A stretch of 64,000 nucleotides of DNA from Frigoribacterium sp. PhB116 (lineage in GTDB: Bacteria; Actinomycetota; Actinomycetes; Actinomycetales; Microbacteriaceae): assembly GCF_004364285.1 (NCBI RefSeq), contig NZ_SOBE01000002.1:434001-498000 (forward strand), read 5' to 3'. Positions 1-64,000 of the stretch are shown here, in pieces (position 1 is the first letter of the stretch; each line of letters begins with the position of its first letter). The notes under the pieces were generated by a model, which saw nothing but the letters and a program-made list of their open reading frames with translations, did not search any database and was not told the DNA's origin. Both the position numbers and the translations under genes were made by a program.

Positions 1-308
1 TGCAGCTCGTCGGCGTTGTCGCAGATGCGCGTGCCGTCCTCACGGAAGAGCGCGACGAAGCTGCTGCTCGTCGCCCCGAAGGTGACGGTGCACGACTGGG
101 CGTTCGTCGCGCTCGGCGAGGCACCCGTGAAGCTCTCGGCCGCCGACTTGAGCGACAGGTCGACCTGGCCGTAGAGGTACGTGCTGAGCACCGTCATGGT
201 GCCGAGGCCCGCCACGAGCAGACCGAGGGTCACCAAGGTGACCGTGATCCCGGTGATCTTGGTGCGGATGGAGATCTCGTTCCACCACTGCGACAGGCGT
301 TCGTGCAT
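1..308 (-). CDS. Sensor histidine kinase, N-terminal part (cut by window edge)
   Basis: Only about the first 102 residues are present; the gene runs off the left edge. The frame opens with ATG at 308 on the minus strand. It encodes a short N-terminus, a hydrophobic segment at about residues 20-45 that should be the first membrane helix, and the start of a polar, Ser/Thr-rich extracytoplasmic part. It lies directly downstream of an OmpR-type response regulator gene in the same direction, the usual order for such pairs, so it is inferred to be the cognate sensor kinase. The kinase core is outside the window and the stimulus cannot be guessed. Confidence 0.75.
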   Translation of the reverse strand, partial: MHERLSQWWNEISIRTKITGITVTLVTLGLLVAGLGTMTVLSTYLYGQVDLSLKSAAESFTGASPSATNAQSCTVTFGATSSSFVALFREDGTRICDNADEL

Positions 309-321
309 GAGAAGCGAAGAT

Positions 322-363
322 ACCGGTGGCGCCTGGGAGCCGAGGCTCCCGGGCGCCACCGGT
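322..363 (-). promoter_or_regulatory. Long hairpin between response regulator and kinase genes
   Basis: A stem of about 20 bp with one mismatch (arms beginning ACCGGTGGCGCC) and a 2-3 base loop fills most of the 67 bases between the regulator stop and the kinase start. There is no T-run. It could lower read-through into the kinase gene or mark an mRNA processing site; this is inference. Confidence 0.6.
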
Positions 364-375
364 GATCGTTCCGCG

Positions 376-1068
376 TCAGGCCTTGGCGGCCTTGAGCATG
401 TAGCCGAAGCCGCGCTTCGTCTGGATGATCGGCTCTGCCGAGAACTGGTCGAGCTTGCGGCGCAGGTACGAGATGTAGCTCTCGACGATCCCGGCGTCGC
501 CGTTGAAGTCGTACTCCCACACGTGGTCGAGGATCTGGGCCTTCGACAGCACGCGGTTGGGGTTCAGCATGAGGTAGCGGAGCAGCTTGAACTCGGTGGG
601 GCTGAGCTCGATCGCGGTCTCGCCGATGGTGACCTCGTGGGTGTCCTGGTCCATGGTGAGCTCGCCGGCGCGGATGATCGCGTCCTCGTCCTCGTTCATG
701 GTGCGGCGGAGGATCGCCTTGATCCGGGCGACGATCTCGTCGAGGCTGAACGGCTTCGTCACGTAGTCGTCGCCGCCGACGGTGAGGCCCGTGATCTTGT
801 CCTCGGTGTCGTCCTTCGCCGTGAGGAACAGGATCGGCGACGTGTAGCCCGACGAGCGGAGGCGCTTGGTGACGCCGAACCCGTTCATGTCGGGGAGCAT
901 CACGTCGAGGATGATCAGGTCGGGCTCTTCTTCGAGGACCGCGGAGATCGCCTGCGCGCCGTTGCCGACCGCTCGCACGGCGAAGCCGGCGAACCGGAGG
1001 CTGGTGGTCAGCAGGTCGCGGATGTTGGGCTCGTCATCGACGATGAGAATCTTGGGGCCGTCGCTCAT
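376..1068 (-). CDS. OmpR/PhoB-family response regulator
   Basis: A 230-residue two-component response regulator. The receiver domain (about 1-120) shows the acidic pair D11/D12, the phospho-acceptor D55 in LIILDVMLP, T83 and K105 in VTKPF. The C-terminal winged-helix DNA-binding domain (about 130-228) has the family's ELSPTEFKLLRYL and SYISYLRRKLD segments. Length is typical. The partner kinase follows on the same strand after a strong hairpin. It resembles the PhoP/MprA/TcrX group of actinobacterial regulators, but the target genes cannot be inferred here. Confidence 0.93.
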   Translation of the reverse strand: MSDGPKILIVDDEPNIRDLLTTSLRFAGFAVRAVGNGAQAISAVLEEEPDLIILDVMLPDMNGFGVTKRLRSSGYTSPILFLTAKDDTEDKITGLTVGGDDYVTKPFSLDEIVARIKAILRRTMNEDEDAIIRAGELTMDQDTHEVTIGETAIELSPTEFKLLRYLMLNPNRVLSKAQILDHVWEYDFNGDAGIVESYISYLRRKLDQFSAEPIIQTKRGFGYMLKAAKA

Positions 1069-1170
1069 GGCCCCAGTATCTGTCCGCGCCCTCGGTGTTT
1101 CCTGTGAGTCATGAGTGCGCCGACCGCGTGCGAGCAGCGAGCGCGCCGTCAGCGAGCCGTCAGCCGGCCG

Positions 1171-1740
1171 TCAGCGACCCGCGTCGTCCCACTCGGTGTT
1201 CGGCACGAGCGCGATGCGCGTCGTGAGCTCGAGCAGCTCGTCCGGCACCGCGAGCGTGAAGGCGACGCCGTCGCGCTGCTCGAGCACGGCCGTGTAGCCG
1301 GAGGCGCGGGCGATCTCCCATCCCGGGAACCGCTCGACCGGGGCCGTGACGACCCGCGCCTCCTCGGCGTCGTCCAGCTCGCCGAGCGCGCTGAGGCCCG
1401 CGTAGAGGTGGTCGACGACGGGGGAGCCCGCGAGCAGGTCGCTGCGCTCGAGGACCTCGGGGTCGCGGGTCCACGTCACGACGCTCAGGCTCGCGCCGGC
1501 GTGCAGGCCGCCCTGCACCTCGTACGTGCGCTCGACCGCGACGACGACCGTGTCGTCCCACGGCGCGGTGCGCGAGCGCTGGCCCCGGTACTCGACGGCC
1601 TCGTGGTCGAGGGAGGCGACCAGCGGCCCGAAGGCCGCCCACGGCGACTGGTCGGCCAGGAACACTCGGCGCAGGCCGTCGCGCCAGAGCTCGTCGTCGC
1701 CGAGGGGGACGTCGCCGGGCCCGAGGTCGGGCGCGCTCAC
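1171..1740 (-). CDS. Conserved protein of unknown function downstream of XPB helicase
   Basis: A 189-residue soluble protein with no membrane segment or signal peptide that I can see. It starts with GTG at 1740, and that GTG overlaps the TGA stop of the helicase gene (GTGA), so it is probably translationally coupled to it. The mixed alpha/beta composition with several Trp residues does not match a family I recognise. Its position as the last gene of the helicase operon suggests, but does not prove, a role linked to the helicase. Confidence 0.75.
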   Translation of the reverse strand: MSAPDLGPGDVPLGDDELWRDGLRRVFLADQSPWAAFGPLVASLDHEAVEYRGQRSRTAPWDDTVVVAVERTYEVQGGLHAGASLSVVTWTRDPEVLERSDLLAGSPVVDHLYAGLSALGELDDAEEARVVTAPVERFPGWEIARASGYTAVLEQRDGVAFTLAVPDELLELTTRIALVPNTEWDDAGR

Positions 1741-3371
1741 GCGGCCAGCACCGGGGAGTCGAGGATCGTGTAGCTGTAGCCCTGCTCGGCCAGGAACCGC
1801 TGGCGGTTCTGCGCGAAGTCCTGGTCGACCGTGTCGCGGCTGACGAGCGTGTAGAACGACGCGGGCAGGCCCGACTTCTTCGGCCGCAGCAGGCGCCCGA
1901 GCCGCTGCGCTTCTTCTTGCCGCGAGCCGAACGAGCCGCTGACCTGGACCGCGACCGTCGCCTCCGGCAGGTCGACCGAGAAGTTGGCCACCTTCGAGAC
2001 GACCAGCACCTTGATCTCGCCCGAGCGGAAGGCCTGGAACAGGCGCTCGCGCTCGTCGATCGGCGTCGCGCCCGTCAGGGTCGGGGCGTCGAGGACCTCG
2101 GCGAGCTGGTCGAGCTGGTCGAGGTACTGGCCGATCACGAGGATCTGCTCTCCCTCGTGCCGCTCGACGAGGTGCTTGACCACGTCGAGCTTGGCCGGCG
2201 CCGTCGCGGCGAGTCGGTAGCGCTCGTCGTCGGGGGCGGCCGCGTACTCGAGCCTGTCCTGCTGCGGCAGGTCGACCCGGACCTCGAAACAGCTCGCGGG
2301 CGAGATGTAGCCCTGCGCCTCGATCTCCTTCCAGGGAGCGTCGAAGCGCTTGGGCCCGATCAGGCTGAACACGTCGCCCTCGCGGCCGTCCTCGCGCACG
2401 AGGGTGGCGGTGAGGCCGAGGCGGCGGCGCGCCTGCAGCTCGGCCGTCAGCTTGAAGACGGGGGCAGGCAGGAGGTGCACCTCGTCGTAGACGACGAGGC
2501 CCCAGTCGAGGGCGTCCAGCAGCGACAGGTGCGTGTACTTGCCTGCTCGGCGGGCGGTGAGGATCTGGTAGGTCGCGATCGTGACCGGCTTGACCTCCTT
2601 GACGGAGCCCGAGTACTCGCCGATCTCGTCCTCGGTCAGCGAGGTGCGCTTCAGCAGCTCGTCGCGCCACTGCCGTGCGCTCACCGTGTTCGTGACGAGG
2701 ATCAGCGTGGTCGTGCCGGCGGCGGCCATCGCCCCGGCGCCCACGAGCGTCTTGCCGGCGCCGCAGGGCAGCACCACCACGCCCGAGCCGCCCGAGAAGA
2801 ACTCGTCGATCGCCTGCTGCTGGTAGCCGCGCAGCTGCCAGTCGGTCTGGTCGAGCTCGATGGCGTGCGGGGTGCCGGGCGTGTAGCCGGCGTGGTCCTC
2901 GGCGGGCCAGCCGAGCTTGACCAGCTGCTGCTTGATCTCGCCGCGAGCCCAGGGGAGCAGCTCCCACACCGTGTCGCTCCGGCGGATGCCGAGCAGCTCG
3001 CCGATCTTCTTGACGCGCGTGACCTCGCGCAGCACGGCGTCGTCGGTGCCGCGCAGAACGAGCGTCTCGCCGTCGCGCTCGATCACGATCCGCCCGTAGC
3101 GGGCCACCGTCTCGGCCACGTCGACCGTGACGCTCTGCGGCACGGGGAACTTGCTGTACTTCTCGAGCGTGCCGAGCATGTCGTCGGCGGTGTGGCCCGC
3201 CGCGCGCGCGTTCCAGAGGCCGAGGCGCGTGATGCGGTACGTGTGCACGTGCTCGGGGGCGCGCTCGAGCTCGGCGAACACGCTCAGGTCGTGGCGCGCG
3301 TCCTCAGCCTGAGGGTGCGCCACCTCGAGCAGGACGGTGCGGTCGCTCTGCACGATCAGGGGGCCGGTCAT
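1737..3371 (-). CDS. XPB/Ercc3-type DNA repair helicase
   Basis: A 544-residue superfamily 2 helicase of the bacterial XPB type. Visible features in order: an N-terminal damage-recognition-like region (1-170), LRGYQQQAI, Walker A PCGAGKT (202-208), the DEVH box (296-299), motif III TAT (321-323), the XPB-specific RED motif within REDGRE (326-331), and QRLGRLLRP near residue 485 (motif VI). The family unwinds DNA 3'-5' and is tied to nucleotide excision repair or transcription-coupled remodelling. It sits between a helicase-associated protein gene (37 bases upstream) and an overlapping small gene, an arrangement also known around mycobacterial Rv0861c. Confidence 0.93.
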   Translation of the reverse strand: MTGPLIVQSDRTVLLEVAHPQAEDARHDLSVFAELERAPEHVHTYRITRLGLWNARAAGHTADDMLGTLEKYSKFPVPQSVTVDVAETVARYGRIVIERDGETLVLRGTDDAVLREVTRVKKIGELLGIRRSDTVWELLPWARGEIKQQLVKLGWPAEDHAGYTPGTPHAIELDQTDWQLRGYQQQAIDEFFSGGSGVVVLPCGAGKTLVGAGAMAAAGTTTLILVTNTVSARQWRDELLKRTSLTEDEIGEYSGSVKEVKPVTIATYQILTARRAGKYTHLSLLDALDWGLVVYDEVHLLPAPVFKLTAELQARRRLGLTATLVREDGREGDVFSLIGPKRFDAPWKEIEAQGYISPASCFEVRVDLPQQDRLEYAAAPDDERYRLAATAPAKLDVVKHLVERHEGEQILVIGQYLDQLDQLAEVLDAPTLTGATPIDERERLFQAFRSGEIKVLVVSKVANFSVDLPEATVAVQVSGSFGSRQEEAQRLGRLLRPKKSGLPASFYTLVSRDTVDQDFAQNRQRFLAEQGYSYTILDSPVLAA

Positions 3372-3408
3372 GAGGGTCGAGTCTAGGCGCGCCCTGCCTG
3401 GGTGCGAC

Positions 3409-5268
3409 TCAGGCCGAGCTCGACACCGAGACGACGTGCGACAGCGGCAGCGTGCGCTCGACGTCCGACTTCTTGTCGCGTCCGCGCACGCGTCCGCCGC
3501 CGACGCCCGTGGGCTCCATCTCGAGCTGGCTCGTGCTGCCGTCGGGCATCGCGATGGCGATCGTGACGGTCAGGCGGCCCTTGACCGCGGCGTCGAGCTG
3601 GCGGGTGATCCAGGCGCGGTCGGTGGTCTCGCTGCTGGCCTCGCTGCCCGCGGTGAGCCGCTCGACCATGTCGCGCACCGCGTCGCGCGGCGGCACGGGC
3701 GTCGGCCGGTGCAGGCGACGTCGCGCCGGGGGAGTCGCCTCGCCGCCGTCGTCGACCACGACGACCGGGTACCGCTCGTCGCTGAGGGCCCAGAAGACGG
3801 TGTCGCGGTCGAACGTCGTGGCGACGCGCCCGGCGTCCACCCGCTGCAGCGCCAGGGGCGCGAGGGCGTGGTCGACCTCGAGCGTGTCGACGCTCGCCCG
3901 CTCGTCGGAGCTGACGACCGTGACCGCTCCGGCAGGCAGGTCGGCGCTGCCCACCACGCGCTCGACCCGGTACCGGCCGTGCCGCTCGGCGGACTGCTGG
4001 AGGAGGTAGTCGAGCGGCTGCGGGACGCCGGTGAGGCTGATGCCCTCGAGGAACGACCGCAGGCTGTCGGCCGTCTCGCCGGCGGTGAGGGCGCGCTGGA
4101 TGCCGCCCTCGGTGATGCGGTAGGTGGCGGCGAGGCCGGCGCTCTCGACATCGGCGATGACCCGGAGACGGGCGTCCAGCCCCGGGGCCAGCGGGCCGGG
4201 CGCGACGACGGTGAGGTCGTGCTGCAGGTAGACCTGCTCGATGGCGTCGGGCAGCAGGTCGGCCACGCGTGCCCTGGCCGCCTCCGGCCCCTCGCGCAGC
4301 AGCGAGATCGCCGCGCGGGTCGGCGCCTGGCCGCTCGTCAGACCGAGCAGCTCGGCCGCCCGGGCGAAGACCGCGAGGCGCTCGGGGATCCACGCGTCGC
4401 CGGCCGGGTAGGCCCAGCGCGCGTACTCGGACAGCGGCTCGCCCCACGAGGTCTCGACGCGCTCGTGCAGCACCGCGAGGATCTCGGCGGGCAGCGAGGC
4501 GAGCCACGCTCGGGTCAGCGACTCCCAGCGGTCGGGCCACGAGGAGGCGAGCCAGGCCGCCGCCTCCTGCGTGCTCGCGACGCCCTCGGGACCGGCGGCG
4601 GCGAGGCCGGCGCGGGAGGCGATGGCCACGACGGTCGGGACGTCGTCGACGTCGAGACGGGCGGCCTCGGCCAGGCGCCGCACCTCGGGCAGGGCGAGCC
4701 CGCCCTTGGCCAGCTCGCGGGCCGGCGACCGGTCGAGCGCGCGGAGGATCTCGGCGACCTCGATCACGACGGCGTAGAGACGCTCGGCCGACCGGGCGTC
4801 GGTGGCGTCGCGGTCGACGTCGGCCACGGCCTCGAGCACGACGGGCGGGTGCTCGGCGCCCAGTCGGCCGGGCGAGAGCGCCGGGTCGTCGTCGAGCCGG
4901 TCGCCGACGCCGTCGAGGGTGCTGATGCTCGCGGTCGGCCCGTCGCCCTGGCGCACGACGAGGAACAGCTCGACGAGGTGGTCGACCGCGACGGCGACGG
5001 CGCCCCGACCGATGTCGAAGACCGCGTCGAGGCGGGCGACGAGGGCGTCGAGGTCGCCCGGCGTGCGGGCGGCGTGCAGCACGAGCAGCTCGGTGCGGTC
5101 GAGGTGCGACAGCGCGTCGCGCACCGACGAGGGGTCGAGCAGCGTGTCGGCGAGGTCGAAGGCGTCGTTCACCGAGGAGGCGCGGAGCAGCCGGGCGGAG
5201 AGCAGCCGGACGAGGTCGTCGGGCGCGGAGGAGCGGAGCACGCCCGCGAGGTCGAGTGCACTGGACAT
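3409..5268 (-). CDS. Helicase-associated protein (Rv0862c-like, XPB partner)
   Basis: A large, acidic, Ala/Leu-rich protein of about 619 residues that matches the family found next to XPB helicases in actinobacteria (Rv0862c type, carrying a helicase C-terminal-like domain of the Helicase_C_3 kind). No Walker motifs are present, so it should not be an ATPase itself. Start choice: two in-frame ATGs lie at 5274 and 5268. The AGGAGG at 5277-5282 is only 2 bases from the first but 8 bases from the second, so 5268 is preferred. It is the second gene of a four-gene minus-strand operon. A role as helicase partner is inferred from conserved neighbourhood. Confidence 0.82.
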   Translation of the reverse strand: MSSALDLAGVLRSSAPDDLVRLLSARLLRASSVNDAFDLADTLLDPSSVRDALSHLDRTELLVLHAARTPGDLDALVARLDAVFDIGRGAVAVAVDHLVELFLVVRQGDGPTASISTLDGVGDRLDDDPALSPGRLGAEHPPVVLEAVADVDRDATDARSAERLYAVVIEVAEILRALDRSPARELAKGGLALPEVRRLAEAARLDVDDVPTVVAIASRAGLAAAGPEGVASTQEAAAWLASSWPDRWESLTRAWLASLPAEILAVLHERVETSWGEPLSEYARWAYPAGDAWIPERLAVFARAAELLGLTSGQAPTRAAISLLREGPEAARARVADLLPDAIEQVYLQHDLTVVAPGPLAPGLDARLRVIADVESAGLAATYRITEGGIQRALTAGETADSLRSFLEGISLTGVPQPLDYLLQQSAERHGRYRVERVVGSADLPAGAVTVVSSDERASVDTLEVDHALAPLALQRVDAGRVATTFDRDTVFWALSDERYPVVVVDDGGEATPPARRRLHRPTPVPPRDAVRDMVERLTAGSEASSETTDRAWITRQLDAAVKGRLTVTIAIAMPDGSTSQLEMEPTGVGGGRVRGRDKKSDVERTLPLSHVVSVSSSA

Positions 5269-5307
5269 GGGCATGGCCTCCTGGTGGTGAGCAGCGCGGT
5301 GCTGCGT

Positions 5308-5592
5308 CTACCGTGTGGTGTCGCGACTCGCCCTGCTGCGACGGACGACCCCGACCACCACCGACGCGATGATGAGCAGGATCGCGAGCGGCAGCCCGAT
5401 CAAGGGGAGGATCGTGACCATCGGCCACGCCCCGCCCGAGTAGTCGTCGACGCCGACGACCTGGCCCACGAGCCGCGCGACGAACGCGGCGATCGAGAGC
5501 CCGACGATCGTGACCATCATGACGATCAGCACGCGTTCAGTACGATGGACGCCCTGAGGTGCGTTCTGCTCGTTCTTGTCTGCCACCTCCAC
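5308..5592 (-). CDS. Small two-helix membrane protein
   Basis: A protein of up to 94 residues with two hydrophobic helices (about 20-45 and 58-85) and a basic C-terminus, RRSRASR. The start is uncertain: GTG at 5592 gives the full length and a second GTG lies at 5586. It precedes the helicase-associated gene by 39 bases in the same direction and is divergent from the cold-shock gene. A small membrane protein occupies a similar place next to cspB in mycobacteria. Function unknown. Confidence 0.72.
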   Translation of the reverse strand: MEVADKNEQNAPQGVHRTERVLIVMMVTIVGLSIAAFVARLVGQVVGVDDYSGGAWPMVTILPLIGLPLAILLIIASVVVGVVRRSRASRDTTR

Positions 5593-5678
5593 AGGATAGT
5601 GGCTGACCGCCGGGCAGGGCGGTCCCGCACCTCGCGTCCTTGCTCAGGACGCACCCCCACACCACGAGGAGTCACATC

Positions 5679-6056
5679 GTGCCCACCGGCAAGGTCAAGT
5701 TCTACGACGACGAGAAGGGCTTCGGCTTCATCAGCAGCGATGACGGCCAAGAGGTCTTCCTCCACGCGTCCGCGCTGCCCGCCGGCACCGTCGGCGTCAA
5801 GGCGGGCACCCGCCTCGAGTACGGCATCGCCGACGGCAAGCGCGGCGCGCAGGCGCTCTCCGTCCGTGTCCTCGAGGCCGCCCCGAGCCTCGTCAAGCGC
5901 AACCGACGCAGTGCCGACGACATGGCCGTCATCGTCGAGGACCTCGTGAAGGTGCTCGACCAGGCCGGCGGCGACCTGCGCCACGGCCGCTACCCGCAGA
6001 ACGGCGCCAAGCTCGCCGTCCTGCTGCGCACCGTCGCGGACCAGTTCGATGCCTGA
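5679..6056 (+). CDS. Cold-shock protein with C-terminal extension
   Basis: A 125-residue protein. Residues 1-65 are a cold-shock domain with the RNA-binding motifs KGFGFI and VFLHAS, preceded by the typical GKVKFYDDEKG start. The C-terminal 60 residues form a helical extension found in the actinobacterial CspB-like group. The start is GTG at 5679 because GAGGAG lies 7 bases upstream. The open frame continues upstream but has no family similarity there. The family binds single-stranded RNA/DNA and melts RNA structure. The gene overlaps the following DUF3027 gene. Confidence 0.9.
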   Translation: MPTGKVKFYDDEKGFGFISSDDGQEVFLHASALPAGTVGVKAGTRLEYGIADGKRGAQALSVRVLEAAPSLVKRNRRSADDMAVIVEDLVKVLDQAGGDLRHGRYPQNGAKLAVLLRTVADQFDA

Positions 6057-6849
6057 CGCCGCCTCGATGCCTGACGCCGGCTCGACGCCCGACGCCGCCG
6101 GGACGCCCGACGGTGCCGCGACGCCCGACGCCACCTCCACGCCCGCCGCGGCGACGGACGGGCCCCGCACGTCGCCGTTCGCCGGGCTGGCCCGCACCGC
6201 CCTGCTCGAGATCACCCCCGACGAGACGATCGGCGCCGAGGCGCCCCCGGTCGACGAGGTCGACGGCGTCGTGTCCGTCCGCTTCGCGACCCTGCTGCCC
6301 GGCTACCCCGGCTGGTTCTGGACGGTCAGCGTCGCCCAGGTCGAGGGCTCCGAGCCCACCGTCCTCGAGGTCGAGCTGCTGCCCGGCGACCACGCGCTGA
6401 TCGCGCCCGACTGGGTGCCGTGGGCCGACCGCCTCGCCGAGATGAAGGCGCAGGAGGCGGGCGACGCGGACTCCGAGGACGACGACGAGTCGGACGACGA
6501 CGACGACGACGACGACGACGAGGACTCGGACGACGACGACGACTCGGGCGAGGACGACGACTCGGACGACGACGACGAATCGGACGACGATGACGACGAC
6601 TCCGACGAGGACGACGGCCCACGGCCCGTCCACGGCGGCGACGTCGACGGCGTCGACATCGACGACCTGGACGACGAGGACGACTCCGACGAGGACGACT
6701 CCGACGACGAGGACTCCGACGGCGACGACTCCGACGGCGACGAGCCCGTCGTACCGGCCGCGCACCTCGAGGCGGACGCCGACGACGACTCGCGCGACGG
6801 CGACTGGGACGGCGAGGACGAGGACCCGCTGCCTCGTCGACGTCGCTGA
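6049..6849 (+). CDS. DUF3027 family protein with Asp-rich C-terminal tail
   Basis: A 266-residue protein. Residues 1-35 are a degenerate six-residue repeat (MPDAAS, MPDAGS, TPDAAG, TPDGAA and so on). Residues about 40-135 match DUF3027, with the diagnostic GYPGWFWTVSVAQ and LLPGDHALIAPDWVPWADRL. Residues 137-262 are almost entirely Asp, Glu and Ser, encoded by a GACGAC-rich low-complexity tract. The ATG overlaps the stop region of the cold-shock gene, so the two are co-transcribed, as in mycobacteria. Function unknown. The acidic tail could contact basic proteins or bind divalent cations (inference). Confidence 0.88.
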   Translation: MPDAASMPDAGSTPDAAGTPDGAATPDATSTPAAATDGPRTSPFAGLARTALLEITPDETIGAEAPPVDEVDGVVSVRFATLLPGYPGWFWTVSVAQVEGSEPTVLEVELLPGDHALIAPDWVPWADRLAEMKAQEAGDADSEDDDESDDDDDDDDDEDSDDDDDSGEDDDSDDDDESDDDDDDSDEDDGPRPVHGGDVDGVDIDDLDDEDDSDEDDSDDEDSDGDDSDGDEPVVPAAHLEADADDDSRDGDWDGEDEDPLPRRRR

Positions 6850-6909
6850 CCTGGCCGACGCGGCCCGCGCCTCCTCGGCTCGGTCCTGCTGACGTCCGGC
6901 GCTGCTGAC

Positions 6910-6954
6910 GCACGGAGGCCCCGACACCTGCTGGTGTGGGGGCCTCCTGCGTGC
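6910..6954 (+). terminator. Bidirectional terminator hairpin after DUF3027 gene
   Basis: Long GC-rich inverted repeat (arms GCACGGAGGCCCC and GGGGGCCTCCTGCGTGC with an inner ACACC/GGTGT stem). It lies between the convergent DUF3027 and serC genes. There is no U-run, as is common in actinobacteria. Confidence 0.75.
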
Positions 6955-6964
6955 GGGGCGGTGC

Positions 6965-8086
<1,122 letters not shown>

Positions 8087-8164
8087 CTAGTGACGCGGCA
8101 CGGGCGGCCCCGCGCAGCCGGTAAGCTGACGAGGTAGTCCACGCGTTCCACCGGGAGGCCCCTG

Positions 8165-8857
8165 TTGACCGATCTCGTCGACACCACTGAGATGTACCTG
8201 CGCACGATCCTCGATCTCGAAGAAGAGAACATCGTGCCCCTGCGGGCCCGCATCTCCGAGCGACTCGGCCACTCCGGCCCGACGGTGTCGCAGACGATCG
8301 CGCGCATGGAGCGCGACGGGCTCGTCGTCGTCTCCGGCGACCGCCACCTCGAGCTCACGCACGACGGCCGGTCGAAGGCGACCCACGTCATGCGCAAGCA
8401 CCGCCTGGCCGAGCGCCTGCTCGCCGACGTGATCGGGCTCGACTGGGCCTACGTGCACGACGAGGCCTGCCGGTGGGAGCACGTGATGAGCGAGCAGGTC
8501 GAACGCCGTCTGCTCGAGATGCTCGACCACCCGACCGAGTCGCCCTACGGCAACCCGATCCCGGGTCTCGACGAGCTGGGCGACTCGCCTGCCGGCCGGT
8601 TCCTCGACGGTGTCGTCAACCTCGTGCAGGTGCTCGCCGAGAACCCCGAGGGCGTCACGCGCCCCGTGCGTCGCCTCGCCGAGCCCGTGCAGTTCGAGCC
8701 CGAGCTGCTCCAGCAGCTGCAGGACGCGGGTGTGACCCCCGGTGGCGTCGCGACGGTCACGTCGGCCGGCGCCTACGTGCTCGTGAAGGTCGAGGGGCAC
8801 GACGACGGCCTCGAGCTGCCGACCGAGGTCGCGCAGCACATCTACGTCTCGGCCTGA
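8165..8857 (+). CDS. dtxR: DtxR/IdeR-type metal-dependent repressor
   Basis: A 230-residue iron- or manganese-responsive repressor. The start is TTG at 8165 with GGGAGG upstream. An N-terminal winged helix (about 1-70, GPTVSQTIARMERDGLV recognition region) is followed by the metal/dimer domain and a C-terminal SH3-like domain. All ligands of the two DtxR metal sites occur at the same numbers as in the founding protein: M10, H79, E83, H98, C102, E105, H106. Cys at 102 favours the iron-sensing DtxR/IdeR branch over the MntR branch. The regulon cannot be read from this window. Confidence 0.93.
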   Translation: MTDLVDTTEMYLRTILDLEEENIVPLRARISERLGHSGPTVSQTIARMERDGLVVVSGDRHLELTHDGRSKATHVMRKHRLAERLLADVIGLDWAYVHDEACRWEHVMSEQVERRLLEMLDHPTESPYGNPIPGLDELGDSPAGRFLDGVVNLVQVLAENPEGVTRPVRRLAEPVQFEPELLQQLQDAGVTPGGVATVTSAGAYVLVKVEGHDDGLELPTEVAQHIYVSA

Positions 8858-9121
8858 CGCCTCCCTCGTACCGGGGGTTCCCAGGTGACGTATAGGTTTC
8901 TGATTGCTGACGCAATGGCCGTTACCAATTCGAGACGAATATCCCTCTCCAGGATGATTTCCCGGCGGCGATGACGTAGCGTCGCAGGGTCCCCGAGCCA
9001 GGAATCCGGCCGCGGGGCCCGTGGCAGGACGTCTCGTGCATCCGTCTCCTGCCGTGAGAAGGCGATCTGACGTCGGACGGAGCACCTCCCTAGGGTGACG
9101 AGGCGCAGGAGACCCGACCTC
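8858..9121. other. Intergenic region with an AT-richer block upstream of NlpC/P60 gene
   Basis: 264 bases without a gene. Bases about 8885-8970 are clearly less GC-rich than the surroundings and probably hold the promoter of the following cell-wall hydrolase. I could not fix clear -35/-10 boxes. I looked for a c-di-AMP riboswitch, common before such genes, and did not find its conserved core. Confidence 0.4.
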
Positions 9122-10132
9122 TTGACCACTCCCGTTCTTCCCCCCGAAGGAGGCGGCAGCGCAGCCCAGCGCGCCGACTCCGCCGAGTTCCCCACCCGCT
9201 CTTCCGTGCGCCGTGCCGAGGCCGCCGCCGCGGCGGCCGCCTCCGGGCGTCGCGGCTCGGTGTCGTCCGTCCCCGCCGCGCGACGTGTGCTGCGCTCCGA
9301 GCTCGTCGCGCGCCGTGCCGCCGAGCACCACGCCTCGACGACCGCCGCCGCGGTGCCCGCGACCCGGTCGCGCCTGTCCGTCCGTCGCAGCGTCGTCAGC
9401 GTCACGGTCATGACCGTCACCGCGGGGCTCTTCGGCACGGTGGCGCTGCCCGCCTTCGCCCTCGACCAGGACGACCCGGCCACGAGCGAGGCAGCGGCAG
9501 CAGCCGCCGTCACCGATGCCCGGGTCGCCGGCGGGCAGACGCTCGCCGTCGACGCCGCCGTGACCGGGGTCGACGCCACCCGCGCCGACTGGTCGGCCAC
9601 GTCGCAGGCCACGCTCGACGCCGCCGCGGCAGCGGCCGCCCAGGCGCTCGCCGCCCAGCAGCAGGCGGCGCAGGCCAGCGCGGCAGCCGCCGCGTCCTCG
9701 TCGGCCTCGTCGTCCGCCAGCTCGGCGGGCACCGGCTCCGGGTCGTCGCGCTCGATGGCCACCGAGGCCATCGCCTCCTCCGGGTCGACCGGACAGGCCG
9801 CCGTGTACCAGGCGGCCCTGCAGTACGTCGGCACGCCCTACGTCTTCGGCGGCGCCACGCCCGCCGGCTTCGACTGCTCCGGCTTCGTCATGTACGTCTA
9901 CGCGAAGTTCGGCGTCTCGCTGCCGCACTCGGTCGGCAGCCAGGCCGCCCTCGGCACGACGATCTCGGCGTCCGAGGCGCGCCCCGGCGACGTCGTCGTC
10001 TTCAACGACGGCTCGCACGACGGCTTCTACGCGGGCAACGGGATGATCCTCGATGCGCCGAAGCCCGGCGGGTACGTGAGCGTGCGCCCGCTCTGGAGCA
10101 GCGCGGTGCACTACGTGCGCTACGCCGTCTAG
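9122..10132 (+). CDS. NlpC/P60 family cell-wall peptidase
   Basis: About 336 residues from TTG at 9122, chosen because AGGAG lies about 10 bases upstream; GTG at 9095 is an alternative. The N-terminus is basic and Ala-rich, then comes a hydrophobic signal/anchor near residues 95-115 ending ALPAFA. A long Ala/Gln/Ser-rich linker follows (about 120-210). The C-terminal 120 residues are NlpC/P60 with catalytic C252 (FDCSGF) and H299 (SHDGFY). The usual third polar residue is Asp in ILDAP. The family cuts peptidoglycan stem peptides (D-Glu-diamino acid bond). Expected outside the membrane. Confidence 0.88.
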   Translation: MTTPVLPPEGGGSAAQRADSAEFPTRSSVRRAEAAAAAAASGRRGSVSSVPAARRVLRSELVARRAAEHHASTTAAAVPATRSRLSVRRSVVSVTVMTVTAGLFGTVALPAFALDQDDPATSEAAAAAAVTDARVAGGQTLAVDAAVTGVDATRADWSATSQATLDAAAAAAAQALAAQQQAAQASAAAAASSSASSSASSAGTGSGSSRSMATEAIASSGSTGQAAVYQAALQYVGTPYVFGGATPAGFDCSGFVMYVYAKFGVSLPHSVGSQAALGTTISASEARPGDVVVFNDGSHDGFYAGNGMILDAPKPGGYVSVRPLWSSAVHYVRYAV

Positions 10133-10192
10133 GGGACGGTCGCCCGCCTCCTCGGCTCGGCTGTCGGTCGGGCAGCAGTGAACGAGCAGTGA

Positions 10193-10224
10193 AGAGCCGC
10201 CCCGCCCCTAGGCAGGGCGGCTCT
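10193..10224 (+). terminator. Terminator hairpin after NlpC/P60 gene
   Basis: Perfect 10-bp stem AGAGCCGCCC / GGGCGGCTCT around a 12-base loop, 60 bases after the stop codon. Its 3' half overlaps the predicted -35 of the next transcript. Confidence 0.7.
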
Positions 10225-10237
10225 CGCGGGTTAACCT
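10209..10237 (+). promoter_or_regulatory. Predicted promoter of the small ORF at 10275
   Basis: TAGGCA (10209-10214), 17-base spacer, TAACCT (10232-10237). This fits the housekeeping consensus loosely and sits about 38 bases before the small ORF start. Confidence 0.45.
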
Positions 10238-10274
10238 GGCGATCTCGGAGTTCCGCTGAGACCAGGAGCGTCAC

Positions 10275-10349
10275 ATGAGCCGTACGACAGCCACCCGCAC
10301 CATGGGTGCGCTGTCGCACGAGCACATACGACACACCGCCGTTCGATAG
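10275..10349 (+). CDS. Small ORF, 24 residues, leader-peptide-like
   Basis: ATG at 10275 with AGGAG 6 bases upstream, ending in TAG at 10347-10349. The peptide is basic and His/Arg/Thr-rich: it starts MSRTTATRTM and ends HIRHTAVR. One base after the stop lies a perfect intrinsic terminator. This promoter, RBS, short ORF and terminator layout is that of a peptide leader/attenuator or of a stand-alone micro-protein gene. The HNH nuclease gene follows 86 bases after the terminator. There is no run of one amino acid as in classic amino-acid attenuators. Neither a function nor homologues are known to me. Confidence 0.5.
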   Translation: MSRTTATRTMGALSHEHIRHTAVR

Positions 10350-10350
10350 A

Positions 10351-10376
10351 GCACCGTCATCCGTGACGGTGCTTTT
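10351..10376 (+). terminator. Intrinsic terminator with U-run
   Basis: GCACCGTCA - TCCG - TGACGGTGC followed by TTTT (10373-10376). A 9-bp perfect stem plus T-run is the most textbook terminator in the window, and T-runs are rare here. Confidence 0.85.
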
Positions 10377-10461
10377 CTCGTCCCGTCGGCCTGCTGGCCC
10401 CCGCTGCCCCGAGAGCAGTCGAATCCCTGGAAGCCGTCCAGGGTGCTTCGAAAGGGAAAGC

Positions 10462-10956
10462 ATGCGCACTCTCGTCCTCAACGCCGGCTTCGAGCCCCTC
10501 GCCGTCGTGTCGTTCCGTCGGGCCCTCGTGCTCGTGATGACCCAGAAGGCGACGGTCGTCTCGGCCGACGCCGACCATCCCGTGCTCGGCGCCGGGTTCG
10601 CCTTCGACCGGCCGTCGGTGATCGTGCTGACGCGCTACGTCCGCATCCCGCACGGGCGCACCGTGCCCGTCTCGCGTCGCGGGGTGCTGCGCCGCGACGC
10701 GCACCACTGCGCCTACTGCGGCCGGTCGGCGTCGACGATCGACCACGTGCAGCCGCGGTCACGAGGAGGCGCCGACAGCTGGGAGAACCTGGTCGCGTGC
10801 TGCCTCCGCTGCAACAACGTCAAGAGCGACCGGACTCCGACCGAGATGGGCTGGACCCTGCGTTGGCAGCCGAAGGCGCCGCACGGCGTCGGCTGGGTCG
10901 TGCGCGGCACCGACCGGCCGCAGGCGGAGTGGGACGAGTACCTCGCGGCGGCGTGA
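10462..10956 (+). CDS. HNH endonuclease family protein
   Basis: A 164-residue HNH-type nuclease of the widespread actinobacterial group beginning MRTLVLNAGFEPL. The C-terminal half has the zinc-binding pairs CAYCG and CLRCN flanking the HNH core DHVQPRSRGG...WENLVACC. The start is ATG at 10462 with AAAGGGA upstream; the frame extends further upstream without family similarity. The family is predicted to cut DNA, but the cellular role of this short conserved group is not established. A small ORF plus terminator precedes it and a nested palindrome follows it. Confidence 0.88.
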   Translation: MRTLVLNAGFEPLAVVSFRRALVLVMTQKATVVSADADHPVLGAGFAFDRPSVIVLTRYVRIPHGRTVPVSRRGVLRRDAHHCAYCGRSASTIDHVQPRSRGGADSWENLVACCLRCNNVKSDRTPTEMGWTLRWQPKAPHGVGWVVRGTDRPQAEWDEYLAAA

Positions 10957-10986
10957 GCCGCACCGCAGCTGCGGGGTTGCCCTTGC

Positions 10987-11046
10987 GAACCTCGTTCCGT
11001 TCAAAGAACCGCGTTGCAACGCGGTTCCTTGAACGGAACGCGGTTC
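10987..11046. repeat. 60-bp nested palindrome, copy a (X = GAACCGCG)
   Basis: Plan 8-11-8-6-8-11-8: X GAACCTCG, Y TTCCGTTCAAA, X GAACCGCG, loop TTGCAA, X' CGCGGTTC, Y' CTTGAACGGAA, X' CGCGGTTC. Arms pair over 27 bases with two mismatches. It lies between the HNH gene and the tRNA gene, 30 bases after the HNH stop, and may end HNH transcription. Confidence 0.9.
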
Positions 11047-11091
11047 TTCGGCGTCCCGAGGAGGGGCGGGCAGCAGGAGGTGCGGGTTCGG

Positions 11092-11097
11092 TAGACT
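11092..11097 (+). promoter_or_regulatory. -10 box of the tRNA gene
   Basis: TAGACT matches the actinobacterial TANNNT -10 and ends 10 bases before the tRNA, a normal distance to a transcript start. The -35 is not clear. Confidence 0.5.
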
Positions 11098-11107
11098 CGC
11101 CCGGTCA

Positions 11108-11179
11108 GCCTCTGTAGCTCAATGGAAGAGCAGTTCCGTCCTAAGGAAAGGGTTGGGGGTTCGAGTCCCTCCAGGGGCA
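11108..11179 (+). tRNA. tRNA-Arg (anticodon CCU)
   Basis: Cloverleaf by eye: acceptor GCCTCTG / CAGGGGC with discriminator A, D-arm with AGCTCAATGG, anticodon loop with CCT flanked as GTCCTAA, T-arm GGGGGTTCGAGTCCC. The CCU anticodon reads AGG, a rare codon in such genomes. CCA is not encoded. It is followed directly by the 86-bp tandem array. Confidence 0.93.
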
Positions 11180-11446
11180 CTCCCTCGCTGACGCTCGCGG
11201 CGCCCCTTCCGGGACTCGAACCCCCGCGGCCCGATGACCCTGCGCGTCATCCCCGTCCAGGGGCACTCCCTCGCTGACGCTCGCGGCGCCCCTTCCGGGA
11301 CTCGAACCCCCGCGGCCCGATGACGCTGCGCGTCATCCCCGTCCAGGGGCACTCCCTCGCTGACGCTCGCGGCGCCCCTTCCGGACCTCGAACCCCCGCG
11401 GCCCCATGACCCTGCGCGTCATCCCCGTCCAGGGGCACTCCCTCGC
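11171..11446. repeat. 86-bp tandem repeats (3 full copies + partial) on the tRNA 3' end
   Basis: Copies begin at 11171, 11257 and 11343, with a partial fourth at 11429, all exactly 86 bases apart and differing at only a few positions. Each begins with the last bases of the tRNA (CCAGGGGCA). Each also contains, inverted, a copy of the T-arm and acceptor segment (GGGACTCGAACCCCC), so tRNA 3' half plus repeat forms a long hairpin. An inner GATGACGCTGCGCGTCATC stem is present. Any protein encoded here would be an artefact of the repeat. No integrase is nearby. Confidence 0.88.
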
Positions 11447-11475
11447 GGGTGCGTGAACCTGCGGTCGACGGGCGG

Positions 11476-12009
11476 CTACCGGCTCGGCGAGCCCGGCAGC
11501 GCCACCGCGTACTTGAAGCCGACGTGCGAGTCGACGAAGCCGAGCCTCAGGTAGAAGCGGTGAGCATCGGTGCGCGCGGCGTCCGACGTCAGCTGCACCA
11601 GGGGCGTGCGGAGCTCGACGGCGGCCCCGTCGACCACCCATCGCATCAGCGCGCTGCCGATGCCGGACGAGCGCTCCGTGCTCGCGACACGGACCGCCTC
11701 GACGAGCAACCGGGTGCTGCCCCGTCGGGTCATGCCGGGGACGACCGTCAGCTGCAGCGTCCCGACGACCACCCCGTCCCGGTCCTCGGCGACGACGAGG
11801 TCGTTGCTCGGGTCATCGACGATGCGACCGAGCGCCGACGCGTACGCGTCCACGTCCTCCTCGTCGGCGACGTCGCCTCGGCCTGCGCTGACCGGGTCGT
11901 CGGCCAGCAGCCGCATGACGGCGTGGAGGTCGTCCGGCACCGCTCGTCGGACGAGCACGTCGGCGCCACGGGCCGAGACGACGACGGGGAGCCTCAGGTC
12001 GCTGATCAT
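11476..12009 (-). CDS. GNAT family N-acetyltransferase
   Basis: A 177-residue Gcn5-related acetyltransferase. The core fold is recognisable from VRRAVPDDLHAVMRLL near the N-terminus, VVGTLQLTVVPGM, the acetyl-CoA loop RSSGIGSALMRW and RFYLRLGFVDSHVGFK at the end. ATG at 12009 is the start that keeps the family N-terminus. The substrate is unknown; small molecules such as amines or antibiotics are typical. It follows the alpha/beta hydrolase gene by 64 bases on the same strand and may be co-transcribed with it. Confidence 0.85.
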   Translation of the reverse strand: MISDLRLPVVVSARGADVLVRRAVPDDLHAVMRLLADDPVSAGRGDVADEEDVDAYASALGRIVDDPSNDLVVAEDRDGVVVGTLQLTVVPGMTRRGSTRLLVEAVRVASTERSSGIGSALMRWVVDGAAVELRTPLVQLTSDAARTDAHRFYLRLGFVDSHVGFKYAVALPGSPSR

Positions 12010-12073
12010 GGTCCATTCTCTCTGCACGCGTCCGCGGCGGAAGGGGGGTGCGGAGCGCTCAGGTGCGGTGCGC

Positions 12074-12937
12074 TCAGGCCTGGTCCGCGAGCCAGTCCCT
12101 GATCGTGCCGGCGACCTCGTCCAGGTGCGACTCGAGGAGGAAGTGCCCGCCGTCGACGAGCTCCACCCGAGCCTCGGGGGAGTCCTCGAGGAACGCGCTC
12201 GCGCCCGCGGCGGCGAAGATCTCGTCGTTGCGTCCCCAGATGGCCAGGACGGGGACGCCGGAGGTGCGGAGCCAGTCGTGGACCGCCGGGTACAGGGCGC
12301 GGTTGGTCGCGTAGTCGCGGAAGAGGTCGAGCTGGACGTCGTCCTGCCCGGGGCGGGCGAGGAGCGCGAGGTCGTGCTCCCAGGCGTCGGGGTCGACGGT
12401 CGTGGGGTCGGGCACGCCGTGGGTGTACTGCCACTCGACGGCCTCCCGCCCGAGCGCGGGGCGGAGCGCGTCGCGGGTCTCGTCGGTCCGCTCGGCGCCG
12501 TCGGCCCAGATCCCGTCCCAGAAGCTCGGCACAAAGCCGTCCTCGTAGGCGTTGCCGTTCTGGGTGATGACGCCCGTGACGGCCGCGGGGTCTGCGAGGG
12601 CGAGACGCCAGCCGATCGGGGCGCCGTAGTCCTGGACGTAGGCCGTGTACCGCTCGATCCCGAGCGTGGAGAGGAACCGTCCGGTCACGGCGGCGAGGGC
12701 CTCGAAGGTGTAGTCGAACTCGTCGGTCGACGGGGCCGACGAGCGACCGAAGCCGAGGTGGTCGGGTGCCACCACGCGGTACCGGTCGGCCAGCGCCGGG
12801 ATGAGGTGCCGGAACATGTGGGAGCTCGACGGGTACCCGTGCAGGAGGAGCAGCACGGGGGCGTCGGCGGGCCCGGCCTCCCGGTAGAACACGTCGTGCC
12901 CGTCGACGGAGACGGTGCGGTGGTGGACGGCGACCAT
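12074..12937 (-). CDS. Alpha/beta hydrolase with Asp nucleophile (epoxide hydrolase / dehalogenase branch)
   Basis: A 287-residue alpha/beta-hydrolase. The oxyanion segment HGYPSSSHMFR is followed by VQDYGAPIG, where the nucleophile elbow carries Asp instead of Ser. That marks the epoxide-hydrolase / haloacid- and haloalkane-dehalogenase branch. The rest of the triad is visible as D in WGRNDEIF and H in DGGHFLLE. The enzyme should therefore act through an ester intermediate on Asp; the substrate is unknown. It is transcribed away from a CGNR-type regulator across an 86-base AT-rich gap, so that protein is its likely repressor or sensor. Confidence 0.88.
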   Translation of the reverse strand: MVAVHHRTVSVDGHDVFYREAGPADAPVLLLLHGYPSSSHMFRHLIPALADRYRVVAPDHLGFGRSSAPSTDEFDYTFEALAAVTGRFLSTLGIERYTAYVQDYGAPIGWRLALADPAAVTGVITQNGNAYEDGFVPSFWDGIWADGAERTDETRDALRPALGREAVEWQYTHGVPDPTTVDPDAWEHDLALLARPGQDDVQLDLFRDYATNRALYPAVHDWLRTSGVPVLAIWGRNDEIFAAAGASAFLEDSPEARVELVDGGHFLLESHLDEVAGTIRDWLADQA

Positions 12938-13023
12938 GAGTAACCCCTTTAAATTGTTTTACCGGTTAGGCGACGGTAGCATGGGTCAGGTCGCGCCGGA
13001 CGGGTGCGAGGAGACGAGGACCG
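12938..13023. promoter_or_regulatory. Divergent promoter region, hydrolase / CGNR regulator
   Basis: The gap holds an AT-rich block (TTTAAATTGTTTTACC) and an ACCGGT palindrome at 12961-12966, unusual in this GC-rich DNA. It is the likely operator for the divergent CGNR protein. Confidence 0.4.
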
Positions 13024-13521
13024 ATGCTGACGGACGAAGAGCTGCTGCTGGCCGTGCTCAACAGCGCCCCGGTGGTGGACGGGCACCCGACGGACGACCT
13101 CGAGGGCGACCAGGGTCGCGAACTGGCCCGGAGCTGGGGAGGCGTCGGCTCGGTCGACGAGGTCGCTCAGCTCCGCCGGGCTCGCGCGGCCCTCCAGGCC
13201 GTGATCCGCGGGGCAGGGCCCGAGGCGGTCGACGAGCTCGCGCGCGTGGTCGAGGGGGCGGTGCGCACGCCTCGCGTCACGTCCGAGGGCGTGGTCTGGG
13301 ACCTCGCCGCGGCGGACGACGACCGCCTCGCGACCACGGCCGTCCTGGCGTGGTCACACGTCGCCGAGCAGTTCCCGGGTCGCGTCCGCGCCTGCGCGAA
13401 CGACGAGTGCAACCTGTTCCTCGTCGACCACAGTCGCCCCGGCACCGCGAAGTGGTGCTCCATGGCGACCTGCGGCAACAGGATGAAGGCCCGAGCGCAC
13501 GCCGGTCGTCTCCGGGCCTGA
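13024..13521 (+). CDS. CGNR zinc-finger family regulator
   Basis: A 165-residue protein with the ABATE/CGNR layout: a helical N-terminal domain (1-115) and a C-terminal zinc finger with Cys pairs CANDEC and CSMATC followed by CGNRMKARAH. The family is thought to bind DNA and to control adjacent stress or detoxification genes. Divergent placement next to the Asp-nucleophile hydrolase supports control of that gene (inference). Length is somewhat short for the family. Confidence 0.85.
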   Translation: MLTDEELLLAVLNSAPVVDGHPTDDLEGDQGRELARSWGGVGSVDEVAQLRRARAALQAVIRGAGPEAVDELARVVEGAVRTPRVTSEGVVWDLAAADDDRLATTAVLAWSHVAEQFPGRVRACANDECNLFLVDHSRPGTAKWCSMATCGNRMKARAHAGRLRA

Positions 13522-13541
13522 CAGGGGCGCTCGTCTGGTCC

Positions 13542-13587
13542 GCGACACGCCCGGGATGTAGACAGCGACACGCCCGGGCTGTACTGT
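13542..13587 (+). promoter_or_regulatory. Promoter with 23-bp direct repeat upstream of rtcB transcript
   Basis: GCGACACGCCCGGG followed by TGTA occurs twice, at 13542 and 13565, 23 bases apart. A housekeeping-type promoter can be drawn through it: TAGACA (13559-13564), 17-base spacer, TACTGT (13582-13587). The second repeat lies in the spacer, so a protein bound there could control initiation. Confidence 0.5.
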
Positions 13588-13660
13588 CGCCTCTCGTGCC
13601 GACAGTCGGCACGCCCGTCGCCTCGTCGACGTCGAGCACCCCGAGAGGGAGGACCGCACC

Positions 13661-13795
13661 GTGTCGAACCGCACCATGACCGACAGCCGTGCACCGCGCC
13701 TCCTCGACGGCCGTGGCCCTGCCTGGTATCTCGCGCAGCACGCACTGCCCGAGCAGCAGCAGACCACCCTGCTCGAACTCGACACCCTCTCGTAG
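13661..13795 (+). CDS. Small ORF, 44 residues, upstream of rtcB
   Basis: GTG at 13661 with GGGAGG 8 bases upstream, ending TAG at 13793. The peptide begins MSNRTMTDSRAPRLLDGRG and has a middle PAWYLAQHALPEQQQ segment ending in a Leu-rich stretch. No family recognised. It lies between a predicted promoter and rtcB (135 bases downstream) on the same strand, so it could be a leader or a small partner protein. Codon use looks like that of ordinary genes here (GC-rich third positions). Confidence 0.45.
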   Translation: MSNRTMTDSRAPRLLDGRGPAWYLAQHALPEQQQTTLLELDTLS

Positions 13796-13930
13796 GCCGC
13801 CCGCGTCACCCGACGCCCCGCGCCCACGAGGGCCGGGGCGCATCTCTCGCATCCACCGACACTGCAGGGTCGGCGTGCGTCCGTCCGCCCCGGACGACGA
13901 CACCCCACCCCACAGAGGACCGAGAGGACC

Positions 13931-15097
13931 ATGGAGAAGATCACTGCCCGGCTGTTCAGCTGGGCCAGCCTGCTCGAGGAGAAGACCGAGCAGCAGGCCA
14001 GGACGACGTCGACGATGCCGTTCATCTACCCGCACCTCGCGCTGATGCCCGACGCCCACCTGGGCCTCGGCGCCACCGTCGGGTCGGTGATCCCGACGCT
14101 CGGCGCCGTGATGCCGGCCGCCGTCGGCGTCGACATCGGCTGCGGCATGATCGCCGTGCGCACGCAGTTCACGGCGGCCGACCTGCCGACCGACCGCAAG
14201 CCGCTGCGCGAGCAGATCGAGCGGGCCGTGCCGACCTCGGCGGGCGCCTACAACCGGAAGGTCGTCGCGACCGCCGAGCCGCGCATAGCCGAGCTCGAGG
14301 CACTGGCGGCCGAGGCCGGCTTCGACCCGGCCTCGTACGCCCGCACCTGGCAGCTGCAGCTCGGCACGCTGGGCAGCGGCAACCACTTCATCGAGGTCAG
14401 CCTCGACGAGACGGACGCCGTCTGGCTGTTCCTGCACTCGGGCAGCCGGGGCGTCGGCAACAAGATCGCCCAGGCGCACATCAAGGTCGCCCAGGCGGCC
14501 ATGAAGCGCTGGTGGATCACGCTGCCCGACCCTGACCTCGCCTACCTCGTCGAGGGCACGGCCGAGTTCGACCGGTACATCGCCGAGCTCGGCTGGGCAC
14601 AGCGCTTCGCCCTGCTCAACCGCGAGGAGATGATGGACAGGGTGGTCCGCCAGTTCGCCGACTGGGTCGGCGTGCCGGTGGAGGAGCAGGAGCGGATCAA
14701 CTGCCACCACAACTTCACGCAGCGCGAGCGACACTTCGGCAAGGACGTGTGGCTCAGCCGCAAGGGCGCCATCTCGGCGAGGGCGGGGCAGGCCGGGCTG
14801 GTCCCCGGCAGCATGGGCACCGCCTCCTACGTGGTCGAGGGCAAGGGGAACCCCGTCGCCCTCGAGTCGTCGCCGCACGGCGCCGGCCGGGCGTACTCGC
14901 GGAGCGCGGCCCGCAAGGCGTTCACGCACGACGAGCTCCGCACCGCGATGGAGGGGATCGAGTACCGCGACACCGACGCGTTCCTCGACGAGATCCCCGC
15001 GGCGTACAAGCCGATCGACCAGGTGATGGCGGACGCGGCCGAGCTCGTCACGATCCGCCACACGCTGCGGCAGATCGTCAACGTGAAGGGCGACTAG
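13931..15097 (+). CDS. rtcB: RtcB family RNA ligase
   Basis: A 388-residue RtcB ligase, which joins 2',3'-cyclic phosphate or 3'-phosphate RNA ends to 5'-OH ends using GTP and Mn2+. Metal and guanylylation motifs are visible: MPDAHLGLGATVG, VGVDIGCGM, GSGNHFIEV, FLHSGSRGVG, NCHHNF and PGSMGTASYVVEGKG. The C-terminus carries the EIPAAYKPIDQVMADAAELV segment. Length fits the shorter RtcB group common in actinobacteria. No archease or RtcA gene is adjacent; a 44-residue ORF precedes it. Likely role: RNA repair or tRNA healing after damage. Confidence 0.94.
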   Translation: MEKITARLFSWASLLEEKTEQQARTTSTMPFIYPHLALMPDAHLGLGATVGSVIPTLGAVMPAAVGVDIGCGMIAVRTQFTAADLPTDRKPLREQIERAVPTSAGAYNRKVVATAEPRIAELEALAAEAGFDPASYARTWQLQLGTLGSGNHFIEVSLDETDAVWLFLHSGSRGVGNKIAQAHIKVAQAAMKRWWITLPDPDLAYLVEGTAEFDRYIAELGWAQRFALLNREEMMDRVVRQFADWVGVPVEEQERINCHHNFTQRERHFGKDVWLSRKGAISARAGQAGLVPGSMGTASYVVEGKGNPVALESSPHGAGRAYSRSAARKAFTHDELRTAMEGIEYRDTDAFLDEIPAAYKPIDQVMADAAELVTIRHTLRQIVNVKGD

Positions 15098-15108
15098 CAG
15101 GGCACCGA

Positions 15109-15149
15109 GGAGGTGCGGGCCGGGTCGCCGGGACCCGGTCGGCACCTCC
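15109..15149 (+). terminator. Terminator hairpin after rtcB
   Basis: Stem GGAGGTGC-GGGCCGGGTC with its complement GACCCGGTC-GCACCTCC around GCCGG, 12 bases after the rtcB stop. No T-run. Confidence 0.75.
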
Positions 15150-15303
15150 CGGGGCCAAGACAGCGACGGTGCTGCGGGGGACCCCTCCCCAGGGCTGACT
15201 TCCCTGCCCGTGATCCCCACGGCCCGGTCGGGGGCCTGCGCCGGCGGCGTCGCGCGTGACAGGGTCGTGGTGACCCCGGCCCCGATCTCGAGGAGACCCG
15301 CCC

Positions 15304-16233
15304 ATGCCGACCACGTTCCCGTTCGGCCGCGTCAGGCCGATCATGCTCCGGGTGGTGATCGCCTCCCTCGTGGTGGCGGCGGTCGTGGCCATCGTCTCGA
15401 TCGCCACGGCGAACTTCGGCGACACCTCGTGGCGCCTGATCGGCACAGCCGTGCTCTTCACGGCCTTCGCCCTCTTCTCCTGGTACGACGCAGACGTGTC
15501 GTCCCGGCGCAGCTCGGCCTTCGCCGTCGTCAGCTTCAGCGTCTCGATCTACCTGTTCGTCGCGGGCATGGCGAAGATCTGGGCTCCGGCACGGACGCTC
15601 GCCGACCCGGACGGCTACGCCCCGTGGTCGCCGTTCGACGGGTTCCTCGGCTGGGTGCTCCTCGCCGTGATCGCGCGGGTGGCGCTGTTGCACGTGCACC
15701 TCGTGCTGGCCATCGGGGCTCGCCTCCGGTACCGCGTCATGTCCGTGGTCACGACGGTGACGCTCGTGCTCGTGGGCACGTTGGCCGCGCTGCTCACCCT
15801 GCCGGTGCTGTTCACGTGGTTCGACGTCCACGAGACGTACTGGCGGGCGGTCGGCGTCGTGGCCGTGCTCGACGCCCTCGGCACGGTGCTCGTGCCGCTC
15901 GGGTACCAGCTGTTCGCCGGGGCGTCGCCGCGGGGTGGGTCCGAGGGTGGCACAGCCCGGGCCGGTGTGACGTCGGTGCCGTCCGAGCAGCAGGCAGGTG
16001 CGTGGACGACGGGCGCACCTGGTCCCGAGGCCGAGTCTGCCGCCTCCTCGGCGGGGTTCCGGCCGCCCGCGACGGCGTACGCGCGCCCGGGGCAGCGGTC
16101 GCTCCAGTGGCCGCGCTACGACGACGGCACGCTGCTGCCGGTGGGGGCCGACGGCGGCCCGGACTTCCGAGGGGTCGTCGGGTACGACGACTGGGCACAG
16201 CAGCAGCAGGGCACCGGGAGCCGCCCGCTGTGA
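15304..16233 (+). CDS. Multi-pass membrane protein of unknown function
   Basis: A 309-residue protein. About five or six hydrophobic helices occupy residues 12-205. Residues 205-309 are a Gly/Ala/Pro-rich, probably disordered cytoplasmic tail ending in a Tyr/Asp/Gln-rich piece. ATG at 15304 follows a GAGGAGA-type ribosome site. I do not recognise a transporter or enzyme motif. It precedes a PAP2 phosphatase gene by 32 bases in the same direction and may share its transcript. Confidence 0.75.
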   Translation: MPTTFPFGRVRPIMLRVVIASLVVAAVVAIVSIATANFGDTSWRLIGTAVLFTAFALFSWYDADVSSRRSSAFAVVSFSVSIYLFVAGMAKIWAPARTLADPDGYAPWSPFDGFLGWVLLAVIARVALLHVHLVLAIGARLRYRVMSVVTTVTLVLVGTLAALLTLPVLFTWFDVHETYWRAVGVVAVLDALGTVLVPLGYQLFAGASPRGGSEGGTARAGVTSVPSEQQAGAWTTGAPGPEAESAASSAGFRPPATAYARPGQRSLQWPRYDDGTLLPVGADGGPDFRGVVGYDDWAQQQQGTGSRPL

Positions 16234-16265
16234 GGCGGGGACGACCGGGGAGGCAGACTGGTCCC

Positions 16266-17114
16266 ATGACGCGCACCTCTGATGCTGCCGGCACGACGAC
16301 CCCCAGGACCGGCCCCTTCCGCGGCGGCGGCCCGTCAGCTCGGGCGGACCGGCGGATCGGGCAGCGCGACCTCACCGAGTGGCGCAGCCCGGCGGGGCGG
16401 CGGCTCGCGTCGCAGCACCGCGAGATCGCCAAGCGCGTCGGCGCCCGCCGGGCGCTCGTCGGCACGCTCGCCGTGGGCGGGAGCGTCCTCGCCGCGGCGA
16501 CCGTGGGGGCCGCCTACATCTACGACGGAGTCACCGACCGCGACGGCATCGGCCGCCTCGACCGGCCGGCGCTGGAGAAGGCGAAGGCGCTGCGCTCGCC
16601 CGTCGTCAACGGCGCGGCCGCGACCATCGCCCACGTCTTCGGCCCGATCGCCATGCCGCTGCTCACCGTCAGCGCGGCGGTGGCCTTCGGCGTGCGCGAC
16701 CGGCGGGCCAACCCCGTGACGCTGATCGTGGCCGCGGGAGCCGGGTCGCTCGCCATGACGCTGATCGGCAAGAAGCTGATCGCCCGCAACCGGCCGCCGC
16801 AGCACGAGGCCATCCCGCCCTTCGAGAAGTCGCCGTCGTTCCCGTCGGGGCACACGCTCAACACGACGACGATCCTCGGCGTTCTCGCCTACCTCGTGGC
16901 CCTGCGGCAGGAGAAGAACGGTCCCCAGGTGGCCGTCATCGGCGGGGCGGCCGCCGCTGCGGTCACCGTCGGCCTCTCGCGGGTGCTGCTCGGAGCGCAC
17001 TGGTTCACCGACGTCGCCGTCGGCTGGGTGACCGGCACCGGCTGGCTCTCGCTGATCATCACGAGCCACCGGCTCTACCTCAGCGCCCAGGACGACGCGG
17101 AGATCGCCGAGTAG
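16266..17114 (+). CDS. PAP2-family membrane phosphatase
   Basis: A 282-residue type 2 phosphatidic acid phosphatase. The three catalytic motifs are present in order: KLIARNRPP (K-x6-RP), FPSGHT (PSGH) and SRVLLGAHWFTDV (SR-x5-H-x3-D). The N-terminal 55 residues are basic and polar; several hydrophobic helices follow. Enzymes of this family remove phosphate from undecaprenyl pyrophosphate or other lipid phosphates at the outer membrane face. The exact substrate is not predictable. Confidence 0.9.
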   Translation: MTRTSDAAGTTTPRTGPFRGGGPSARADRRIGQRDLTEWRSPAGRRLASQHREIAKRVGARRALVGTLAVGGSVLAAATVGAAYIYDGVTDRDGIGRLDRPALEKAKALRSPVVNGAAATIAHVFGPIAMPLLTVSAAVAFGVRDRRANPVTLIVAAGAGSLAMTLIGKKLIARNRPPQHEAIPPFEKSPSFPSGHTLNTTTILGVLAYLVALRQEKNGPQVAVIGGAAAAAVTVGLSRVLLGAHWFTDVAVGWVTGTGWLSLIITSHRLYLSAQDDAEIAE

Positions 17115-17137
17115 CCGAGCCGAGCCGAGCCGAGCCG
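17113..17137. repeat. Five-unit AGCCG tandem repeat at PAP2 stop codon
   Basis: AGCCG repeated five times, starting on the last bases of the TAG stop and followed by CCGGCCCGG. It lies between convergent genes (PAP2 and RidA). Confidence 0.85.
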
Positions 17138-17181
17138 AGCCCGGCCCGGCCTCGGCCCGCTGTGGGCGGGTCTCCCTCGTC

Positions 17182-17592
17182 TCAGTCGAGTATCGCGTAC
17201 GCCTCGAGCTCGACCAGGACGTCGGGCTCGAAGAGGAAGTCGACGCCGATCGCCGACACCGGGGGCAAGGGAGTCGGCAGGTCGAGCTCGTCGGCGACCA
17301 GCGCCATGCCGGCCGTGAAGTCGGCGAACATCTCGGGCGTCGAGCCGGTGAGGAAGAAGCGGAGCCGGACGACGTCCGAGAAATCGGCCCCGGCGGCGGC
17401 GAGCCCGCGGTGCGCGTTGCGGAGCACCTGGGCCACCTGCTGCGCGAGGTCGCCGGGGAACAGGCGGCGGCCCTCGCCGTCGCGCGCGATCTGGCCCGCG
17501 ACGTGCACGTGCCGGGAGCCGGTCGCGATCGAGACGTGGTCGTAGGGGACGGGTTGGAACATGCCCTCGGGGCTCAGGGTCTGGACGGTCAT
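17182..17592 (-). CDS. RidA/YjgF family protein
   Basis: A 136-residue RidA-like protein. The fold signature is seen in HVHVAGQIARD (strand with the active-site Gly), VAQVLRNAHRGLAAAGADFSDVVRLRFFL and the C-terminal VLVELEAYAILD. Family members hydrolyse reactive enamines/imines or have diverged to other roles. The conserved Arg that binds the carboxylate in true RidA is not obvious in the usual IRVEVE context, so deaminase activity is uncertain. It is divergent from an HxlR-type regulator that probably controls it. Confidence 0.88.
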   Translation of the reverse strand: MTVQTLSPEGMFQPVPYDHVSIATGSRHVHVAGQIARDGEGRRLFPGDLAQQVAQVLRNAHRGLAAAGADFSDVVRLRFFLTGSTPEMFADFTAGMALVADELDLPTPLPPVSAIGVDFLFEPDVLVELEAYAILD

Positions 17593-17705
17593 CTCAGGGC
17601 TTCCTCTCGTGGCACGACGCGAGGGGCGACGCCGTTCGTCGCGGGTCGTCGTGGTTCCCTCTGTCTACCTGGTGCACGAGAGGCACCTCAACGAGACTAG
17701 GTGGC

Positions 17706-18086
17706 ATGGACGACACCGCCTCCCCTGCCGGCCCCGAGCTGCTGCACGTCGACGCCCCGCACCGCGAGCTGCTCGACGAGCTGCTCGACAAGTGGTCGCT
17801 GCAGGTGCTCGACCAGCTCTGCGAGCGTCCGCTCCGCTTCAACGAGCTGCGCCGAGTCGTGCCCGCGGTCGGCCAGAAGTCGCTGACGGCCACGCTCCGT
17901 CGGCTCGAGCGCAACGGGATGGTCGAGCGCGTCGTGCTGCAGACCAGGCCGATCGCCGTGGAGTACCGCATCGCCCCGATCGGCGACTCGCTCAACGAGC
18001 TCGTCGACGCCCTGCTGACCTGGACGAGCCGGAACTTGCCCGAGGTCGAGCGCGCACGCGCCCGCTACGACGCCGAGGTCCTCTAG
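17706..18086 (+). CDS. HxlR family transcriptional regulator
   Basis: A 126-residue winged-helix regulator. The HxlR core is clear: KWSLQVLDQLCERPLRFNELRRVVPAVGQKSLTATLRRLERNGMVERVV, then the wing with VEYRIAPIGDSL. The redox-sensing N-terminal Cys of some HxlR proteins is absent; the only Cys is in QLCERP. It is divergent from the RidA-like gene across 113 bases. The stop codon's last base is the first base of nested palindrome copy d. Confidence 0.9.
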   Translation: MDDTASPAGPELLHVDAPHRELLDELLDKWSLQVLDQLCERPLRFNELRRVVPAVGQKSLTATLRRLERNGMVERVVLQTRPIAVEYRIAPIGDSLNELVDALLTWTSRNLPEVERARARYDAEVL

Positions 18087-18145
18087 CACCGCCGAGTGGA
18101 CGGAGCACCGCCCACCCCGGCGGTGTTCGGTTCACTCGACGGTGT
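18086..18145. repeat. 60-bp nested palindrome, copy d (X = GCACCGCC)
   Basis: Plan 8-11-8-6-8-11-8: X GCACCGCC, Y GAGTGGACGGA, X GCACCGCC, loop CACCCC, X' GGCGGTGT, Y' TCGGTTCACTC, X' GACGGTGT. It begins on the G of the HxlR stop codon and lies between convergent genes. Confidence 0.85.
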
Positions 18146-18187
18146 CCGAGTTGCCCGGACGCCCGGAGTCGTGGAGGTGCGGGTCGC

Positions 18188-18619
18188 CTAGAAGACAGCA
18201 GTCACGGCCAGGGCCAGCACCGCCACCAGGGCGATCGCCGCGACGACCCGCGACGTGCCCATGACGAGTCGGCGCCGGCGCCCGGGGACCCAGTCGTCGT
18301 CGTCCGCGTCGCGCAGCTCGGGCGGCAGCTCGGCCTCGCGAAGCCGGGCGGCGCGCTCCCGGCGCTGCCGCTCGGCGGCCTCGAGCTCCCGCTGCCGCAG
18401 CGCCTCGACCTCGCGGTCGTGCTCGAGGTAGAGCTCGAGCTCGCGGTGCCGCTCCTCCGACCAGGCGTCCAGGTCGGACGCAGGAGGCGCCTCCTGGGCG
18501 ACCGCGTCGGTCACCGGGCGTTCCCGCCCCGCCTCGCGCGCCTCCTCGGCCGGTCCCGTCGCGGGACCGCCCTCGGGCAGGTCGGCAGGCAGGTCGTCGG
18601 GGTGACCGTCGTGTCGCAT
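18188..18619 (-). CDS. C-terminally membrane-anchored coiled-coil protein
   Basis: A 143-residue protein. The N-terminal half is acidic and Pro/Ala-rich. Residues about 55-105 are an Arg/Glu-rich heptad-like helix (EALRQRELEAAERQRRERAA). After a basic stretch (GRRRRLVM) a single hydrophobic helix ends the protein (about 122-143). This suggests a cytoplasmic helical domain on a C-terminal anchor. No family recognised. It is separated from the HxlR gene by nested palindrome d. Confidence 0.7.
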   Translation of the reverse strand: MRHDGHPDDLPADLPEGGPATGPAEEAREAGRERPVTDAVAQEAPPASDLDAWSEERHRELELYLEHDREVEALRQRELEAAERQRRERAARLREAELPPELRDADDDDWVPGRRRRLVMGTSRVVAAIALVAVLALAVTAVF

Positions 18620-18835
18620 GGGGGTCCTTCGCGCCGGGGACGTGCGGGGAGCAGCGTGCACGGACAGCGTACGTCGCGGCTGCTCCACACGGGAGACACG
18701 CACCCGGCTGGGAACGGTCTCCGAGGTCCCGCGTCGGGAGCCGTGCATCCGGGGCGCCCGGGGGAGCAGTGTGGGCGGAGCACCACCCCCGCTCGACTCG
18801 TGTCGGCCCAGGCCGACGGACGGAAGGAGCCACTC

Positions 18836-19333
18836 GTGGCCGACAGCACCAGCACCACCCATCACGACGACGTCGCCAAGCTCGCGAAGCTGCTCGGCGA
18901 CTTCGACTTCGCGATGCTCACCACCATCGACGAGAAGGGGGCCCTCGTGGGGCACCCGATGACCCTGCAGGAGACGGAGTTCGACGGCGACCTCTGGTTC
19001 ATCGTCGGCCTCGGCTCGACGGCCGTCGCGCACCTCCAGCGCAAGGACACCGTCGGCGTCACCCTCAGCGCCCGCGACTCGTGGGTCTCGCTCGCCGGCA
19101 CCGCAGCCGTCGTCGACGACCACGCGAAGCTCGAGCAGCTGTGGAACAGCCGCGTCGAGGCGTGGTTCCCCGAGGGCCCGTCCGACCCGACCGTCGGACT
19201 CGTCAAGTTCTCCGCCGACAGCGCCGAGTACTGGGACAGCCCCGGCGGCAAGGTCGCCTCGGCCCTCTCGTTCGTCAAGTCGAAGGTGACCGGCGACGCG
19301 CTGGACGCCGACAACCAGAAGATCGAGCTCTAG
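18836..19333 (+). CDS. Pyridoxamine 5'-phosphate oxidase-like general stress protein
   Basis: A 165-residue split-barrel flavin-binding protein of the general stress protein 26-like group. Typical segments are FAMLTTIDEKGALVGHPMT, GDLWFIVGLGSTAVAHL and VSLAGTAAVVDDHAKLEQLW. The start is GTG at 18836 with AAGGAG 6 bases upstream. Family members bind FMN or F420 and are induced by stress; the enzymatic activity is usually unknown. A strong terminator follows 20 bases after the stop. Confidence 0.88.
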   Translation: MADSTSTTHHDDVAKLAKLLGDFDFAMLTTIDEKGALVGHPMTLQETEFDGDLWFIVGLGSTAVAHLQRKDTVGVTLSARDSWVSLAGTAAVVDDHAKLEQLWNSRVEAWFPEGPSDPTVGLVKFSADSAEYWDSPGGKVASALSFVKSKVTGDALDADNQKIEL

Positions 19334-19353
19334 GCGCACCCCTCGCTCGTGCA

Positions 19354-19383
19354 GGGCCCCGGGTCGTCGCCGACCCGGGGCCC
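19354..19383 (+). terminator. Terminator hairpin
   Basis: Perfect 13-bp stem GGGCCCCGGGTCG - TCGC - CGACCCGGGGCCC after the stress protein gene. No T-run. Confidence 0.8.
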
Positions 19384-19442
19384 CCGTGCGTGGTTGACTG
19401 CCGAGGTGCCGCGCCCGTCGGCACGGGACCGGGGAGGCGCAC

Positions 19443-19952
19443 GTGACCGCACCGCCGCCGGCCGACCCCGGGGACGCCGACCTGCGAGTCGAGGAGGCGA
19501 CGGCCCGGCCGGTGCACCTGCGCTGGCGGTCGCTCGGCACGGTCGTCGTCGGGGGGACCCTCGGCACCGGGGCCCGGGAGGCGCTGGCCCTGACCTTCCC
19601 TGCGGCGCCCGGCACGCTGCCCGTCACCATCGCCGTGATCAACGTCGTGGGCTCGTTCGCGCTCGGCCTGCTGCTCGAGTCGCTGCTGCGTCGCGGGCCC
19701 GACCGCGGACGCCGCCGGGACCTCCGCCTGTTCGTCGGCACGGGGGTGCTCGGCGGCTTCACGACGTACAGCGCGCTGGCCGTCGACACGGGGCTGCTGC
19801 TCGACGGGCACGCCGGCGTCGCCCTCGCGTACGCGCTCGGGTCGGTCGTCGCCGGGGCGCTCGCCGCGGCCGGCGGCATCGCGCTCGGAGCCGCGCTCGC
19901 CCGCGGTCGCGCCAGCTCCCGCGCGCGCCCGGACCGGCGGCACGACTCGTGA
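19443..19952 (+). CDS. crcB: CrcB/Fluc fluoride exporter subunit 1
   Basis: A 169-residue Fluc-type fluoride channel subunit with four hydrophobic helices. Diagnostic segments are GTLGTGARE near the start, INVVGSFALGLL (the pore Asn) and GVLGGFTTYSALAVDT (the central Na+-site and phenylalanine-box region). The N-terminal 25 and C-terminal 20 residues are polar extensions. The start is GTG at 19443 with GGGAGG upstream. It overlaps a second crcB gene, so the channel is likely a heterodimer in dual orientation. Confidence 0.93.
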   Translation: MTAPPPADPGDADLRVEEATARPVHLRWRSLGTVVVGGTLGTGAREALALTFPAAPGTLPVTIAVINVVGSFALGLLLESLLRRGPDRGRRRDLRLFVGTGVLGGFTTYSALAVDTGLLLDGHAGVALAYALGSVVAGALAAAGGIALGAALARGRASSRARPDRRHDS

Positions 19953-20326
19953 TCGCCCCCTGGCTGTTCGTGGCCGTGGCACTCGCCGGCGGCCTCGGCG
20001 CCGCGCTGCGGCTCGTCGTCGACGGGGTCGTCCGCGCGGCCGTGTCGACTCGCCTGCCGCTCGCCACGGCGGTGATCAACGTGGGGGGCTCGTTCGTGCT
20101 CGGCCTGCTCACCGGTCTCGCCGCCTCCTCGGCTCTCGCACCCGGGTGGCTGCTCGTGCTCGGGGGCGGCCTGATGGGCGGCTACACGACCTTCAGCACG
20201 GCCAGCGTCGAGACCGTTCGGCTGCTCGCCGAGCGCCGCTGGGGGCCGGGTGTCGTGTACGGGCTCGGCGTGCTCGTGCTGGCCGTCGCGGCCTGCGTGC
20301 TCGGCGTCCTGCTCGGCTCGGCCTGA
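19949..20326 (+). CDS. crcB: CrcB/Fluc fluoride exporter subunit 2
   Basis: A 125-residue Fluc subunit starting with GTG at 19949 inside the stop of the first copy (GTGA overlap). Four hydrophobic helices, with GLGAALRLVVD, INVGGSFVLGLL and GGLMGGYTTFSTASVET, match the family. Paired crcB genes encode the two halves of an antiparallel dimer that exports fluoride and so protects enzymes such as enolase. No fluoride riboswitch was recognised upstream. arsC follows 53 bases later. Confidence 0.93.
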   Translation: MIAPWLFVAVALAGGLGAALRLVVDGVVRAAVSTRLPLATAVINVGGSFVLGLLTGLAASSALAPGWLLVLGGGLMGGYTTFSTASVETVRLLAERRWGPGVVYGLGVLVLAVAACVLGVLLGSA

Positions 20327-20379
20327 GCGCCGAGACACGCCCTCAGCTTCGGGACCGACGCCTCCGGCAGGATGACCAC

Positions 20380-20781
20380 ATGAGCCCGAAGCCCGTCGTC
20401 CTGTTCGTCTGCGTCCACAACGCGGGGAGGTCGCAGATGGCCGCCGGCTTCATGCGGTCGCTCTCGGACGGCGCCGTCGAGGTGCGGTCGGGCGGCAGCG
20501 AGCCCGGCGAGAGCATCAACCCGGTCGCCGTGCAGGCGATGGCCGAGGTCGGCATCGACATCTCGACGGCGGTGCCGCAGCTGATGACGACCGAGCAGGT
20601 CCACGCCTCCGACGCCGTCGTGACGATGGGCTGCGGCGACGTCTGCCCGATCTTCCCCGGCAAGCGCTACGAGGACTGGGAGCTCGCCGACCCGGCCGGC
20701 CAGGGCATCGACGCCGTCCGGCCGATCCGCGACGACATCCGCGGCCGCGTCGAGCGGCTGCTCGCCGAGCTGCGGAGCTGA
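20380..20781 (+). CDS. arsC: Arsenate reductase, low-molecular-weight phosphatase type
   Basis: A 133-residue ArsC of the LMW-tyrosine-phosphatase fold. The P-loop VCVHNAGRSQMA carries the first catalytic Cys and MGCGDVCPIFPGKRYEDWELADPAG carries the two further redox Cys and the catalytic Asp. It reduces arsenate to arsenite with thioredoxin or mycothiol. No arsenite pump or ArsR gene is adjacent. It follows the two crcB genes and may belong to the same toxic-anion defence transcript (inference from spacing). Confidence 0.92.
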   Translation: MSPKPVVLFVCVHNAGRSQMAAGFMRSLSDGAVEVRSGGSEPGESINPVAVQAMAEVGIDISTAVPQLMTTEQVHASDAVVTMGCGDVCPIFPGKRYEDWELADPAGQGIDAVRPIRDDIRGRVERLLAELRS

Positions 20782-20809
20782 CTCCCGCCCTGACGACGTC
20801 GAGAGCGGG

Positions 20810-21211
20810 TCAGCTGAAGCGCTGGAGGAGCTCCTGGATGAACGGGCCGACGTCACGTGCCTGGTCGACGCCCGCCAGCGCGGTCGCGAGCAGGGGCCAG
20901 AGCGACACGAGCAGCGTCGAGATCACGGCGGCGACGCCGAGCACCCACGCGAGCGCCCCGTTGCGGACCACGAGGACCAGCGCCAGCAGCACGACAGCGA
21001 GCAGGTAGCCGACCACGGCGGCCGCGGCGATGGAGCCGACCGGCACGTCGAGCGCCCCCGCGGTGCCGCCGTCGGCGGCCCCGATGAGACCGAGGACGGG
21101 CACGAAGACGCCCACCACGACCAGGAAGCAGAGCACCGCGGAGGTGACGAGCGCTGCCCAGACGGCACGGGGCCGAGCCCGTCGGGTGGACATGGTGGTG
21201 CGTCCGAACAT
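20810..21211 (-). CDS. Membrane protein of unknown function
   Basis: A 133-residue protein with three hydrophobic helices (about 20-48, 58-80, 88-112) and a polar C-terminus containing a short amphipathic segment. ATG at 21211 is preceded by GAGG; an internal ATG 18 bases later is an alternative. It is the last gene on the minus strand behind the Asp23/LEA-like gene (44 bases) and may be co-transcribed with it. Convergent with arsC. No family recognised. Confidence 0.75.
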   Translation of the reverse strand: MFGRTTMSTRRARPRAVWAALVTSAVLCFLVVVGVFVPVLGLIGAADGGTAGALDVPVGSIAAAAVVGYLLAVVLLALVLVVRNGALAWVLGVAAVISTLLVSLWPLLATALAGVDQARDVGPFIQELLQRFS

Positions 21212-21255
21212 CGTCGTCGCCTCTCGCGGTCAGCTGGTGGTCGAGGTGGTGCGGG

Positions 21256-22314
21256 TCAGCGGGCGGAGGTGCCCTGGTCGTCCGTGTCGCCGTCGCGTCG
21301 AGCGTCGTCCGCCGTGTCGACGACGACGGTGGTGTCGCCGTCCTCGACGGTGACCGTCACGGTCGTGCCGTCGGGCACGTCGGTGACGACGTCGTCCGAG
21401 GTCGACGAGGAGGCGCGGGTCGACGAGGAGGCGTCGCTCGCGGTCTCGGCACGGTCGCGATCCTGCTCGTCGCCGGCCCGGTCGGAGGCGTCCGACAGCG
21501 AGTCGAGCGCGTCGGCGGCGCGGGTGCGGGCGGCGTCCAGCAGGTCGCCGGCGGCGTCCTTCGCGTCGGAGGCTGCGCCTCCTGCGCTCGCTGCGGCGTC
21601 GTCGCCGCGACGGCTCGCCTCGTCGCGGAGGTCGCGGGCCTGGTCGCCGAGCTCGTCGGCCTTGCGGCTCGCCTGCTGACCGAGCTCGTCGGCCTTGTCG
21701 GACGCGGCCTCGCGGACCTCGTCGGCCTTGTCGGCGACCTGCGCGGCCTTCTCCTGGATCGTGTCGGAGGCCTTGTCGGCCCCCTCCTTCAGGGCGTCGC
21801 CCACCTGACCAGCACGGTCGGCGACGGTGTCGCGGACCTCTCCGGCCTTGGCCTTCGCCGAGTCGCGGGCGTCGGCGAGGGCGGCCTTGCGCTTCTCGGC
21901 GGCCGCCTGGCGACGCGCCTCGTCGGCCTCGTCGAACGGGCCGTGCACGTCGGTGACGGCCACGTCGACCGTGACGGCCTCGTCGCCGACCTGTCCGACG
22001 GCGTGCTGCACCGCGGTGCGGACGTGGTCGGCGACGTCGGTCACCTTCGCGGGGTACTCGGCCACGACCGACACCTCGACCAGCAGGCCGGCGTCGGTGG
22101 TGCTCGTGCGGATGCCGGGGGTGGAGGTGGCGCCGACGGCGGTGCGGAGGGCGCCGGCGACGCGGGCGGCCGTGGTGCCCAGCTTGTGCACGCCGGTGGT
22201 GCCGAGGGCGGTCACGGCGATCATGCGGTGCAGGGCCTGCTCGGGCGTCTCCGCCTCGGCGGGGCCTGCGTCGTCGAGGTCGATGGGGGTCACGTGGTGC
22301 GCGGAGTCGGTCAC
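21256..22314 (-). CDS. Asp23/Gls24 domain fused to LEA-like helical repeats
   Basis: A 352-residue protein in three parts. Residues about 25-125 resemble an Asp23/Gls24 envelope-stress domain (VEVSVVAEYPAKVTDVADHV). Residues 128-270 are a long Ala/Lys/Asp/Glu-rich helix of 11-residue-like repeats such as DKADEVREAASDKADELG, similar to LEA/YtxH desiccation-type proteins. The tail (270-352) is acidic, Ser/Thr/Asp-rich and probably disordered. Low-complexity GC-rich coding is evident. It is last in the Asp23 cluster, after a hairpin. A role in envelope or desiccation stress is inferred from domains only. Confidence 0.8.
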   Translation of the reverse strand: MTDSAHHVTPIDLDDAGPAEAETPEQALHRMIAVTALGTTGVHKLGTTAARVAGALRTAVGATSTPGIRTSTTDAGLLVEVSVVAEYPAKVTDVADHVRTAVQHAVGQVGDEAVTVDVAVTDVHGPFDEADEARRQAAAEKRKAALADARDSAKAKAGEVRDTVADRAGQVGDALKEGADKASDTIQEKAAQVADKADEVREAASDKADELGQQASRKADELGDQARDLRDEASRRGDDAAASAGGAASDAKDAAGDLLDAARTRAADALDSLSDASDRAGDEQDRDRAETASDASSSTRASSSTSDDVVTDVPDGTTVTVTVEDGDTTVVVDTADDARRDGDTDDQGTSAR

Positions 22315-22458
22315 GAGGGGCCGTCCTTCCTGGAGGGTGCGGACCGGGGGGTCCGGAGTCTGGGGGGAGCGCCGGTGGCTGCTCCCGGGCGTCGAGGTCG
22401 ACGTGGTGGCCGAGGAAGGCCTGGCGGTCGAGTCGACGCGGGCGTCCCGGGCGGGACG

Positions 22459-22498
22459 CGGACGGCCCCCGCCCTCGTGCGAGAGCGAGGGCCGTCCG
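22459..22498 (-). terminator. Hairpin between AmaP-like and Asp23/LEA genes
   Basis: CGGACGGCCC ... CTCG paired with CGAGGGCCGTCCG with a small bulge, 23 bases after the AmaP-like stop on the minus strand. It probably ends or dampens the upstream operon. Confidence 0.65.
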
Positions 22499-22520
22499 GG
22501 GTGGTGCGGGTGGAGCGGCG

Positions 22521-23126
22521 TCAGTCGAGGCGCGTGGCCGACGACATCTGCGTGCGGAGGCCGCCGTTGATCTGCACGACCACCGGGGTGACCCTGCCGA
22601 GCAGCTCGTCCCAGCGGACGACGGCCTCGTCGACGGCGCGACGGAGGTCGACTGGCGAGGCGCCGCGGCGGGCGTCCACGGTCACGCGGAGGACGTTCTC
22701 GCCCTTGACGCGGAACGCGACGACGTCGGCGGCGAGGACGCCCGGCGTGTTCGACAGGGCCTCCTCGAGCACGTTCGCGGCGACCTTCGCGTCGACGACC
22801 ACGTGGCCGCCGGTCGGCGAGTGGCTGCCGTCCGACTCGGAGAGGTCGAGCAGCGTGCTCGTGCGGCCGCCGCCCTGACGGACGATGAACGCGACGAGCA
22901 GGACGATCAGCACGGCGCAGACCGCGGCCGTGACCCAGAGGATCCAGACCTGGCCGCCCGAGAGGGCGTCGGTCACCGGGCCGGTCGCGTCGGACGCGCC
23001 GTCCGAGACCGTCTGCTGGACGTCGGGCCAGAGTGCGCCCACCGCGACGGCAGCGCCGGCGAGGAGGAGCACGAGGCCCACGAGGAACACGACGAAGCGG
23101 TTGAGCCCGCGGTTGGTGTCGTTCAT
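22521..23126 (-). CDS. AmaP-like alkaline-shock membrane anchor protein
   Basis: A 201-residue protein with two N-terminal hydrophobic helices (about 9-30 and 60-83) and a soluble C-terminal domain of about 110 residues. The C-terminal part (TGGHVVVDAKVAANVLEEALSN...VDLRRAVDEAVVRW) matches the AmaP type, which anchors Asp23 to the membrane in Gram-positive bacteria. Its ATG overlaps the stop of the DUF6286 gene (ATGA), so it is translationally coupled. Fifth gene of the Asp23 operon. Confidence 0.82.
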   Translation of the reverse strand: MNDTNRGLNRFVVFLVGLVLLLAGAAVAVGALWPDVQQTVSDGASDATGPVTDALSGGQVWILWVTAAVCAVLIVLLVAFIVRQGGGRTSTLLDLSESDGSHSPTGGHVVVDAKVAANVLEEALSNTPGVLAADVVAFRVKGENVLRVTVDARRGASPVDLRRAVDEAVVRWDELLGRVTPVVVQINGGLRTQMSSATRLD

Positions 23127-23704
23127 CGACCGACCTTGCCCTTCTTCTTGGACAGCTTCACCCGAGGGCGGAGCGCCGGGGTGTAGTCGTAGCCGGAGAT
23201 CTCGTCGCGGACCGCCTCCTCGATGCTGCGGAGGTCGGCGGTGCGTCCCGTGACGGGGTCGATCTCGACCAGCGCGACCTTCTTGCCGACGCTGACGCTC
23301 ACCCGGTCGGGGTGGACGTCGCCGGCGAAGCTGGCGGTGCGGGCGAGAGAGCGAGCGATCACCCGGTCGTCGACGACTGCTGCGGTGCGGTCGGCACCGG
23401 CGGCACGGCGTCCGCGGCGCCCGGGGGCGAGCGACACGACGATCAGCACGAGGCCGACGATCGCGACGACGACGCCGATCGCCGTGAGCGCGCCGACGGG
23501 GGCGCCGGCTGCTCCGAGGACGGCCGAGGCGGCGTCGGCGGGAGCGACCAGGAGGGGTGCGGTGCCGACGGCGGCCAGGACGGACTCGGTGCCGATCCAG
23601 GCGAACACCAGGATGAGCAGCACGGCCAGGGTCACGGCGATGCCGGACCTCGACGAGTGCGTCTCCCGGCGGAGGATGCGGCGGTAGGTGGTGCTGGTGC
23701 TCAT
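23123..23704 (-). CDS. DUF6286-type membrane protein of the Asp23 operon
   Basis: A 193-residue protein: basic N-terminus, two hydrophobic helices (about 22-47 and 72-93), then a soluble domain (about 105-180) with VSVSVGKKVALVEIDPVTGRTADLRSIEEAV, and a Lys-rich C-terminus KLSKKKGK. It resembles the DUF6286 proteins that accompany Asp23 genes in actinobacteria. Both ends overlap neighbours by ATGA, so it is tightly coupled with the preceding Asp23-like gene and the following AmaP-like gene. Function unknown. Confidence 0.78.
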   Translation of the reverse strand: MSTSTTYRRILRRETHSSRSGIAVTLAVLLILVFAWIGTESVLAAVGTAPLLVAPADAASAVLGAAGAPVGALTAIGVVVAIVGLVLIVVSLAPGRRGRRAAGADRTAAVVDDRVIARSLARTASFAGDVHPDRVSVSVGKKVALVEIDPVTGRTADLRSIEEAVRDEISGYDYTPALRPRVKLSKKKGKVGR

Positions 23705-24054
23705 GAGACCCGCCTCCTCTGGCTGAGCTCGGCGCCGGTGATCTGCAGGTCGACGCGTTCGACTTCGGTGCCGGTGAGCTTTAGGACTCGCTCCCGGATG
23801 GTGGACTGAGCCGACGTGAGCCGGTCCAGCAGGGTGCCCGACGCGCGGTTCGGCAGGCCGAGCGGCGTGATGCGCACGGGCGCCTTGGCGACGAGGGTGA
23901 GCCCGCCGTCACGGTCGGTCAGCTCCACGGACACGTCGGACGCCTTCGCGTCCAGTGCCTCCGCGGTGACGGCCGACACCACACGGCGCACGGCGCGCGA
24001 CGTGATCACGGTGCGGCCGTGGGAGGCCTGGTCGGCCGTCACCGCCGCGGTCAC
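23701..24054 (-). CDS. Short Asp23/Gls24-like protein
   Basis: A 117-residue protein starting GTG at 24054 inside the stop of the small membrane protein gene (GTGA). Residues 12-65 (TVITSRAVRRVVSAV...SVELTDRDGGLTLVAKAP) have the strand-helix pattern of Asp23-like proteins; the C-terminal half contains a helix and a closing strand. It is shorter than the classic Asp23 protein at 24239. It probably interacts with the other Asp23 and AmaP-like products at the membrane (inference). Confidence 0.72.
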   Translation of the reverse strand: MTAAVTADQASHGRTVITSRAVRRVVSAVTAEALDAKASDVSVELTDRDGGLTLVAKAPVRITPLGLPNRASGTLLDRLTSAQSTIRERVLKLTGTEVERVDLQITGAELSQRRRVS

Positions 24055-24239
24055 GAGGACCGCCGCCCGCGGAGGGCGTCCGCGACACCGCGGACGTCCA
24101 GCTTGCCCTCGGTGAAGCGGCCGACGAAGTAGCCGATCACGATCGCGAGGGCGACCAGGAGGAGGCCTCCGAAGCCGAACTGCAGGGCCGCCAGCGCGAG
24201 GACCGCGCCGACGAGCATGCCTCTGTTCGTCGCAGTCAT
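24051..24239 (-). CDS. Small membrane protein of the Asp23 operon (DUF2273-like)
   Basis: A 62-residue protein with one long or two closely spaced hydrophobic helices (about 8-40), then the basic/acidic tail EGKLDVRGVADALRGRR. Size and position match the DUF2273-type proteins found beside asp23/amaP genes. The ATG overlaps the TAA stop of the upstream Asp23 gene (TAATG). Confidence 0.8.
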   Translation of the reverse strand: MTATNRGMLVGAVLALAALQFGFGGLLLVALAIVIGYFVGRFTEGKLDVRGVADALRGRRSS

Positions 24240-24667
24240 TACTGGACGCGGCTGTCGTCGGAGTCGTTGTCGTCCTCGGAGGGGATGTACACGTCGGAGA
24301 CGGTGACGTTGACCTCGGTGACCTCCATGCCGACGACCTGCGAGATGGCGTCGGTGACGGACGAGCGGACCTCGTCGGCGACCTGCTGCAGGTCGACGGG
24401 GTACTCGGCGACGATGACGATGTCGGCAGCGACCTGCTTCTCGCCGACCTCGACCGAGACGCCCTGGCCGCGGTCCTGCTGGTTGATGGCGTTGCGGATC
24501 GCGCCGATGGCACGGGCGGCGCCGTTGCCCAGGTCGTGCACGCCGGGGACCTGGCGGGCGGCGATGCCGGCGACCTTCGAGACGACGCCGTCGGCGATCG
24601 TGTTCTTGCCCGCAGCGTCGGAGGTGTGCTTCGCGACGGAGTTGGTGGCGGGGGCGACGTTGGTCAT
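24239..24667 (-). CDS. Asp23/Gls24 family envelope stress protein
   Basis: A 142-residue classic Asp23 protein: GKNTIADGVVSKVAGIAARQVPG, then SVEVGEKQVAADIVIVAEYPVDLQ and VTDAISQVVGMEVTEVNVTVSDVYIP, ending in an acidic tail. ATG at 24667 with GAGGAG 6 bases upstream; an upstream in-frame extension lacks similarity. Asp23 proteins form membrane-bound meshworks through AmaP and respond to envelope or alkaline stress. First gene of a five-gene minus-strand operon. Confidence 0.92.
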   Translation of the reverse strand: MTNVAPATNSVAKHTSDAAGKNTIADGVVSKVAGIAARQVPGVHDLGNGAARAIGAIRNAINQQDRGQGVSVEVGEKQVAADIVIVAEYPVDLQQVADEVRSSVTDAISQVVGMEVTEVNVTVSDVYIPSEDDNDSDDSRVQ

Positions 24668-24866
24668 GTGGTGCTCCTCAGTTCGTGGTGTGCGTGGGTT
24701 GTTCGTGTGGACGACCTGGTGGTCGTCCGGGGCCCCGGTGTGGGACTCATCATTCAGACGCATCGAGAGCTGGCGGTGTCACGGTCGGTCAGCTTGCTCT
24801 CAGCATCCGGGGAGGCGGCGCTCGTTTTCTGGACGAGGGCCGTCGCCTCCCTGGCTGGGGGAGGCC

Positions 24867-25916
24867 CTAGCGGGCCAGGGTGTCGCGGGGGTACTCGCCG
24901 AAGCGGGCCAGGTAGGCGGCCGAGAAGCGGCCCAGGTTGCCGAAGCCCCACCGCCGCGCCACCTCGGAGACGAGCGCCTCGCGGGGCGACGCGTCGAGCA
25001 GCTCCCGGTGGGCGCGGTCGAGCCGCACCTGCCGGAGGTAGCTGGTCGGCGACATCCCGAGGTGCGTGCTCATGGCCTGCTGCAGCGTCCGCGTGTGCAT
25101 GCCGACGGCGTTCGCCACGTCCGCCGGCGTGATGGCCTGGTCGGCGTACGCGTGGACGTACTCGGCGGCTTCGCGGAGCCGGGCCGTGCGCGGCGTGCGG
25201 ATGCTGCGCGGCACGTCGACGGCGCGCCACGGGAACAGGTCGAGCATCGCCCGCGCGAACGTGAGCTGCCCCTCGAGGCGGGTCAGCGGGGGGACGTCCT
25301 CGTCGACGACGGCCGCCGTGGCCCCCGAGACGCTGATCCGCCAGGCCGTGAGGGCCTCGGCCGACAGCGTCGGCCCGGGCTGGAAGAGGACGCGCTGCGG
25401 CGGACCGCCGTGCCGCTCGGTCGCGACCTGCTCGAGGAACTCCGCCGAGGCGTGCACCAGCGAGTTGCGGTGCGGCGTCAGGGTGAACGAGAACGACGTC
25501 TCGGCCGGCAGCAGGAACGGCTCGCCGCCGATGCTCGCGAACGAGCCGCCACGGCTGGCGAGGGTGCCGCTGCCGTGGCGGAACCACGACATGACGTACT
25601 CGGTCGACCAGGGCACCTCGCCCTGGAGGTGGCCCGTGATCGTCGAGGTGCGCAGGCTCAGCCGGTCGTCGCCGGCCGACGCGTAGCGCCAGCGGAACGG
25701 CTCGGTGCTGGTGCGGACCCGGAACCGGCGACCGCCGTAGAGCTCCTCGAGCCGGGCGGCGGCCTCGCCGAGGTCGTCGCCGCCGTCCTCGGAGCGGACG
25801 TGGCGGCGGGGGGAGTCGTCGTGGGCGGCGGTGATCGCCCGGTCGGCGGTCGTGGGGGCGTCGGCGTCGGTGGTGGGTCGCGCCGTGGTGACGGGTCCTG
25901 TGCTCGTCGTGGTCAT
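24867..25916 (-). CDS. AraC-family transcriptional regulator
   Basis: A 349-residue regulator. The N-terminal part includes an AraC-binding-like ligand domain of the type seen with WFRHGSGTL...SFASIGGEPFLLPAETSFSF. The C-terminal 100 residues contain two helix-turn-helix units: ITPADVANAVGMHTRTLQQAMSTHLGMSPTSYLRQVRLDRA and SEVARRWGFGNLGRFSAAYLARFGEYP. The N-terminal 45 residues are Thr/Asp-rich and divergent. It separates the two halves of the Asp23 locus, reading towards the Asp23 operon with 199 bases between. Control of either half is possible but unproven. Confidence 0.9.
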   Translation of the reverse strand: MTTTSTGPVTTARPTTDADAPTTADRAITAAHDDSPRRHVRSEDGGDDLGEAAARLEELYGGRRFRVRTSTEPFRWRYASAGDDRLSLRTSTITGHLQGEVPWSTEYVMSWFRHGSGTLASRGGSFASIGGEPFLLPAETSFSFTLTPHRNSLVHASAEFLEQVATERHGGPPQRVLFQPGPTLSAEALTAWRISVSGATAAVVDEDVPPLTRLEGQLTFARAMLDLFPWRAVDVPRSIRTPRTARLREAAEYVHAYADQAITPADVANAVGMHTRTLQQAMSTHLGMSPTSYLRQVRLDRAHRELLDASPREALVSEVARRWGFGNLGRFSAAYLARFGEYPRDTLAR

Positions 25917-26041
25917 GCGTGGTCCTCTCGGTGCTCTGCCCTGCTGCGCGCGCCTCCTGGTGAGGGGCTCGTGCACCTCCAAGACGTCCGCCGAGGCGAG
26001 AACGTCACAGATCCACAGGACATGAAGGATCTTCGATACTC

Positions 26042-26824
26042 GTGACGGGATCGACGGGTCGAGGAGGTGCCCCAGAACGGGGGCAGAACGCTCACGTCGA
26101 CGGTGCAGGCCGGTGCCCGCCCACTCGGTCAGCGGCCAGTGCTGGGCGCCCGCTCCTCGCGCGGTGGCATCCTCGGAGGCGCGACGGCCGTGACCTCGGC
26201 CGCAGGGCCGAGCTGGAGGAGGACGACATCTCCGGCACCGCGACGCCCGACGAGGCCCCCGGTCCCGAGCCCGTCGTCGACCCGCTCTCGTCCGCGACCG
26301 ACGCGACCCTCGCGGTCCGCGCCCGCGACGGGGACGTGCACGCGTTCGAGGTCGTCGCCCGCCGGCACGGCCCGCTGATGCGCGTCTACGCCGGCCGCCT
26401 GCTCGGCACCGACCTCGAGTCGGACGACGTGGTGCAGGACGCGTTCCTGACCGCCTGGAGGCGCCTGTCCGACCTCGAGGACCCGTCCCGCCTGCGGCCC
26501 TGGCTGATGCGCATCGTGAGCAACAAGAGCATCGACCGGCTCCGCGTGCGCCGCGACCACGACGACATCGACGCGCACGACGCCCCCGCGTCCCGCGCCG
26601 CCGCCCCGGACCGCGTCGTCGAGTCGCGGCTGCAGCTGGACGCGATGTGGACCGCCCTCGACAAGCTGCCCCTCGACCAGCGACGGTGTTGGCTGTTGCG
26701 GGAGACCGGCGGCTGGTCGTACGCGGAGATCGCCGAGGCCCTGCAGCTCCCCGTCTCGACCGTGCGCGGACAGATCGCCCGTGCCCGCAAGTTCCTGCTC
26801 CACGAGATGGAGGCCTGGCGATGA
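26042..26824 (+). CDS. ECF-type RNA polymerase sigma factor
   Basis: Sigma70-family ECF factor. Region 2 is ATLAVRARDGDVHAFEVVARRH...DDVVQDAFLTAWRRL and region 4 is LPLDQRRCWLLRETGGWSYAEIAEALQLPVSTVRGQIARARKFL. The start is uncertain. GTG at 26042 is the only standard start codon in this frame before the sigma domain and leaves about 85 atypical Arg/Gly-rich residues. A -10-like GATACT just upstream would put it outside the transcript. A non-standard start near 26213 is possible. The next gene overlaps by ATGA. Inferred to control envelope-stress genes. Confidence 0.85.
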   Translation: MTGSTGRGGAPERGQNAHVDGAGRCPPTRSAASAGRPLLARWHPRRRDGRDLGRRAELEEDDISGTATPDEAPGPEPVVDPLSSATDATLAVRARDGDVHAFEVVARRHGPLMRVYAGRLLGTDLESDDVVQDAFLTAWRRLSDLEDPSRLRPWLMRIVSNKSIDRLRVRRDHDDIDAHDAPASRAAAPDRVVESRLQLDAMWTALDKLPLDQRRCWLLRETGGWSYAEIAEALQLPVSTVRGQIARARKFLLHEMEAWR

Positions 26825-27474
26825 GCGACCACGACGACGACGCGCGCGTGCCGGGCGCGCCCAGCGTGCCAGGCGTGCCGGGCGTGCCCCCGCAGCCTGC
26901 GGACCAGGACGAGCTCGTGGACGGCCGCACCCTGGACGAGCTCGAGGACTACCTCGACAGCGGCCGGACGCCCCGGGACCCCGGCATCGAGGCGAGCGCC
27001 GAGTGCCGCCTGACGCTGCGGGCCCTGGAGCGGGTCCGCGGCCTCTCGCTGTCGGTGCTCGAGGACGAGGCGTCGCGCCTGCCGTCGCGTGACGACACCT
27101 GGATCGCCGGGCTGATCGACTCGATCAAGGCCGAGGTGGTGGGCGGACGTGACATCCCCCTCCGGCACCCCGACCCCGGCGTGCGCCTCGGCGTGACCGA
27201 GGCCGCGGTGCGCGGGCTGCTGCGGCAGGTCGGCGACGCCGTCGACGGGGTCGTCGTGCGGTCGAGCGAGCTCGACGGCGACGTCACGGAGGTGGACGCC
27301 CCGATCGAGGTGACCCTCACGATGACCGCGCGGTACGGCGTACCGCTGCGCGAGGCTGCCGGCGCCCTGCGCGCGGCGGCGGTCTCCGCGCTCGCGCTGC
27401 ACACCGAGCTGCGGATCGCTGCCGTGCACGTCGTCGTCGACGACGTGTGGCTGGACGGGGGAGGCGCGTCATGA
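26821..27474 (+). CDS. Asp23-like protein paired with ECF sigma factor (possible anti-sigma)
   Basis: A 217-residue soluble protein. Residues 1-35 are Pro/Val-rich with [15 protein letters not shown]. Residues 35-110 are helical ([37 protein letters not shown]). Residues about 112-212 look like an Asp23 domain ([21 protein letters not shown]...[22 protein letters not shown]). No membrane helix and no HxxxC zinc anti-sigma motif. The ATG overlaps the sigma stop codon. That position is the classic anti-sigma slot, so an Asp23-domain sigma regulator is proposed (inference). Confidence 0.75.
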
Positions 27475-27866
27475 GCACCGAGGACCGAGCGGGCGACCAG
27501 CACCACGGCGCGCACGACGACGGGGCCGCGGCCGAGCTGGACGACCTCTCGCTCGACCTGACCGACGCCCTGCGCGGGGTCGAGGGCGTCGTCGAGGTGC
27601 TCGACGCGCGGCCGGTCGTGGTCGCCGCGATCACCGCCGTGGCAGACGGCATCGACGGCGGCGGCCCCCGCGGCCTCGTGGACGTCGTGCGGACCGGGGG
27701 AGTGCTGACTGTCGCCGCCTCGGTCGCCACCGACGTCGGCCAGGCCACGCCGGAGACCCTGGCCCGCGTCGCCGCGGTTCTGCGCGACCGGGCCGGGGGC
27801 GGCTCGGGCGCCGAGGTGGTCGTGTCGGTGACCGCGCGCGTGATCGAGCCGCCGCTGCCTCGCTGA
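27471..27866 (+). CDS. Small Asp23-operon protein of unknown function
   Basis: A 131-residue acidic protein. The N-terminal 30 residues are His/Asp-rich. The remainder ([26 protein letters not shown]...[28 protein letters not shown]) has the alternating strand-helix pattern of a reduced Asp23-like domain. The ATG overlaps the preceding stop (ATGA). Third gene of the sigma operon. It may be a further Asp23 paralogue; confidence in the family is moderate. Confidence 0.7.
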
Positions 27867-27962
27867 GCCGGCCCGCGCCTCCTGCGGTCGTCCTCTGCGC
27901 CTCCTCGAGGGTCTCGCGTCCCCGTCGCCCGCCCCTCAGCGGACCGTCGGAGGGGGCATGTA

Positions 27963-27976
27963 TCTTGATGTCGAGA
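27963..27976. promoter_or_regulatory. Palindromic operator upstream of icd
   Basis: TCTTGA-TG-TCGAGA, a 14-base palindrome with one mismatched pair, about 65 bases before the icd start. TTGATG in it could be a -35 with TACCGT at 27990 (19-base spacer). This layout suits a repressor site. Confidence 0.45.
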
Positions 27977-28040
27977 GACCCCCGCCGAGTACCGTGGGGG
28001 CGACCGCACGCACGCGCGACACCAGAGGAGCACCTGCCGC

Positions 28041-30251
<2,211 letters not shown>

Positions 30252-30281
30252 CAGCGCGCGGCCGCGGCTCCTTCCGCACAT

Positions 30282-30350
30282 GCCGACCGTGAGGGTCCGA
30301 CACGCCACGTGACGAAGAACGTGAGCGGCGTGTCGGCCCCCGCCGGTCGG
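30282..30350 (+). terminator. Nested hairpin after icd
   Basis: Three nested stems: GCCGACCG with CGGTCGG, CCGACACGCC with GGCGTGTCGG, and an inner CACGT/ACGTG. It starts 30 bases after the icd stop. It does not follow the X-Y-X plan of the 60-bp palindromes. Confidence 0.6.
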
Positions 30351-30464
30351 TATTTGCGGTCCCCGCGGCTGTGTACGGTGGAGGGGATGGCGCTGCGTCG
30401 CGTCCGTCGGACGGCCGCCGGACCAGCACGCACCGCGAGCAGCGCCGCACGACGAGAGGGAACG

Positions 30465-31682
30465 ATGACGTCCGACCAGACCAGCCCGACCGACACCGCA
30501 GAGCTGCGAGTGGGGGTGATCGGCCTCGGCTTCGCCGGATCGACCCACCTGGAAGCGTTCTCGTCCCTGCCGGGCGCCCGGGTCGTCGCGCTCGCGGGCC
30601 AGGAGGAGGCTCGCCTGCACGAGCTCGGCAGCGCCTACGGCGTCGAGCGCCTCGTCGCCGACTGGGAGGACGTCGTCGCCATGGACGACCTGGACGTCAT
30701 CTCGATCGGCGTCCCCAACGCCCTGCACCACCCGATCGCGATGGCGGCCCTGCGCTCGGGCAAGCACGTCTTCTGCGAGAAGCCCCTCGCGACCACCGGC
30801 GACCTCGCCGCCGAGATGGTGCGTGCGGCACGCGACGCCGACCGCGTGCTCGAGGTCGCCTACAACCACCGGCGCCGGGCCGACGTGGCCTTCCTCGCCG
30901 ACTGGCTGGCCGACGGCCCGATCGGCGACGTCTACCACGCCCGCGCGAGCTGGATGCGGCGGGCCGGCGTGCCCGGCATGGGCTCGTGGTTCACGAACAA
31001 GGAGGCGTCCGGCGGCGGCCCGATGATCGACCTCGGATCGCACGTGCTCGACATCGCCCTGCACCTGCTCGGCGAGCCGCGGGTGACGAGCGTGTCCGCC
31101 GTCGCCTACGGGGTGCTCGGCGCCGCCGGCCGCGGCGGCCGGGTCTACGGCGTCTCGTCGGCGCCCACCGGGTCCGCCTTCGACGTCGAGGACTTCTCCA
31201 GCGCCCTGCTCCGTCTCGACGACGGCGGCAGCCTGCAGCTGCAGGCGTCGTGGGCCTCGTACTCCAAGGTGCACGAGGACATCGAGGTCGAGCTGCTCGG
31301 CGCCACCGGCGGCGCGCGCCTGCACGTGGACGACTACGCGACCGACGGCACGCTCACCCTCTACTCCGACGTGCTCGGGCAGCCCGCCGAGACCCGGCCC
31401 GCCGTCCACGTGCCGGCCGGGCACCACCGCACCGTGATCGAGGGCTTCATCGCCTCGGTGCGGTCGGGGGCGTCGGCGCAGCCGGGCAGGCAGTCCGCAG
31501 GAGGCGCGGCGCCCGCGGGCGGCGAGGCCCAGTACCAGGGCCGGTACGGCGAGTACGCGCTGCACCGCAGTCGTGTCGTCGACGCGATCTACGCCTCGGC
31601 CGAGCAGGGCCGCGAGGTCGAGGTGCCGCAGGACGACGTCGACGCGGGCGTGCGCACCGACTCCGAGGAAGGCGTCCGATGA
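30465..31682 (+). CDS. Gfo/Idh/MocA family oxidoreductase
   Basis: A 405-residue NAD(P)-dependent oxidoreductase. An N-terminal Rossmann fold ([16 protein letters not shown] at about 18-33, [15 protein letters not shown] at about 106) is followed by the C-terminal substrate domain with [22 protein letters not shown]. Such enzymes oxidise sugars or sugar acids. A Gly/Ala-rich insertion near residues 335-350 contains a CAGGAGGCGC word. ATG at 30465 is chosen from the Rossmann start. It overlaps the ThuA gene (ATGA), so the pair likely acts on the same carbohydrate. Confidence 0.9.
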
Positions 31683-32452
31683 GCGACGTCACGACCGGCA
31701 CGACCGGCACGACCGCCCGGACGCGGGTCGTCGTCTGGAACGAGAACGTCCACGAGACCCGGGGTGACGAGACGGTCGCCCGGAACTACCCGCACGGCAT
31801 CCACGGTGCCGTCGCCGACGGCCTCGTCGAGCTGCTCGGCGACGAGGTCGACGTCTCGACGGCCACCCTCGCCGATCCCGAGCACGGCCTCACGGAGGAG
31901 CGTCTCGCCGCCACCGACGTCCTGCTCTGGTGGGGGCACATCGCCCACGACCAGGTCGCCGACGAGGTGGTCGAGCGCGTCGTGCGGCACGTGCAGGCGG
32001 GCATGGGGCTGATCGTCCTGCACAGCGGGCACTACTCGAAGCCGTTCACGCGCCTCCTCGGCACCACCTGCTCGCTGCGTTGGCGGAACGAGGCCGAGCG
32101 CGAGCTCGTCTGGACGGTGGCGCCGACGCACCCGATCGCCGAGGGCGTGCCCGACCCGCTCGTCATCCCCGAGCAGGAGACCTACGGCGAGTTCTTCGAC
32201 ATCCCGACGCCGGACGAGCTGATCTTCCTGTCGACGTTCACGGGCGGCGAGGTGTTCCGCTCGGGAGCGACCTGGCGGCGCGGGCTCGGCAAGCTGTTCT
32301 ACTTCTCGCCCGGCGACCAGGAGTACCCGGTGTACCACCAGCCCGAGATCCGGCGGGTGCTGGCGAACGGGGTGCGCTGGGCGCGGCCGACGCAGGCGCG
32401 ACGCGACCTGACCGCCGACATGCACCCGCGCGGCTGGTTCGAGGAGGGCTGA
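31679..32452 (+). CDS. ThuA domain protein
   Basis: A 257-residue ThuA-like protein with a class I glutamine-amidotransferase-like fold. Typical pieces are [70 protein letters not shown] and [23 protein letters not shown]. ThuA of rhizobia takes part in trehalose use, probably as a 3-keto-sugar-related enzyme. Coupling with a Gfo/Idh/MocA oxidoreductase is the same logic as thuAB. The substrate here is unknown. Confidence 0.9.
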
Positions 32453-32483
32453 GGAGGCGCGGGCCGGGGCGGCCGGGACCGGC

Positions 32484-33002
32484 TCAGTCGCGCTCGGCGA
32501 GCGACCGGCCGAGCGACACCGTCTCCGGCTCGTCCGCGTAGTGCCCGTAGGCGGGGATCGGGGCGTAGCCGACCGACTCGTAGAGCCGGATCGCCTCGGC
32601 GTGCACCGTGTTCGTCTCGATCACCATGTCGACGACCCCGGCTTCGCGGGCCGACTGCTCGAGCCAGCGCAGCACGAGCCGGGAGAGCCCGCGCCCCCGC
32701 TGGTCGGGTCGCACGAACATGCGCTTGAGCTCGGCGCGACCGTCGGGCAGGAGGCGCCAGGCACCCATCGCGACCGGTGTCGGTACGTCGTCGGCCGGGC
32801 TCGCGGCCGTGTCGCCCGCCGGGTCGTAGGCGACCGCGAACGTGCCGCGCGGCAGCTCGAACTCGGACCGGTCGATGGGGCTGTCGTCGCGTCCGCCGTA
32901 CAGCTCGACGTAGAGCTGCTGCAGCCCCTCGACGAGCTGCTGCACGTCGGGGTGGTCGTACGGCAGGGCGCGGATCTCGACGGCGTCGTGCGGGGTGCTC
33001 AC
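32484..33002 (-). CDS. GNAT family N-acetyltransferase
   Basis: A 172-residue acetyltransferase starting GTG at 33002. The fold is shown by MGAWRLLPDGRAELKRMFVRPDQRGRGLSRLVLRWLE (acetyl-CoA binding RGRGLS) and ETNTVHAEAIRLYESVGYAPIPAYG. Substrate unknown. It is divergent from glutaminase and convergent with the ThuA gene. Confidence 0.88.
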   Translation of the reverse strand: MSTPHDAVEIRALPYDHPDVQQLVEGLQQLYVELYGGRDDSPIDRSEFELPRGTFAVAYDPAGDTAASPADDVPTPVAMGAWRLLPDGRAELKRMFVRPDQRGRGLSRLVLRWLEQSAREAGVVDMVIETNTVHAEAIRLYESVGYAPIPAYGHYADEPETVSLGRSLAERD

Positions 33003-33066
33003 CTGCCCAGTCTGGCCGATCGCGCTCGGCCGGGCCCGGAGGAGGGCGACGCGGGAGGATGGGCGG

Positions 33067-34062
33067 GTGACCGATCCCGACCCTTCGACCCGCGCCTCCT
33101 CGGCCGCTTCCCCGCGACGAGCCGGCGGAGCGCGCGACGACGACCTGCACGAGAGGCTGGCCGCGCTGCTCGACGGCGTCCGCGACGTGGGCGGCGGCGA
33201 GGTCGACGACAGCGTGCCGCAGCTCGCCGAGGCGGACCCGGGCTGGCTGGGCGTCGCGCTGGCGCGGCCCGACGGCTCCGTGACGGCGGCGGGCGACGCG
33301 CGGCAGGCGTTCTCGATCCAGTCGGCGGTCAAGCCGTTCCTGTTCGCCCTGGCGCTCGCCGACACCGACGGCGCGGCGATCGACGCGGTCGGCATCGAGC
33401 CGACGGGCGAGGCCTTCGACGCGATCAAGCTCGAGGTCGGCACCGGCCGTCCGCCGAACCCCATGGTCAACGCCGGCGCCCTGCTGACCGCCGCGCTCGT
33501 CGACGGCGGCGACGCCGACGGCCGTGCCGAGCGGATCCTCCGCGGCCTCGTCGCCTTCGCGGGCCGTGAGCTCGAGGTCGACGACGACGTCGCCGGCTCG
33601 GAGATGCTGCTCGGCGACCGCAACCACGCCCTGGCGCACCTGATGCGCTCGGAGGGCACCCTGCACGTCGGGGCCGACGACGCCGTCTCGGCCTACGCCC
33701 GGGCCTGCGCGGTGCTCGTCGACGCCGAGGCGCTCGCGGTCATGGGCGCGACGCTCGCCCTCGGCGGACGCAACTCGGTGACGGGCGAGCAGGTCGTCTC
33801 GGCCGCGATCGCCCGCGACGTCGTGTCGGTGATGGCCACCTGCGGGGTCTACGACGGCTCCGGCCGGTGGATGCGGGAGGTCGGGGTGCCCGCCAAGTCG
33901 AGCGTCTCGGGCGCCCTCGTCCTCTCGGTGCCGGGACGCCTGGGGGCTGCGTCGTACAGCCCGCCGCTCGACCCGCTCGGCACCAGCGTCCGCGGGGCCG
34001 CGCTGATGGAGGGGCTCAGCCGCGAGCTCGGGCTGCACTCGTTCGACACCGAGCGTGGCTGA
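33067..34062 (+). CDS. glsA: Glutaminase
   Basis: A 331-residue beta-lactamase-fold glutaminase converting glutamine to glutamate and ammonia. The active-site S-x-x-K is S86-A-V-K89 in FSIQSAVKPF. Other family segments are GIEPTGEAFDAIKLE, RPPNPMVNAGAL, ATLALGGRNSVTGE, MATCGVYDGSG and GVPAKSSVSGALV. GTG at 33067 follows GGGAGG by 8 bases. The N-terminus is about 25 residues longer than the minimal family. The stop codon sits inside an 8-bp tandem repeat. Confidence 0.94.
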   Translation: MTDPDPSTRASSAASPRRAGGARDDDLHERLAALLDGVRDVGGGEVDDSVPQLAEADPGWLGVALARPDGSVTAAGDARQAFSIQSAVKPFLFALALADTDGAAIDAVGIEPTGEAFDAIKLEVGTGRPPNPMVNAGALLTAALVDGGDADGRAERILRGLVAFAGRELEVDDDVAGSEMLLGDRNHALAHLMRSEGTLHVGADDAVSAYARACAVLVDAEALAVMGATLALGGRNSVTGEQVVSAAIARDVVSVMATCGVYDGSGRWMREVGVPAKSSVSGALVLSVPGRLGAASYSPPLDPLGTSVRGAALMEGLSRELGLHSFDTERG

Positions 34063-34097
34063 GCCGCTGAGCCGCTGAGCCGCTGAGCCGCTGAGCC
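34058..34097. repeat. Five 8-bp tandem repeats (GCTGAGCC) across the glutaminase stop
   Basis: GCTGAGCC repeated five times. The TGA in the first unit is the glsA stop codon. Since 8 is not a multiple of 3, copy-number change after the stop does not affect the protein. Confidence 0.9.
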
Positions 34098-34151
34098 ATC
34101 GAGCTGCGGCGACCGTCGCGCCCTGTCGGCGGTCGCGGCTACCCTCGCTCC

Positions 34152-34724
34152 ATGGTCAGCGTCTCCGACAAGCCCGTGCTCGACCTCACCGTCGAGCAGT
34201 GGCGCGAGTGGCTGGCCGCCACCGACGACGTCGTCGGCGTGCGCCTCAAGCTCCGCAAGAAGACGAGCAGCGCCCCCGGCATGACCTGGTCCGAGGCGCT
34301 CGACGTCGCCCTCTGCCACGGCTGGATCGACGGGCAGGGCGCGCGGCTCGACGACGACTACATGCTGACCGCGTTCCAGCCGCGACGACGGAACAGCCCG
34401 TGGTCGCAGATCAACCGCGAACACGTCGCGCGCCTGGTCGAGGAGGGGCGGATGCAGCCGGCGGGGCTCGCCGAGGTCGAGCGCGCGAAGGCCGACGGCC
34501 GGTGGGACGCCGCGTACCGGCAACGCGACGCGGTCGCGCCCGACGACCTGCAGGCCGCGCTCGCCGCCGACCCGGCCGCGGCCGCGTTCTTCGCCGGCCT
34601 GACGAAGACCGAGCGGTTCCGGGTGTTCTTCCGGCTCGCGTCGATCAAGACGCCGGCGGTGCGGGCGGCCCGCGTCCGCGACGTCGTCGAGAAGGCGGCC
34701 CGCGGGGAGCAGCACTACCGCTGA
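34152..34724 (+). CDS. YdeI/OmdA family protein
   Basis: A 190-residue protein of the YdeI type: VRLKLRKKTSSAPGMTWSEALDVALCHGWIDGQ, FQPRRRNSPWSQINREHVARLVEEGRMQPAGLAEVERAKADGRW, and a C-terminal FAGLTKTERFRVFFRLASIKTPAVRAARV helix set. The family is linked in some bacteria to resistance to antimicrobial peptides or bacteriocins, but its biochemical role is not established. Single gene, no clear operon partner. Confidence 0.88.
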   Translation: MVSVSDKPVLDLTVEQWREWLAATDDVVGVRLKLRKKTSSAPGMTWSEALDVALCHGWIDGQGARLDDDYMLTAFQPRRRNSPWSQINREHVARLVEEGRMQPAGLAEVERAKADGRWDAAYRQRDAVAPDDLQAALAADPAAAAFFAGLTKTERFRVFFRLASIKTPAVRAARVRDVVEKAARGEQHYR

Positions 34725-34844
34725 CGGCGGGGCATGTGCGGGTCGGAGCCGAGCACCCGTGCACTCATCCGCGCCTCGGCGGCCACCCGCCGCGGGTGGA
34801 TTCCACGTCGATACGGGTGAGCATCGGACGACAGACGAGCCCGT

Positions 34845-34866
34845 CCCCCCGTCCGGGGGGTTAGAT
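34845..34866 (+). terminator. CCCCCC-GTCC-GGGGGG hairpin
   Basis: Perfect 6-bp G:C stem followed by TTAGATTTC, 120 bases after the YdeI-like gene. It is a weak terminator candidate or the 5' leader of the LAxTG surface protein gene. The rest of the 268-base gap (34725-34992) shows nothing I can name. Confidence 0.4.
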
Positions 34867-34992
34867 TTCATCGTCCCGCGGCAGCAGCTGCGCCGAGCCC
34901 CACCCGAACGTCTCGTCGGCCACCCACCGGCGTGTCCACGGGCTCGTCGCGCCGCCGCCACACCCGAGCGGGCCCCGACAGAGAGCACCCGA

Positions 34993-36546
34993 ATGCCCAG
35001 AACCCGTGGGATCGTCGCCGATCCGCGTCTCCTCCCGAACCCGACCCTCCTGCAGGAGGCGCCCGTCGCCTCCTCGTCCCCGCACCGGCCTCGTCGCCGT
35101 GCGGGCCTCGCCGCCGCGATCGCCCTGACGCTCGCCACCGGGGGACTCGCCCTCGGCGTCGTCGCTCCGGCCTCCGCCGCCGAGTCCGTCGCCGCCGCTG
35201 CGGCCGTCGCCCCGACGCCGGGCACGAACCTGCCCGGCGCCGTGACCGACATCGCCGTCACGCCGACCGCGCCCGAGCAGGGCGCCCAGGTCACGACGAC
35301 GCTCGACTTCACCGTGCCGGCCGACGCCGTCGCCGGCGACTCGTTCACGGTGCAGCTCAGCCCTCGCCTCAAGGACCTGCCCGAGACGTTCCCCGTGATC
35401 GATCTCGAGAGCGGCGCGGTCGTCGCGAACGCCGTCGTCGTGAAGACGGCGGCCTCGAACGGCGCACCCGCCGGCATCCGTCTCGTGGTGACCTTCACGG
35501 ACTTCGTGCAGACGCACATGAACGTGAGCGGCTCGGCCTTCATCGAGTCGTCCTTCGACTCGACGACGACGCCCTCGGGAGTCACGTCGCCCTTCACCTC
35601 CGTCGTCGACGGCGGCGCGACCTTCACCACCCAGGTCACGCCCGTCGGGCCGGTCGGCAGCCACCTGAACGCCTCGAAGTACGGCGTCTTCACCCGGGCC
35701 GACCAGGGGCGCACGAACCCGCTGGGCGCCCTCGAGTACCGCATCGACACGCCCGTCGGCCCGTTCGCCACGGCGACGACGACCGACACCCGTCCGGCAG
35801 GCCAGACCTGGACCTTCGCCTGCGGCTCGCTGAGCTTCCAGGACCGCCAGGCCGACGCCCGCGGGCTCTACGTGGCGGGCTCGTCGAAGCCGCTCGCCGT
35901 CCCCGCCGCCTCCGTGACGTGCACCCCCGGCCAGGTCACGGTGACGTGGCCCTCGGCGCCGGCCGGGCACTTCTACCGCCTCGTCGCCCCGGTCGACTTC
36001 GCCGCCGCCACGGGGACGGGCGCGGCGCAGAGCTTCTCGAACAGCGCCGTGACCGTGCTCGCCCGTACCGAGGGCGCGGCCCCCCAGTCGTTCCCGGCCC
36101 AGTCGGTCACCCGTCAGGCCAGCGCCGGAGGCGAGGCCGACGGCACCGACCTGCCCCCGGTCGTGACGCCGCCGGTGACCACGCCGCCGGTGACGACGCC
36201 GCCGGTGACGACGCCGCCGATCCCGACGCTGCCCGCCGGGACGAACCCCACCGTCGAGGTGCCGCCCGTCACGACCACGCCCGTGACGACCACGCCCGTG
36301 ACGACCACGCCCGCCGCGACCACGCCGGTGACGACGACTCCGGCCGCGACCGCCGTCACCCCGGTGACGCGTGCGACGCCGGCCGCCGCCTCGCCCACGC
36401 GCCAGCCGTCGTCGCCGAGCTCGTCCGACTCGTCGCTCGCGTTCACGGGTGACGAGCCCCTCGCGCCGGCCCTGATCGCGCTGCTCTTCGCCGCGGTCGG
36501 GACGGCGCTCGTCGTCACGGCGCACCGTCGGGCGCGTCGAGGCTGA
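34993..36546 (+). CDS. LAxTG-anchored surface protein
   Basis: A 517-residue secreted protein. An N-terminal signal peptide (basic RPRRRAG, hydrophobic core, APASAAE near residue 60) leads into beta-rich domains (about 75-370) rich in Thr/Val, such as VTDIAVTPTAPEQGAQVTTTL. A Pro/Thr repeat stalk (about 375-465, VTTPPVTTPP and VTTTPVTTTP units) precedes the sorting signal LAFTGDE (482-488), a hydrophobic helix and RRARRG. LAxTG is the signal used by class E-type sortases. It is probably an adhesin or wall protein. The class F sortase downstream is convergent and recognises other signals. Confidence 0.85.
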   Translation: MPRTRGIVADPRLLPNPTLLQEAPVASSSPHRPRRRAGLAAAIALTLATGGLALGVVAPASAAESVAAAAAVAPTPGTNLPGAVTDIAVTPTAPEQGAQVTTTLDFTVPADAVAGDSFTVQLSPRLKDLPETFPVIDLESGAVVANAVVVKTAASNGAPAGIRLVVTFTDFVQTHMNVSGSAFIESSFDSTTTPSGVTSPFTSVVDGGATFTTQVTPVGPVGSHLNASKYGVFTRADQGRTNPLGALEYRIDTPVGPFATATTTDTRPAGQTWTFACGSLSFQDRQADARGLYVAGSSKPLAVPAASVTCTPGQVTVTWPSAPAGHFYRLVAPVDFAAATGTGAAQSFSNSAVTVLARTEGAAPQSFPAQSVTRQASAGGEADGTDLPPVVTPPVTTPPVTTPPVTTPPIPTLPAGTNPTVEVPPVTTTPVTTTPVTTTPAATTPVTTTPAATAVTPVTRATPAAASPTRQPSSPSSSDSSLAFTGDEPLAPALIALLFAAVGTALVVTAHRRARRG

Positions 36547-36575
36547 GTCCGCAGGAGGTGCCCCTAGAGGGATGC

Positions 36576-36611
36576 CGGAGGGCCGGGTCGCATGCGCGGT
36601 CCGGCCCTCCG
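36576..36611 (+). terminator. Terminator hairpin after LAxTG gene
   Basis: CGGAGGGCCGG and CCGGCCCTCCG form an 11-bp perfect stem around 14 bases, 30 bases after the stop. Confidence 0.8.
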
Positions 36612-36652
36612 CCATCGGTGGGGGCATCGTGCGTCGGCGCCTGTCCCCTGCC

Positions 36653-36720
36653 GAGGGCGGGTCATCCGCGTCGAGGGCGGGTCCGCGCTGACCCGCCCTC
36701 GACGACGATGACCCGCCCTC
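36653..36720. repeat. 68-bp nested palindrome, copy f (X = GAGGGCGGGTC)
   Basis: Plan 11-9-11-6-11-9-11: X GAGGGCGGGTC twice, Y ATCCGCGTC, loop CGCGCT, X' GACCCGCCCTC twice, Y' GACGACGAT. All four X copies are identical. It lies between the convergent LAxTG and sortase genes, beside a separate terminator hairpin. Confidence 0.88.
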
Positions 36721-36763
36721 GACGGTGCCGGAGGCGGCACGGCGCCGCGGGCAGGCGACCCGC

Positions 36764-37477
36764 TCAGGCGGCGGGCGACGCGAAGACGACGCGGTTCTGG
36801 TCGTAGTGGCCCGACCCCGGGTCGAACACGCCGCCGCAGGTGATCAGCCGCAGCTGGTCGGTCGGCTGGGCGCCGAAGACCCGGGCGGTCGGGAACTCCG
36901 CCTTGGGCACGTCGACGACCTCGTCCACCACGTAGCGCACCGCGGTGCCCTCGACGGTCGTCACGGTCACGTCGTCGCCCGGCACGAGCTCCGAGAGCCG
37001 GAAGAACACCGCCGGCCCCGACGTCGAGTCGACGTGGGCGGCGATGACGGTCGGTCCGAGGCCTCCCGGACGCCCGCCTCCCGTGAACCAGCCGACCTCG
37101 TCGGCGTCGTCGGGCACCTCCATGGCGCCGGTCGAGGCGATGCCGAGGCCGATCAGGGGCTCGTCGAGCTCGATGGCCGGAACGGCGACGCGGGCAGGCT
37201 CCGCTCCGGTCCCCACGGCGGGCGCGGGTGCGGGCGCGGCCGGCGACGGTGTCGCAGGAGGTGCGGGGGAGGAGGGCGCATCGCTCGCCGCCGCCCCGGG
37301 AGGGCTCGACGCCGCGGGGTCGGCCTCGCTCGACGCGCACCCCGTCAGCACGAGGACGGCGGCGAGTCCCAGACCGACGGCGACTCTGCGGCCGCTCCGG
37401 CCCCCGCCGAGGCGCGCCGCACGGGCGGCCCCCCGCAGGGGACCGCCCGTCCGACGCGCACCGGCCCGAGGGGTCAT
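36764..37477 (-). CDS. Class F sortase, predicted lipoprotein
   Basis: A 237-residue sortase. The signal peptide ends in a lipobox VLVLTGC (C47), so the enzyme should be a membrane-bound lipoprotein rather than having a transmembrane anchor. A Pro/Ala/Ser linker follows (50-92). The catalytic domain shows H149 (VIAAHVDS), C214 (LITCGG) and R229 (DQNRVVF). Class F sortases of actinobacteria attach or process a small set of surface proteins. The ATG at 37477 overlaps the stop of the CHRD protein gene, which is the likely substrate. Confidence 0.88.
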   Translation of the reverse strand: MTPRAGARRTGGPLRGAARAARLGGGRSGRRVAVGLGLAAVLVLTGCASSEADPAASSPPGAAASDAPSSPAPPATPSPAAPAPAPAVGTGAEPARVAVPAIELDEPLIGLGIASTGAMEVPDDADEVGWFTGGGRPGGLGPTVIAAHVDSTSGPAVFFRLSELVPGDDVTVTTVEGTAVRYVVDEVVDVPKAEFPTARVFGAQPTDQLRLITCGGVFDPGSGHYDQNRVVFASPAA

Positions 37478-38223
37478 GCGCGTGCGGCGGCCCGACGGCG
37501 CAGCACGAGACCGGTCGCGCCGACGAGCACGAGCCCGCCGACCGCGGCGGCGCCCACGAGCGCGCCGCTGTCCGTGCCGGACGAGGCCGACGTGCCCGCG
37601 GCGACGGCCGAGGCCGCTCCGCCGGCGCCCGTGTCGACGCCGCCGACCGGCACCTGGGTCAGCTGGCCGCGGACGACGCCCGCGGCGAAGGAGGCCGTGT
37701 GCGAGTCGCCGGTGAAGCCGGCCGGGTTCGCCTCGATCTGCGCGAGCGTGAAGCCGGTGCCGGTGTCGGCCCCCGCGTCGTTCGTCACGCCGGTTGTGAA
37801 GGGGCCCTGGAGGCAGCCGCTGGCCTCGCGCACGCCGTCGCCGTCCGCGTCGGTCGGGTTCGGGAACGAGATGCGCGGCGGGCCGGGCTGGCCGGCCGCG
37901 GCCTGGTGGATGTGCGTCGCCGTCTTCGCCGGGCTCTGGTAGTCGCCCGTCACGCCGGTCAGGGTGATGTCGTAGCAGATCACCTCGGTGTCCGAGTTGA
38001 TCCGGAAGTCGAAGGTGCCGGTGGCCCCCGGCTCGCCGGCGACGGCCACGCCGTCGTTGTTGATGACCTGGTCGGGCGTCGCCATGACGGTGAACGCGCT
38101 GGTGAACGAGCTGGGCTCGGGCACGGTGGTCTCGGCCGCGGCGGGCGCGGCCACGATCAGGGTGGCGGCGGCCGCGGCCGCGCCTCCGATGGTCAGGTGT
38201 CGGACGGAACGCTTCATCGTCAT
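37474..38223 (-). CDS. CHRD-domain secreted protein with class F sorting motif
   Basis: A 249-residue protein. Signal peptide 1-30 (AAPAAAE); CHRD-like domain about 40-190 containing DITLTGVTG, THIHQAAAGQPGPP and GVVRGQL. The motif VPVGGVDTG (191-199) follows, then a Ser/Ala/Gly spacer, a hydrophobic helix (222-240) and RRRAAARA. A VPxGGVxTG-type motif just after a CHRD domain is typical of class F sortase partners in actinobacteria. Start: ATG 38223 or, with better spacing to the GAGG site, 38217. First gene of a two-gene operon with the sortase. Confidence 0.82.
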   Translation of the reverse strand: MTMKRSVRHLTIGGAAAAAATLIVAAPAAAETTVPEPSSFTSAFTVMATPDQVINNDGVAVAGEPGATGTFDFRINSDTEVICYDITLTGVTGDYQSPAKTATHIHQAAAGQPGPPRISFPNPTDADGDGVREASGCLQGPFTTGVTNDAGADTGTGFTLAQIEANPAGFTGDSHTASFAAGVVRGQLTQVPVGGVDTGAGGAASAVAAGTSASSGTDSGALVGAAAVGGLVLVGATGLVLRRRAAARA

Positions 38224-38546
38224 GCTTCCTCTGCCTCTCGTGGACGCCGGCCCGTCGGGGGCGGCGCGTCACGCCGCCCGGTCGGACGACGCCTGTCACG
38301 AGGGCCTACGACGACGACCCGTCCGGCGTTCACCGGTGGCGCGAGAAAGTCCGGACGAGACCGTGACCGAGCACGACGGGGCGGTCGTGGTCAGCGTCCG
38401 CCACACCGCGTCGATGAACGCGCACGGGCTCCACGACGTACTTCCTCTCGAGAGCTCCTGGTGATCCGTCGGGAGCCGCCCCGTAGGCTGAGAGGAGCCG
38501 GATGTCGCTCGTCGTCACGCGTCCCGGCACGCAGGAGGGGAGCCCG
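38224..38546. promoter_or_regulatory. Divergent region between CHRD/sortase operon and ECF sigma operon
   Basis: 323 bases without a convincing gene. The bipartite word GGTGAWC ... CGTAGGC occurs once in each direction: plus strand 38460-38466 with 38482-38488, minus strand 38334-38328 with 38310-38304. Gaps between words are 15 and 17 bases. They could be promoters of the ECF factor encoded here, firing in both directions; the 2-base spacing difference weakens the case. Confidence 0.35.
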
Positions 38547-39095
38547 ATGAGCCAGCCGACGCCCGGCCCCTCGGCGCAGACCACCTCTCCGCAGACGCCC
38601 TCGACGGGCCTCGACGTGTCGGCCGCCTTCGCCGAGCACGGCTCGGCCCTGCTCGGCTTCGCCGTCAACGCCCTCCGCGACCGCGCCCTCGCCGAGGACT
38701 GCGTGCAGGAGACGTTCCTCCGCGCCTGGCGTGCCCGCGCCTCCTTCGACCCGGCCCGCGGCGGCGAGCGCACCTGGTTGTTCGCGATCGAGCGGCGCGT
38801 CGTGCTCGACGTGCACCGCGCCCGTCAGCGCGCGCCGCTGCTGGTGCCCGACGAGCACGCGCCCGAGCTGGCGGCCCCCGCGGCCGACCCGCTCGAGCGG
38901 GTCGGCATCGTCGAGGGGCTGGCGCGCCTCAGCGACGAGCACCGCGAGGTCGTCGTCGCCGTCCACCTGACCGGGCTCAGCTACCAGGAGTTCTCCGACG
39001 TGTCGGGCGTCCCGGTCGCCACCCTCCGCACGCGGTGCTTCTACGCCCTGCGCGCCCTCCGCACCCACCTCGACGACGGGGAGAACCTCTCATGA
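38547..39095 (+). CDS. ECF sigma factor (SigK-like context)
   Basis: A 182-residue ECF sigma factor. Region 2: ALLGFAVNALRDRALAEDCVQETFLRAWRARASFDP, ERTWLFAIERRVVLDVHR; region 4: GLARLSDEHREVVVAVHLTGLSYQEFSDVSGVPVATLRTRCFYALRALR. ATG at 38547 is preferred because AGGAGG lies 8 bases upstream; ATG 38502 is an in-frame alternative. The overlapping next gene encodes a membrane anti-sigma-like protein. The divergent CHRD/sortase operon is the most likely target. Confidence 0.9.
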   Translation: MSQPTPGPSAQTTSPQTPSTGLDVSAAFAEHGSALLGFAVNALRDRALAEDCVQETFLRAWRARASFDPARGGERTWLFAIERRVVLDVHRARQRAPLLVPDEHAPELAAPAADPLERVGIVEGLARLSDEHREVVVAVHLTGLSYQEFSDVSGVPVATLRTRCFYALRALRTHLDDGENLS

Positions 39096-39976
39096 CCGAC
39101 CCCACGTCCGAACCCGCCGCGAACCCGGCGGGCTCCGAGTTCGACCGCCGCGCCGAGCTGATCGCCGCCGCCCTCACGTCCGACCTGTCGCCCGCGGAGG
39201 CCGTCGAGCTCGACGCCCTGCGCGTCGTCGACCCCACCGTCGACGACGAGATCGCCTCGCTCGGCGGGGTCGTGGCGCGGCTCGGGCCCGTCGGCACCTG
39301 GCAGGACGCCCCGGCCGACGCCGCGCTGCGCGACCGGGTCGAGTCGGCTGTCGCCCGGGACGGGTCGTCCGACGCCGCTGAGCGAGCTGAGCCGGCCGCC
39401 GCCGGCGCCGCCGCAGCGGACGCCCAGCGAGCCGAGCGAGCCGACCCCTCAGACCGAGCCGAGGAGGCGGCGGTCGCGGCAGGCGCCCCGGCTCCGCTCC
39501 CCGGGGACGCGTCGGCCCCGGTGGTCCCCCTGCGCCCCCGCCGGTCGCGCCGCGTCGCCCTCACCGTACTCGGCGCAGCGGCCTGCGTCGCGGTCGGCGT
39601 CGGCGGCGGCGTGCTCGCCGCGACGCCCCGCGACGCCCACGTCGCCGGCCCGCCCGGCACCCTCGGCGCCGTCGAGCACGTGGCGTTCGCCGGTGAGCCG
39701 TCGGGAGTCGCCGTCGACGGCGACCTCGTGGCGCACACCTGGGGCACCGAGACCGTGCTCACGGTCGACGGCCTGCCGACCGGGCAGGCGTTCTCGGTCG
39801 TCGTCGTCGACGACACCGGTGCCGAGCACGAGTCGGGGGCGTTCCTCGGCACGGACGTGACCATCGACTGCCGCATGAACGCGGCGGTGCTGCGCGAGCA
39901 CGTCGTCGCCGTCGAGGTGCGCGGTGCGGACGGCGTCGAGATCGCGACCGCCTCGGTGCCCTCCGTCGACGCCTGA
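39092..39976 (+). CDS. Membrane-anchored anti-sigma factor-like protein
   Basis: A 294-residue protein whose ATG overlaps the sigma factor stop. The cytoplasmic N-terminal domain (about 15-85) is helical and acidic (AELIAAALTSDLSPAEAVELDAL) and lacks the HxxxC zinc motif. An Ala/Glu linker leads to one membrane helix (about 152-173, RRVALTVLGAAACVAV...). The extracytoplasmic C-terminus (about 175-294) is similar to RskA-type outer domains (GEPSGVAVDGDLVAHTWGTETVLTVDGLP). Predicted to hold the sigma factor until proteolysis releases it. Confidence 0.82.
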   Translation: MTDPTSEPAANPAGSEFDRRAELIAAALTSDLSPAEAVELDALRVVDPTVDDEIASLGGVVARLGPVGTWQDAPADAALRDRVESAVARDGSSDAAERAEPAAAGAAAADAQRAERADPSDRAEEAAVAAGAPAPLPGDASAPVVPLRPRRSRRVALTVLGAAACVAVGVGGGVLAATPRDAHVAGPPGTLGAVEHVAFAGEPSGVAVDGDLVAHTWGTETVLTVDGLPTGQAFSVVVVDDTGAEHESGAFLGTDVTIDCRMNAAVLREHVVAVEVRGADGVEIATASVPSVDA

Positions 39977-39998
39977 CCCGCGCCTCCTGCTCTCCTCG

Positions 39999-40096
39999 TC
40001 CAGGAACACGGGTCCTGCGTCTGCGCTGCGCAGGACTGGCGGTCCTGAGTCGTGCACGATCCTGGACTCCGCGGTCGCGACTTCCTGGATCGTGCA
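39999..40096. repeat. Dispersed intergenic repeat, copy 1 (CAGGAAC...GTGCACGA...TTCCTG)
   Basis: About 95 bases with several TCCTG/CAGGA hairpins: TCCAGGAA with TTCCTGGA (outer), GTCCTGCG with CGCAGGAC, and TGCACGATCC with GGATCGTGCA. Shared words CAGGAAC, TCCTG, GTCCTG, GTGCACGA and TTCCTG start at offsets 0, 12, 41, 51, 81 from 40001, exactly as in the copy at 47294. It lies between the anti-sigma and lipid kinase genes. Confidence 0.8.
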
Positions 40097-40145
40097 GCAG
40101 GCGCTGGCCCGGCCCGCCGCGCCGTCGCGGTGGCATCATCGACGG

Positions 40146-41189
40146 GTGACCACTGACACCGACCCGACGCCCCCCGTCACGTCCGGAGCCGACGCCGCCA
40201 CCGCCTCGTCGACCGACTCCACGGCGTCCCAGGCGACACGGGTCGCCGCGGTCGTCTACAACCCGATCAAGGTCGACCTCGACGCGGTGAAGGCCGCGGT
40301 CGCCCGTGCCGAGGGCGCCGCCGGCTGGGGCGCGACGCTCTGGTTCGAGACGAGCGAGGACGACGCCGGCCAGGGCCCCGCCCGCGAGGCCGTCGAGGCA
40401 GGGGCGACGATGGTCATCGCGGCCGGCGGCGACGGCACCGTGCGGGCGGTCGCCGAGACGGTCCACGCCTCCGATGCCTCGCTCGCCCTGCTGCCGAGCG
40501 GCACGGGCAACCTGCTCGCCCGCAACCTCAAGCTCACCCTCGAGGACCTCGACAACTCCCTCGAGACCGCTTTCTCGGGCGAGGACCGCGACATCGACCT
40601 CGGCATGCTCGAGATCCGCCGCGAGGACGGCTCGTCGAGCGAGCACGTCTACGTCGTGATGACCGGCCTCGGCATCGACGCGAAGATGCTCGCCAACACC
40701 GACGACGACCTCAAGAAGAAGGTCGGCTGGCTCGCCTACGTGAAGGCGCTCGTCGCCACGCTGCGCGACGAGAACCAGCTCGTGTTCCGTTACAGGATCG
40801 ACGGCGGCAAGCAGCGCGACATGCACGCGCACACGATCATCGTGGGCAACTGCGGCGCCCTGCCCGCGAACATCGTGCTGCTGCCCGACGCGGCGATCGA
40901 CGACGGCCTGTTCGACATCCTGCTGCTGCGCCCGAAGGGCGTCCGCGGCTGGGCCCACATCCTGTTCAAGGTGTTCTGGGAGAACGGCGTCGTGCGTCGC
41001 CTGCCCTTCGCCGACAAGCTGCCCGGCACCGAGAACGAGGCGCTGCGCTACGTCAAGGCGAAGCAGATCGAGGTCGAGCTGAAGAGCCCCGAGGACATCG
41101 AGGTCGACGGCGACGGCTTCGGCGTCGCCACGGGCGTGCGCACCTGGATCGAGCCGGGCGGGCTGACCGTGCGGGTGCCCCGCTCGTAG
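40146..41189 (+). CDS. Diacylglycerol/lipid kinase family protein
   Basis: A 347-residue DagK-type lipid kinase. The family motif GGDGTVRAVAE (about 98-108) binds ATP. PSGTGNLLARNL and the C-terminal beta domain (IIVGNCGALPANIVLLPDAAIDDGLFDILLLRP) are clear. GTG at 40146 is used; the first 30 residues are Thr/Ala/Asp-rich and less conserved. Enzymes of the group phosphorylate diacylglycerol or other lipids to recycle them into phospholipid or lipoglycan synthesis. Confidence 0.92.
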   Translation: MTTDTDPTPPVTSGADAATASSTDSTASQATRVAAVVYNPIKVDLDAVKAAVARAEGAAGWGATLWFETSEDDAGQGPAREAVEAGATMVIAAGGDGTVRAVAETVHASDASLALLPSGTGNLLARNLKLTLEDLDNSLETAFSGEDRDIDLGMLEIRREDGSSSEHVYVVMTGLGIDAKMLANTDDDLKKKVGWLAYVKALVATLRDENQLVFRYRIDGGKQRDMHAHTIIVGNCGALPANIVLLPDAAIDDGLFDILLLRPKGVRGWAHILFKVFWENGVVRRLPFADKLPGTENEALRYVKAKQIEVELKSPEDIEVDGDGFGVATGVRTWIEPGGLTVRVPRS

Positions 41190-41235
41190 GGAGCCTGAGG
41201 CGCCCGACGGGCCGCCTCCCGGGCCACCGGGACTC

Positions 41236-41293
41236 CGGGCGGGTTCGTCTCGGGCGGGCCGTCACGACTGCCCGTTCGGGACGAACTCGCCCG
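41236..41293. repeat. 58-bp nested palindrome, copy e (X = CGGGCGGG-like)
   Basis: Plan 8-11-8-4-8-11-8: X CGGGCGGG, Y TTCGTCTCGGG, X CGGGCCGT, loop CACG, X' ACTGCCCG, Y' TTCGGGACGAA, X' CTCGCCCG. More degenerate than the other copies. It lies between the convergent lipid kinase and oxidoreductase genes. Confidence 0.7.
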
Positions 41294-41330
41294 TGCTCCG
41301 GTGGGTGTCAGCCAGTGCCGGCCAGCGGCC

Positions 41331-42380
41331 TCAGGCCACCGTCAAGGAGGCGCGGGTCGCCTCGAGCACGGCCGTCACCGACCGCGCGTCGTCGAGCGAG
41401 TGCAGCGGCGAGTCCGTGCGCCCCTCGGCGACGAACGCGGCCAGCGCCGTCGCCTCGTACGCGAGCCCGTCCCGGCCCCGCAGCACCGACGGGTCCCGCC
41501 ACGTCGCCGTGCCGTCGGCGGTGGACACCTCGAAGGAGGCAGGGAAGACCAGGTGCTCGAGCATCCGCACGGTGCCGGTCGAGCCGCTGATGGTGCCGAG
41601 GCCCGGCGACGTCGTGAGCAGGCTCGTGACCGCCGTGCCGACGCGGCCCTCGGCGGTGCGGAGCGCGATCGCGGCCTCGAGGTCGACGCCGTCGGCGCGG
41701 GTCGTGCCCGTGGCCCGGACGTCGACCGGCCGGCCGATCGCGAACTGGGCGAACCAGACGGCGTAGACGCCGATGTCGAGCAGCGCGCCGCCGCCGAGCG
41801 ACGGGTCGGCCATGCGCCCGCCCGACGACAGGTCGTTCGCCCAGGCCACGTCGGCCGTCGCGAGCCGGACGTCCCCGATCGCGCCGTCGGCGAGCAGCCG
41901 GGCGAGCACGGTGCTGTGCGGCACGTAGCGCGTCCACATGGCCTCCGTGGCGAGCACCCCGGCCGCGCGGGCGGCGGCGATCAGCCGGTCCGCCTCCTCC
42001 GTCGTCGTCGCGAACGGCTTCTCGACCAGCACGTGCTTGCCGGCGCCGATCGCGAGCAGGGCGTCGGGCACGTGGCTCGTGTGGGGCGTGGCGACGTAGA
42101 CGACGTCGACCTCCGCCAGGGCGACCAGCGCCTCCTGCCCCTCGACCGCCGTGGCGACGCCGTGGGAGGCGGCGAAGCGCTCGGCCTTGTCGAGCGTGCG
42201 CGACGAGACGGCGACGACCCGCTGGTCGGTGTGCGCGTGCAGGGCGTCGGTGAAGTCGCCTGCGATCTCGCCGGTGCCGATCACTCCCCAGCGCAGGGCG
42301 GGCCCGCCGCGCAGCGGGGTCGCGGTCGACTCGGGGAACGTGAGGGACGACGAGGACGAGGGTGCGGTCGAGCTGGTCAC
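41331..42380 (-). CDS. Gfo/Idh/MocA family oxidoreductase (sugar island)
   Basis: A 349-residue oxidoreductase starting GTG at 42380. Rossmann fold WGVIGTGEIAGDFTDAL (about 31-47), dinucleotide and catalytic region GKHVLVEKPFATTTEEADRLI, and the C-terminal domain with LGGGALLDIGVYAVWFAQF typical of the dimeric dihydrodiol dehydrogenase-like branch. The GTG overlaps the stop of the ROK regulator gene (GTGA), so the two are coupled. Probably acts on a sugar brought in by the neighbouring transporter (inference). Confidence 0.9.
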   Translation of the reverse strand: MTSSTAPSSSSSLTFPESTATPLRGGPALRWGVIGTGEIAGDFTDALHAHTDQRVVAVSSRTLDKAERFAASHGVATAVEGQEALVALAEVDVVYVATPHTSHVPDALLAIGAGKHVLVEKPFATTTEEADRLIAAARAAGVLATEAMWTRYVPHSTVLARLLADGAIGDVRLATADVAWANDLSSGGRMADPSLGGGALLDIGVYAVWFAQFAIGRPVDVRATGTTRADGVDLEAAIALRTAEGRVGTAVTSLLTTSPGLGTISGSTGTVRMLEHLVFPASFEVSTADGTATWRDPSVLRGRDGLAYEATALAAFVAEGRTDSPLHSLDDARSVTAVLEATRASLTVA

Positions 42381-43693
42381 GGTGCCTCCGGGGGAGTGGG
42401 CGGGACGAGGGGCGCGGGCGGGCTGGCGGGCGCGGGCGGTCTGGGGGGAGCGGACGGGCTGGCGGGCGCGGACGGGCTGGTGGGCGCGGCGCCGGCCGAG
42501 CGCGTCGTGATCTCACGCTGCAGCACGAGCGCCGCCCCGCCGACGGCCGCCGCGTCGGCGACGTACGCCGACAGCTCGACGCTGACGCCGTGGGCGGCCC
42601 GGGCGAAGAAGTCCTCGTCGACGCGCCGCCGGACCGCCTCGAGGTAGAGGGCGCCGGCGATGGCGAGGCTCGGCCCGGCGAGCACGATCGAGTCGAGGTC
42701 GAGCACGTTGGCGATCGAGACGACCGCGGCGGCGAGGTGCTCGGCCGAGTCGCGGATGAGCTCGAGGGCGAGCGGGTCGCCGTGGACGGCCGCCGTGGCG
42801 ACCACGCTGAAGTCGGCGTAGGGGTCGGTCAGGCCGGTGAGGGCGAAGCCGGCCTCGCGCCCGGCGGCCACCGCGGCACGGGCCCGGAGCGCGACGCCGA
42901 CCGGCCCCGCGAGCTTCTCGACCGTCGTGTTCGCCAGGAACGGCCCGGGCGCGCGGCTCATCACCTGCCCGAGCTCGCCGGCGTTCGAGCTGGCCCCGCG
43001 GAACACGACGCCGTCGAGCACGATGCCCGCGCCGATGCCCGCCCCGTAGTAGACGGTGCAGTGCGCCGCCGAGTCGGCGACCGAGCCGCCCCAGAACTCG
43101 CCGATGGCCGCCGCGGTGGCGTCGTTGTCGAGGACGACGGGCAGGCCGGTGGCCTCGGTGACGGCGCTCACCAGGGGGAACCCGGCCCACGCCTCCAACG
43201 GGGGAGCGCCGTGGATGCTGCCGTGGCGGAGGTCGATCGGCCCCGGGGTCACGAGGCCGAGGCCGGCGACGCGCTCGGCGGGGACGCCCAGCCCGCCGAG
43301 GAAGTCGGCGACCACGGCGGCGATGCGCGCGACCGCGGCGTCGGGCGCCTCGCCGTAGACGCCGTGGGTGCGGAGCCGGCCGACCATGGCCCCGCCGAGG
43401 TCGGTGAGCACGACCGTGACCGCGTCCGCGCCGAGCTGCACGCCGAGCGCGAAGCGGGCGAGCGGGTCGATGCTGAGCAGGGTGCGCGGCTTGCCCCCGG
43501 TCGACTCGCGGCGGCCCGCCTCGACGACGAGCCCGTCGACCATCAGCTGCCGCACGACGTTCGACATCGTGGCCTGCGTCAGGCCGGTGCGCTCGGCGAG
43601 CTCGACCCGGCTGATGGGCCCCTGCGAGCGGATCAGGTCGAAGGCGAGCCCGCGGCTCGTCGGGGCGCTCGAGAGCAGGCGCGGGTTGACCAT
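42377..43693 (-). CDS. ROK family transcriptional regulator
   Basis: A 438-residue ROK repressor. N-terminal winged helix (SRGLAFDLIRSQGPISRVELAERTGLTQATMSNVVRQL) and sugar-kinase-like ROK domain (about 75-400) with LVTPGPIDLRHG, VVLDNDATAAAIGEFWGG and YYGAGIGAGIVLDG. The metal-binding Cys cluster of many ROK proteins is not evident. A 40-residue Pro/Ala/Ser tail of near-tandem repeats ends the protein. Start ATG 43693 with GGAGG. Divergent from beta-mannosidase and therefore the likely regulator of the glycoside island. Confidence 0.92.
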   Translation of the reverse strand: MVNPRLLSSAPTSRGLAFDLIRSQGPISRVELAERTGLTQATMSNVVRQLMVDGLVVEAGRRESTGGKPRTLLSIDPLARFALGVQLGADAVTVVLTDLGGAMVGRLRTHGVYGEAPDAAVARIAAVVADFLGGLGVPAERVAGLGLVTPGPIDLRHGSIHGAPPLEAWAGFPLVSAVTEATGLPVVLDNDATAAAIGEFWGGSVADSAAHCTVYYGAGIGAGIVLDGVVFRGASSNAGELGQVMSRAPGPFLANTTVEKLAGPVGVALRARAAVAAGREAGFALTGLTDPYADFSVVATAAVHGDPLALELIRDSAEHLAAAVVSIANVLDLDSIVLAGPSLAIAGALYLEAVRRRVDEDFFARAAHGVSVELSAYVADAAAVGGAALVLQREITTRSAGAAPTSPSAPASPSAPPRPPAPASPPAPLVPPTPPEAP

Positions 43694-43784
43694 GTGGTAC
43701 CTCCAACCCGTAGTCTAGGGTCTGAGCGGCTTACTTAGGCTGCTTGACGAAGGGGTCGGAGATCCCTGGACGCAAAGGGACACC
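43694..43784. promoter_or_regulatory. Divergent promoter region ROK regulator / beta-mannosidase
   Basis: 91 bases. TAGACT on the minus strand (43715-43710) is a good -10 for the ROK gene. TAGTC and ACTTA words, also found in the palindrome at 47463, occur here at 43711-43735 and could be ROK half-sites. No firm promoter for beta-mannosidase could be drawn. Confidence 0.35.
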
Positions 43785-46310
43785 ATGGCCTTCTCCCCCC
43801 TGCACGACGACTGGACCGTCGAGGCCGTCACCGGTCCGGTGCCCGACGCCGTGGCCGGCCGACGAGTCCCGGCGACCGTGCCGGGCCAGGTGCACACCGA
43901 CCTGCTGGCCGCCGGCCTGGTCACCGACCCGTTCGACGGCGACGCCGAGTCGGCCCAGCAGTGGATCGGCGACACCTCGTGGCGCTTCTCGACCACGTTC
44001 GTCTGGCACGACGACGGGTCCGCCCGCCACGACCTCGTCGCCGAGGGCCTCGACACCGTCGCGGTGGTCGAGCTCAACGGCCGCGTCGTCGCCCGGACCG
44101 AGAACCAGCACCGCAGCTACCGCGTCGACGTGAGGGAGGCGCTGGTCGAGGGGCAGAACGCGCTCACCGTCACCTTCGCGGCCCCCGTCGCCGAGGCCGA
44201 GGCCCGGGTCGCCCTCCACGGTGCCCTGCCCCACGTCAACCACCACCCGTTCAACATGCTGCGCAAGCAGGCCAGCTCGTTCGGCTGGGACTGGGGCGTC
44301 GACGTGGCCGGCGCCGGCATCTGGCGGCCGATCGGGCTCGACTCGTGGTCCGGCGTCCGGATCGCCTCGGTGCGTCCGCTCGTCGGCGTGGACGGGACCG
44401 CCGGCACCCTCGACGCCCGCGTCGCGCTCGAGTGGGACGGCGTGACGACCGGCGAGCACCGCGTCGCCGTCGAGGTGACCTCGCTCGAGGGCCACCGCGT
44501 GGCCGACGCGAGCGTCGTCGTCGCGGCCGGCACCGCCGACGCCGCCCTCGGGCTCGTCGTCCCCGACGCGCGGCTCTGGTGGCCGCTCGGCCACGGCGAC
44601 CAGCCGCTGTACGGCGTCCGCGTGACCGCGGCGCCCGCGGACGACGGCGCAGGAGGCGGTGCGCCCGACGCGACGACCGCCTCCTGGGCTTCGCGGATCG
44701 GCTTCCGCACCGTGCGCGTCGACACGACGCCGGACGCCGACGGCACGCCCTTCGTGGTGCTCGTGAACGAGCGCGTCGTGCAGGTGCGCGGGGCGAACTG
44801 GATCCCCGACCACGCGTTCGTCACCGAGATCGACCGCGACCGCTACCAGCGTCGCGTCGCCGACGCGACCGAGGCGAACATGAACCTGCTGCGCGTCTGG
44901 GGCGGCGGCATCTACGAGTCGGACGACTTCTACGACGCCTGCGACGAGGCGGGCGTGCTGGTCTGGCAGGACTTCCTCTTCGCCTGCGCGGCCTACGCCG
45001 AGGAGGACTGGCTGGCGGCCGAGGTCGAGGCCGAGGCGCGCGAGGCGATCACGCGGCTCAGCCCGCACCCGTCGCTGGTCATCTGGAACGGGAACAACGA
45101 GAACATCTGGGGCTTCGTCGACTGGGGCTGGAAGGCCGAGCTGCAGGGCCGCACCTGGGGCGACGGCTACTACCGCGACCTGCTGCCGCGGCTCGTCGCC
45201 GAGCTCGACGGCACCCGCGCCTACTCGCCGGGCAGCCCGTTCTCGTTCGGCGACCCCGGGGCGTCGGACGACGAGGTGCACCCGAACGACCACCGCCACG
45301 GCACGATGCACATCTGGGACGTCTGGAACCGCCGCGACTACACGGCCTACCGCGAGTACCCCGCCCGCTTCGTCTCGGAGTTCGGGTTCCAGGGCCCACC
45401 GGCCTGGTCGACGCTCGTCGGCTCGGTGCACGACGAGCCGCTCGACCCGTACGGCCACCAGATGCTCGTGCACCAGAAGGCCGAGGAGGGCAACCTCAAG
45501 CTCGAGCGCGGCATGCAGGGCCACCTGCCGGCCCCGGCGACCATCGAGGACTGGCACTGGGCCACGCAGCTCAACCAGGCCGCAGCGATCCGGTTCGGCG
45601 TCGAGCACTTCCGGTCGCTCGCGCCGCTCAACACCGGCACGATCGTCTGGCAGCTGAACGACGACTGGCCCGTCACGTCGTGGGCCGCGGTCGACTTCGA
45701 CGAGCACCGCAAGCCGCTCTGGTTCGCCTTGCGCGACTGCTACGCGCCGCGCCTCGCGACGATCCAGCCGCGCGGCGACTCGCTCGCCGTGGTGCTGCTC
45801 AACGACGTCGACAACGCGTGGGCGGGCGACGTCGTGCTGCGCCGCACGAGCTTCTCGGGCGACGTGCTCGACGAGGTCGTCGTGCCCGGGGCCGTCGGCT
45901 CCCGGGGCAGCGTCGAGCTGGAGGTGCCGTCCCCGCTCGCCGACGCGCTCGACCCCGTCGCCGAGCTGCTCGTCGCCGTGCTGCCCGGCTTCGGCTCGGG
46001 CCGGGCGGTCTGGGACGCGGCCGAGGTCGTCGACCAGCGCCTCGACCCTGACCCCGTCGCCACCGAGGTCGTCCGCGACGGCGACGCCTGGCTCGTCACC
46101 GTGACGGCGCGCAGCTACGCCCGCGACGTCACCCTGCTGGTCGACGTCCTGGACCCGCGGGCGACGGTCGACCGCGGCCTCGTCACCCTGCTCGCGGGGG
46201 AGTCGGCGACGTTCCGCGTCGAGGGGGCCGCGGACGTCGACCCGCACGCGCTCACAGGCCGGGGCGTGCTCCGGCACGCGAACGGCCTGCTGCTGGCGGT
46301 GGCGCCCTGA
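43785..46310 (+). CDS. Beta-mannosidase (GH2)
   Basis: An 841-residue glycoside hydrolase family 2 enzyme of the exo-beta-mannosidase type. The N-terminal sugar-binding domain (DTSWRFSTTF, HRSYRVDVREAL) and ALPHVNHHPFNMLRKQASSFGWDWG are diagnostic. In the catalytic barrel the acid/base is E439 (WNGNNEN) and the nucleophile E532 (SEFGFQG); VRGANWIPDHAF and LLRVWGGGIYESDDFYDACDEAG are also present. No signal peptide, so it is cytoplasmic and acts on imported oligosaccharides, releasing mannose from non-reducing ends. First gene of the plus-strand glycoside island. Confidence 0.95.
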   Translation: MAFSPLHDDWTVEAVTGPVPDAVAGRRVPATVPGQVHTDLLAAGLVTDPFDGDAESAQQWIGDTSWRFSTTFVWHDDGSARHDLVAEGLDTVAVVELNGRVVARTENQHRSYRVDVREALVEGQNALTVTFAAPVAEAEARVALHGALPHVNHHPFNMLRKQASSFGWDWGVDVAGAGIWRPIGLDSWSGVRIASVRPLVGVDGTAGTLDARVALEWDGVTTGEHRVAVEVTSLEGHRVADASVVVAAGTADAALGLVVPDARLWWPLGHGDQPLYGVRVTAAPADDGAGGGAPDATTASWASRIGFRTVRVDTTPDADGTPFVVLVNERVVQVRGANWIPDHAFVTEIDRDRYQRRVADATEANMNLLRVWGGGIYESDDFYDACDEAGVLVWQDFLFACAAYAEEDWLAAEVEAEAREAITRLSPHPSLVIWNGNNENIWGFVDWGWKAELQGRTWGDGYYRDLLPRLVAELDGTRAYSPGSPFSFGDPGASDDEVHPNDHRHGTMHIWDVWNRRDYTAYREYPARFVSEFGFQGPPAWSTLVGSVHDEPLDPYGHQMLVHQKAEEGNLKLERGMQGHLPAPATIEDWHWATQLNQAAAIRFGVEHFRSLAPLNTGTIVWQLNDDWPVTSWAAVDFDEHRKPLWFALRDCYAPRLATIQPRGDSLAVVLLNDVDNAWAGDVVLRRTSFSGDVLDEVVVPGAVGSRGSVELEVPSPLADALDPVAELLVAVLPGFGSGRAVWDAAEVVDQRLDPDPVATEVVRDGDAWLVTVTARSYARDVTLLVDVLDPRATVDRGLVTLLAGESATFRVEGAADVDPHALTGRGVLRHANGLLLAVAP

Positions 46311-46330
46311 CCGAGGTCCTGACCGGCCTC

Positions 46331-47278
46331 GTGACGCAGGAGGCGCCTCCGCGGCTCCGCAGGTCGACCGTGGTCCCCGCGGTGGGCGATACTGCACTGG
46401 TGTCCCCGCCCGTGGGCGCCGGCACGGCCGGCGCGCCTCCCTCCCTCCCGGCCATCGGCTTCGTGCAGCGCCGGGCGCCCTTCAGCCTGGGGATCGACCC
46501 GTTCCACACCGCGTTCCTCGCGGGCATGGAGGCGGCGGCGACGCGGGCCGGGGCGACGGTGCTGCTGCAGCTGGTGGCCGACCACGACGACGAGCTCGCC
46601 TGCTTCCGCCGCTGGGCCGCCCAGGGCTGGGTGCGCGGCGTCGTGCTCGCCGACCTCGTCGACGACGACCCGCGGCTGCCCGTGCTCGCGGCCCTCGGGC
46701 TGCCCACGGTCGTCCTCGGCCAGGAGCCGCAGGGCGGGGGCGTCTCGACCGTCGAGGTCGACGACCGGGGCGCGATGCGGCAGGCCGTCGCGCACCTCGT
46801 GGGCCTCGGCCACTCGGTGATCGGGCGGGTCAGCGGGCCCGTGGAGCTCGGCCACACGCGGGCGCGCTCGGAGGCCTTCGACCTCACCGTCGGACGAGGA
46901 GGCGCGAGCGGCCTGGTCCTGCCGGGCGACTACTCGGCCGAGAGCGGCGAGGCGCAGACCCGCCGGCTGCTGCGCGGGCCGCGGCGGCCCACGGCGATCG
47001 TCTACGACAACGACGCGATGGCGGTGGGCGGCCTGGCCGCGGCGGCCGACCTCGGCGTCTCCGTGCCGGGCGACCTCTCGCTGCTCGCGTGGGACGACTC
47101 GCCCCTCTGCCAGCTCGCGACGCCCCCGCTGTCCGTGGTGAGCCGCGACGTGCCGTCGCTGGGGGAATCCGCGACGCGCACCGTGCTCGCGATGCTCGAC
47201 GGACGTCCCGAGATGCTCGTCCGCGCCCCGGACAGCGAGATCGTCGTGCGCGGCACGACGGCGCCGCCCCGCCGCTGA
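46331..47278 (+). CDS. LacI/GalR-type sugar-binding protein lacking the HTH domain
   Basis: About 315 residues from GTG 46331; GTG 46400 is an alternative start. The body (from about residue 42) is the periplasmic-binding-fold effector domain of LacI/GalR regulators: IGFVQRRAPFSLGIDPFHTAFLAGMEAAATRAG, VSTVEVDDRGAMRQAVAHLVGLGH, TAIVYDNDAMAVGGLAAAADLGVSVPGDLSLLAWDDS. The N-terminal helix-turn-helix and hinge are missing. The 20 bases to the mannosidase stop leave no room for them, and what precedes is a Pro/Ala-rich stretch. It has no signal peptide, so it is not a transport protein. Perhaps a sugar sensor without DNA binding, or a decayed repressor. Confidence 0.8.
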   Translation: MTQEAPPRLRRSTVVPAVGDTALVSPPVGAGTAGAPPSLPAIGFVQRRAPFSLGIDPFHTAFLAGMEAAATRAGATVLLQLVADHDDELACFRRWAAQGWVRGVVLADLVDDDPRLPVLAALGLPTVVLGQEPQGGGVSTVEVDDRGAMRQAVAHLVGLGHSVIGRVSGPVELGHTRARSEAFDLTVGRGGASGLVLPGDYSAESGEAQTRRLLRGPRRPTAIVYDNDAMAVGGLAAAADLGVSVPGDLSLLAWDDSPLCQLATPPLSVVSRDVPSLGESATRTVLAMLDGRPEMLVRAPDSEIVVRGTTAPPRR

Positions 47279-47293
47279 CCTGCCCCCCTCCTC

Positions 47294-47387
47294 ATTCAGG
47301 AACATCGGTCCTGAGCCTCGCCACGGGGGGAGGCGCCGTCCTGATCCGTGCACGAGTCAGGACCGCAGCCGCCCCCGTTCCTGAATC
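47294..47387. repeat. Dispersed intergenic repeat, copy 2
   Basis: Second copy of the element at 39999. Words CAGGAAC, TCCTG, GTCCTG, GTGCACGA and TTCCTG start at offsets 0, 12, 41, 51, 81 from 47297. Outer stem ATTCAGGAAC / GTTCCTGAAT is perfect; inner stem GTCCTGA / TCAGGAC. It follows the LacI-like gene stop by 15 bases. Confidence 0.8.
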
Positions 47388-47456
47388 GCGCCTCCTCGAT
47401 GGCTACATCGCCCGGCAACGGTCCGGTCACGGTTCCTGAGGCTTGCTCCCACAAAC

Positions 47457-47486
47457 TTGACGGACTTAATTTAGTCGGGTAACAAT
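47457..47486 (+). promoter_or_regulatory. Promoter and operator of the ABC/glycosidase operon
   Basis: TTGACG (47457-47462), 17-base spacer, TAACAA(T) (47480-47486). The spacer starts with the near-perfect palindrome GACTTAATTTAGTC (47463-47476), so a bound repressor would block RNA polymerase. The ROK regulator of the same island is the natural candidate. Confidence 0.75.
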
Positions 47487-47572
47487 GACCCGACAGCGCG
47501 GCCCAGCCCGCCTGTGACAACGAAGTCGGCGTCGACTGCCCCGAGTGGTCGCGCCCTGGGAAAGGATCAACG

Positions 47573-49276
47573 ATGTTCCTCCGCGCAACCACGGGCCGCA
47601 GGCCCGTCCGCAGGGCCTGGGCGATCGGGGCGGCAGCCGCCGCCACCGCGCTGACCCTCGGCCTCACCGGCTGCTCCGCCGGCGGCTCGGGCTCGAGCAG
47701 CCCGAGCGACACGCTCGTCGTCTACACCGGCCAGGCCGGCGACTACCAGATCAACTTCAACCCGTACTCGCCGTCGTCCATCGGCGGCATCGGCGCGATC
47801 TACGAGTCGCTCTTCTTCGTCACCAACGTGAACACCGAGGACTACGAGCCCCTGCTCGGCAGCGAGTACACCTGGAACGACGAGGGCACGCAGCTCGACG
47901 TCACCCTGCGCGACGACGCGACCTGGTCCGACGGCGAGGCCTTCACGGCCGACGACGTCGTCTTCACCTTCGAGATGCTGCTCGACACCCCCTCGATCAA
48001 CACCAACGGCTTCGACGGCACGGTCACCGCCGCCGACGACACGCACGTCACCTTCACCTGGGACCACCCGGCGTTCGTGACCGGCCCGGCCCTGCTCGGC
48101 CGCACGCCGATCGTGCCCGAGCACCTGTGGAGCGACATCGACCCCACGACCGACGTCATCGCCGAGCCCGTCGGCACCGGCGCGTACACGATGGACGACT
48201 TCAAGGCGCAGGCCTTCACGCTGGCCGCCAACCCGACCTACTGGGGCGGCGAGCCCGCGGTCAAGAAGGTCCGCTACCTCTCGCTGTCCGGCAACACCGC
48301 GGGCGCCGACGCGCTCGCGGCGGGCACGATCGACTGGCAGACCGGCCCGGTGCCCGACATCCAGAACGTCTCGAAGAACTACCCCGGCTACGACGCCGTG
48401 ACGATCCCGCAGAACCAGGTCGCGCTGATGACCTGCTCGAACGCCGAGCTCGGCTGCGAGGGCCCCCAGACGGATCCGGCCGTCCGCCAGGCGATCTACT
48501 ACGCGCTCAACCGCGACCAGGTGAACTCCCTCGCGTTCCAGGACACCGCCAGCGAGGTGTCGCCCACGTTCGCGCTGACGAGCACGCAGGAGGACCTCAT
48601 CTCGAGCGCCGTCGCCGAGCCCGTCGCCCCGTCCGCCCCGGACCTCGACAAGGCGTCGTCGCTGCTCGAGGACGCCGGGTACGCCAAGGGCTCCGACGGC
48701 ATCTACGCCAAGGACGGCCAGGAGCTGAAGCTGACCGTCGAGGTCGTCACCGGCTGGACCGACTACATCACGGCGATCGACACGATGGGCCAGCAGCTCA
48801 AGGCCGCCGGCATCTCGCTGACCGCCTCGCAGTCGTCGTGGAACGAGTGGACCGACAAGAAGAGCAAGGGCAACTACCAGCTCGCCATCGACTCGCTCGG
48901 CCAGGGCGCCGCGTCCGACCCGTACTACCTCTACGACCAGTACTTCAACACCGCCTACACGGCGGCGGTCGGCGAGGCGGCACCGACGAACATGGCCCGC
49001 TTCAGCGACCCCGCGGTCGACGCGGCGCTCGAGACCCTCAAGGCCACGAACCCCGAGGACACGGAGGCGCGCCAGGCGCAGTTCGACGTGATCCAGGCCG
49101 CGATCGTCGAGGACATGCCCTACGTGCCCGTCCTCACCGGCGGCACGACGAGCGAGTACCACTCGTCGAAGTTCACCGGCTGGCCCACGATGGACGACCT
49201 CTACGCGTTCCCCGCCATCTGGGCCTCGCCGGACAACTCGATCATCTTCAAGTCCCTGAAGCCGGTCGGCGAGTAG
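47573..49276 (+). CDS. ABC transporter substrate-binding lipoprotein, SBP family 5
   Basis: A 567-residue extracytoplasmic lipoprotein. Lipobox LGLTGC (C34) after a basic, hydrophobic signal peptide. The mature part is a family 5 (DppA/OppA-like) binding protein: FNPYSPSSIGGIGAIYESL, DVTLRDDATWSDGEAFTADDVVFTFEML, PVGTGAYTMDDF and VRQAIYYALNRDQV. Family 5 proteins bind peptides or, in many actinobacteria and thermophiles, oligosaccharides. The surrounding glycosidases argue for an oligosaccharide, perhaps mannose- or galactose-containing (inference). First gene of the transporter operon. Confidence 0.93.
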   Translation: MFLRATTGRRPVRRAWAIGAAAAATALTLGLTGCSAGGSGSSSPSDTLVVYTGQAGDYQINFNPYSPSSIGGIGAIYESLFFVTNVNTEDYEPLLGSEYTWNDEGTQLDVTLRDDATWSDGEAFTADDVVFTFEMLLDTPSINTNGFDGTVTAADDTHVTFTWDHPAFVTGPALLGRTPIVPEHLWSDIDPTTDVIAEPVGTGAYTMDDFKAQAFTLAANPTYWGGEPAVKKVRYLSLSGNTAGADALAAGTIDWQTGPVPDIQNVSKNYPGYDAVTIPQNQVALMTCSNAELGCEGPQTDPAVRQAIYYALNRDQVNSLAFQDTASEVSPTFALTSTQEDLISSAVAEPVAPSAPDLDKASSLLEDAGYAKGSDGIYAKDGQELKLTVEVVTGWTDYITAIDTMGQQLKAAGISLTASQSSWNEWTDKKSKGNYQLAIDSLGQGAASDPYYLYDQYFNTAYTAAVGEAAPTNMARFSDPAVDAALETLKATNPEDTEARQAQFDVIQAAIVEDMPYVPVLTGGTTSEYHSSKFTGWPTMDDLYAFPAIWASPDNSIIFKSLKPVGE

Positions 49277-49322
49277 CCGTGGCGGAGGAGGAGCTCGTCG
49301 TCGTGAGGACCGGTGAGGACAC

Positions 49323-50312
49323 GTGAACTACTTCGTCCGGAAGCTCGGCTTCTACGCGGTCGCCCTGTGGGCCGCGCTGACCATCAACTTCCTGATCCCG
49401 CGCCTGCTGCCGGGCAACCCGGTGGACATCCTGCTGGCCAAGCTGCAGCAGCGCGGCGGGATCGTCACCCCTGACACCCGCAAGGCGTACGAGCTCCTCC
49501 TCGGAGGCGACTCCTCCGACCCGCTCCCGGTGCAGTACTGGAACTACCTGATCAACATCTTCAAGGGCGACCTCGGCATCTCGGTCGGCTACTTCCCGAC
49601 CCCGGTCACCGAGGTCATCGGGTCGTCGCTGCCCTGGACGATCGTCCTCGTCGGCCTGGCGACCGTGATCGGCGCAGGGCTCGGCGTCCTGCTCGGCGCG
49701 TTCGTCGGCTGGAAGCCCGGCACCTGGCTCGACTCGCTCGTGCCGGCCACCACGCTGCTGGCGGCGGTGCCCTACTTCTGGCTCGCGCTGATCCTCGTGT
49801 ACGTGCTCGCCACCTCCCTGAGGCTGTTCCCCTCGCAGGGCGGCTACGACGTCGTGCTCGACCCGGGGCTGAACTGGCAGTTCATCTCGTCGGCGGTCGA
49901 GTACGGGTTCCTGCCGGCGCTCACCATCGTGATCGCGTCGATCGGCGGCTGGCTGCTCGGCATGCGCAACATGATGGTCTCGACGCTGTCCGAGGACTAC
50001 GTGCTCACGGCGCAGGCCAAGGGCCTCAGCCAGGGCCGCATCCTCCGCGGCTACGCGGCCCGCAACGCGGTGCTGCCGAGCGTCGCCGGCTTCGCCATCT
50101 CGCTCGGGTTCGTCGTCTCCGGCTCGATCGTCACCGAGCAGGTGTTCTCGTACCCGGGCATCGGCGGCAAGCTCCTGTCGGCCGTCACGAACAACGACTA
50201 CGCGCTGATGCAGGGCATCTTCCTCTTCATCACGCTGGCCGTGCTCGGCGCCAACCTCGTGGTCGACCTCTTCTACGGGATCATCGACCCCCGCACCCGG
50301 GCGCGCAGCTGA
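49323..50312 (+). CDS. ABC transporter permease 1 (DppB/OppB type)
   Basis: A 329-residue inner-membrane permease starting GTG at 49323. Six hydrophobic helices are expected. The N-terminal FLIPRLLPGNPVDIL segment is typical of the DppB branch, and the EAA loop AQAKGLSQGRILRGYAARNA contacts the ATPases. It forms the channel with permease 2. 46 bases separate it from the binding-protein gene. Confidence 0.94.
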   Translation: MNYFVRKLGFYAVALWAALTINFLIPRLLPGNPVDILLAKLQQRGGIVTPDTRKAYELLLGGDSSDPLPVQYWNYLINIFKGDLGISVGYFPTPVTEVIGSSLPWTIVLVGLATVIGAGLGVLLGAFVGWKPGTWLDSLVPATTLLAAVPYFWLALILVYVLATSLRLFPSQGGYDVVLDPGLNWQFISSAVEYGFLPALTIVIASIGGWLLGMRNMMVSTLSEDYVLTAQAKGLSQGRILRGYAARNAVLPSVAGFAISLGFVVSGSIVTEQVFSYPGIGGKLLSAVTNNDYALMQGIFLFITLAVLGANLVVDLFYGIIDPRTRARS

Positions 50313-50346
50313 TGGCCCGCCGCACCACCAGCAGGAGGCAGCACCC

Positions 50347-51323
50347 ATGACGAACGTCGCCCCCGACACGACCACCACGGTCGTCGACTCGACCTCGCAG
50401 CTCGCCGCCGAGGCCGCCGATCTCGGCAAGCCGAGACGCTCCGCCTGGCGGCTGATGCTGCCGACCATGACCCCGTGGCTCGCCGCCGGGCTCGGCCTGG
50501 TCGGCGCCATCGCGCTCTTCGGCATCGTCGGCCCGTTCTTCGTGCAGGACCCGACCGTCATCCGCGACATCGGCCTCACCGGCCCGTCGGCCCAGCACCT
50601 CCTCGGCACGACCCAGACCGGGCAGGACGTCTTCGCCCAGCTCGCCTGGGCCACCCGCGGCTCGCTGCAGATCGGCTTGATCGTCGGCATCCTCGCGACG
50701 GCCCTCTCGGCCTTCTTCGGCATCCTCGGCGCCTACATCGGCGGGTTCACCGACGAGGCGTTCTCGCTGTTCTCGAACGTGTTCCTCGTGATCCCCGGCC
50801 TGCCCCTCGTCATCGTGATCTCGGGCTTCGTGCCCCAGGAGCAGCGCGGGCTCTGGACGATCGGCATCGTGCTGGCGATCACCGGCTGGGCCGCGTCCAG
50901 CCGGGTGCTGCGGGCGCAGACCCTGTCGATCCGCAGCCGCGACTACGTGGCCGCGGCCCGCGTCGCCGGCGAGAAGCCGTGGCGCGTCATCTCGGTCGAG
51001 ATCCTGCCGAACCTGCTGCCGGTGCTCGCGTCGCAGTTCGTCTTCGCGGTGATCGCGGCCATCCTCGGGGAGGCGGGCCTGTCGTTCCTCGGACTGGGCG
51101 CCTCCAACTCGTCGACCCTCGGCACGATGCTGTTCTACGCGCAGAACGGCTTCGCCCTGCCGCTCGGCGCCTGGTGGTGGTTCGGCCCTCCCGGCCTCAT
51201 CATCGCCCTGTTCGGCACCGGCCTCTCGCTGATCAACTTCTCGATCGACGAGATCATCAACCCCAAGCTCAAGAACGTGCGCCTGCACCGCAAGCGCGCC
51301 CGTCTCGCGAAGAAGGCCTCCCG

Positions 51324-51327
<4 letters not shown>
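50347..51327 (+). CDS. ABC transporter permease 2 (DppC/OppC type)
   Basis: A 326-residue permease of the DppC branch. N-terminal cytoplasmic tail of about 45 residues, first helix LAAGLGLVGAIALFGIVGPFF, then the family's HLLGTTQTGQDVFAQLAWATRGSLQIG. The EAA loop is DYVAAARVAGEKPWRVISVEILPN. The C-terminus is Lys/Arg-rich. The following ATPase gene overlaps by ATGA. Confidence 0.94.
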
Positions 51328-52273
<946 letters not shown>

Positions 52274-52277
<4 letters not shown>

Positions 52278-53197
52278 CCAGCATCCACGTCACCGACCTG
52301 ACCAAGGACTTCTCGGTCCGCAAGGGCATCGGCCGCGAGGCGTTCCGGGCCGTCGACTCGGTGTCGTTCGACCTGCTGCCCGGCCGCACGGTCGCCCTCG
52401 TCGGCGAGTCGGGCTCGGGCAAGTCGACCATCGCCCGCATGCTCGCGAAGCTCGAGAAGCCGAGCTCAGGGAAGATCGACGTGACGCTCGACGACGGCAC
52501 GCCCGTGATGGGCTCGGTCTACCGGCGACACGTGCAGATGGTGTTCCAGGACCCGTTCGCGTCGCTCAACCCGTTCCACTCCATCGAGCACCACATCGCG
52601 CGGCCGCTGCGGATCCACCGCCGCACGAGGGGCCGCGCCGAGACGCACGAGCGCGTGCTCGACATGCTCGAGCGCGTCAACCTGCGCCCCGCCGAGGACA
52701 TGGCGGCTCGTCGTCCGCACGAGCTGTCGGGCGGACAGCGTCAGCGGATCGCGATCGCCCGGGCCCTGGCCCCCGGTGCCCAGGTGCTCATCGCCGACGA
52801 GCCGGTCTCGATGCTCGACGTCTCGATCCGCCTCGGCGTCCTCAACCTGATGGGCCGGCTGCAGCGCGAGGACAACCTCGCCGTGCTCTACATCACGCAC
52901 GACCTCGCCACGGCGCGGCACTTCTCGGACGAGATCCTCGTGCTCTACCGCGGCCGGGTCGTCGAGCGGGGTCCCGCGGACGACGTCATCCTCGACCCGC
53001 ACCACGACTACACGAAGCTGCTCGCCCTCGCCGCGCCCGACCCCGAGCGTGTCGGCAAGGTCGTCAGCGACGAGTCGGCCCCCGACCGCTCGAGCATCGA
53101 CAACTCGATCTGCTACGACCACTACGCCGGCGCGTGGGTGCAGGCCGGGTCCGCCCCGGCCGGCGACGCGCTCGCCGCCAAGGCCGCGGTCCGCTGA
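52274..53197 (+). CDS. ABC transporter ATP-binding protein 2 (DppF type)
   Basis: A 307-residue ATPase. Walker A GESGSGKST, signature LSGGQRQR, Walker B VLIADEPVSMLDV, switch His in YITHDLATA. It pairs with ATPase 1 to drive uptake. The C-terminus carries ICYDHYAGAWVQAG, similar to the short Cys-containing tail of DppF-like proteins. The GH36 gene starts one base after its stop codon. Confidence 0.95.
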
Positions 53198-53198
53198 C

Positions 53199-55436
53199 GT
53201 GCGGCTGCTGCACTGGGGCACCGACGCCCTGCACCTGACCTTCGCCCTGCCCGACGACGCGCCGGTCGCGCTGGTCGCGATCGAGCCGGGGGCGGTGCCG
53301 ACCGGCGAGGCCGCGCCGGCGCCGGATCAGGGCGCCGGCCCGGACGCGGCCTCACCCGCGCTCTGGCCGGGCGACGTCGGCGACGTGCCCGACCGCCTCC
53401 TGCAGGCCCTGGTCGAGGTGTCGGCGTTCGGGCACGGGCGGTTCCCCGGCAGCTTCCGGCACGTCGACACCGTGCTCGGCGCGGCCCTGCGGCACGTGTC
53501 GCACGAGGCCGGCGTCGACGACGACGGCACGGCCCGGCTGCGGATCGAGCAGCGCGACGACGCCTCGGGCCTCGTCGTCACCAGCGTGTTCGAGGCGCAG
53601 GAGGCGGTGGCCGCGTTCCGCACGCACACCGAGGTCGGCCTCGCCCCCGGCGCCGTCCCGCTCACCCTCGACGCCGTGTCGACGATCGCGACCGGGGCGT
53701 TCCTCGGCCGCGACGACGACGTCGACGCGTTCGCCCTCGCGACGGCGGCGAACGACTGGGTGGCCGAGAGCCGCTGGTCGACGACCCCGCTGCGCGACGC
53801 CGGGCTCGCGCGCATCGACCGCGACGTGCAGCACCAGCCGCCGCGCACGCGGCTCGTCGTCGGCGACCGCGGCTCGTGGTCGAGCGGCGAGGCCGTGCCC
53901 ACCGCCGCGCTGCTCGCCCGCGACGGCTCGGCCGCACTCGCCTGGCAGGTCGAGCACGCCGGGCCCTGGCTGTTCGAGCTCGGCGAGACGCGGCACGGTG
54001 CCTACCTGCTGCTGTCCGGACCGACCGACCCCGAGAACCACTGGAGCCTCGTGCTCCGCCCCGGCGAGGTCTTCACGTCGGCGTCGGCCTCGGTCGCCGT
54101 CGCGGCAGGCGGCATCGACCAGGTCCTGGCCGCGATGACGGCCCAACGTCGTGCCACGCGCCTCGTGCGCGCGGTCGACCACGACCTGCCCGTCGTCTTC
54201 AACGACTACATGAACACGCTGATGGGCGACCCCACCACCGAGAAGCTGCTGCCGCTCGTCGACGCCGCGTCCGAGGTCGGGGCGGACTACTTCTGCATCG
54301 ACGCCGGCTGGTACGCCGAGGGCCACTGGTGGGACACGGTCGGCGAGTGGCAGCCCGCCGCGAGCCGGTTCCCCGGCGGGATCGACGAGGTGCTCGACCG
54401 GATCCGCGACCGCGGGATGGTGCCGGGGCTGTGGCTCGAGCCCGAGGTGATCGGCGTGCGGTCGCCGCTGGCCGCCTCCTTGCCGGACGACGCGTTCTTC
54501 AGCCGCGGCGGCGTCCGGGTCGCCGACCACGGCCGGCACCTGCTCGACCTGCGGAGCCCCGCCGCGCGCGCCCACCTCGACGGAGTCGTCGACCGGCTCG
54601 TCGGCGACCACGGCGTCGGCTTCTTCAAGATGGACTACAACACGATGACGGGCCCCGGCACGGACGCCGGCGGGCTCGCTCCCGGTGCGGGCCTGCTCGA
54701 GCACACGCGGGCGCTGCTCGCCTGGCTGGACGACGTCCAGGAGCGCCACCCGCGCCTCCTCATCGAGAACTGCGCCTCGGGCGCCATGCGGATGGACTGG
54801 GCGATGATGTCGCGGCTGCACGTGCAGTCGACCTCCGACCAGCAGGACCCGGTGATGTACGCGACGATCGCGGCCGCCGCACCCGCCGCGCTGCTGCCCG
54901 AGCAGGCGGGGCACTGGGCCTACCCGCACGCCGGCATGGAGCCCGAGCTGTTCACGTTCTCGCTCGTGAACGCGGTGCTCGGGCGGATGTACCTGTCGGG
55001 GCACCTGAACCGGATGGACGCCGCCCAGCGCGACGTCGTGCGCGCCGCCGTCGCGGCGCACCGGGACGTGCTCGGCTCGATCGAGCGGGCCGTGCCGTCG
55101 TGGCCGCTCGGGCTGCCGGCGTGGGAGGACGCGTGGACGGCCCTGGCGCTGACCGCGGGCGCGGGTGAGGGTGCAGGCGCCCGCACCGGTGCGGGCGTGG
55201 GCGTGGGCGCCGTGACGCACCTCAGCGTGTGGCGGTGCTCGGGCGACGACGACCGCGTCGTCCTCCCGCTGCCGGCGCTGCGCGGGCAGGAGGTGCAGGT
55301 GCGGCCGTTCTTCCCGGCCGACCCCGCCGGCTGGTCGTGGCGCTGGGACCCGCAGGAGGCGGAGCTCACGGTGACCGTCGACGTCGCGGGACCCACCGCG
55401 CGGGTCCTCGAGATCCGATCGGACGTCGTCGCGTGA
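53199..55436 (+). CDS. Alpha-galactosidase (GH36)
   Basis: A 745-residue family 36 glycosidase starting GTG at 53199, one base after the ATPase stop and without its own ribosome site, so translation is probably coupled. The N-terminal beta domain spans about 1-300. In the catalytic barrel CIDAGWY, GLWLEPEVI, the nucleophile D479 (FKMDYN) and the acid/base D547 (STSDQQD) are visible, with IENCASGAMRMDWAMMSRL between them. No signal peptide. It would remove alpha-galactose from imported raffinose-type or galactomannan-derived sugars. An Ala/Gly-rich insertion lies near residues 650-670. Confidence 0.93.
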   Translation: MRLLHWGTDALHLTFALPDDAPVALVAIEPGAVPTGEAAPAPDQGAGPDAASPALWPGDVGDVPDRLLQALVEVSAFGHGRFPGSFRHVDTVLGAALRHVSHEAGVDDDGTARLRIEQRDDASGLVVTSVFEAQEAVAAFRTHTEVGLAPGAVPLTLDAVSTIATGAFLGRDDDVDAFALATAANDWVAESRWSTTPLRDAGLARIDRDVQHQPPRTRLVVGDRGSWSSGEAVPTAALLARDGSAALAWQVEHAGPWLFELGETRHGAYLLLSGPTDPENHWSLVLRPGEVFTSASASVAVAAGGIDQVLAAMTAQRRATRLVRAVDHDLPVVFNDYMNTLMGDPTTEKLLPLVDAASEVGADYFCIDAGWYAEGHWWDTVGEWQPAASRFPGGIDEVLDRIRDRGMVPGLWLEPEVIGVRSPLAASLPDDAFFSRGGVRVADHGRHLLDLRSPAARAHLDGVVDRLVGDHGVGFFKMDYNTMTGPGTDAGGLAPGAGLLEHTRALLAWLDDVQERHPRLLIENCASGAMRMDWAMMSRLHVQSTSDQQDPVMYATIAAAAPAALLPEQAGHWAYPHAGMEPELFTFSLVNAVLGRMYLSGHLNRMDAAQRDVVRAAVAAHRDVLGSIERAVPSWPLGLPAWEDAWTALALTAGAGEGAGARTGAGVGVGAVTHLSVWRCSGDDDRVVLPLPALRGQEVQVRPFFPADPAGWSWRWDPQEAELTVTVDVAGPTARVLEIRSDVVA

Positions 55437-57436
55437 GCGCCGTCGTCACGTGGCCGACGGAGGGCATCGCCTTCGGGGGCGACTACAACCCGGAGCAGTG
55501 GGACTGGGACGTGCTGCTCGAGGACGTCGAGCTGATGCGCGAGGCCGGAGTCGGCTTCGTCACCGTCGGCGTGTTCTCGTGGATCAAGCACGAGCCGCGT
55601 GACGGCGCGTTCGACTTCGACTGGCTCGACCGGGTGCTCGACCTGCTGCACGAGAACGGCATCCGGGTCGACCTCGCCACCCCCACGGCGTCGGTGCCCA
55701 TGTGGCTGCACCGCCTGCACCCGGAGATCCTGCCCCAGGACGCGCACGGACACCCTCTCGCCCCCGGCGGCCGCCTCGGGTTCTGCCCGTCGTCGACGGT
55801 CTTCCGGCGCTACGCGCTGCGCGTCGTCGAGGCGCTCGCCGCGCACGTCGCAGGCCACCCGGCGGTGCGGCTGTGGCACGTGAGCAACGAGCTCGGCGGC
55901 GGCAACGCCCGGTGCCACTGCCCTGTCTCGGAGGCGGCCTTCCAGTCGTGGGTCGAGGCCAGGCACGGCACGGTCGAGGCCCTGAACACCGCCTGGGGCA
56001 CGGCGTTCTGGGGCAACTCGTACTCGTCGTTCGACGAGGTCACGACACCCCGGGGCATCACGGCGCACAACCCGGGTCAGCTGCTCGACTACGAGCGCTT
56101 CTCGTCGGACGCGCTGCTCGACTGCTACCGGGCCGAGGCTGCCGTGCTGCGTCGTGTGACGCCCGAGGTGCCGGTGACGACCAACTTCATGGTCGGTCTC
56201 GGGCCCGACGTCGTCGACTACCCCCGGTGGGCCGACGAGGTCGACATCGTGGTGAACGACCACTACACCTACGGCCCCGACCCGATGAAGCACCAGGAGC
56301 TCGCCTTCGCGGGCGACCGCATGAGGGGCATCTCGGGAGGCGGCCCGTGGCTCCTGATGGAGCACGCGACGGGCGGCTCGACCTGGCACCCGGTCAGCCA
56401 GCCCAAGGGGCCCGGCGAGCTGGTGCGGCACGCGCTCGGGCACGTGGCGCGCGGCTCGGACAGCGTCATGTACTTCCAGTGGCGTGCGTCACGATCGGGG
56501 ACCGAGCAGTTCCACTCGGCGATGCTGCCCCACTCCGGCCCCGAGTCGCGCACGTTCCGGCAGATCGTGGCGCTCGGCGCGGACCTGGCTCGTCTGGCCG
56601 AGGTCGCCGGGAGCCGTGTCGTCGGCGCGAGGGTCGCGCTGCTGCACGACGACGAGGCGGGCTGGGCCCTGCGCAGCGGCCACAAGCCCGCCGTACAGCT
56701 GGACTACGCCACCACAGCCAGGGCGGTCCATGCGGCGCTGTTCGAGCGGTCGGTCACCGTCGACGTGGTGCCGCCGTGGCACCCCCTCGACGACTACGAC
56801 CTCGTCGTCGTGCCGGGGCTGTTCCTCGTCGACGACACGACGCCCGCCGCCGTGGCCGCTGCTGCTGAGCGGGGCGCCACGGTGCTCGTGACCTGGTTCT
56901 CCGGCATCGTCGACGAGACCAACTCGGTCAGGACCGGTGGTCATCCCGGTGCGTTCCGCGACCTCCTCGGCGTGCGCGGCGACGACTTCTGGCCCCTCGA
57001 CGAGACCGAGGTCGTCGAGCTCGACACCGGCTGGCGCGCCCGCCGGTGGACGGAGCACGTCACGGCGACGACCGCCGAGGTGGTGGCGTCCTACACGACC
57101 GGCGGCGTCTCCGGCGGGGCGGCCGTGACCCGGCGCCCGGTCGGTTCGGGCTCGGCCTGGTACCTCGCCTCGGACCTCGAGCCCGCAGGCCTCGGCGAGT
57201 TGGTGGATCGGCTGCTCGACGAGGTCGGGATCAGCCCGGCGGCGGCGACGTCGCCCGGCGTGGAGGCCGTCCGGCGCGCCTCGGACGAGGGGTCGTGGCT
57301 GTTCGTGCTCAACCACGCCGAGTCGGAGGGCTGGGCCGAGGTAGCCGGCACCGACCTCCTGACCGGCGCGGTGTGCGCAGGGCGCGTCGTGGTGCCCGCC
57401 GGCGGGGTCGCGGTCGTGCGTGAGGCATGTCCGTAG
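55433..57436 (+). CDS. Beta-galactosidase (GH42)
   Basis: A 667-residue family 42 enzyme. N-terminal barrel GGDYNPEQWDWDVLLEDVELMREAGV, acid/base E153 (HVSNELGG), the zinc-type Cys cluster around ARCHCPVSEAA, and nucleophile E310 (LLMEHATG), followed by the trimerisation domain (DLVVVPGLFLVDD) and a C-terminal beta domain. GTG at 55433 overlaps the GH36 stop (GTGA). Cytoplasmic. It splits beta-galactosides delivered by the operon's transporter. Last gene of the operon. Confidence 0.94.
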   Translation: MSAVVTWPTEGIAFGGDYNPEQWDWDVLLEDVELMREAGVGFVTVGVFSWIKHEPRDGAFDFDWLDRVLDLLHENGIRVDLATPTASVPMWLHRLHPEILPQDAHGHPLAPGGRLGFCPSSTVFRRYALRVVEALAAHVAGHPAVRLWHVSNELGGGNARCHCPVSEAAFQSWVEARHGTVEALNTAWGTAFWGNSYSSFDEVTTPRGITAHNPGQLLDYERFSSDALLDCYRAEAAVLRRVTPEVPVTTNFMVGLGPDVVDYPRWADEVDIVVNDHYTYGPDPMKHQELAFAGDRMRGISGGGPWLLMEHATGGSTWHPVSQPKGPGELVRHALGHVARGSDSVMYFQWRASRSGTEQFHSAMLPHSGPESRTFRQIVALGADLARLAEVAGSRVVGARVALLHDDEAGWALRSGHKPAVQLDYATTARAVHAALFERSVTVDVVPPWHPLDDYDLVVVPGLFLVDDTTPAAVAAAAERGATVLVTWFSGIVDETNSVRTGGHPGAFRDLLGVRGDDFWPLDETEVVELDTGWRARRWTEHVTATTAEVVASYTTGGVSGGAAVTRRPVGSGSAWYLASDLEPAGLGELVDRLLDEVGISPAAATSPGVEAVRRASDEGSWLFVLNHAESEGWAEVAGTDLLTGAVCAGRVVVPAGGVAVVREACP

Positions 57437-57466
57437 CCCCACCCTGAATCGGAGTCGGCCGCCGGC

Positions 57467-58240
57467 TCAGCGCCAGCGGTACTCGTGCTCGGGACGGCCC
57501 GGCGCGCCGTACCGGGGCACCCGGTCGACCTGGCCCGCGTCGGCGAGGTGCTCGAGGTAGCGACGGGCCGTGACGCGGGAGACGGCGACGGCCGCGGCGA
57601 CCTCGCCGGCCGACAGCGCGCCTCCTCGGGGCTGCCCCTGCTCGTCGTCGAGAGCAGGAGACGCGCGGACCGCCGGGTCCGACGCGGTCCGCAGCGCCTC
57701 GACGACGGCGGCGAGCGTCTCCGGGGCGATCCCCTTCGCGAGCGAGGGGGCGGCGGTCGTGCGCAGCGTCGCGAGGCTCGCGTCGACCTCGGTCTGGGTG
57801 ACCTGCCCCTCGCCCTGGTCGAGCCCGCGGCGGAACGCGAGGTAGCCGGTGAGCCGCTCCGCGAAGGTCGCGAAGCCGAACGGCTTGATCAGGTACTGCA
57901 CGATCCCGAGCGACACCGCGCTCTTGACGACCGCGACGTCGCGCACCGCTGTGATCGCGACGACGTCGACCGTCGAGCCGGCGGCCCTCAGTGCTCGGCA
58001 GAGCTGGATCCCGTGGATGTCGGGCAGGGTCAGGTCGAGCAGCACGAGGTCCACGCCCGGCTGTCGCAGCCTGTCGAGCGCGGACCGGCCGTCGTGCACC
58101 ACGCCGACCAGCTCGAACCCGTCGAGCCGCGTGACGTACGCGCCGTGAGCCTCGGCCGTGAGCGGCTCGTCGTCGACGACGAGCACGCGCACCGGGGGCG
58201 TCGTCGGGGGCAGGGGCCGGGACGAGGAGGCGTCGGTCAC
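57467..58240 (-). CDS. CitB/DcuR-type response regulator
   Basis: A 257-residue response regulator. Receiver domain about 17-140 with D23/D24, phospho-acceptor D69 (LVLLDLTLPD) and K119 (YLIKPFGF). The C-terminal part has a helix-turn-helix (LSAGEVAAAVAVSRVTARRYLEHLADAGQVDRV) of the CitB/DctR kind. GTG at 58240 overlaps the kinase gene stop. Together with the kinase it should switch on the divergent dctA C4-dicarboxylate transporter gene (inference from family and position). Confidence 0.92.
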   Translation of the reverse strand: MTDASSSRPLPPTTPPVRVLVVDDEPLTAEAHGAYVTRLDGFELVGVVHDGRSALDRLRQPGVDLVLLDLTLPDIHGIQLCRALRAAGSTVDVVAITAVRDVAVVKSAVSLGIVQYLIKPFGFATFAERLTGYLAFRRGLDQGEGQVTQTEVDASLATLRTTAAPSLAKGIAPETLAAVVEALRTASDPAVRASPALDDEQGQPRGGALSAGEVAAAVAVSRVTARRYLEHLADAGQVDRVPRYGAPGRPEHEYRWR

Positions 58241-60030
58241 GACCGCACCACCGCCTCCTCGTCGTCGGGCAGGTCGACCGTGATCGTGGTCCCGTGCACC
58301 GTCGAGCGGGCGTCGACGGTGCCGCCCGCCCGCCGCGCGACCTGGGCCACGAGCGCGAGGCCGATGCCGCGCCCCTCGGCGCCCCCGGGCTTGGTGCTGA
58401 CGCCGCGCGCGAAGACGTCTCGCCCCTCGGGCAGCCCGGGTCCGCTGTCGGAGACGGCGATCCGCACGACGCCCGGTGCCGGCCGCGCGAGCACGACGCT
58501 CACGGTCGCGGTGCGGGATGAACCGCGTTCCGAACCATGAACTGCGTTCTTTCGCGGTTCATGGTTCGGAACGCGGTTCGAGGTGTCCGCCTCCACGTCG
58601 GCCTCGGTACCCGCCCCCGCGTCCGCCCAGCGCGGCGCCGCCGCGTCGAGCGCGTTGTCCACGAGGTTGCCGAGCACCGTCACGAGGTCGCGAACGGGCA
58701 CCCGAGGCGTGCCGAAGCCGGGCGAGACGTGCAGCTCGAGCTCGACGGCTCGCTCCCGCGCCTGGGCGCTCTTGCCGAGCAGCAGCGCCGCGAGCACCGG
58801 CTCGTCGACGGCGGCCACGACCTGGTCGGCGAGCACCTGGCCGAGGTCCAGCTCGTCCGAGGCGAAGCGGAGCGCGTCGTCGGCACGGCCCAGCTCGATC
58901 AGGGCGACGATCGTGTGCAGCCGGTTCGCGAACTCGTGGGTCTGGGAGCGCAGGGCCGCCGAGAGGGTGCTCATCGTCCGGAGCTCGTCGGTGAGCTGCC
59001 GAAGCTCGGTGTGGTCGCGCAGGGTGGTGACCGTCCCGAGGGCGCGACCCGCGCCTCCTCGGCCCCCGACTGCTCCCCGCCCCATCGCGCCACGCCCGAC
59101 CGCGACCCGCCCGCCGCCTGCCCCTGCGGCCGGCGCCGCCGCCACCCGCTGGTTCACGACGAGCACGCGGTCGTCGGCGACGTGCACCTCGTCCTGCGCC
59201 TCGTCGCCCCCGGCGAGCAGCGCGGCCAACGACGTCGGCAGCGCGAGCTCGGAGACCGGCACGGGACGCCGCCCGACGTCGTCGACGAGCGACGGCAGCC
59301 CGAGCAGGAGCGCCGCGTGGTCGTTCGCGAGCGTGATCCGCCCCTGCTCGTCGACGAGCACGAGCCCCTCGCCGACCGAGTGCAGCACCGCCTCGTGGTG
59401 GTCGCTGACCCGGCCCAGCTCCTCGGCGCCGAGACCGCGGGTGACCCGCCGGAGGTGGCGGCTGAGCAGCCACGCCGCCAGCGCCCCGAGGGCGACGGTC
59501 GCGAGGGCCCCGCCGACGAGCAGGGGGAGGCGGTGGCCGAGCGCCGCGGAGACGCTGTCGACCGTCACGCCCGCGGCCACGAGGGCGACGACGTCCCCCG
59601 CGTCGTCGAGCACGGGCACGACGGCGCGGACCGAGGGCCCGAGGGTGCCCGAGTACGTCTCGGTGAACGACCGCCCGGCGAGCGCGGGGGCGATCGTGCC
59701 GATGAACGGCCGCCCGATCTCGGCGGGGTCGGGATGCGTGAGGCGGGTGCGGTCGGGCGTCATCACGGTCACGAAGTCGGTGTCGGTGTCGCGCATCAGG
59801 TCGAGCGCGTACGGCTCGAGCACGGCGGACGGGTCGTCCGTGTCGAGGGCCTCGAGCACGAACGGGTTGTCGGCGATCGAGGTCGCGAGGGCGGTGCAGC
59901 GGGCAGCGGCCGCGCGCTCGGTGTCGGTGCGCGCGCTCGTCCACTGCCACCCCCCGGCGACGAGGGCGAGCACGACGACGCCGACGACCTGCAGGGCGAA
60001 CAGGCGGGTGGCGATGCTGGCGCGGCGCAT
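58237..60030 (-). CDS. CitA/DcuS-type sensor histidine kinase
   Basis: A 597-residue kinase. Two membrane helices (about 9-30 and 170-192) bracket an extracytoplasmic PASC-like sensor (LMRDTDTDFVTVMTPDRTRLTHPDPAEIGRPF). A cytoplasmic PAS (about 210-290), a Gly/Arg/Ala low-complexity insert (about 300-335) and the phospho-acceptor H365 (RSQTHEFANRLHT) follow. The ATPase domain has N-box NLVDNALDAAAP, DSGPGLP and GRGIGLALV. Residues about 484-504 are encoded by a 60-bp nested palindrome inserted in frame between the N-box and the next strand. It senses C4-dicarboxylates or citrate by family. Confidence 0.92.
   Translation of the reverse strand: MRRASIATRLFALQVVGVVVLALVAGGWQWTSARTDTERAAAARCTALATSIADNPFVLEALDTDDPSAVLEPYALDLMRDTDTDFVTVMTPDRTRLTHPDPAEIGRPFIGTIAPALAGRSFTETYSGTLGPSVRAVVPVLDDAGDVVALVAAGVTVDSVSAALGHRLPLLVGGALATVALGALAAWLLSRHLRRVTRGLGAEELGRVSDHHEAVLHSVGEGLVLVDEQGRITLANDHAALLLGLPSLVDDVGRRPVPVSELALPTSLAALLAGGDEAQDEVHVADDRVLVVNQRVAAAPAAGAGGGRVAVGRGAMGRGAVGGRGGAGRALGTVTTLRDHTELRQLTDELRTMSTLSAALRSQTHEFANRLHTIVALIELGRADDALRFASDELDLGQVLADQVVAAVDEPVLAALLLGKSAQARERAVELELHVSPGFGTPRVPVRDLVTVLGNLVDNALDAAAPRWADAGAGTEADVEADTSNRVPNHEPRKNAVHGSERGSSRTATVSVVLARPAPGVVRIAVSDSGPGLPEGRDVFARGVSTKPGGAEGRGIGLALVAQVARRAGGTVDARSTVHGTTITVDLPDDEEAVVRS
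58520..58579. repeat. 60-bp nested palindrome, copy b, inside the kinase gene (X = GAACCGCG)
   Basis: Plan 8-11-8-6-8-11-8: X GAACCGCG, Y TTCCGAACCAT, X GAACTGCG, loop TTCTTT, X' CGCGGTTC, Y' ATGGTTCGGAA, X' CGCGGTTC. One mismatch in 27 bp. It shares the X word with copy a. Being 60 bases and stop-free in the kinase frame, it adds 20 codons without a frameshift. Confidence 0.92.
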
Positions 60031-60054
60031 CGGACTGCCGGACGGTCCGGTCGC

Positions 60055-60375
60055 CTAGAGGACGGGCTCGACCAGCCGCACGTGCGAGACGGCGACGCGC
60101 GTCGGCTCCCCGGCGAACGCCGCGGCTCGCGCCTCGGACGCCAGGTACTCGGCCTCGAGCGCGAGGAACGCCTCGGCGTCGCCGGGAGCGCTGACGGCCC
60201 AGGTGAACTCGTCGACGTCGCGGTCGGCGTACGCGAACTCGATCGTGAAGCCCGAGGAGGTGCGGGCCGGCACGAGCCGGGAGGTGAACCAGGCGACGAA
60301 GTCGTCGAGCACCCCGGGGGCGAGCTCGTAGCGGCGCAGCTGGACGGTCTTCGTGGTGACGTCGTCGTCGGTCAT
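60055..60375 (-). CDS. NIPSNAP-like dimeric alpha/beta-barrel protein
   Basis: A 106-residue protein with the ferredoxin-like pattern of NIPSNAP/DABB proteins: VQLRRYELAPGVLDDFVAWFTSRLVPARTSSGFTIEFAYADRDVDEFTWAVSA, ending with a strand and LVEPVL. Biochemical role unknown. It lies just upstream of the kinase gene on the same strand (24 bases) and is divergent from dctA. Confidence 0.82.
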   Translation of the reverse strand: MTDDDVTTKTVQLRRYELAPGVLDDFVAWFTSRLVPARTSSGFTIEFAYADRDVDEFTWAVSAPGDAEAFLALEAEYLASEARAAAFAGEPTRVAVSHVRLVEPVL

Positions 60376-60528
60376 GGCGCCACCCTAGCGACCGCCGCGG
60401 ACACGTCCGAGTCCGCCGCGAACACTATGAACGCAAGCTCGTGCGGCGAGCGCACCGAGGTCATGCTGGCCCGATCCACCCGCCGACCGGCGACGACGTC
60501 GTCCCGGTCACGAGCACGAGGACCACCG

Positions 60529-62007
60529 ATGGCAACGACGCCCTCCCCCCGAGACGACACGATCCACCGTTCGCCCCTCTCGCGCCTCCGGCGGATCGAG
60601 AAGTCGCACTGGCTCTACATCGCCGTGATCGTCGCGGTAGGGGCCGGCATCCTCGTCGGCCTGACGGCGCCCGACGTCGCGGTGCAGCTGAAGCCGATCG
60701 GCACCGCGTTCGTCTCGCTGATCTCGATGATGATCGCGCCGGTGATCTTCTGCACGATCGTGCTCGGCGTCGGCTCGATCGCGAAGGCGGCGACGGTCGG
60801 CAAGGTCGGCGGGCTCGCGCTCGGCTACTTCATCGCGATGTCGACCTTCGCCCTGGCGATCGGCCTCGTCGTCGGCAACCTGATCCACCCCGGCGAGGGC
60901 CTGATGGTCGGCAGCACCGGCTACGAGGCCCCCGCGAGCGAGGAGGCGGGCGGCACCGCCGGCTTCCTGCTCGGCATCATCCCCGAGACCCTCGTGTCGT
61001 CGCTGACCAGCGGCTCGATCCTGCAGACGCTCTTCGTCGCCTTGCTCGTCGGCTTCGCGCTTCAGCGGATGGGCGCGCGCGGCGCGACGATCCTCGAGGG
61101 GGTCCGCAACCTGCAGGTGCTGGTGTTCCGCATCCTCGCGATGATCATGTGGGTCGCCCCGATCGGCGCGTTCGGCGCCATCGCGGCCGTCGTCGGAGAG
61201 ACCGGCGTCGCGGCGATCGTCGCCTTGGCGACCCTGATGGTCGCGTTCTACGTCACCTGCATCGTGTTCGTCGCGGGCGTGCTCGGCACGGTGCTAAAGC
61301 TCGTCACGGGCATCAACATCTTCCGGGTGATGCGCTACCTCGGCCGCGAGTACCTGCTGATCGTGTCGACCTCGTCGAGCGAGGTGGCCCTGCCCCGCCT
61401 GATCGCGAAGATGGAGCACCTCGGCGTCTCGAAGCCCGTCGTCGGCATCACGGTGCCCACCGGCTACTCGTTCAACCTCGACGGCACCGCGATCTACCTG
61501 ACGATGGCGTCGCTGTTCATCGCCAACGCGATGGGCACGCCGCTGAGCGTGGGGGAGCAGCTCTCGCTGCTGCTCTTCATGATGATCGCCTCGAAGGGCG
61601 CCGCAGGCGTCACCGGCGCCGGCATCGCCACCCTCGCCGGAGGGCTGCAGGCGCACCGGCCCGACCTGGTCGACGGCGTCGGCGTGATCGTCGGCATCGA
61701 CCGCTTCATGTCGGAGGCCCGCGCCCTGACGAACTTCACCGGCAACGCGGTCGCGACGCTGCTCGTCGGCACCTGGACCCGCGAGGTCGACACGGACCAG
61801 GTCGAGCGCGTGCTCGGCGGCCGGTCGCCCTTCGACGAGTCGACGATGAGCGCCGACGGCCACGGCGACGCGGCACGCGCGGCCGCCACGGGGGCCGGTG
61901 CCGAGGAGGCGGCGGCCGAGACCACGGGACCGGCGCGCGACGACCGCATCTCGACCGACACCGTGCGGACGATCGTCGGCGGCGACGAGCGGGTCCCAAG
62001 GCGCTGA
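60529..62007 (+). CDS. dctA: C4-dicarboxylate/cation symporter
   Basis: A 492-residue DAACS-family transporter importing succinate, fumarate or malate with cations. Typical segments are HWLYIAVIVAVGAGILVGL, SLISMMIAPVIFCTIVLGVGSI, the Ser-rich hairpin VSTSSSEVALPRLIAKM, VPTGYSFNLDGTAIYL and GVIVGIDRFMSEARALTNFTGNAVAT. ATG at 60529 is chosen from the family N-terminus. The Ala/Glu-rich C-tail is about 40 residues longer than usual. The divergent CitA/DcuS-type system next door is its likely regulator. Confidence 0.95.
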   Translation: MATTPSPRDDTIHRSPLSRLRRIEKSHWLYIAVIVAVGAGILVGLTAPDVAVQLKPIGTAFVSLISMMIAPVIFCTIVLGVGSIAKAATVGKVGGLALGYFIAMSTFALAIGLVVGNLIHPGEGLMVGSTGYEAPASEEAGGTAGFLLGIIPETLVSSLTSGSILQTLFVALLVGFALQRMGARGATILEGVRNLQVLVFRILAMIMWVAPIGAFGAIAAVVGETGVAAIVALATLMVAFYVTCIVFVAGVLGTVLKLVTGINIFRVMRYLGREYLLIVSTSSSEVALPRLIAKMEHLGVSKPVVGITVPTGYSFNLDGTAIYLTMASLFIANAMGTPLSVGEQLSLLLFMMIASKGAAGVTGAGIATLAGGLQAHRPDLVDGVGVIVGIDRFMSEARALTNFTGNAVATLLVGTWTREVDTDQVERVLGGRSPFDESTMSADGHGDAARAAATGAGAEEAAAETTGPARDDRISTDTVRTIVGGDERVPRR

Positions 62008-62048
62008 CCTGCGGCGGCGCGCGCCGTCGCCGTCGTCGCCAGCGCGAA

Positions 62049-62108
62049 GCACCCCGTAGTGGACGATGCACCCCGGAACGACGGGGTGCACGGTCCACTA
62101 CGGGGTGC
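62049..62108. repeat. 60-bp nested palindrome, copy c (X = GCACCCCG)
   Basis: Plan 8-11-8-6-8-11-8: X GCACCCCG, Y TAGTGGACGAT, X GCACCCCG, loop GAACGA, X' CGGGGTGC, Y' ACGGTCCACTA, X' CGGGGTGC. All four X copies are identical. It lies between the convergent dctA and hsp20/small-ORF genes. Y resembles that of copy d. Confidence 0.93.
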
Positions 62109-62131
62109 TCGAGGTCGAGGCGCGAGACGGG

Positions 62132-62218
62132 TCAGTCGTCGTCGTCCGCCGTCGGGTCCCAGTAGGCCCGGTGCTCACCGACGGTCTCGGCGAGCGCCTG
62201 CAGCGCGAACGTGCTCAC
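62132..62218 (-). CDS. Small ORF, 28 residues, behind hsp20
   Basis: GTG at 62218 with AGGAGG 5 bases upstream; that AGGAGG begins inside the hsp20 stop codon region, so translation is likely coupled. It ends with TGA at 62132. The peptide begins MSTFALQALAETVGEH and ends in an acidic DPTADDDD, giving one short amphipathic helix and an Asp tail. Not a family I know. Co-transcription with hsp20 suggests a stress-related micro-protein (inference). Confidence 0.5.
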   Translation of the reverse strand: MSTFALQALAETVGEHRAYWDPTADDDD

Positions 62219-62227
62219 CCGCGCCTC

Positions 62228-62728
62228 CTACGCACTCGTCGACGCCGCGTCGGCATCGGCGCGAGTCGACTCGGACCCGGCCTGCGTCGTGCCGGCGCCG
62301 GACCCGGAGCCCGTCTCGACGGCCGTGGCCGGGCTGGTCGTCACCTCGATCCGGCGCGGGGCGGCCTTCTGCGTCACCGGGATGACGATCGAGAGGACGC
62401 CGGCGTCGTAGTGGGCCGAGATGCCGCTCGCGTCGACTCCCTCGCCGAGGCTGAACTGACGGAGGTACGAGCCGTGCGGGCGCTCCTTCGCCAGCCACTG
62501 CGCGCCGGTGCGGGCGTCGGCCGTCCGCTGGGCCTTGACGGTGAGCACCTGGCCGTCCACGTCGACGTCGACGCTGCCCGGGTCGACGCCCGGCATGTCG
62601 GCGGAGAGCACGTAGCGGTCGCCGTCGCGGTACAGGTCGACGGGCATCTGCCGCGGGCCCTGCCGCGTCGCGAGCAGGCTGCCGGCGAGGCGGTCGAGCT
62701 CGGTGAAAGGATCGAAGGTCATTGCCAT
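62228..62728 (-). CDS. Hsp20/alpha-crystallin small heat-shock protein
   Basis: A 166-residue small chaperone. Alpha-crystallin domain about 27-128: MPVDLYRDGDRYVLSADMPGVDPGSVDVDVDGQVLTVKAQR, ERPHGSYLRQFSLGEGVDASGISAHYDAGVLSIVIPV. The C-terminal tail is Ser/Thr/Ala/Gly-rich and lacks a clear IxI motif. It holds unfolding proteins under heat stress without ATP. The gene has a HAIR-like operator upstream and a 28-residue ORF downstream. Confidence 0.94.
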   Translation of the reverse strand: MAMTFDPFTELDRLAGSLLATRQGPRQMPVDLYRDGDRYVLSADMPGVDPGSVDVDVDGQVLTVKAQRTADARTGAQWLAKERPHGSYLRQFSLGEGVDASGISAHYDAGVLSIVIPVTQKAAPRRIEVTTSPATAVETGSGSGAGTTQAGSESTRADADAASTSA

Positions 62729-62772
62729 GATGAAGAGTCCCCTTCCGTGACGGATTCACTGTCTCGTGGAGA

Positions 62773-62793
62773 GTTGAGTCGGTGTGGCTCAAC
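62773..62793 (-). promoter_or_regulatory. HspR-type operator (HAIR-like) upstream of hsp20
   Basis: GTTGAGC-N7-ACTCAAC on the minus strand, 45 bases before the hsp20 start. The HspR consensus is CTTGAGT-N7-ACTCAAG; the inner TTGAG and CTCAA words and the 7-base gap fit. Repression by HspR and release on heat shock are predicted. Confidence 0.6.
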
Positions 62794-62888
62794 TCGGTGA
62801 CTCGATGGTAGGACGGCGTCACGGCTCATAGCTCGGAGATCGCTCAGATCAGGCTCGGAGTTCGCTCGGAGGAACGACCGGGGGTGCC

Positions 62889-63488
62889 TCAGGCGCCCCG
62901 GACAGCCGCAGCGACCTGGGCCACCGCCTCCTCGACGGCCTTCCGCCGACCCGCGTCGTCGTCGCGCTCGGAGTCGTGCACCCACGCCGTGGCGCCGCGT
63001 CGGGCGCCCACGTAGTCGACGATCCCGTGGCCGACCTGCGTCTCGAGCGCCTGCTCGTAGCCGTGCTTCTCGTAGCTCCCGGCGTCGTCCCCGGCCACGA
63101 GGAGGAGGTGGACCGTGAGCCTGCCGAGGTTGCGTCGCATCCCGCCCTCCCCCTCCGGCCCGCCCACGTCGAACGCCCAGCCGTTCACGAACACCCGGTC
63201 GATCCAGCCCTTGAGCAGGGCCGGCATCGACCACCACCAGACGGGGAGGACGAGCACGAGGTGGTCGGCGGCGTCGAGACGGCGGTGCTCGGCTGCGACG
63301 TCGGCGGGGAACTCGCCCCCCACCCGGTAACTGTGCCTGTCGGCGGCGCCGAACCGCGGGTCGAAGCCCTCGGCGGCGAGATCGGCGATCTCGACCTCGC
63401 CGGGCTCCAGCGCCGCCCGCACCAGCTCGGCTATGCCTGCGGTGAGCGACTCGGGGTCAGGGTGGGCGGTGACGATGAGCGTCTTCAT
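62889..63488 (-). CDS. NAD(P)H-dependent flavodoxin-fold oxidoreductase
   Basis: A 199-residue quinone-reductase-like protein: LIVTAHPDPESLTAGIAELVRAAL at the FMN loop, DAADHLVLVLPVWWWSMPALLKGWIDRVFVNGWAF in the middle, and LLLVAGDDAGSYEKHGY. It resembles the NQO1/KefF/MdaB group, which reduces quinones or nitro compounds using FMN or FAD. Single gene, ATG at 63488. Confidence 0.88.
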   Translation of the reverse strand: MKTLIVTAHPDPESLTAGIAELVRAALEPGEVEIADLAAEGFDPRFGAADRHSYRVGGEFPADVAAEHRRLDAADHLVLVLPVWWWSMPALLKGWIDRVFVNGWAFDVGGPEGEGGMRRNLGRLTVHLLLVAGDDAGSYEKHGYEQALETQVGHGIVDYVGARRGATAWVHDSERDDDAGRRKAVEEAVAQVAAAVRGA

Positions 63489-63553
63489 GCCGTCCAGTCA
63501 ACCGGCTCGGGCTGGCCGTCCGCCGCTTCCGGGAGTCCTGCTGACCCGCCAGA

Positions 63554-63706
63554 GTGGCCGACGAGGGCGAGGAGATCGAGGTGCTCGAGCTGCCCTTCGC
63601 CGAGGCGCTGGCCATGGTCGACGACGGCCGCATCGTCGACGGCAAGACGATCATGCTGCTGCAGTGGGCGGCGCTGCGCCGGCTCACGACGGGCGGCCTC
63701 GGCTAG
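63554..63706 (+). pseudogene. NUDIX hydrolase remnant (C-terminal fragment)
   Basis: 50 codons starting near GTG 63554 and ending TAG 63704. They read like the C-terminus of NUDIX ADP-ribose pyrophosphatase-type enzymes: [20 protein letters not shown], then [23 protein letters not shown] at 63542-63544 closes the frame upstream, so the NUDIX box and the rest of the enzyme are absent. The left neighbour is the reductase gene on the other strand. It is best read as a relic of a deleted gene. Confidence 0.65.
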
Positions 63707-63724
63707 GGATCGCCGCCGGCGAGG

Positions 63725-64000
63725 TCAGCCCTCGCGCAGCACCTTCGACATGGCGCGCCCGCGTGCGACCTCGTCGACGAGCTTGTCGAGCCGCCGGATC
63801 TGCTGCATCAGCTCGTCGTCGAGCTCCTCGATGCGGACGCCGCAGATCACCCCGGTCACGAGCGACGCCCGCGGGTTCAGCTCGGCCGCCGCGAAGAAGT
63901 CACGGAACGACGTCCGTGCCGCCAGGTGCTCGGCGAGCCGCGTGTCGTCGTAGCCGGTCAGCCACGAGACCACCGTGTCGACCTCGGCCCGCGTGTGCCC
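63725..64000 (-). CDS. DUF2200 family protein, N-terminus beyond the window
   Basis: The C-terminal 91 residues of a DUF2200 protein; the frame is open to the right edge. Visible: HTRAEVDTVVSWLTGYDDTRL, FRDFFAAAELNPRASLVTGVICGVRIEELDDELMQQIRRLDKLVDEVARGRAMSKVLR. The family is about 115 residues long, so some 25 residues are missing. It resembles small proteins of unknown function found across many bacteria. Confidence 0.85.
   Translation of the reverse strand, partial: GHTRAEVDTVVSWLTGYDDTRLAEHLAARTSFRDFFAAAELNPRASLVTGVICGVRIEELDDELMQQIRRLDKLVDEVARGRAMSKVLREG

What the first reader, a model, noticed from the sequence alone, without database searches (positions are those of the whole stretch)
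10987..62108. Family of intergenic palindromes with a fixed 8-11-8-6-8-11-8 plan
Elements at 10987-11046, 18086-18145, 58520-58579 and 62049-62108 are each exactly 60 bp. Each is built as X-Y-X-loop-X'-Y'-X', with X of 8, Y of 11 and loop of 6 bases. A 58-bp (41236) and a 68-bp (36653) element follow the same plan. A simple terminator needs no such inner repetition or exact length, so this looks like a defined class of element. I know of no named repeat with this architecture.
Basis: seen in the sequence. Interest (0 to 1): 0.85.

Follow-up and report, generated by a model that had tools for sequence, protein, structure and literature searches.

The report
Nuclease gene with its scattered palindromes
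Short palindromes scattered through this bacterium's DNA match the palindromes that bracket a fast-changing, DNA-cutting-enzyme-like gene, which points to a repeat-plus-enzyme system, seen in several groups of actinobacteria, that I did not find described.

Summary
Four exact 60-bp elements and two variants are present. The plan is far above chance: 34 hits in 864 kb of this genome, none in 20 dinucleotide shuffles. One of the six lies inside a histidine-kinase gene, so not all are intergenic.

They belong to several dispersed repeat families. Following one family led to a gene outside the window whose product resembles AbiEi (N-terminal) and Vsr/homing endonucleases (C-terminal). It is bracketed on both sides by 60-bp palindromes. 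Of 30 Frigoribacterium homologue loci, 17 are bracketed on both sides, 9 on one and 4 on none. Of 61 loci from other genera, the numbers are 11, 11 and 39. Palindrome sequence follows the nuclease (r=0.82), not the flanking genes (r=0.23). No REP transposase was found in the 16 genomes.

Best reading: a REP/RAYT-like system built on an unrelated nuclease that recognises, maintains and sometimes spreads its palindromes. Recognition is strongly implied; spreading and chemistry are inferred. Ten open-access literature searches found no description.

The parts
10987..11046 (.). 60-bp element E1, X8-Y11-X8-N6-X8'-Y11'-X8'
   Evidence: 25/27 pairs, X-X 7/8 and 8/8; 0.88 similar to the palindrome bracketing the G003 nuclease (L067), shuffle maximum 0.58
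18086..18145 (.). 60-bp element E2, GCACCGCC/GAGTGGAC family (C)
   Evidence: 22/27 pairs, X-X 8/8 and 7/8; 0.73 similar to the palindrome bracketing nuclease L075, shuffle maximum 0.60; starts on the last base of the ORF 17706-18086
36653..36720 (.). 68-bp variant E6, GAGGGCGGGTC family (D), period 20
   Evidence: period 20 repeat 13/15; same family at C2:20302, C2:300687, C4:2003 and C4:65421; no bracketing nuclease found (best similarity 0.55 to a low-complexity run, shuffle maximum 0.59)
41236..41293 (.). 58-bp variant E5, CGGGCGGGTTCGTC family (G), period 15
   Evidence: 0.78 similar to the palindrome beside nuclease homologue L084 of the same genome, shuffle maximum 0.61; weak plan hit 41235-41294
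58520..58579 (.). 60-bp element E3, GAACCGCG-TTCCGAACCAT family (A), inserted in frame in a coding gene
   Evidence: 26/27 pairs; 0.97 similar to the palindrome bracketing the nuclease on contig C4 of the same genome; same site holds A type in G015, another type in G012, no palindrome in G003
58237..60030 (-). sensor histidine kinase gene (sCache_3_2, PAS, HATPase_c) that carries E3 inside its HATPase_c region
   Evidence: Pfam, HATPase_c stretch spans residues 447-590 for 107 profile positions; element translates as an inserted stretch
62049..62108 (.). 60-bp element E4, GCACCCCG-TAGTGGACGAT family (B)
   Evidence: 25/27 pairs, X-X 8/8 and 8/8; 0.89 similar to the palindrome beside a second nuclease of G003 (L073), shuffle maximum 0.60

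Best explanation
The elements are dispersed copies of the recognition palindromes of a family of chromosomal nucleases. Each nuclease gene sits alone between two near-identical palindromes. The protein has an AbiEi-like winged-helix part that most likely reads the X boxes (X occurs twice in each arm, 19 bp apart, so four times per palindrome) and a Vsr/homing-endonuclease-like domain that most likely nicks the palindrome when it is extruded as a hairpin or met in single-stranded DNA. Repair of the nick from another copy, or rare transfer of the hairpin to a new place, keeps the copies palindromic and alike, converts old copies to the resident nuclease's type and occasionally seeds a new site, mostly at gene ends where insertion is tolerated. 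So it works like a REP/RAYT system but with an unrelated enzyme. SHOWN: the family, its plan, the bracketing of the nuclease genes, co-variation of palindrome with nuclease, dispersed copies, switching of type at orthologous sites, an in-frame copy inside a gene. INFERRED: that the protein binds and cuts the palindrome, that this drives spread or conversion, and all chemistry.
Confidence: 0.62

Rival explanations
1. Bidirectional transcription terminators or mRNA-stabilising hairpins of convergent genes, with no dedicated enzyme.
For: 19 of 34 plan hits lie between convergent genes, which make up 15% of intergenic DNA.
Against: No T run follows either end. The genome has a different, simpler class of short hairpins at gene ends, such as 2615, 6964 and 138789 of C2, sometimes in the same gap. 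Exact length, X-X repeat, near-identical copies, an intragenic copy and the nuclease brackets are not explained.
Confidence: 0.1
2. Operator sites: the nuclease-like protein is only an AbiEi-type transcription factor, its gene is flanked by its own operators, and dispersed copies form a regulon or titrate it.
For: AbiEi-like N-terminal part; tight bracket-protein co-variation.
Against: Most copies are at 3' ends rather than promoters; the C-terminal nuclease-like domain with conserved acidic residues is unexplained; a copy inside a coding region.
Confidence: 0.13
3. Miniature inverted-repeat elements spread by an ordinary transposase, and the nuclease gene is cargo or a chance neighbour.
For: Patchy copies, type turnover, in-frame insertion.
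Against: The nuclease is the only gene between the brackets and the association recurs in other genera with unrelated palindrome sequence; no Y1 transposase in 16 genomes. DDE transposases were not searched.
Confidence: 0.07
4. Recombination relics: the palindrome-gene-palindrome unit moved as a whole and single palindromes are what is left after recombination between the brackets, as with solo LTRs.
For: Brackets are direct and inverted repeats at once; the unit is inverted in place in G003 and G010.
Against: In 12 loci of the main clade the gene is at one and the same chromosomal place; no fetched site shows a full unit in one genome and a solo palindrome in another.
Confidence: 0.08

Closest known systems
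REP/REPIN sequences and RAYT transposases (REPtrons)
   Same: Dispersed hairpin repeats, mostly intergenic; a cognate single gene flanked by the same repeats; the gene stays at a fixed chromosomal place; copies are slow-moving and track the gene (passages of PMC8049555, and PMC3733652).
   Different: No Y1/HUH transposase in 16 genomes; enzyme is AbiEi plus Vsr-like nuclease; 60-bp X-Y-X palindromes instead of 20-40-bp REPs with a GTAG tag.
CGTC REPs and Rickettsia palindromic elements
   Same: Palindromic repeats, one with a tag at one end, some inside genes, no known transposase (passages of PMC3733652).
   Different: Sequence and plan differ; here a cognate gene is found.
PATEs and small mobile repeats of Haloquadratum
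   Same: Short mobile palindrome-bearing repeats without own gene (passages of PMC3119063).
   Different: PATEs belong to IS605-type elements; these do not.
EDxHD/Vsr-like homing endonucleases (I-Bth0305I)
   Different: No intron or intein; gene bracketed by its own palindromes, copies dispersed at many sites.
AbiE toxin-antitoxin, AbiEi
   Same: N-terminal part matches AbiEi in structure and profiles.
   Different: No AbiEii partner: one AbiEii in 16 genomes, about 26 kb from that genome's nuclease.

Membership tests
REPtron (REP plus RAYT) | Y1 (HUH) transposase gene associated with the repeats | tested here: not met
   PF01797 in 0 of 16 genus genomes, controls ring in 5 of 14
REPtron (REP plus RAYT) | repeats flank the enzyme gene and are dispersed in the genome | tested here: met
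   with a different enzyme
REPtron (REP plus RAYT) | GTAG tag at one foot of the hairpin | tested here: not met
   family A flanks show NTCG on one side in 18 of 25 copies and no GTAG in the flanks listed
AbiE toxin-antitoxin system | AbiEii nucleotidyltransferase partner next to AbiEi | tested here: not met
   PF08843 in 1 of 16 genomes (G014), about 26 kb from its nuclease locus
Vsr/EDxHD nuclease fold | Vsr-like fold with conserved acidic residues | tested here: inconclusive
Vsr/EDxHD nuclease fold | nuclease activity | not testable with these tools
   needs protein
Intrinsic terminator | hairpin followed by T run | tested here: not met
   flanks of the six window elements and of 25 family A copies
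Rfam RNA family | match above gathering score | tested here: not met
   only a tRNA in the window
DDE insertion sequence or MITE | target-site duplication and DDE transposase | not tested
   no formal duplication test; flanks listed show none obvious

The most novel reading that the evidence does not exclude
A new class of selfish or domesticated repeat system in Actinomycetes: an AbiEi-Vsr nuclease that drives its own X-Y-X palindromes through the genome, by nicking extruded hairpins and converting or seeding sites, so that a change of nuclease allele at one locus rewrites the palindrome population of the genome. It would be a palindrome-spreading enzyme that is neither an HUH nor (as far as tested) a known transposase.
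Probability: 0.45. Interest if true: 0.92.

Novelty: categorically new. Interest (0 to 1): 0.82.

Why it matters
If true, bacteria invented the repeat-plus-enzyme arrangement of REP/RAYT twice, with unrelated enzymes, and proteins usually annotated as AbiEi-like antitoxins in actinobacteria would have a substrate that can be read straight off the genome. The long-standing question of how short palindromes are born, kept alike and kept in genomes becomes directly testable: each locus supplies its enzyme and its own substrate, and dozens of natural allele pairs allow swap tests of specificity.

Tried and rejected
Rejected: simple terminators (no T run, different hairpin class in the same genome); known RNA families; RAYT/Y1 transposase; AbiE toxin-antitoxin pair; PATEs. 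DUF559, my first guess for the C-terminal domain, got no support: no DUF559 match among the families that Pfam reported for the 22 homologues. NCBIfam gave nothing meaningful. Sequence search of solved structures found none.

Weak or negative: empty sites between the closest pair, G005/G006, were almost absent. One G005 palindrome is truncated in G006, and one site holds a clear palindrome only in G006, in a rearranged gap. Compensatory changes between G000 and G015 copies are few: 2 of 21 changed pairs in six orthologous pairs. The nuclease-palindrome association in other genera rests on one conserved-motif scan, so it covers a biased subset. Some of the 34 palindromes in other genera may be ordinary terminators, for example in L152, L167, L172, L181, L184 and the second one of L156; the Frigoribacterium set of 35 holds one low-complexity artefact (L073 left). 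Paper searches: open-access library only; subscription journals and preprints were not covered.

Full report
Observation. The four 60-bp elements are exactly as described; the two others are variants with periods 15 and 20. A scan for the plan over 864 kb of the genome in which the window lies (3.37 Mb in 8 contigs) gives 34 hits; 20 dinucleotide-preserving shuffles give none. One window element, 58520-58579, is in frame inside a sensor histidine kinase gene.

Families. BLAST with the first element already returns other full-length 60-bp copies. Family A (GAACCGCG-TTCCGAACCAT-GAACCGCG) has 36 strand matches at 18 places in the own genome and matches in 7 of 16 same-genus genomes, own included. 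Other families share the plan but not the sequence. The window's own strain is not named.

The gene. Two family A copies 1214 bp apart in contig C4 enclose one gene, and a pair with the same spacing is in G015. A protein search of 16 genomes fetched 30 loci. By a fixed rule (at least 44 bp, within 450 bp of the match) 17 are bracketed on both sides, 9 on one and 4 on none (sequences); two pairs of these loci (G005/G006) are near duplicates. In 61 loci of other genera (Naasia, Actinomyces, Bifidobacterium, Rothia, Galactobacter and more) 11 are bracketed on both sides, 11 on one, 39 on none. Of 44 palindromes in 510 kb, 34 lie in the 15% next to the gene (fraction and binomial value 6e-20, which treats palindromes as independent).

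Co-variation. Left and right brackets are alike (0.88) and unlike those of other loci (0.48; 25 loci, one of them a low-complexity artefact). Twelve homologues, one per species, sit at the same chromosomal place with flanks 85-97% identical, while the nucleases are only 50-84% identical to that of G000; in G003 and G010 the unit is inverted in place. For the 11 of these with a usable palindrome, palindrome similarity follows nuclease identity (r=0.82, p=0.0002) and not flank identity (r=0.23). G012 shows it plainly: flanks 95-96% identical to those of G000, nuclease 50%, different palindrome.

The plan explained. Among bracketing palindromes the outer 8 bases recur at offset 19: self-identity 0.76 against 0.28 in shuffles in Frigoribacterium and 0.50 against 0.27 elsewhere; no other offset comes near. 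Related palindromes are not independent, so z overstates, but the second set has different sequences. The inference is that X is the box read by the protein, twice per arm. Family A copies are also directional: 18 of 25 have NTCG at one foot, none at both.

Genome-wide copies. Copies of bracket types P, Q and R were counted in 16 genomes (both strands counted). P: G003 30 and G010 20, next G015 10. Q: G014 41, G005 23, G008 22, G006 21, next G002 14. R: G009 30, then G004, G008 and G011 28 each, G006 20, G005 16, G013 10. Genomes whose main nuclease carries that bracket lead or tie, but R shows plenty of copies without it, read here as remains of former alleles. Outside the genus: 16 places in A. 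succiniciruminis and 19 in A. johnsonii, some partial; in B. phasiani 6 pattern matches, three of them close together, against 0 for the reversed control.

Turnover. Of 23 syntenic sites seen from G000 in G015, 18 hold the same type, 4 a different type, 1 none; from G015, 19, 7 and 7 of 33 (thresholds mine, non-plan palindromes included). At C4:30635 a C-type element stands where G015 has an A-type one, with the last 12 bases of an A element left beside it. The kinase gene holds A type in G000 and G015, another type at the same place in G012, and no palindrome in G003. At 99% identity almost everything is shared. So sites are old, content changes slowly, and replacement at the same place seems at least as common as new insertion; this favours conversion over free transposition, as inference.

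Comparison. RAYT genes are described as single-copy, vertically inherited and tied to REPINs that replicate at very low rates (passages of PMC8049555), and flanked by REPs (passages of PMC3733652). The present system resembles that in every general respect but has no Y1 transposase, so it works like a REPtron and is not one. The RepRanger survey, of which I saw one passage and term counts, has no occurrence of RAYT, nuclease or transposase. Novelty is claimed only against the searches named.

Noticed in passing
window 11108-11225: tRNA-Arg(CCT) is followed at 11202-11225 by a 24-nt inverted copy of its 3' part (88% complementary), next to E1 and an HNH endonuclease gene (10462-10956); it could be a remnant of an integration site.
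   Followed up: no
G000:C2 2615-2650, 6964-7000, 138789-138827: A second, simpler class of hairpins of about 36-40 bp with a GGAGGCGCGG-like foot at convergent gene ends, probably the genome's ordinary terminators.
   Followed up: partly
L131 and L133 (Actinomyces), upstream brackets: The bracketing palindrome is flipped between two species: the loop in one is the reverse complement of the other relative to the gene.
   Followed up: no
L067 and L065 (G003, G010): The palindrome-nuclease-palindrome unit is inverted in place relative to conserved neighbours.
   Followed up: partly
family A copies: The palindromes are directional: one foot followed by NTCG(C/T)G, the other by a purine-rich (R)(W)GG motif, in 18 of 25 copies on one side only.
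   Followed up: partly
G000:C4 about 167300-172900 and G015:C1 about 820980-826940: A ladder of BLAST hits shows a long tandem repeat array with a period near 267 bp in both genomes, probably a large repetitive protein gene.
   Followed up: no
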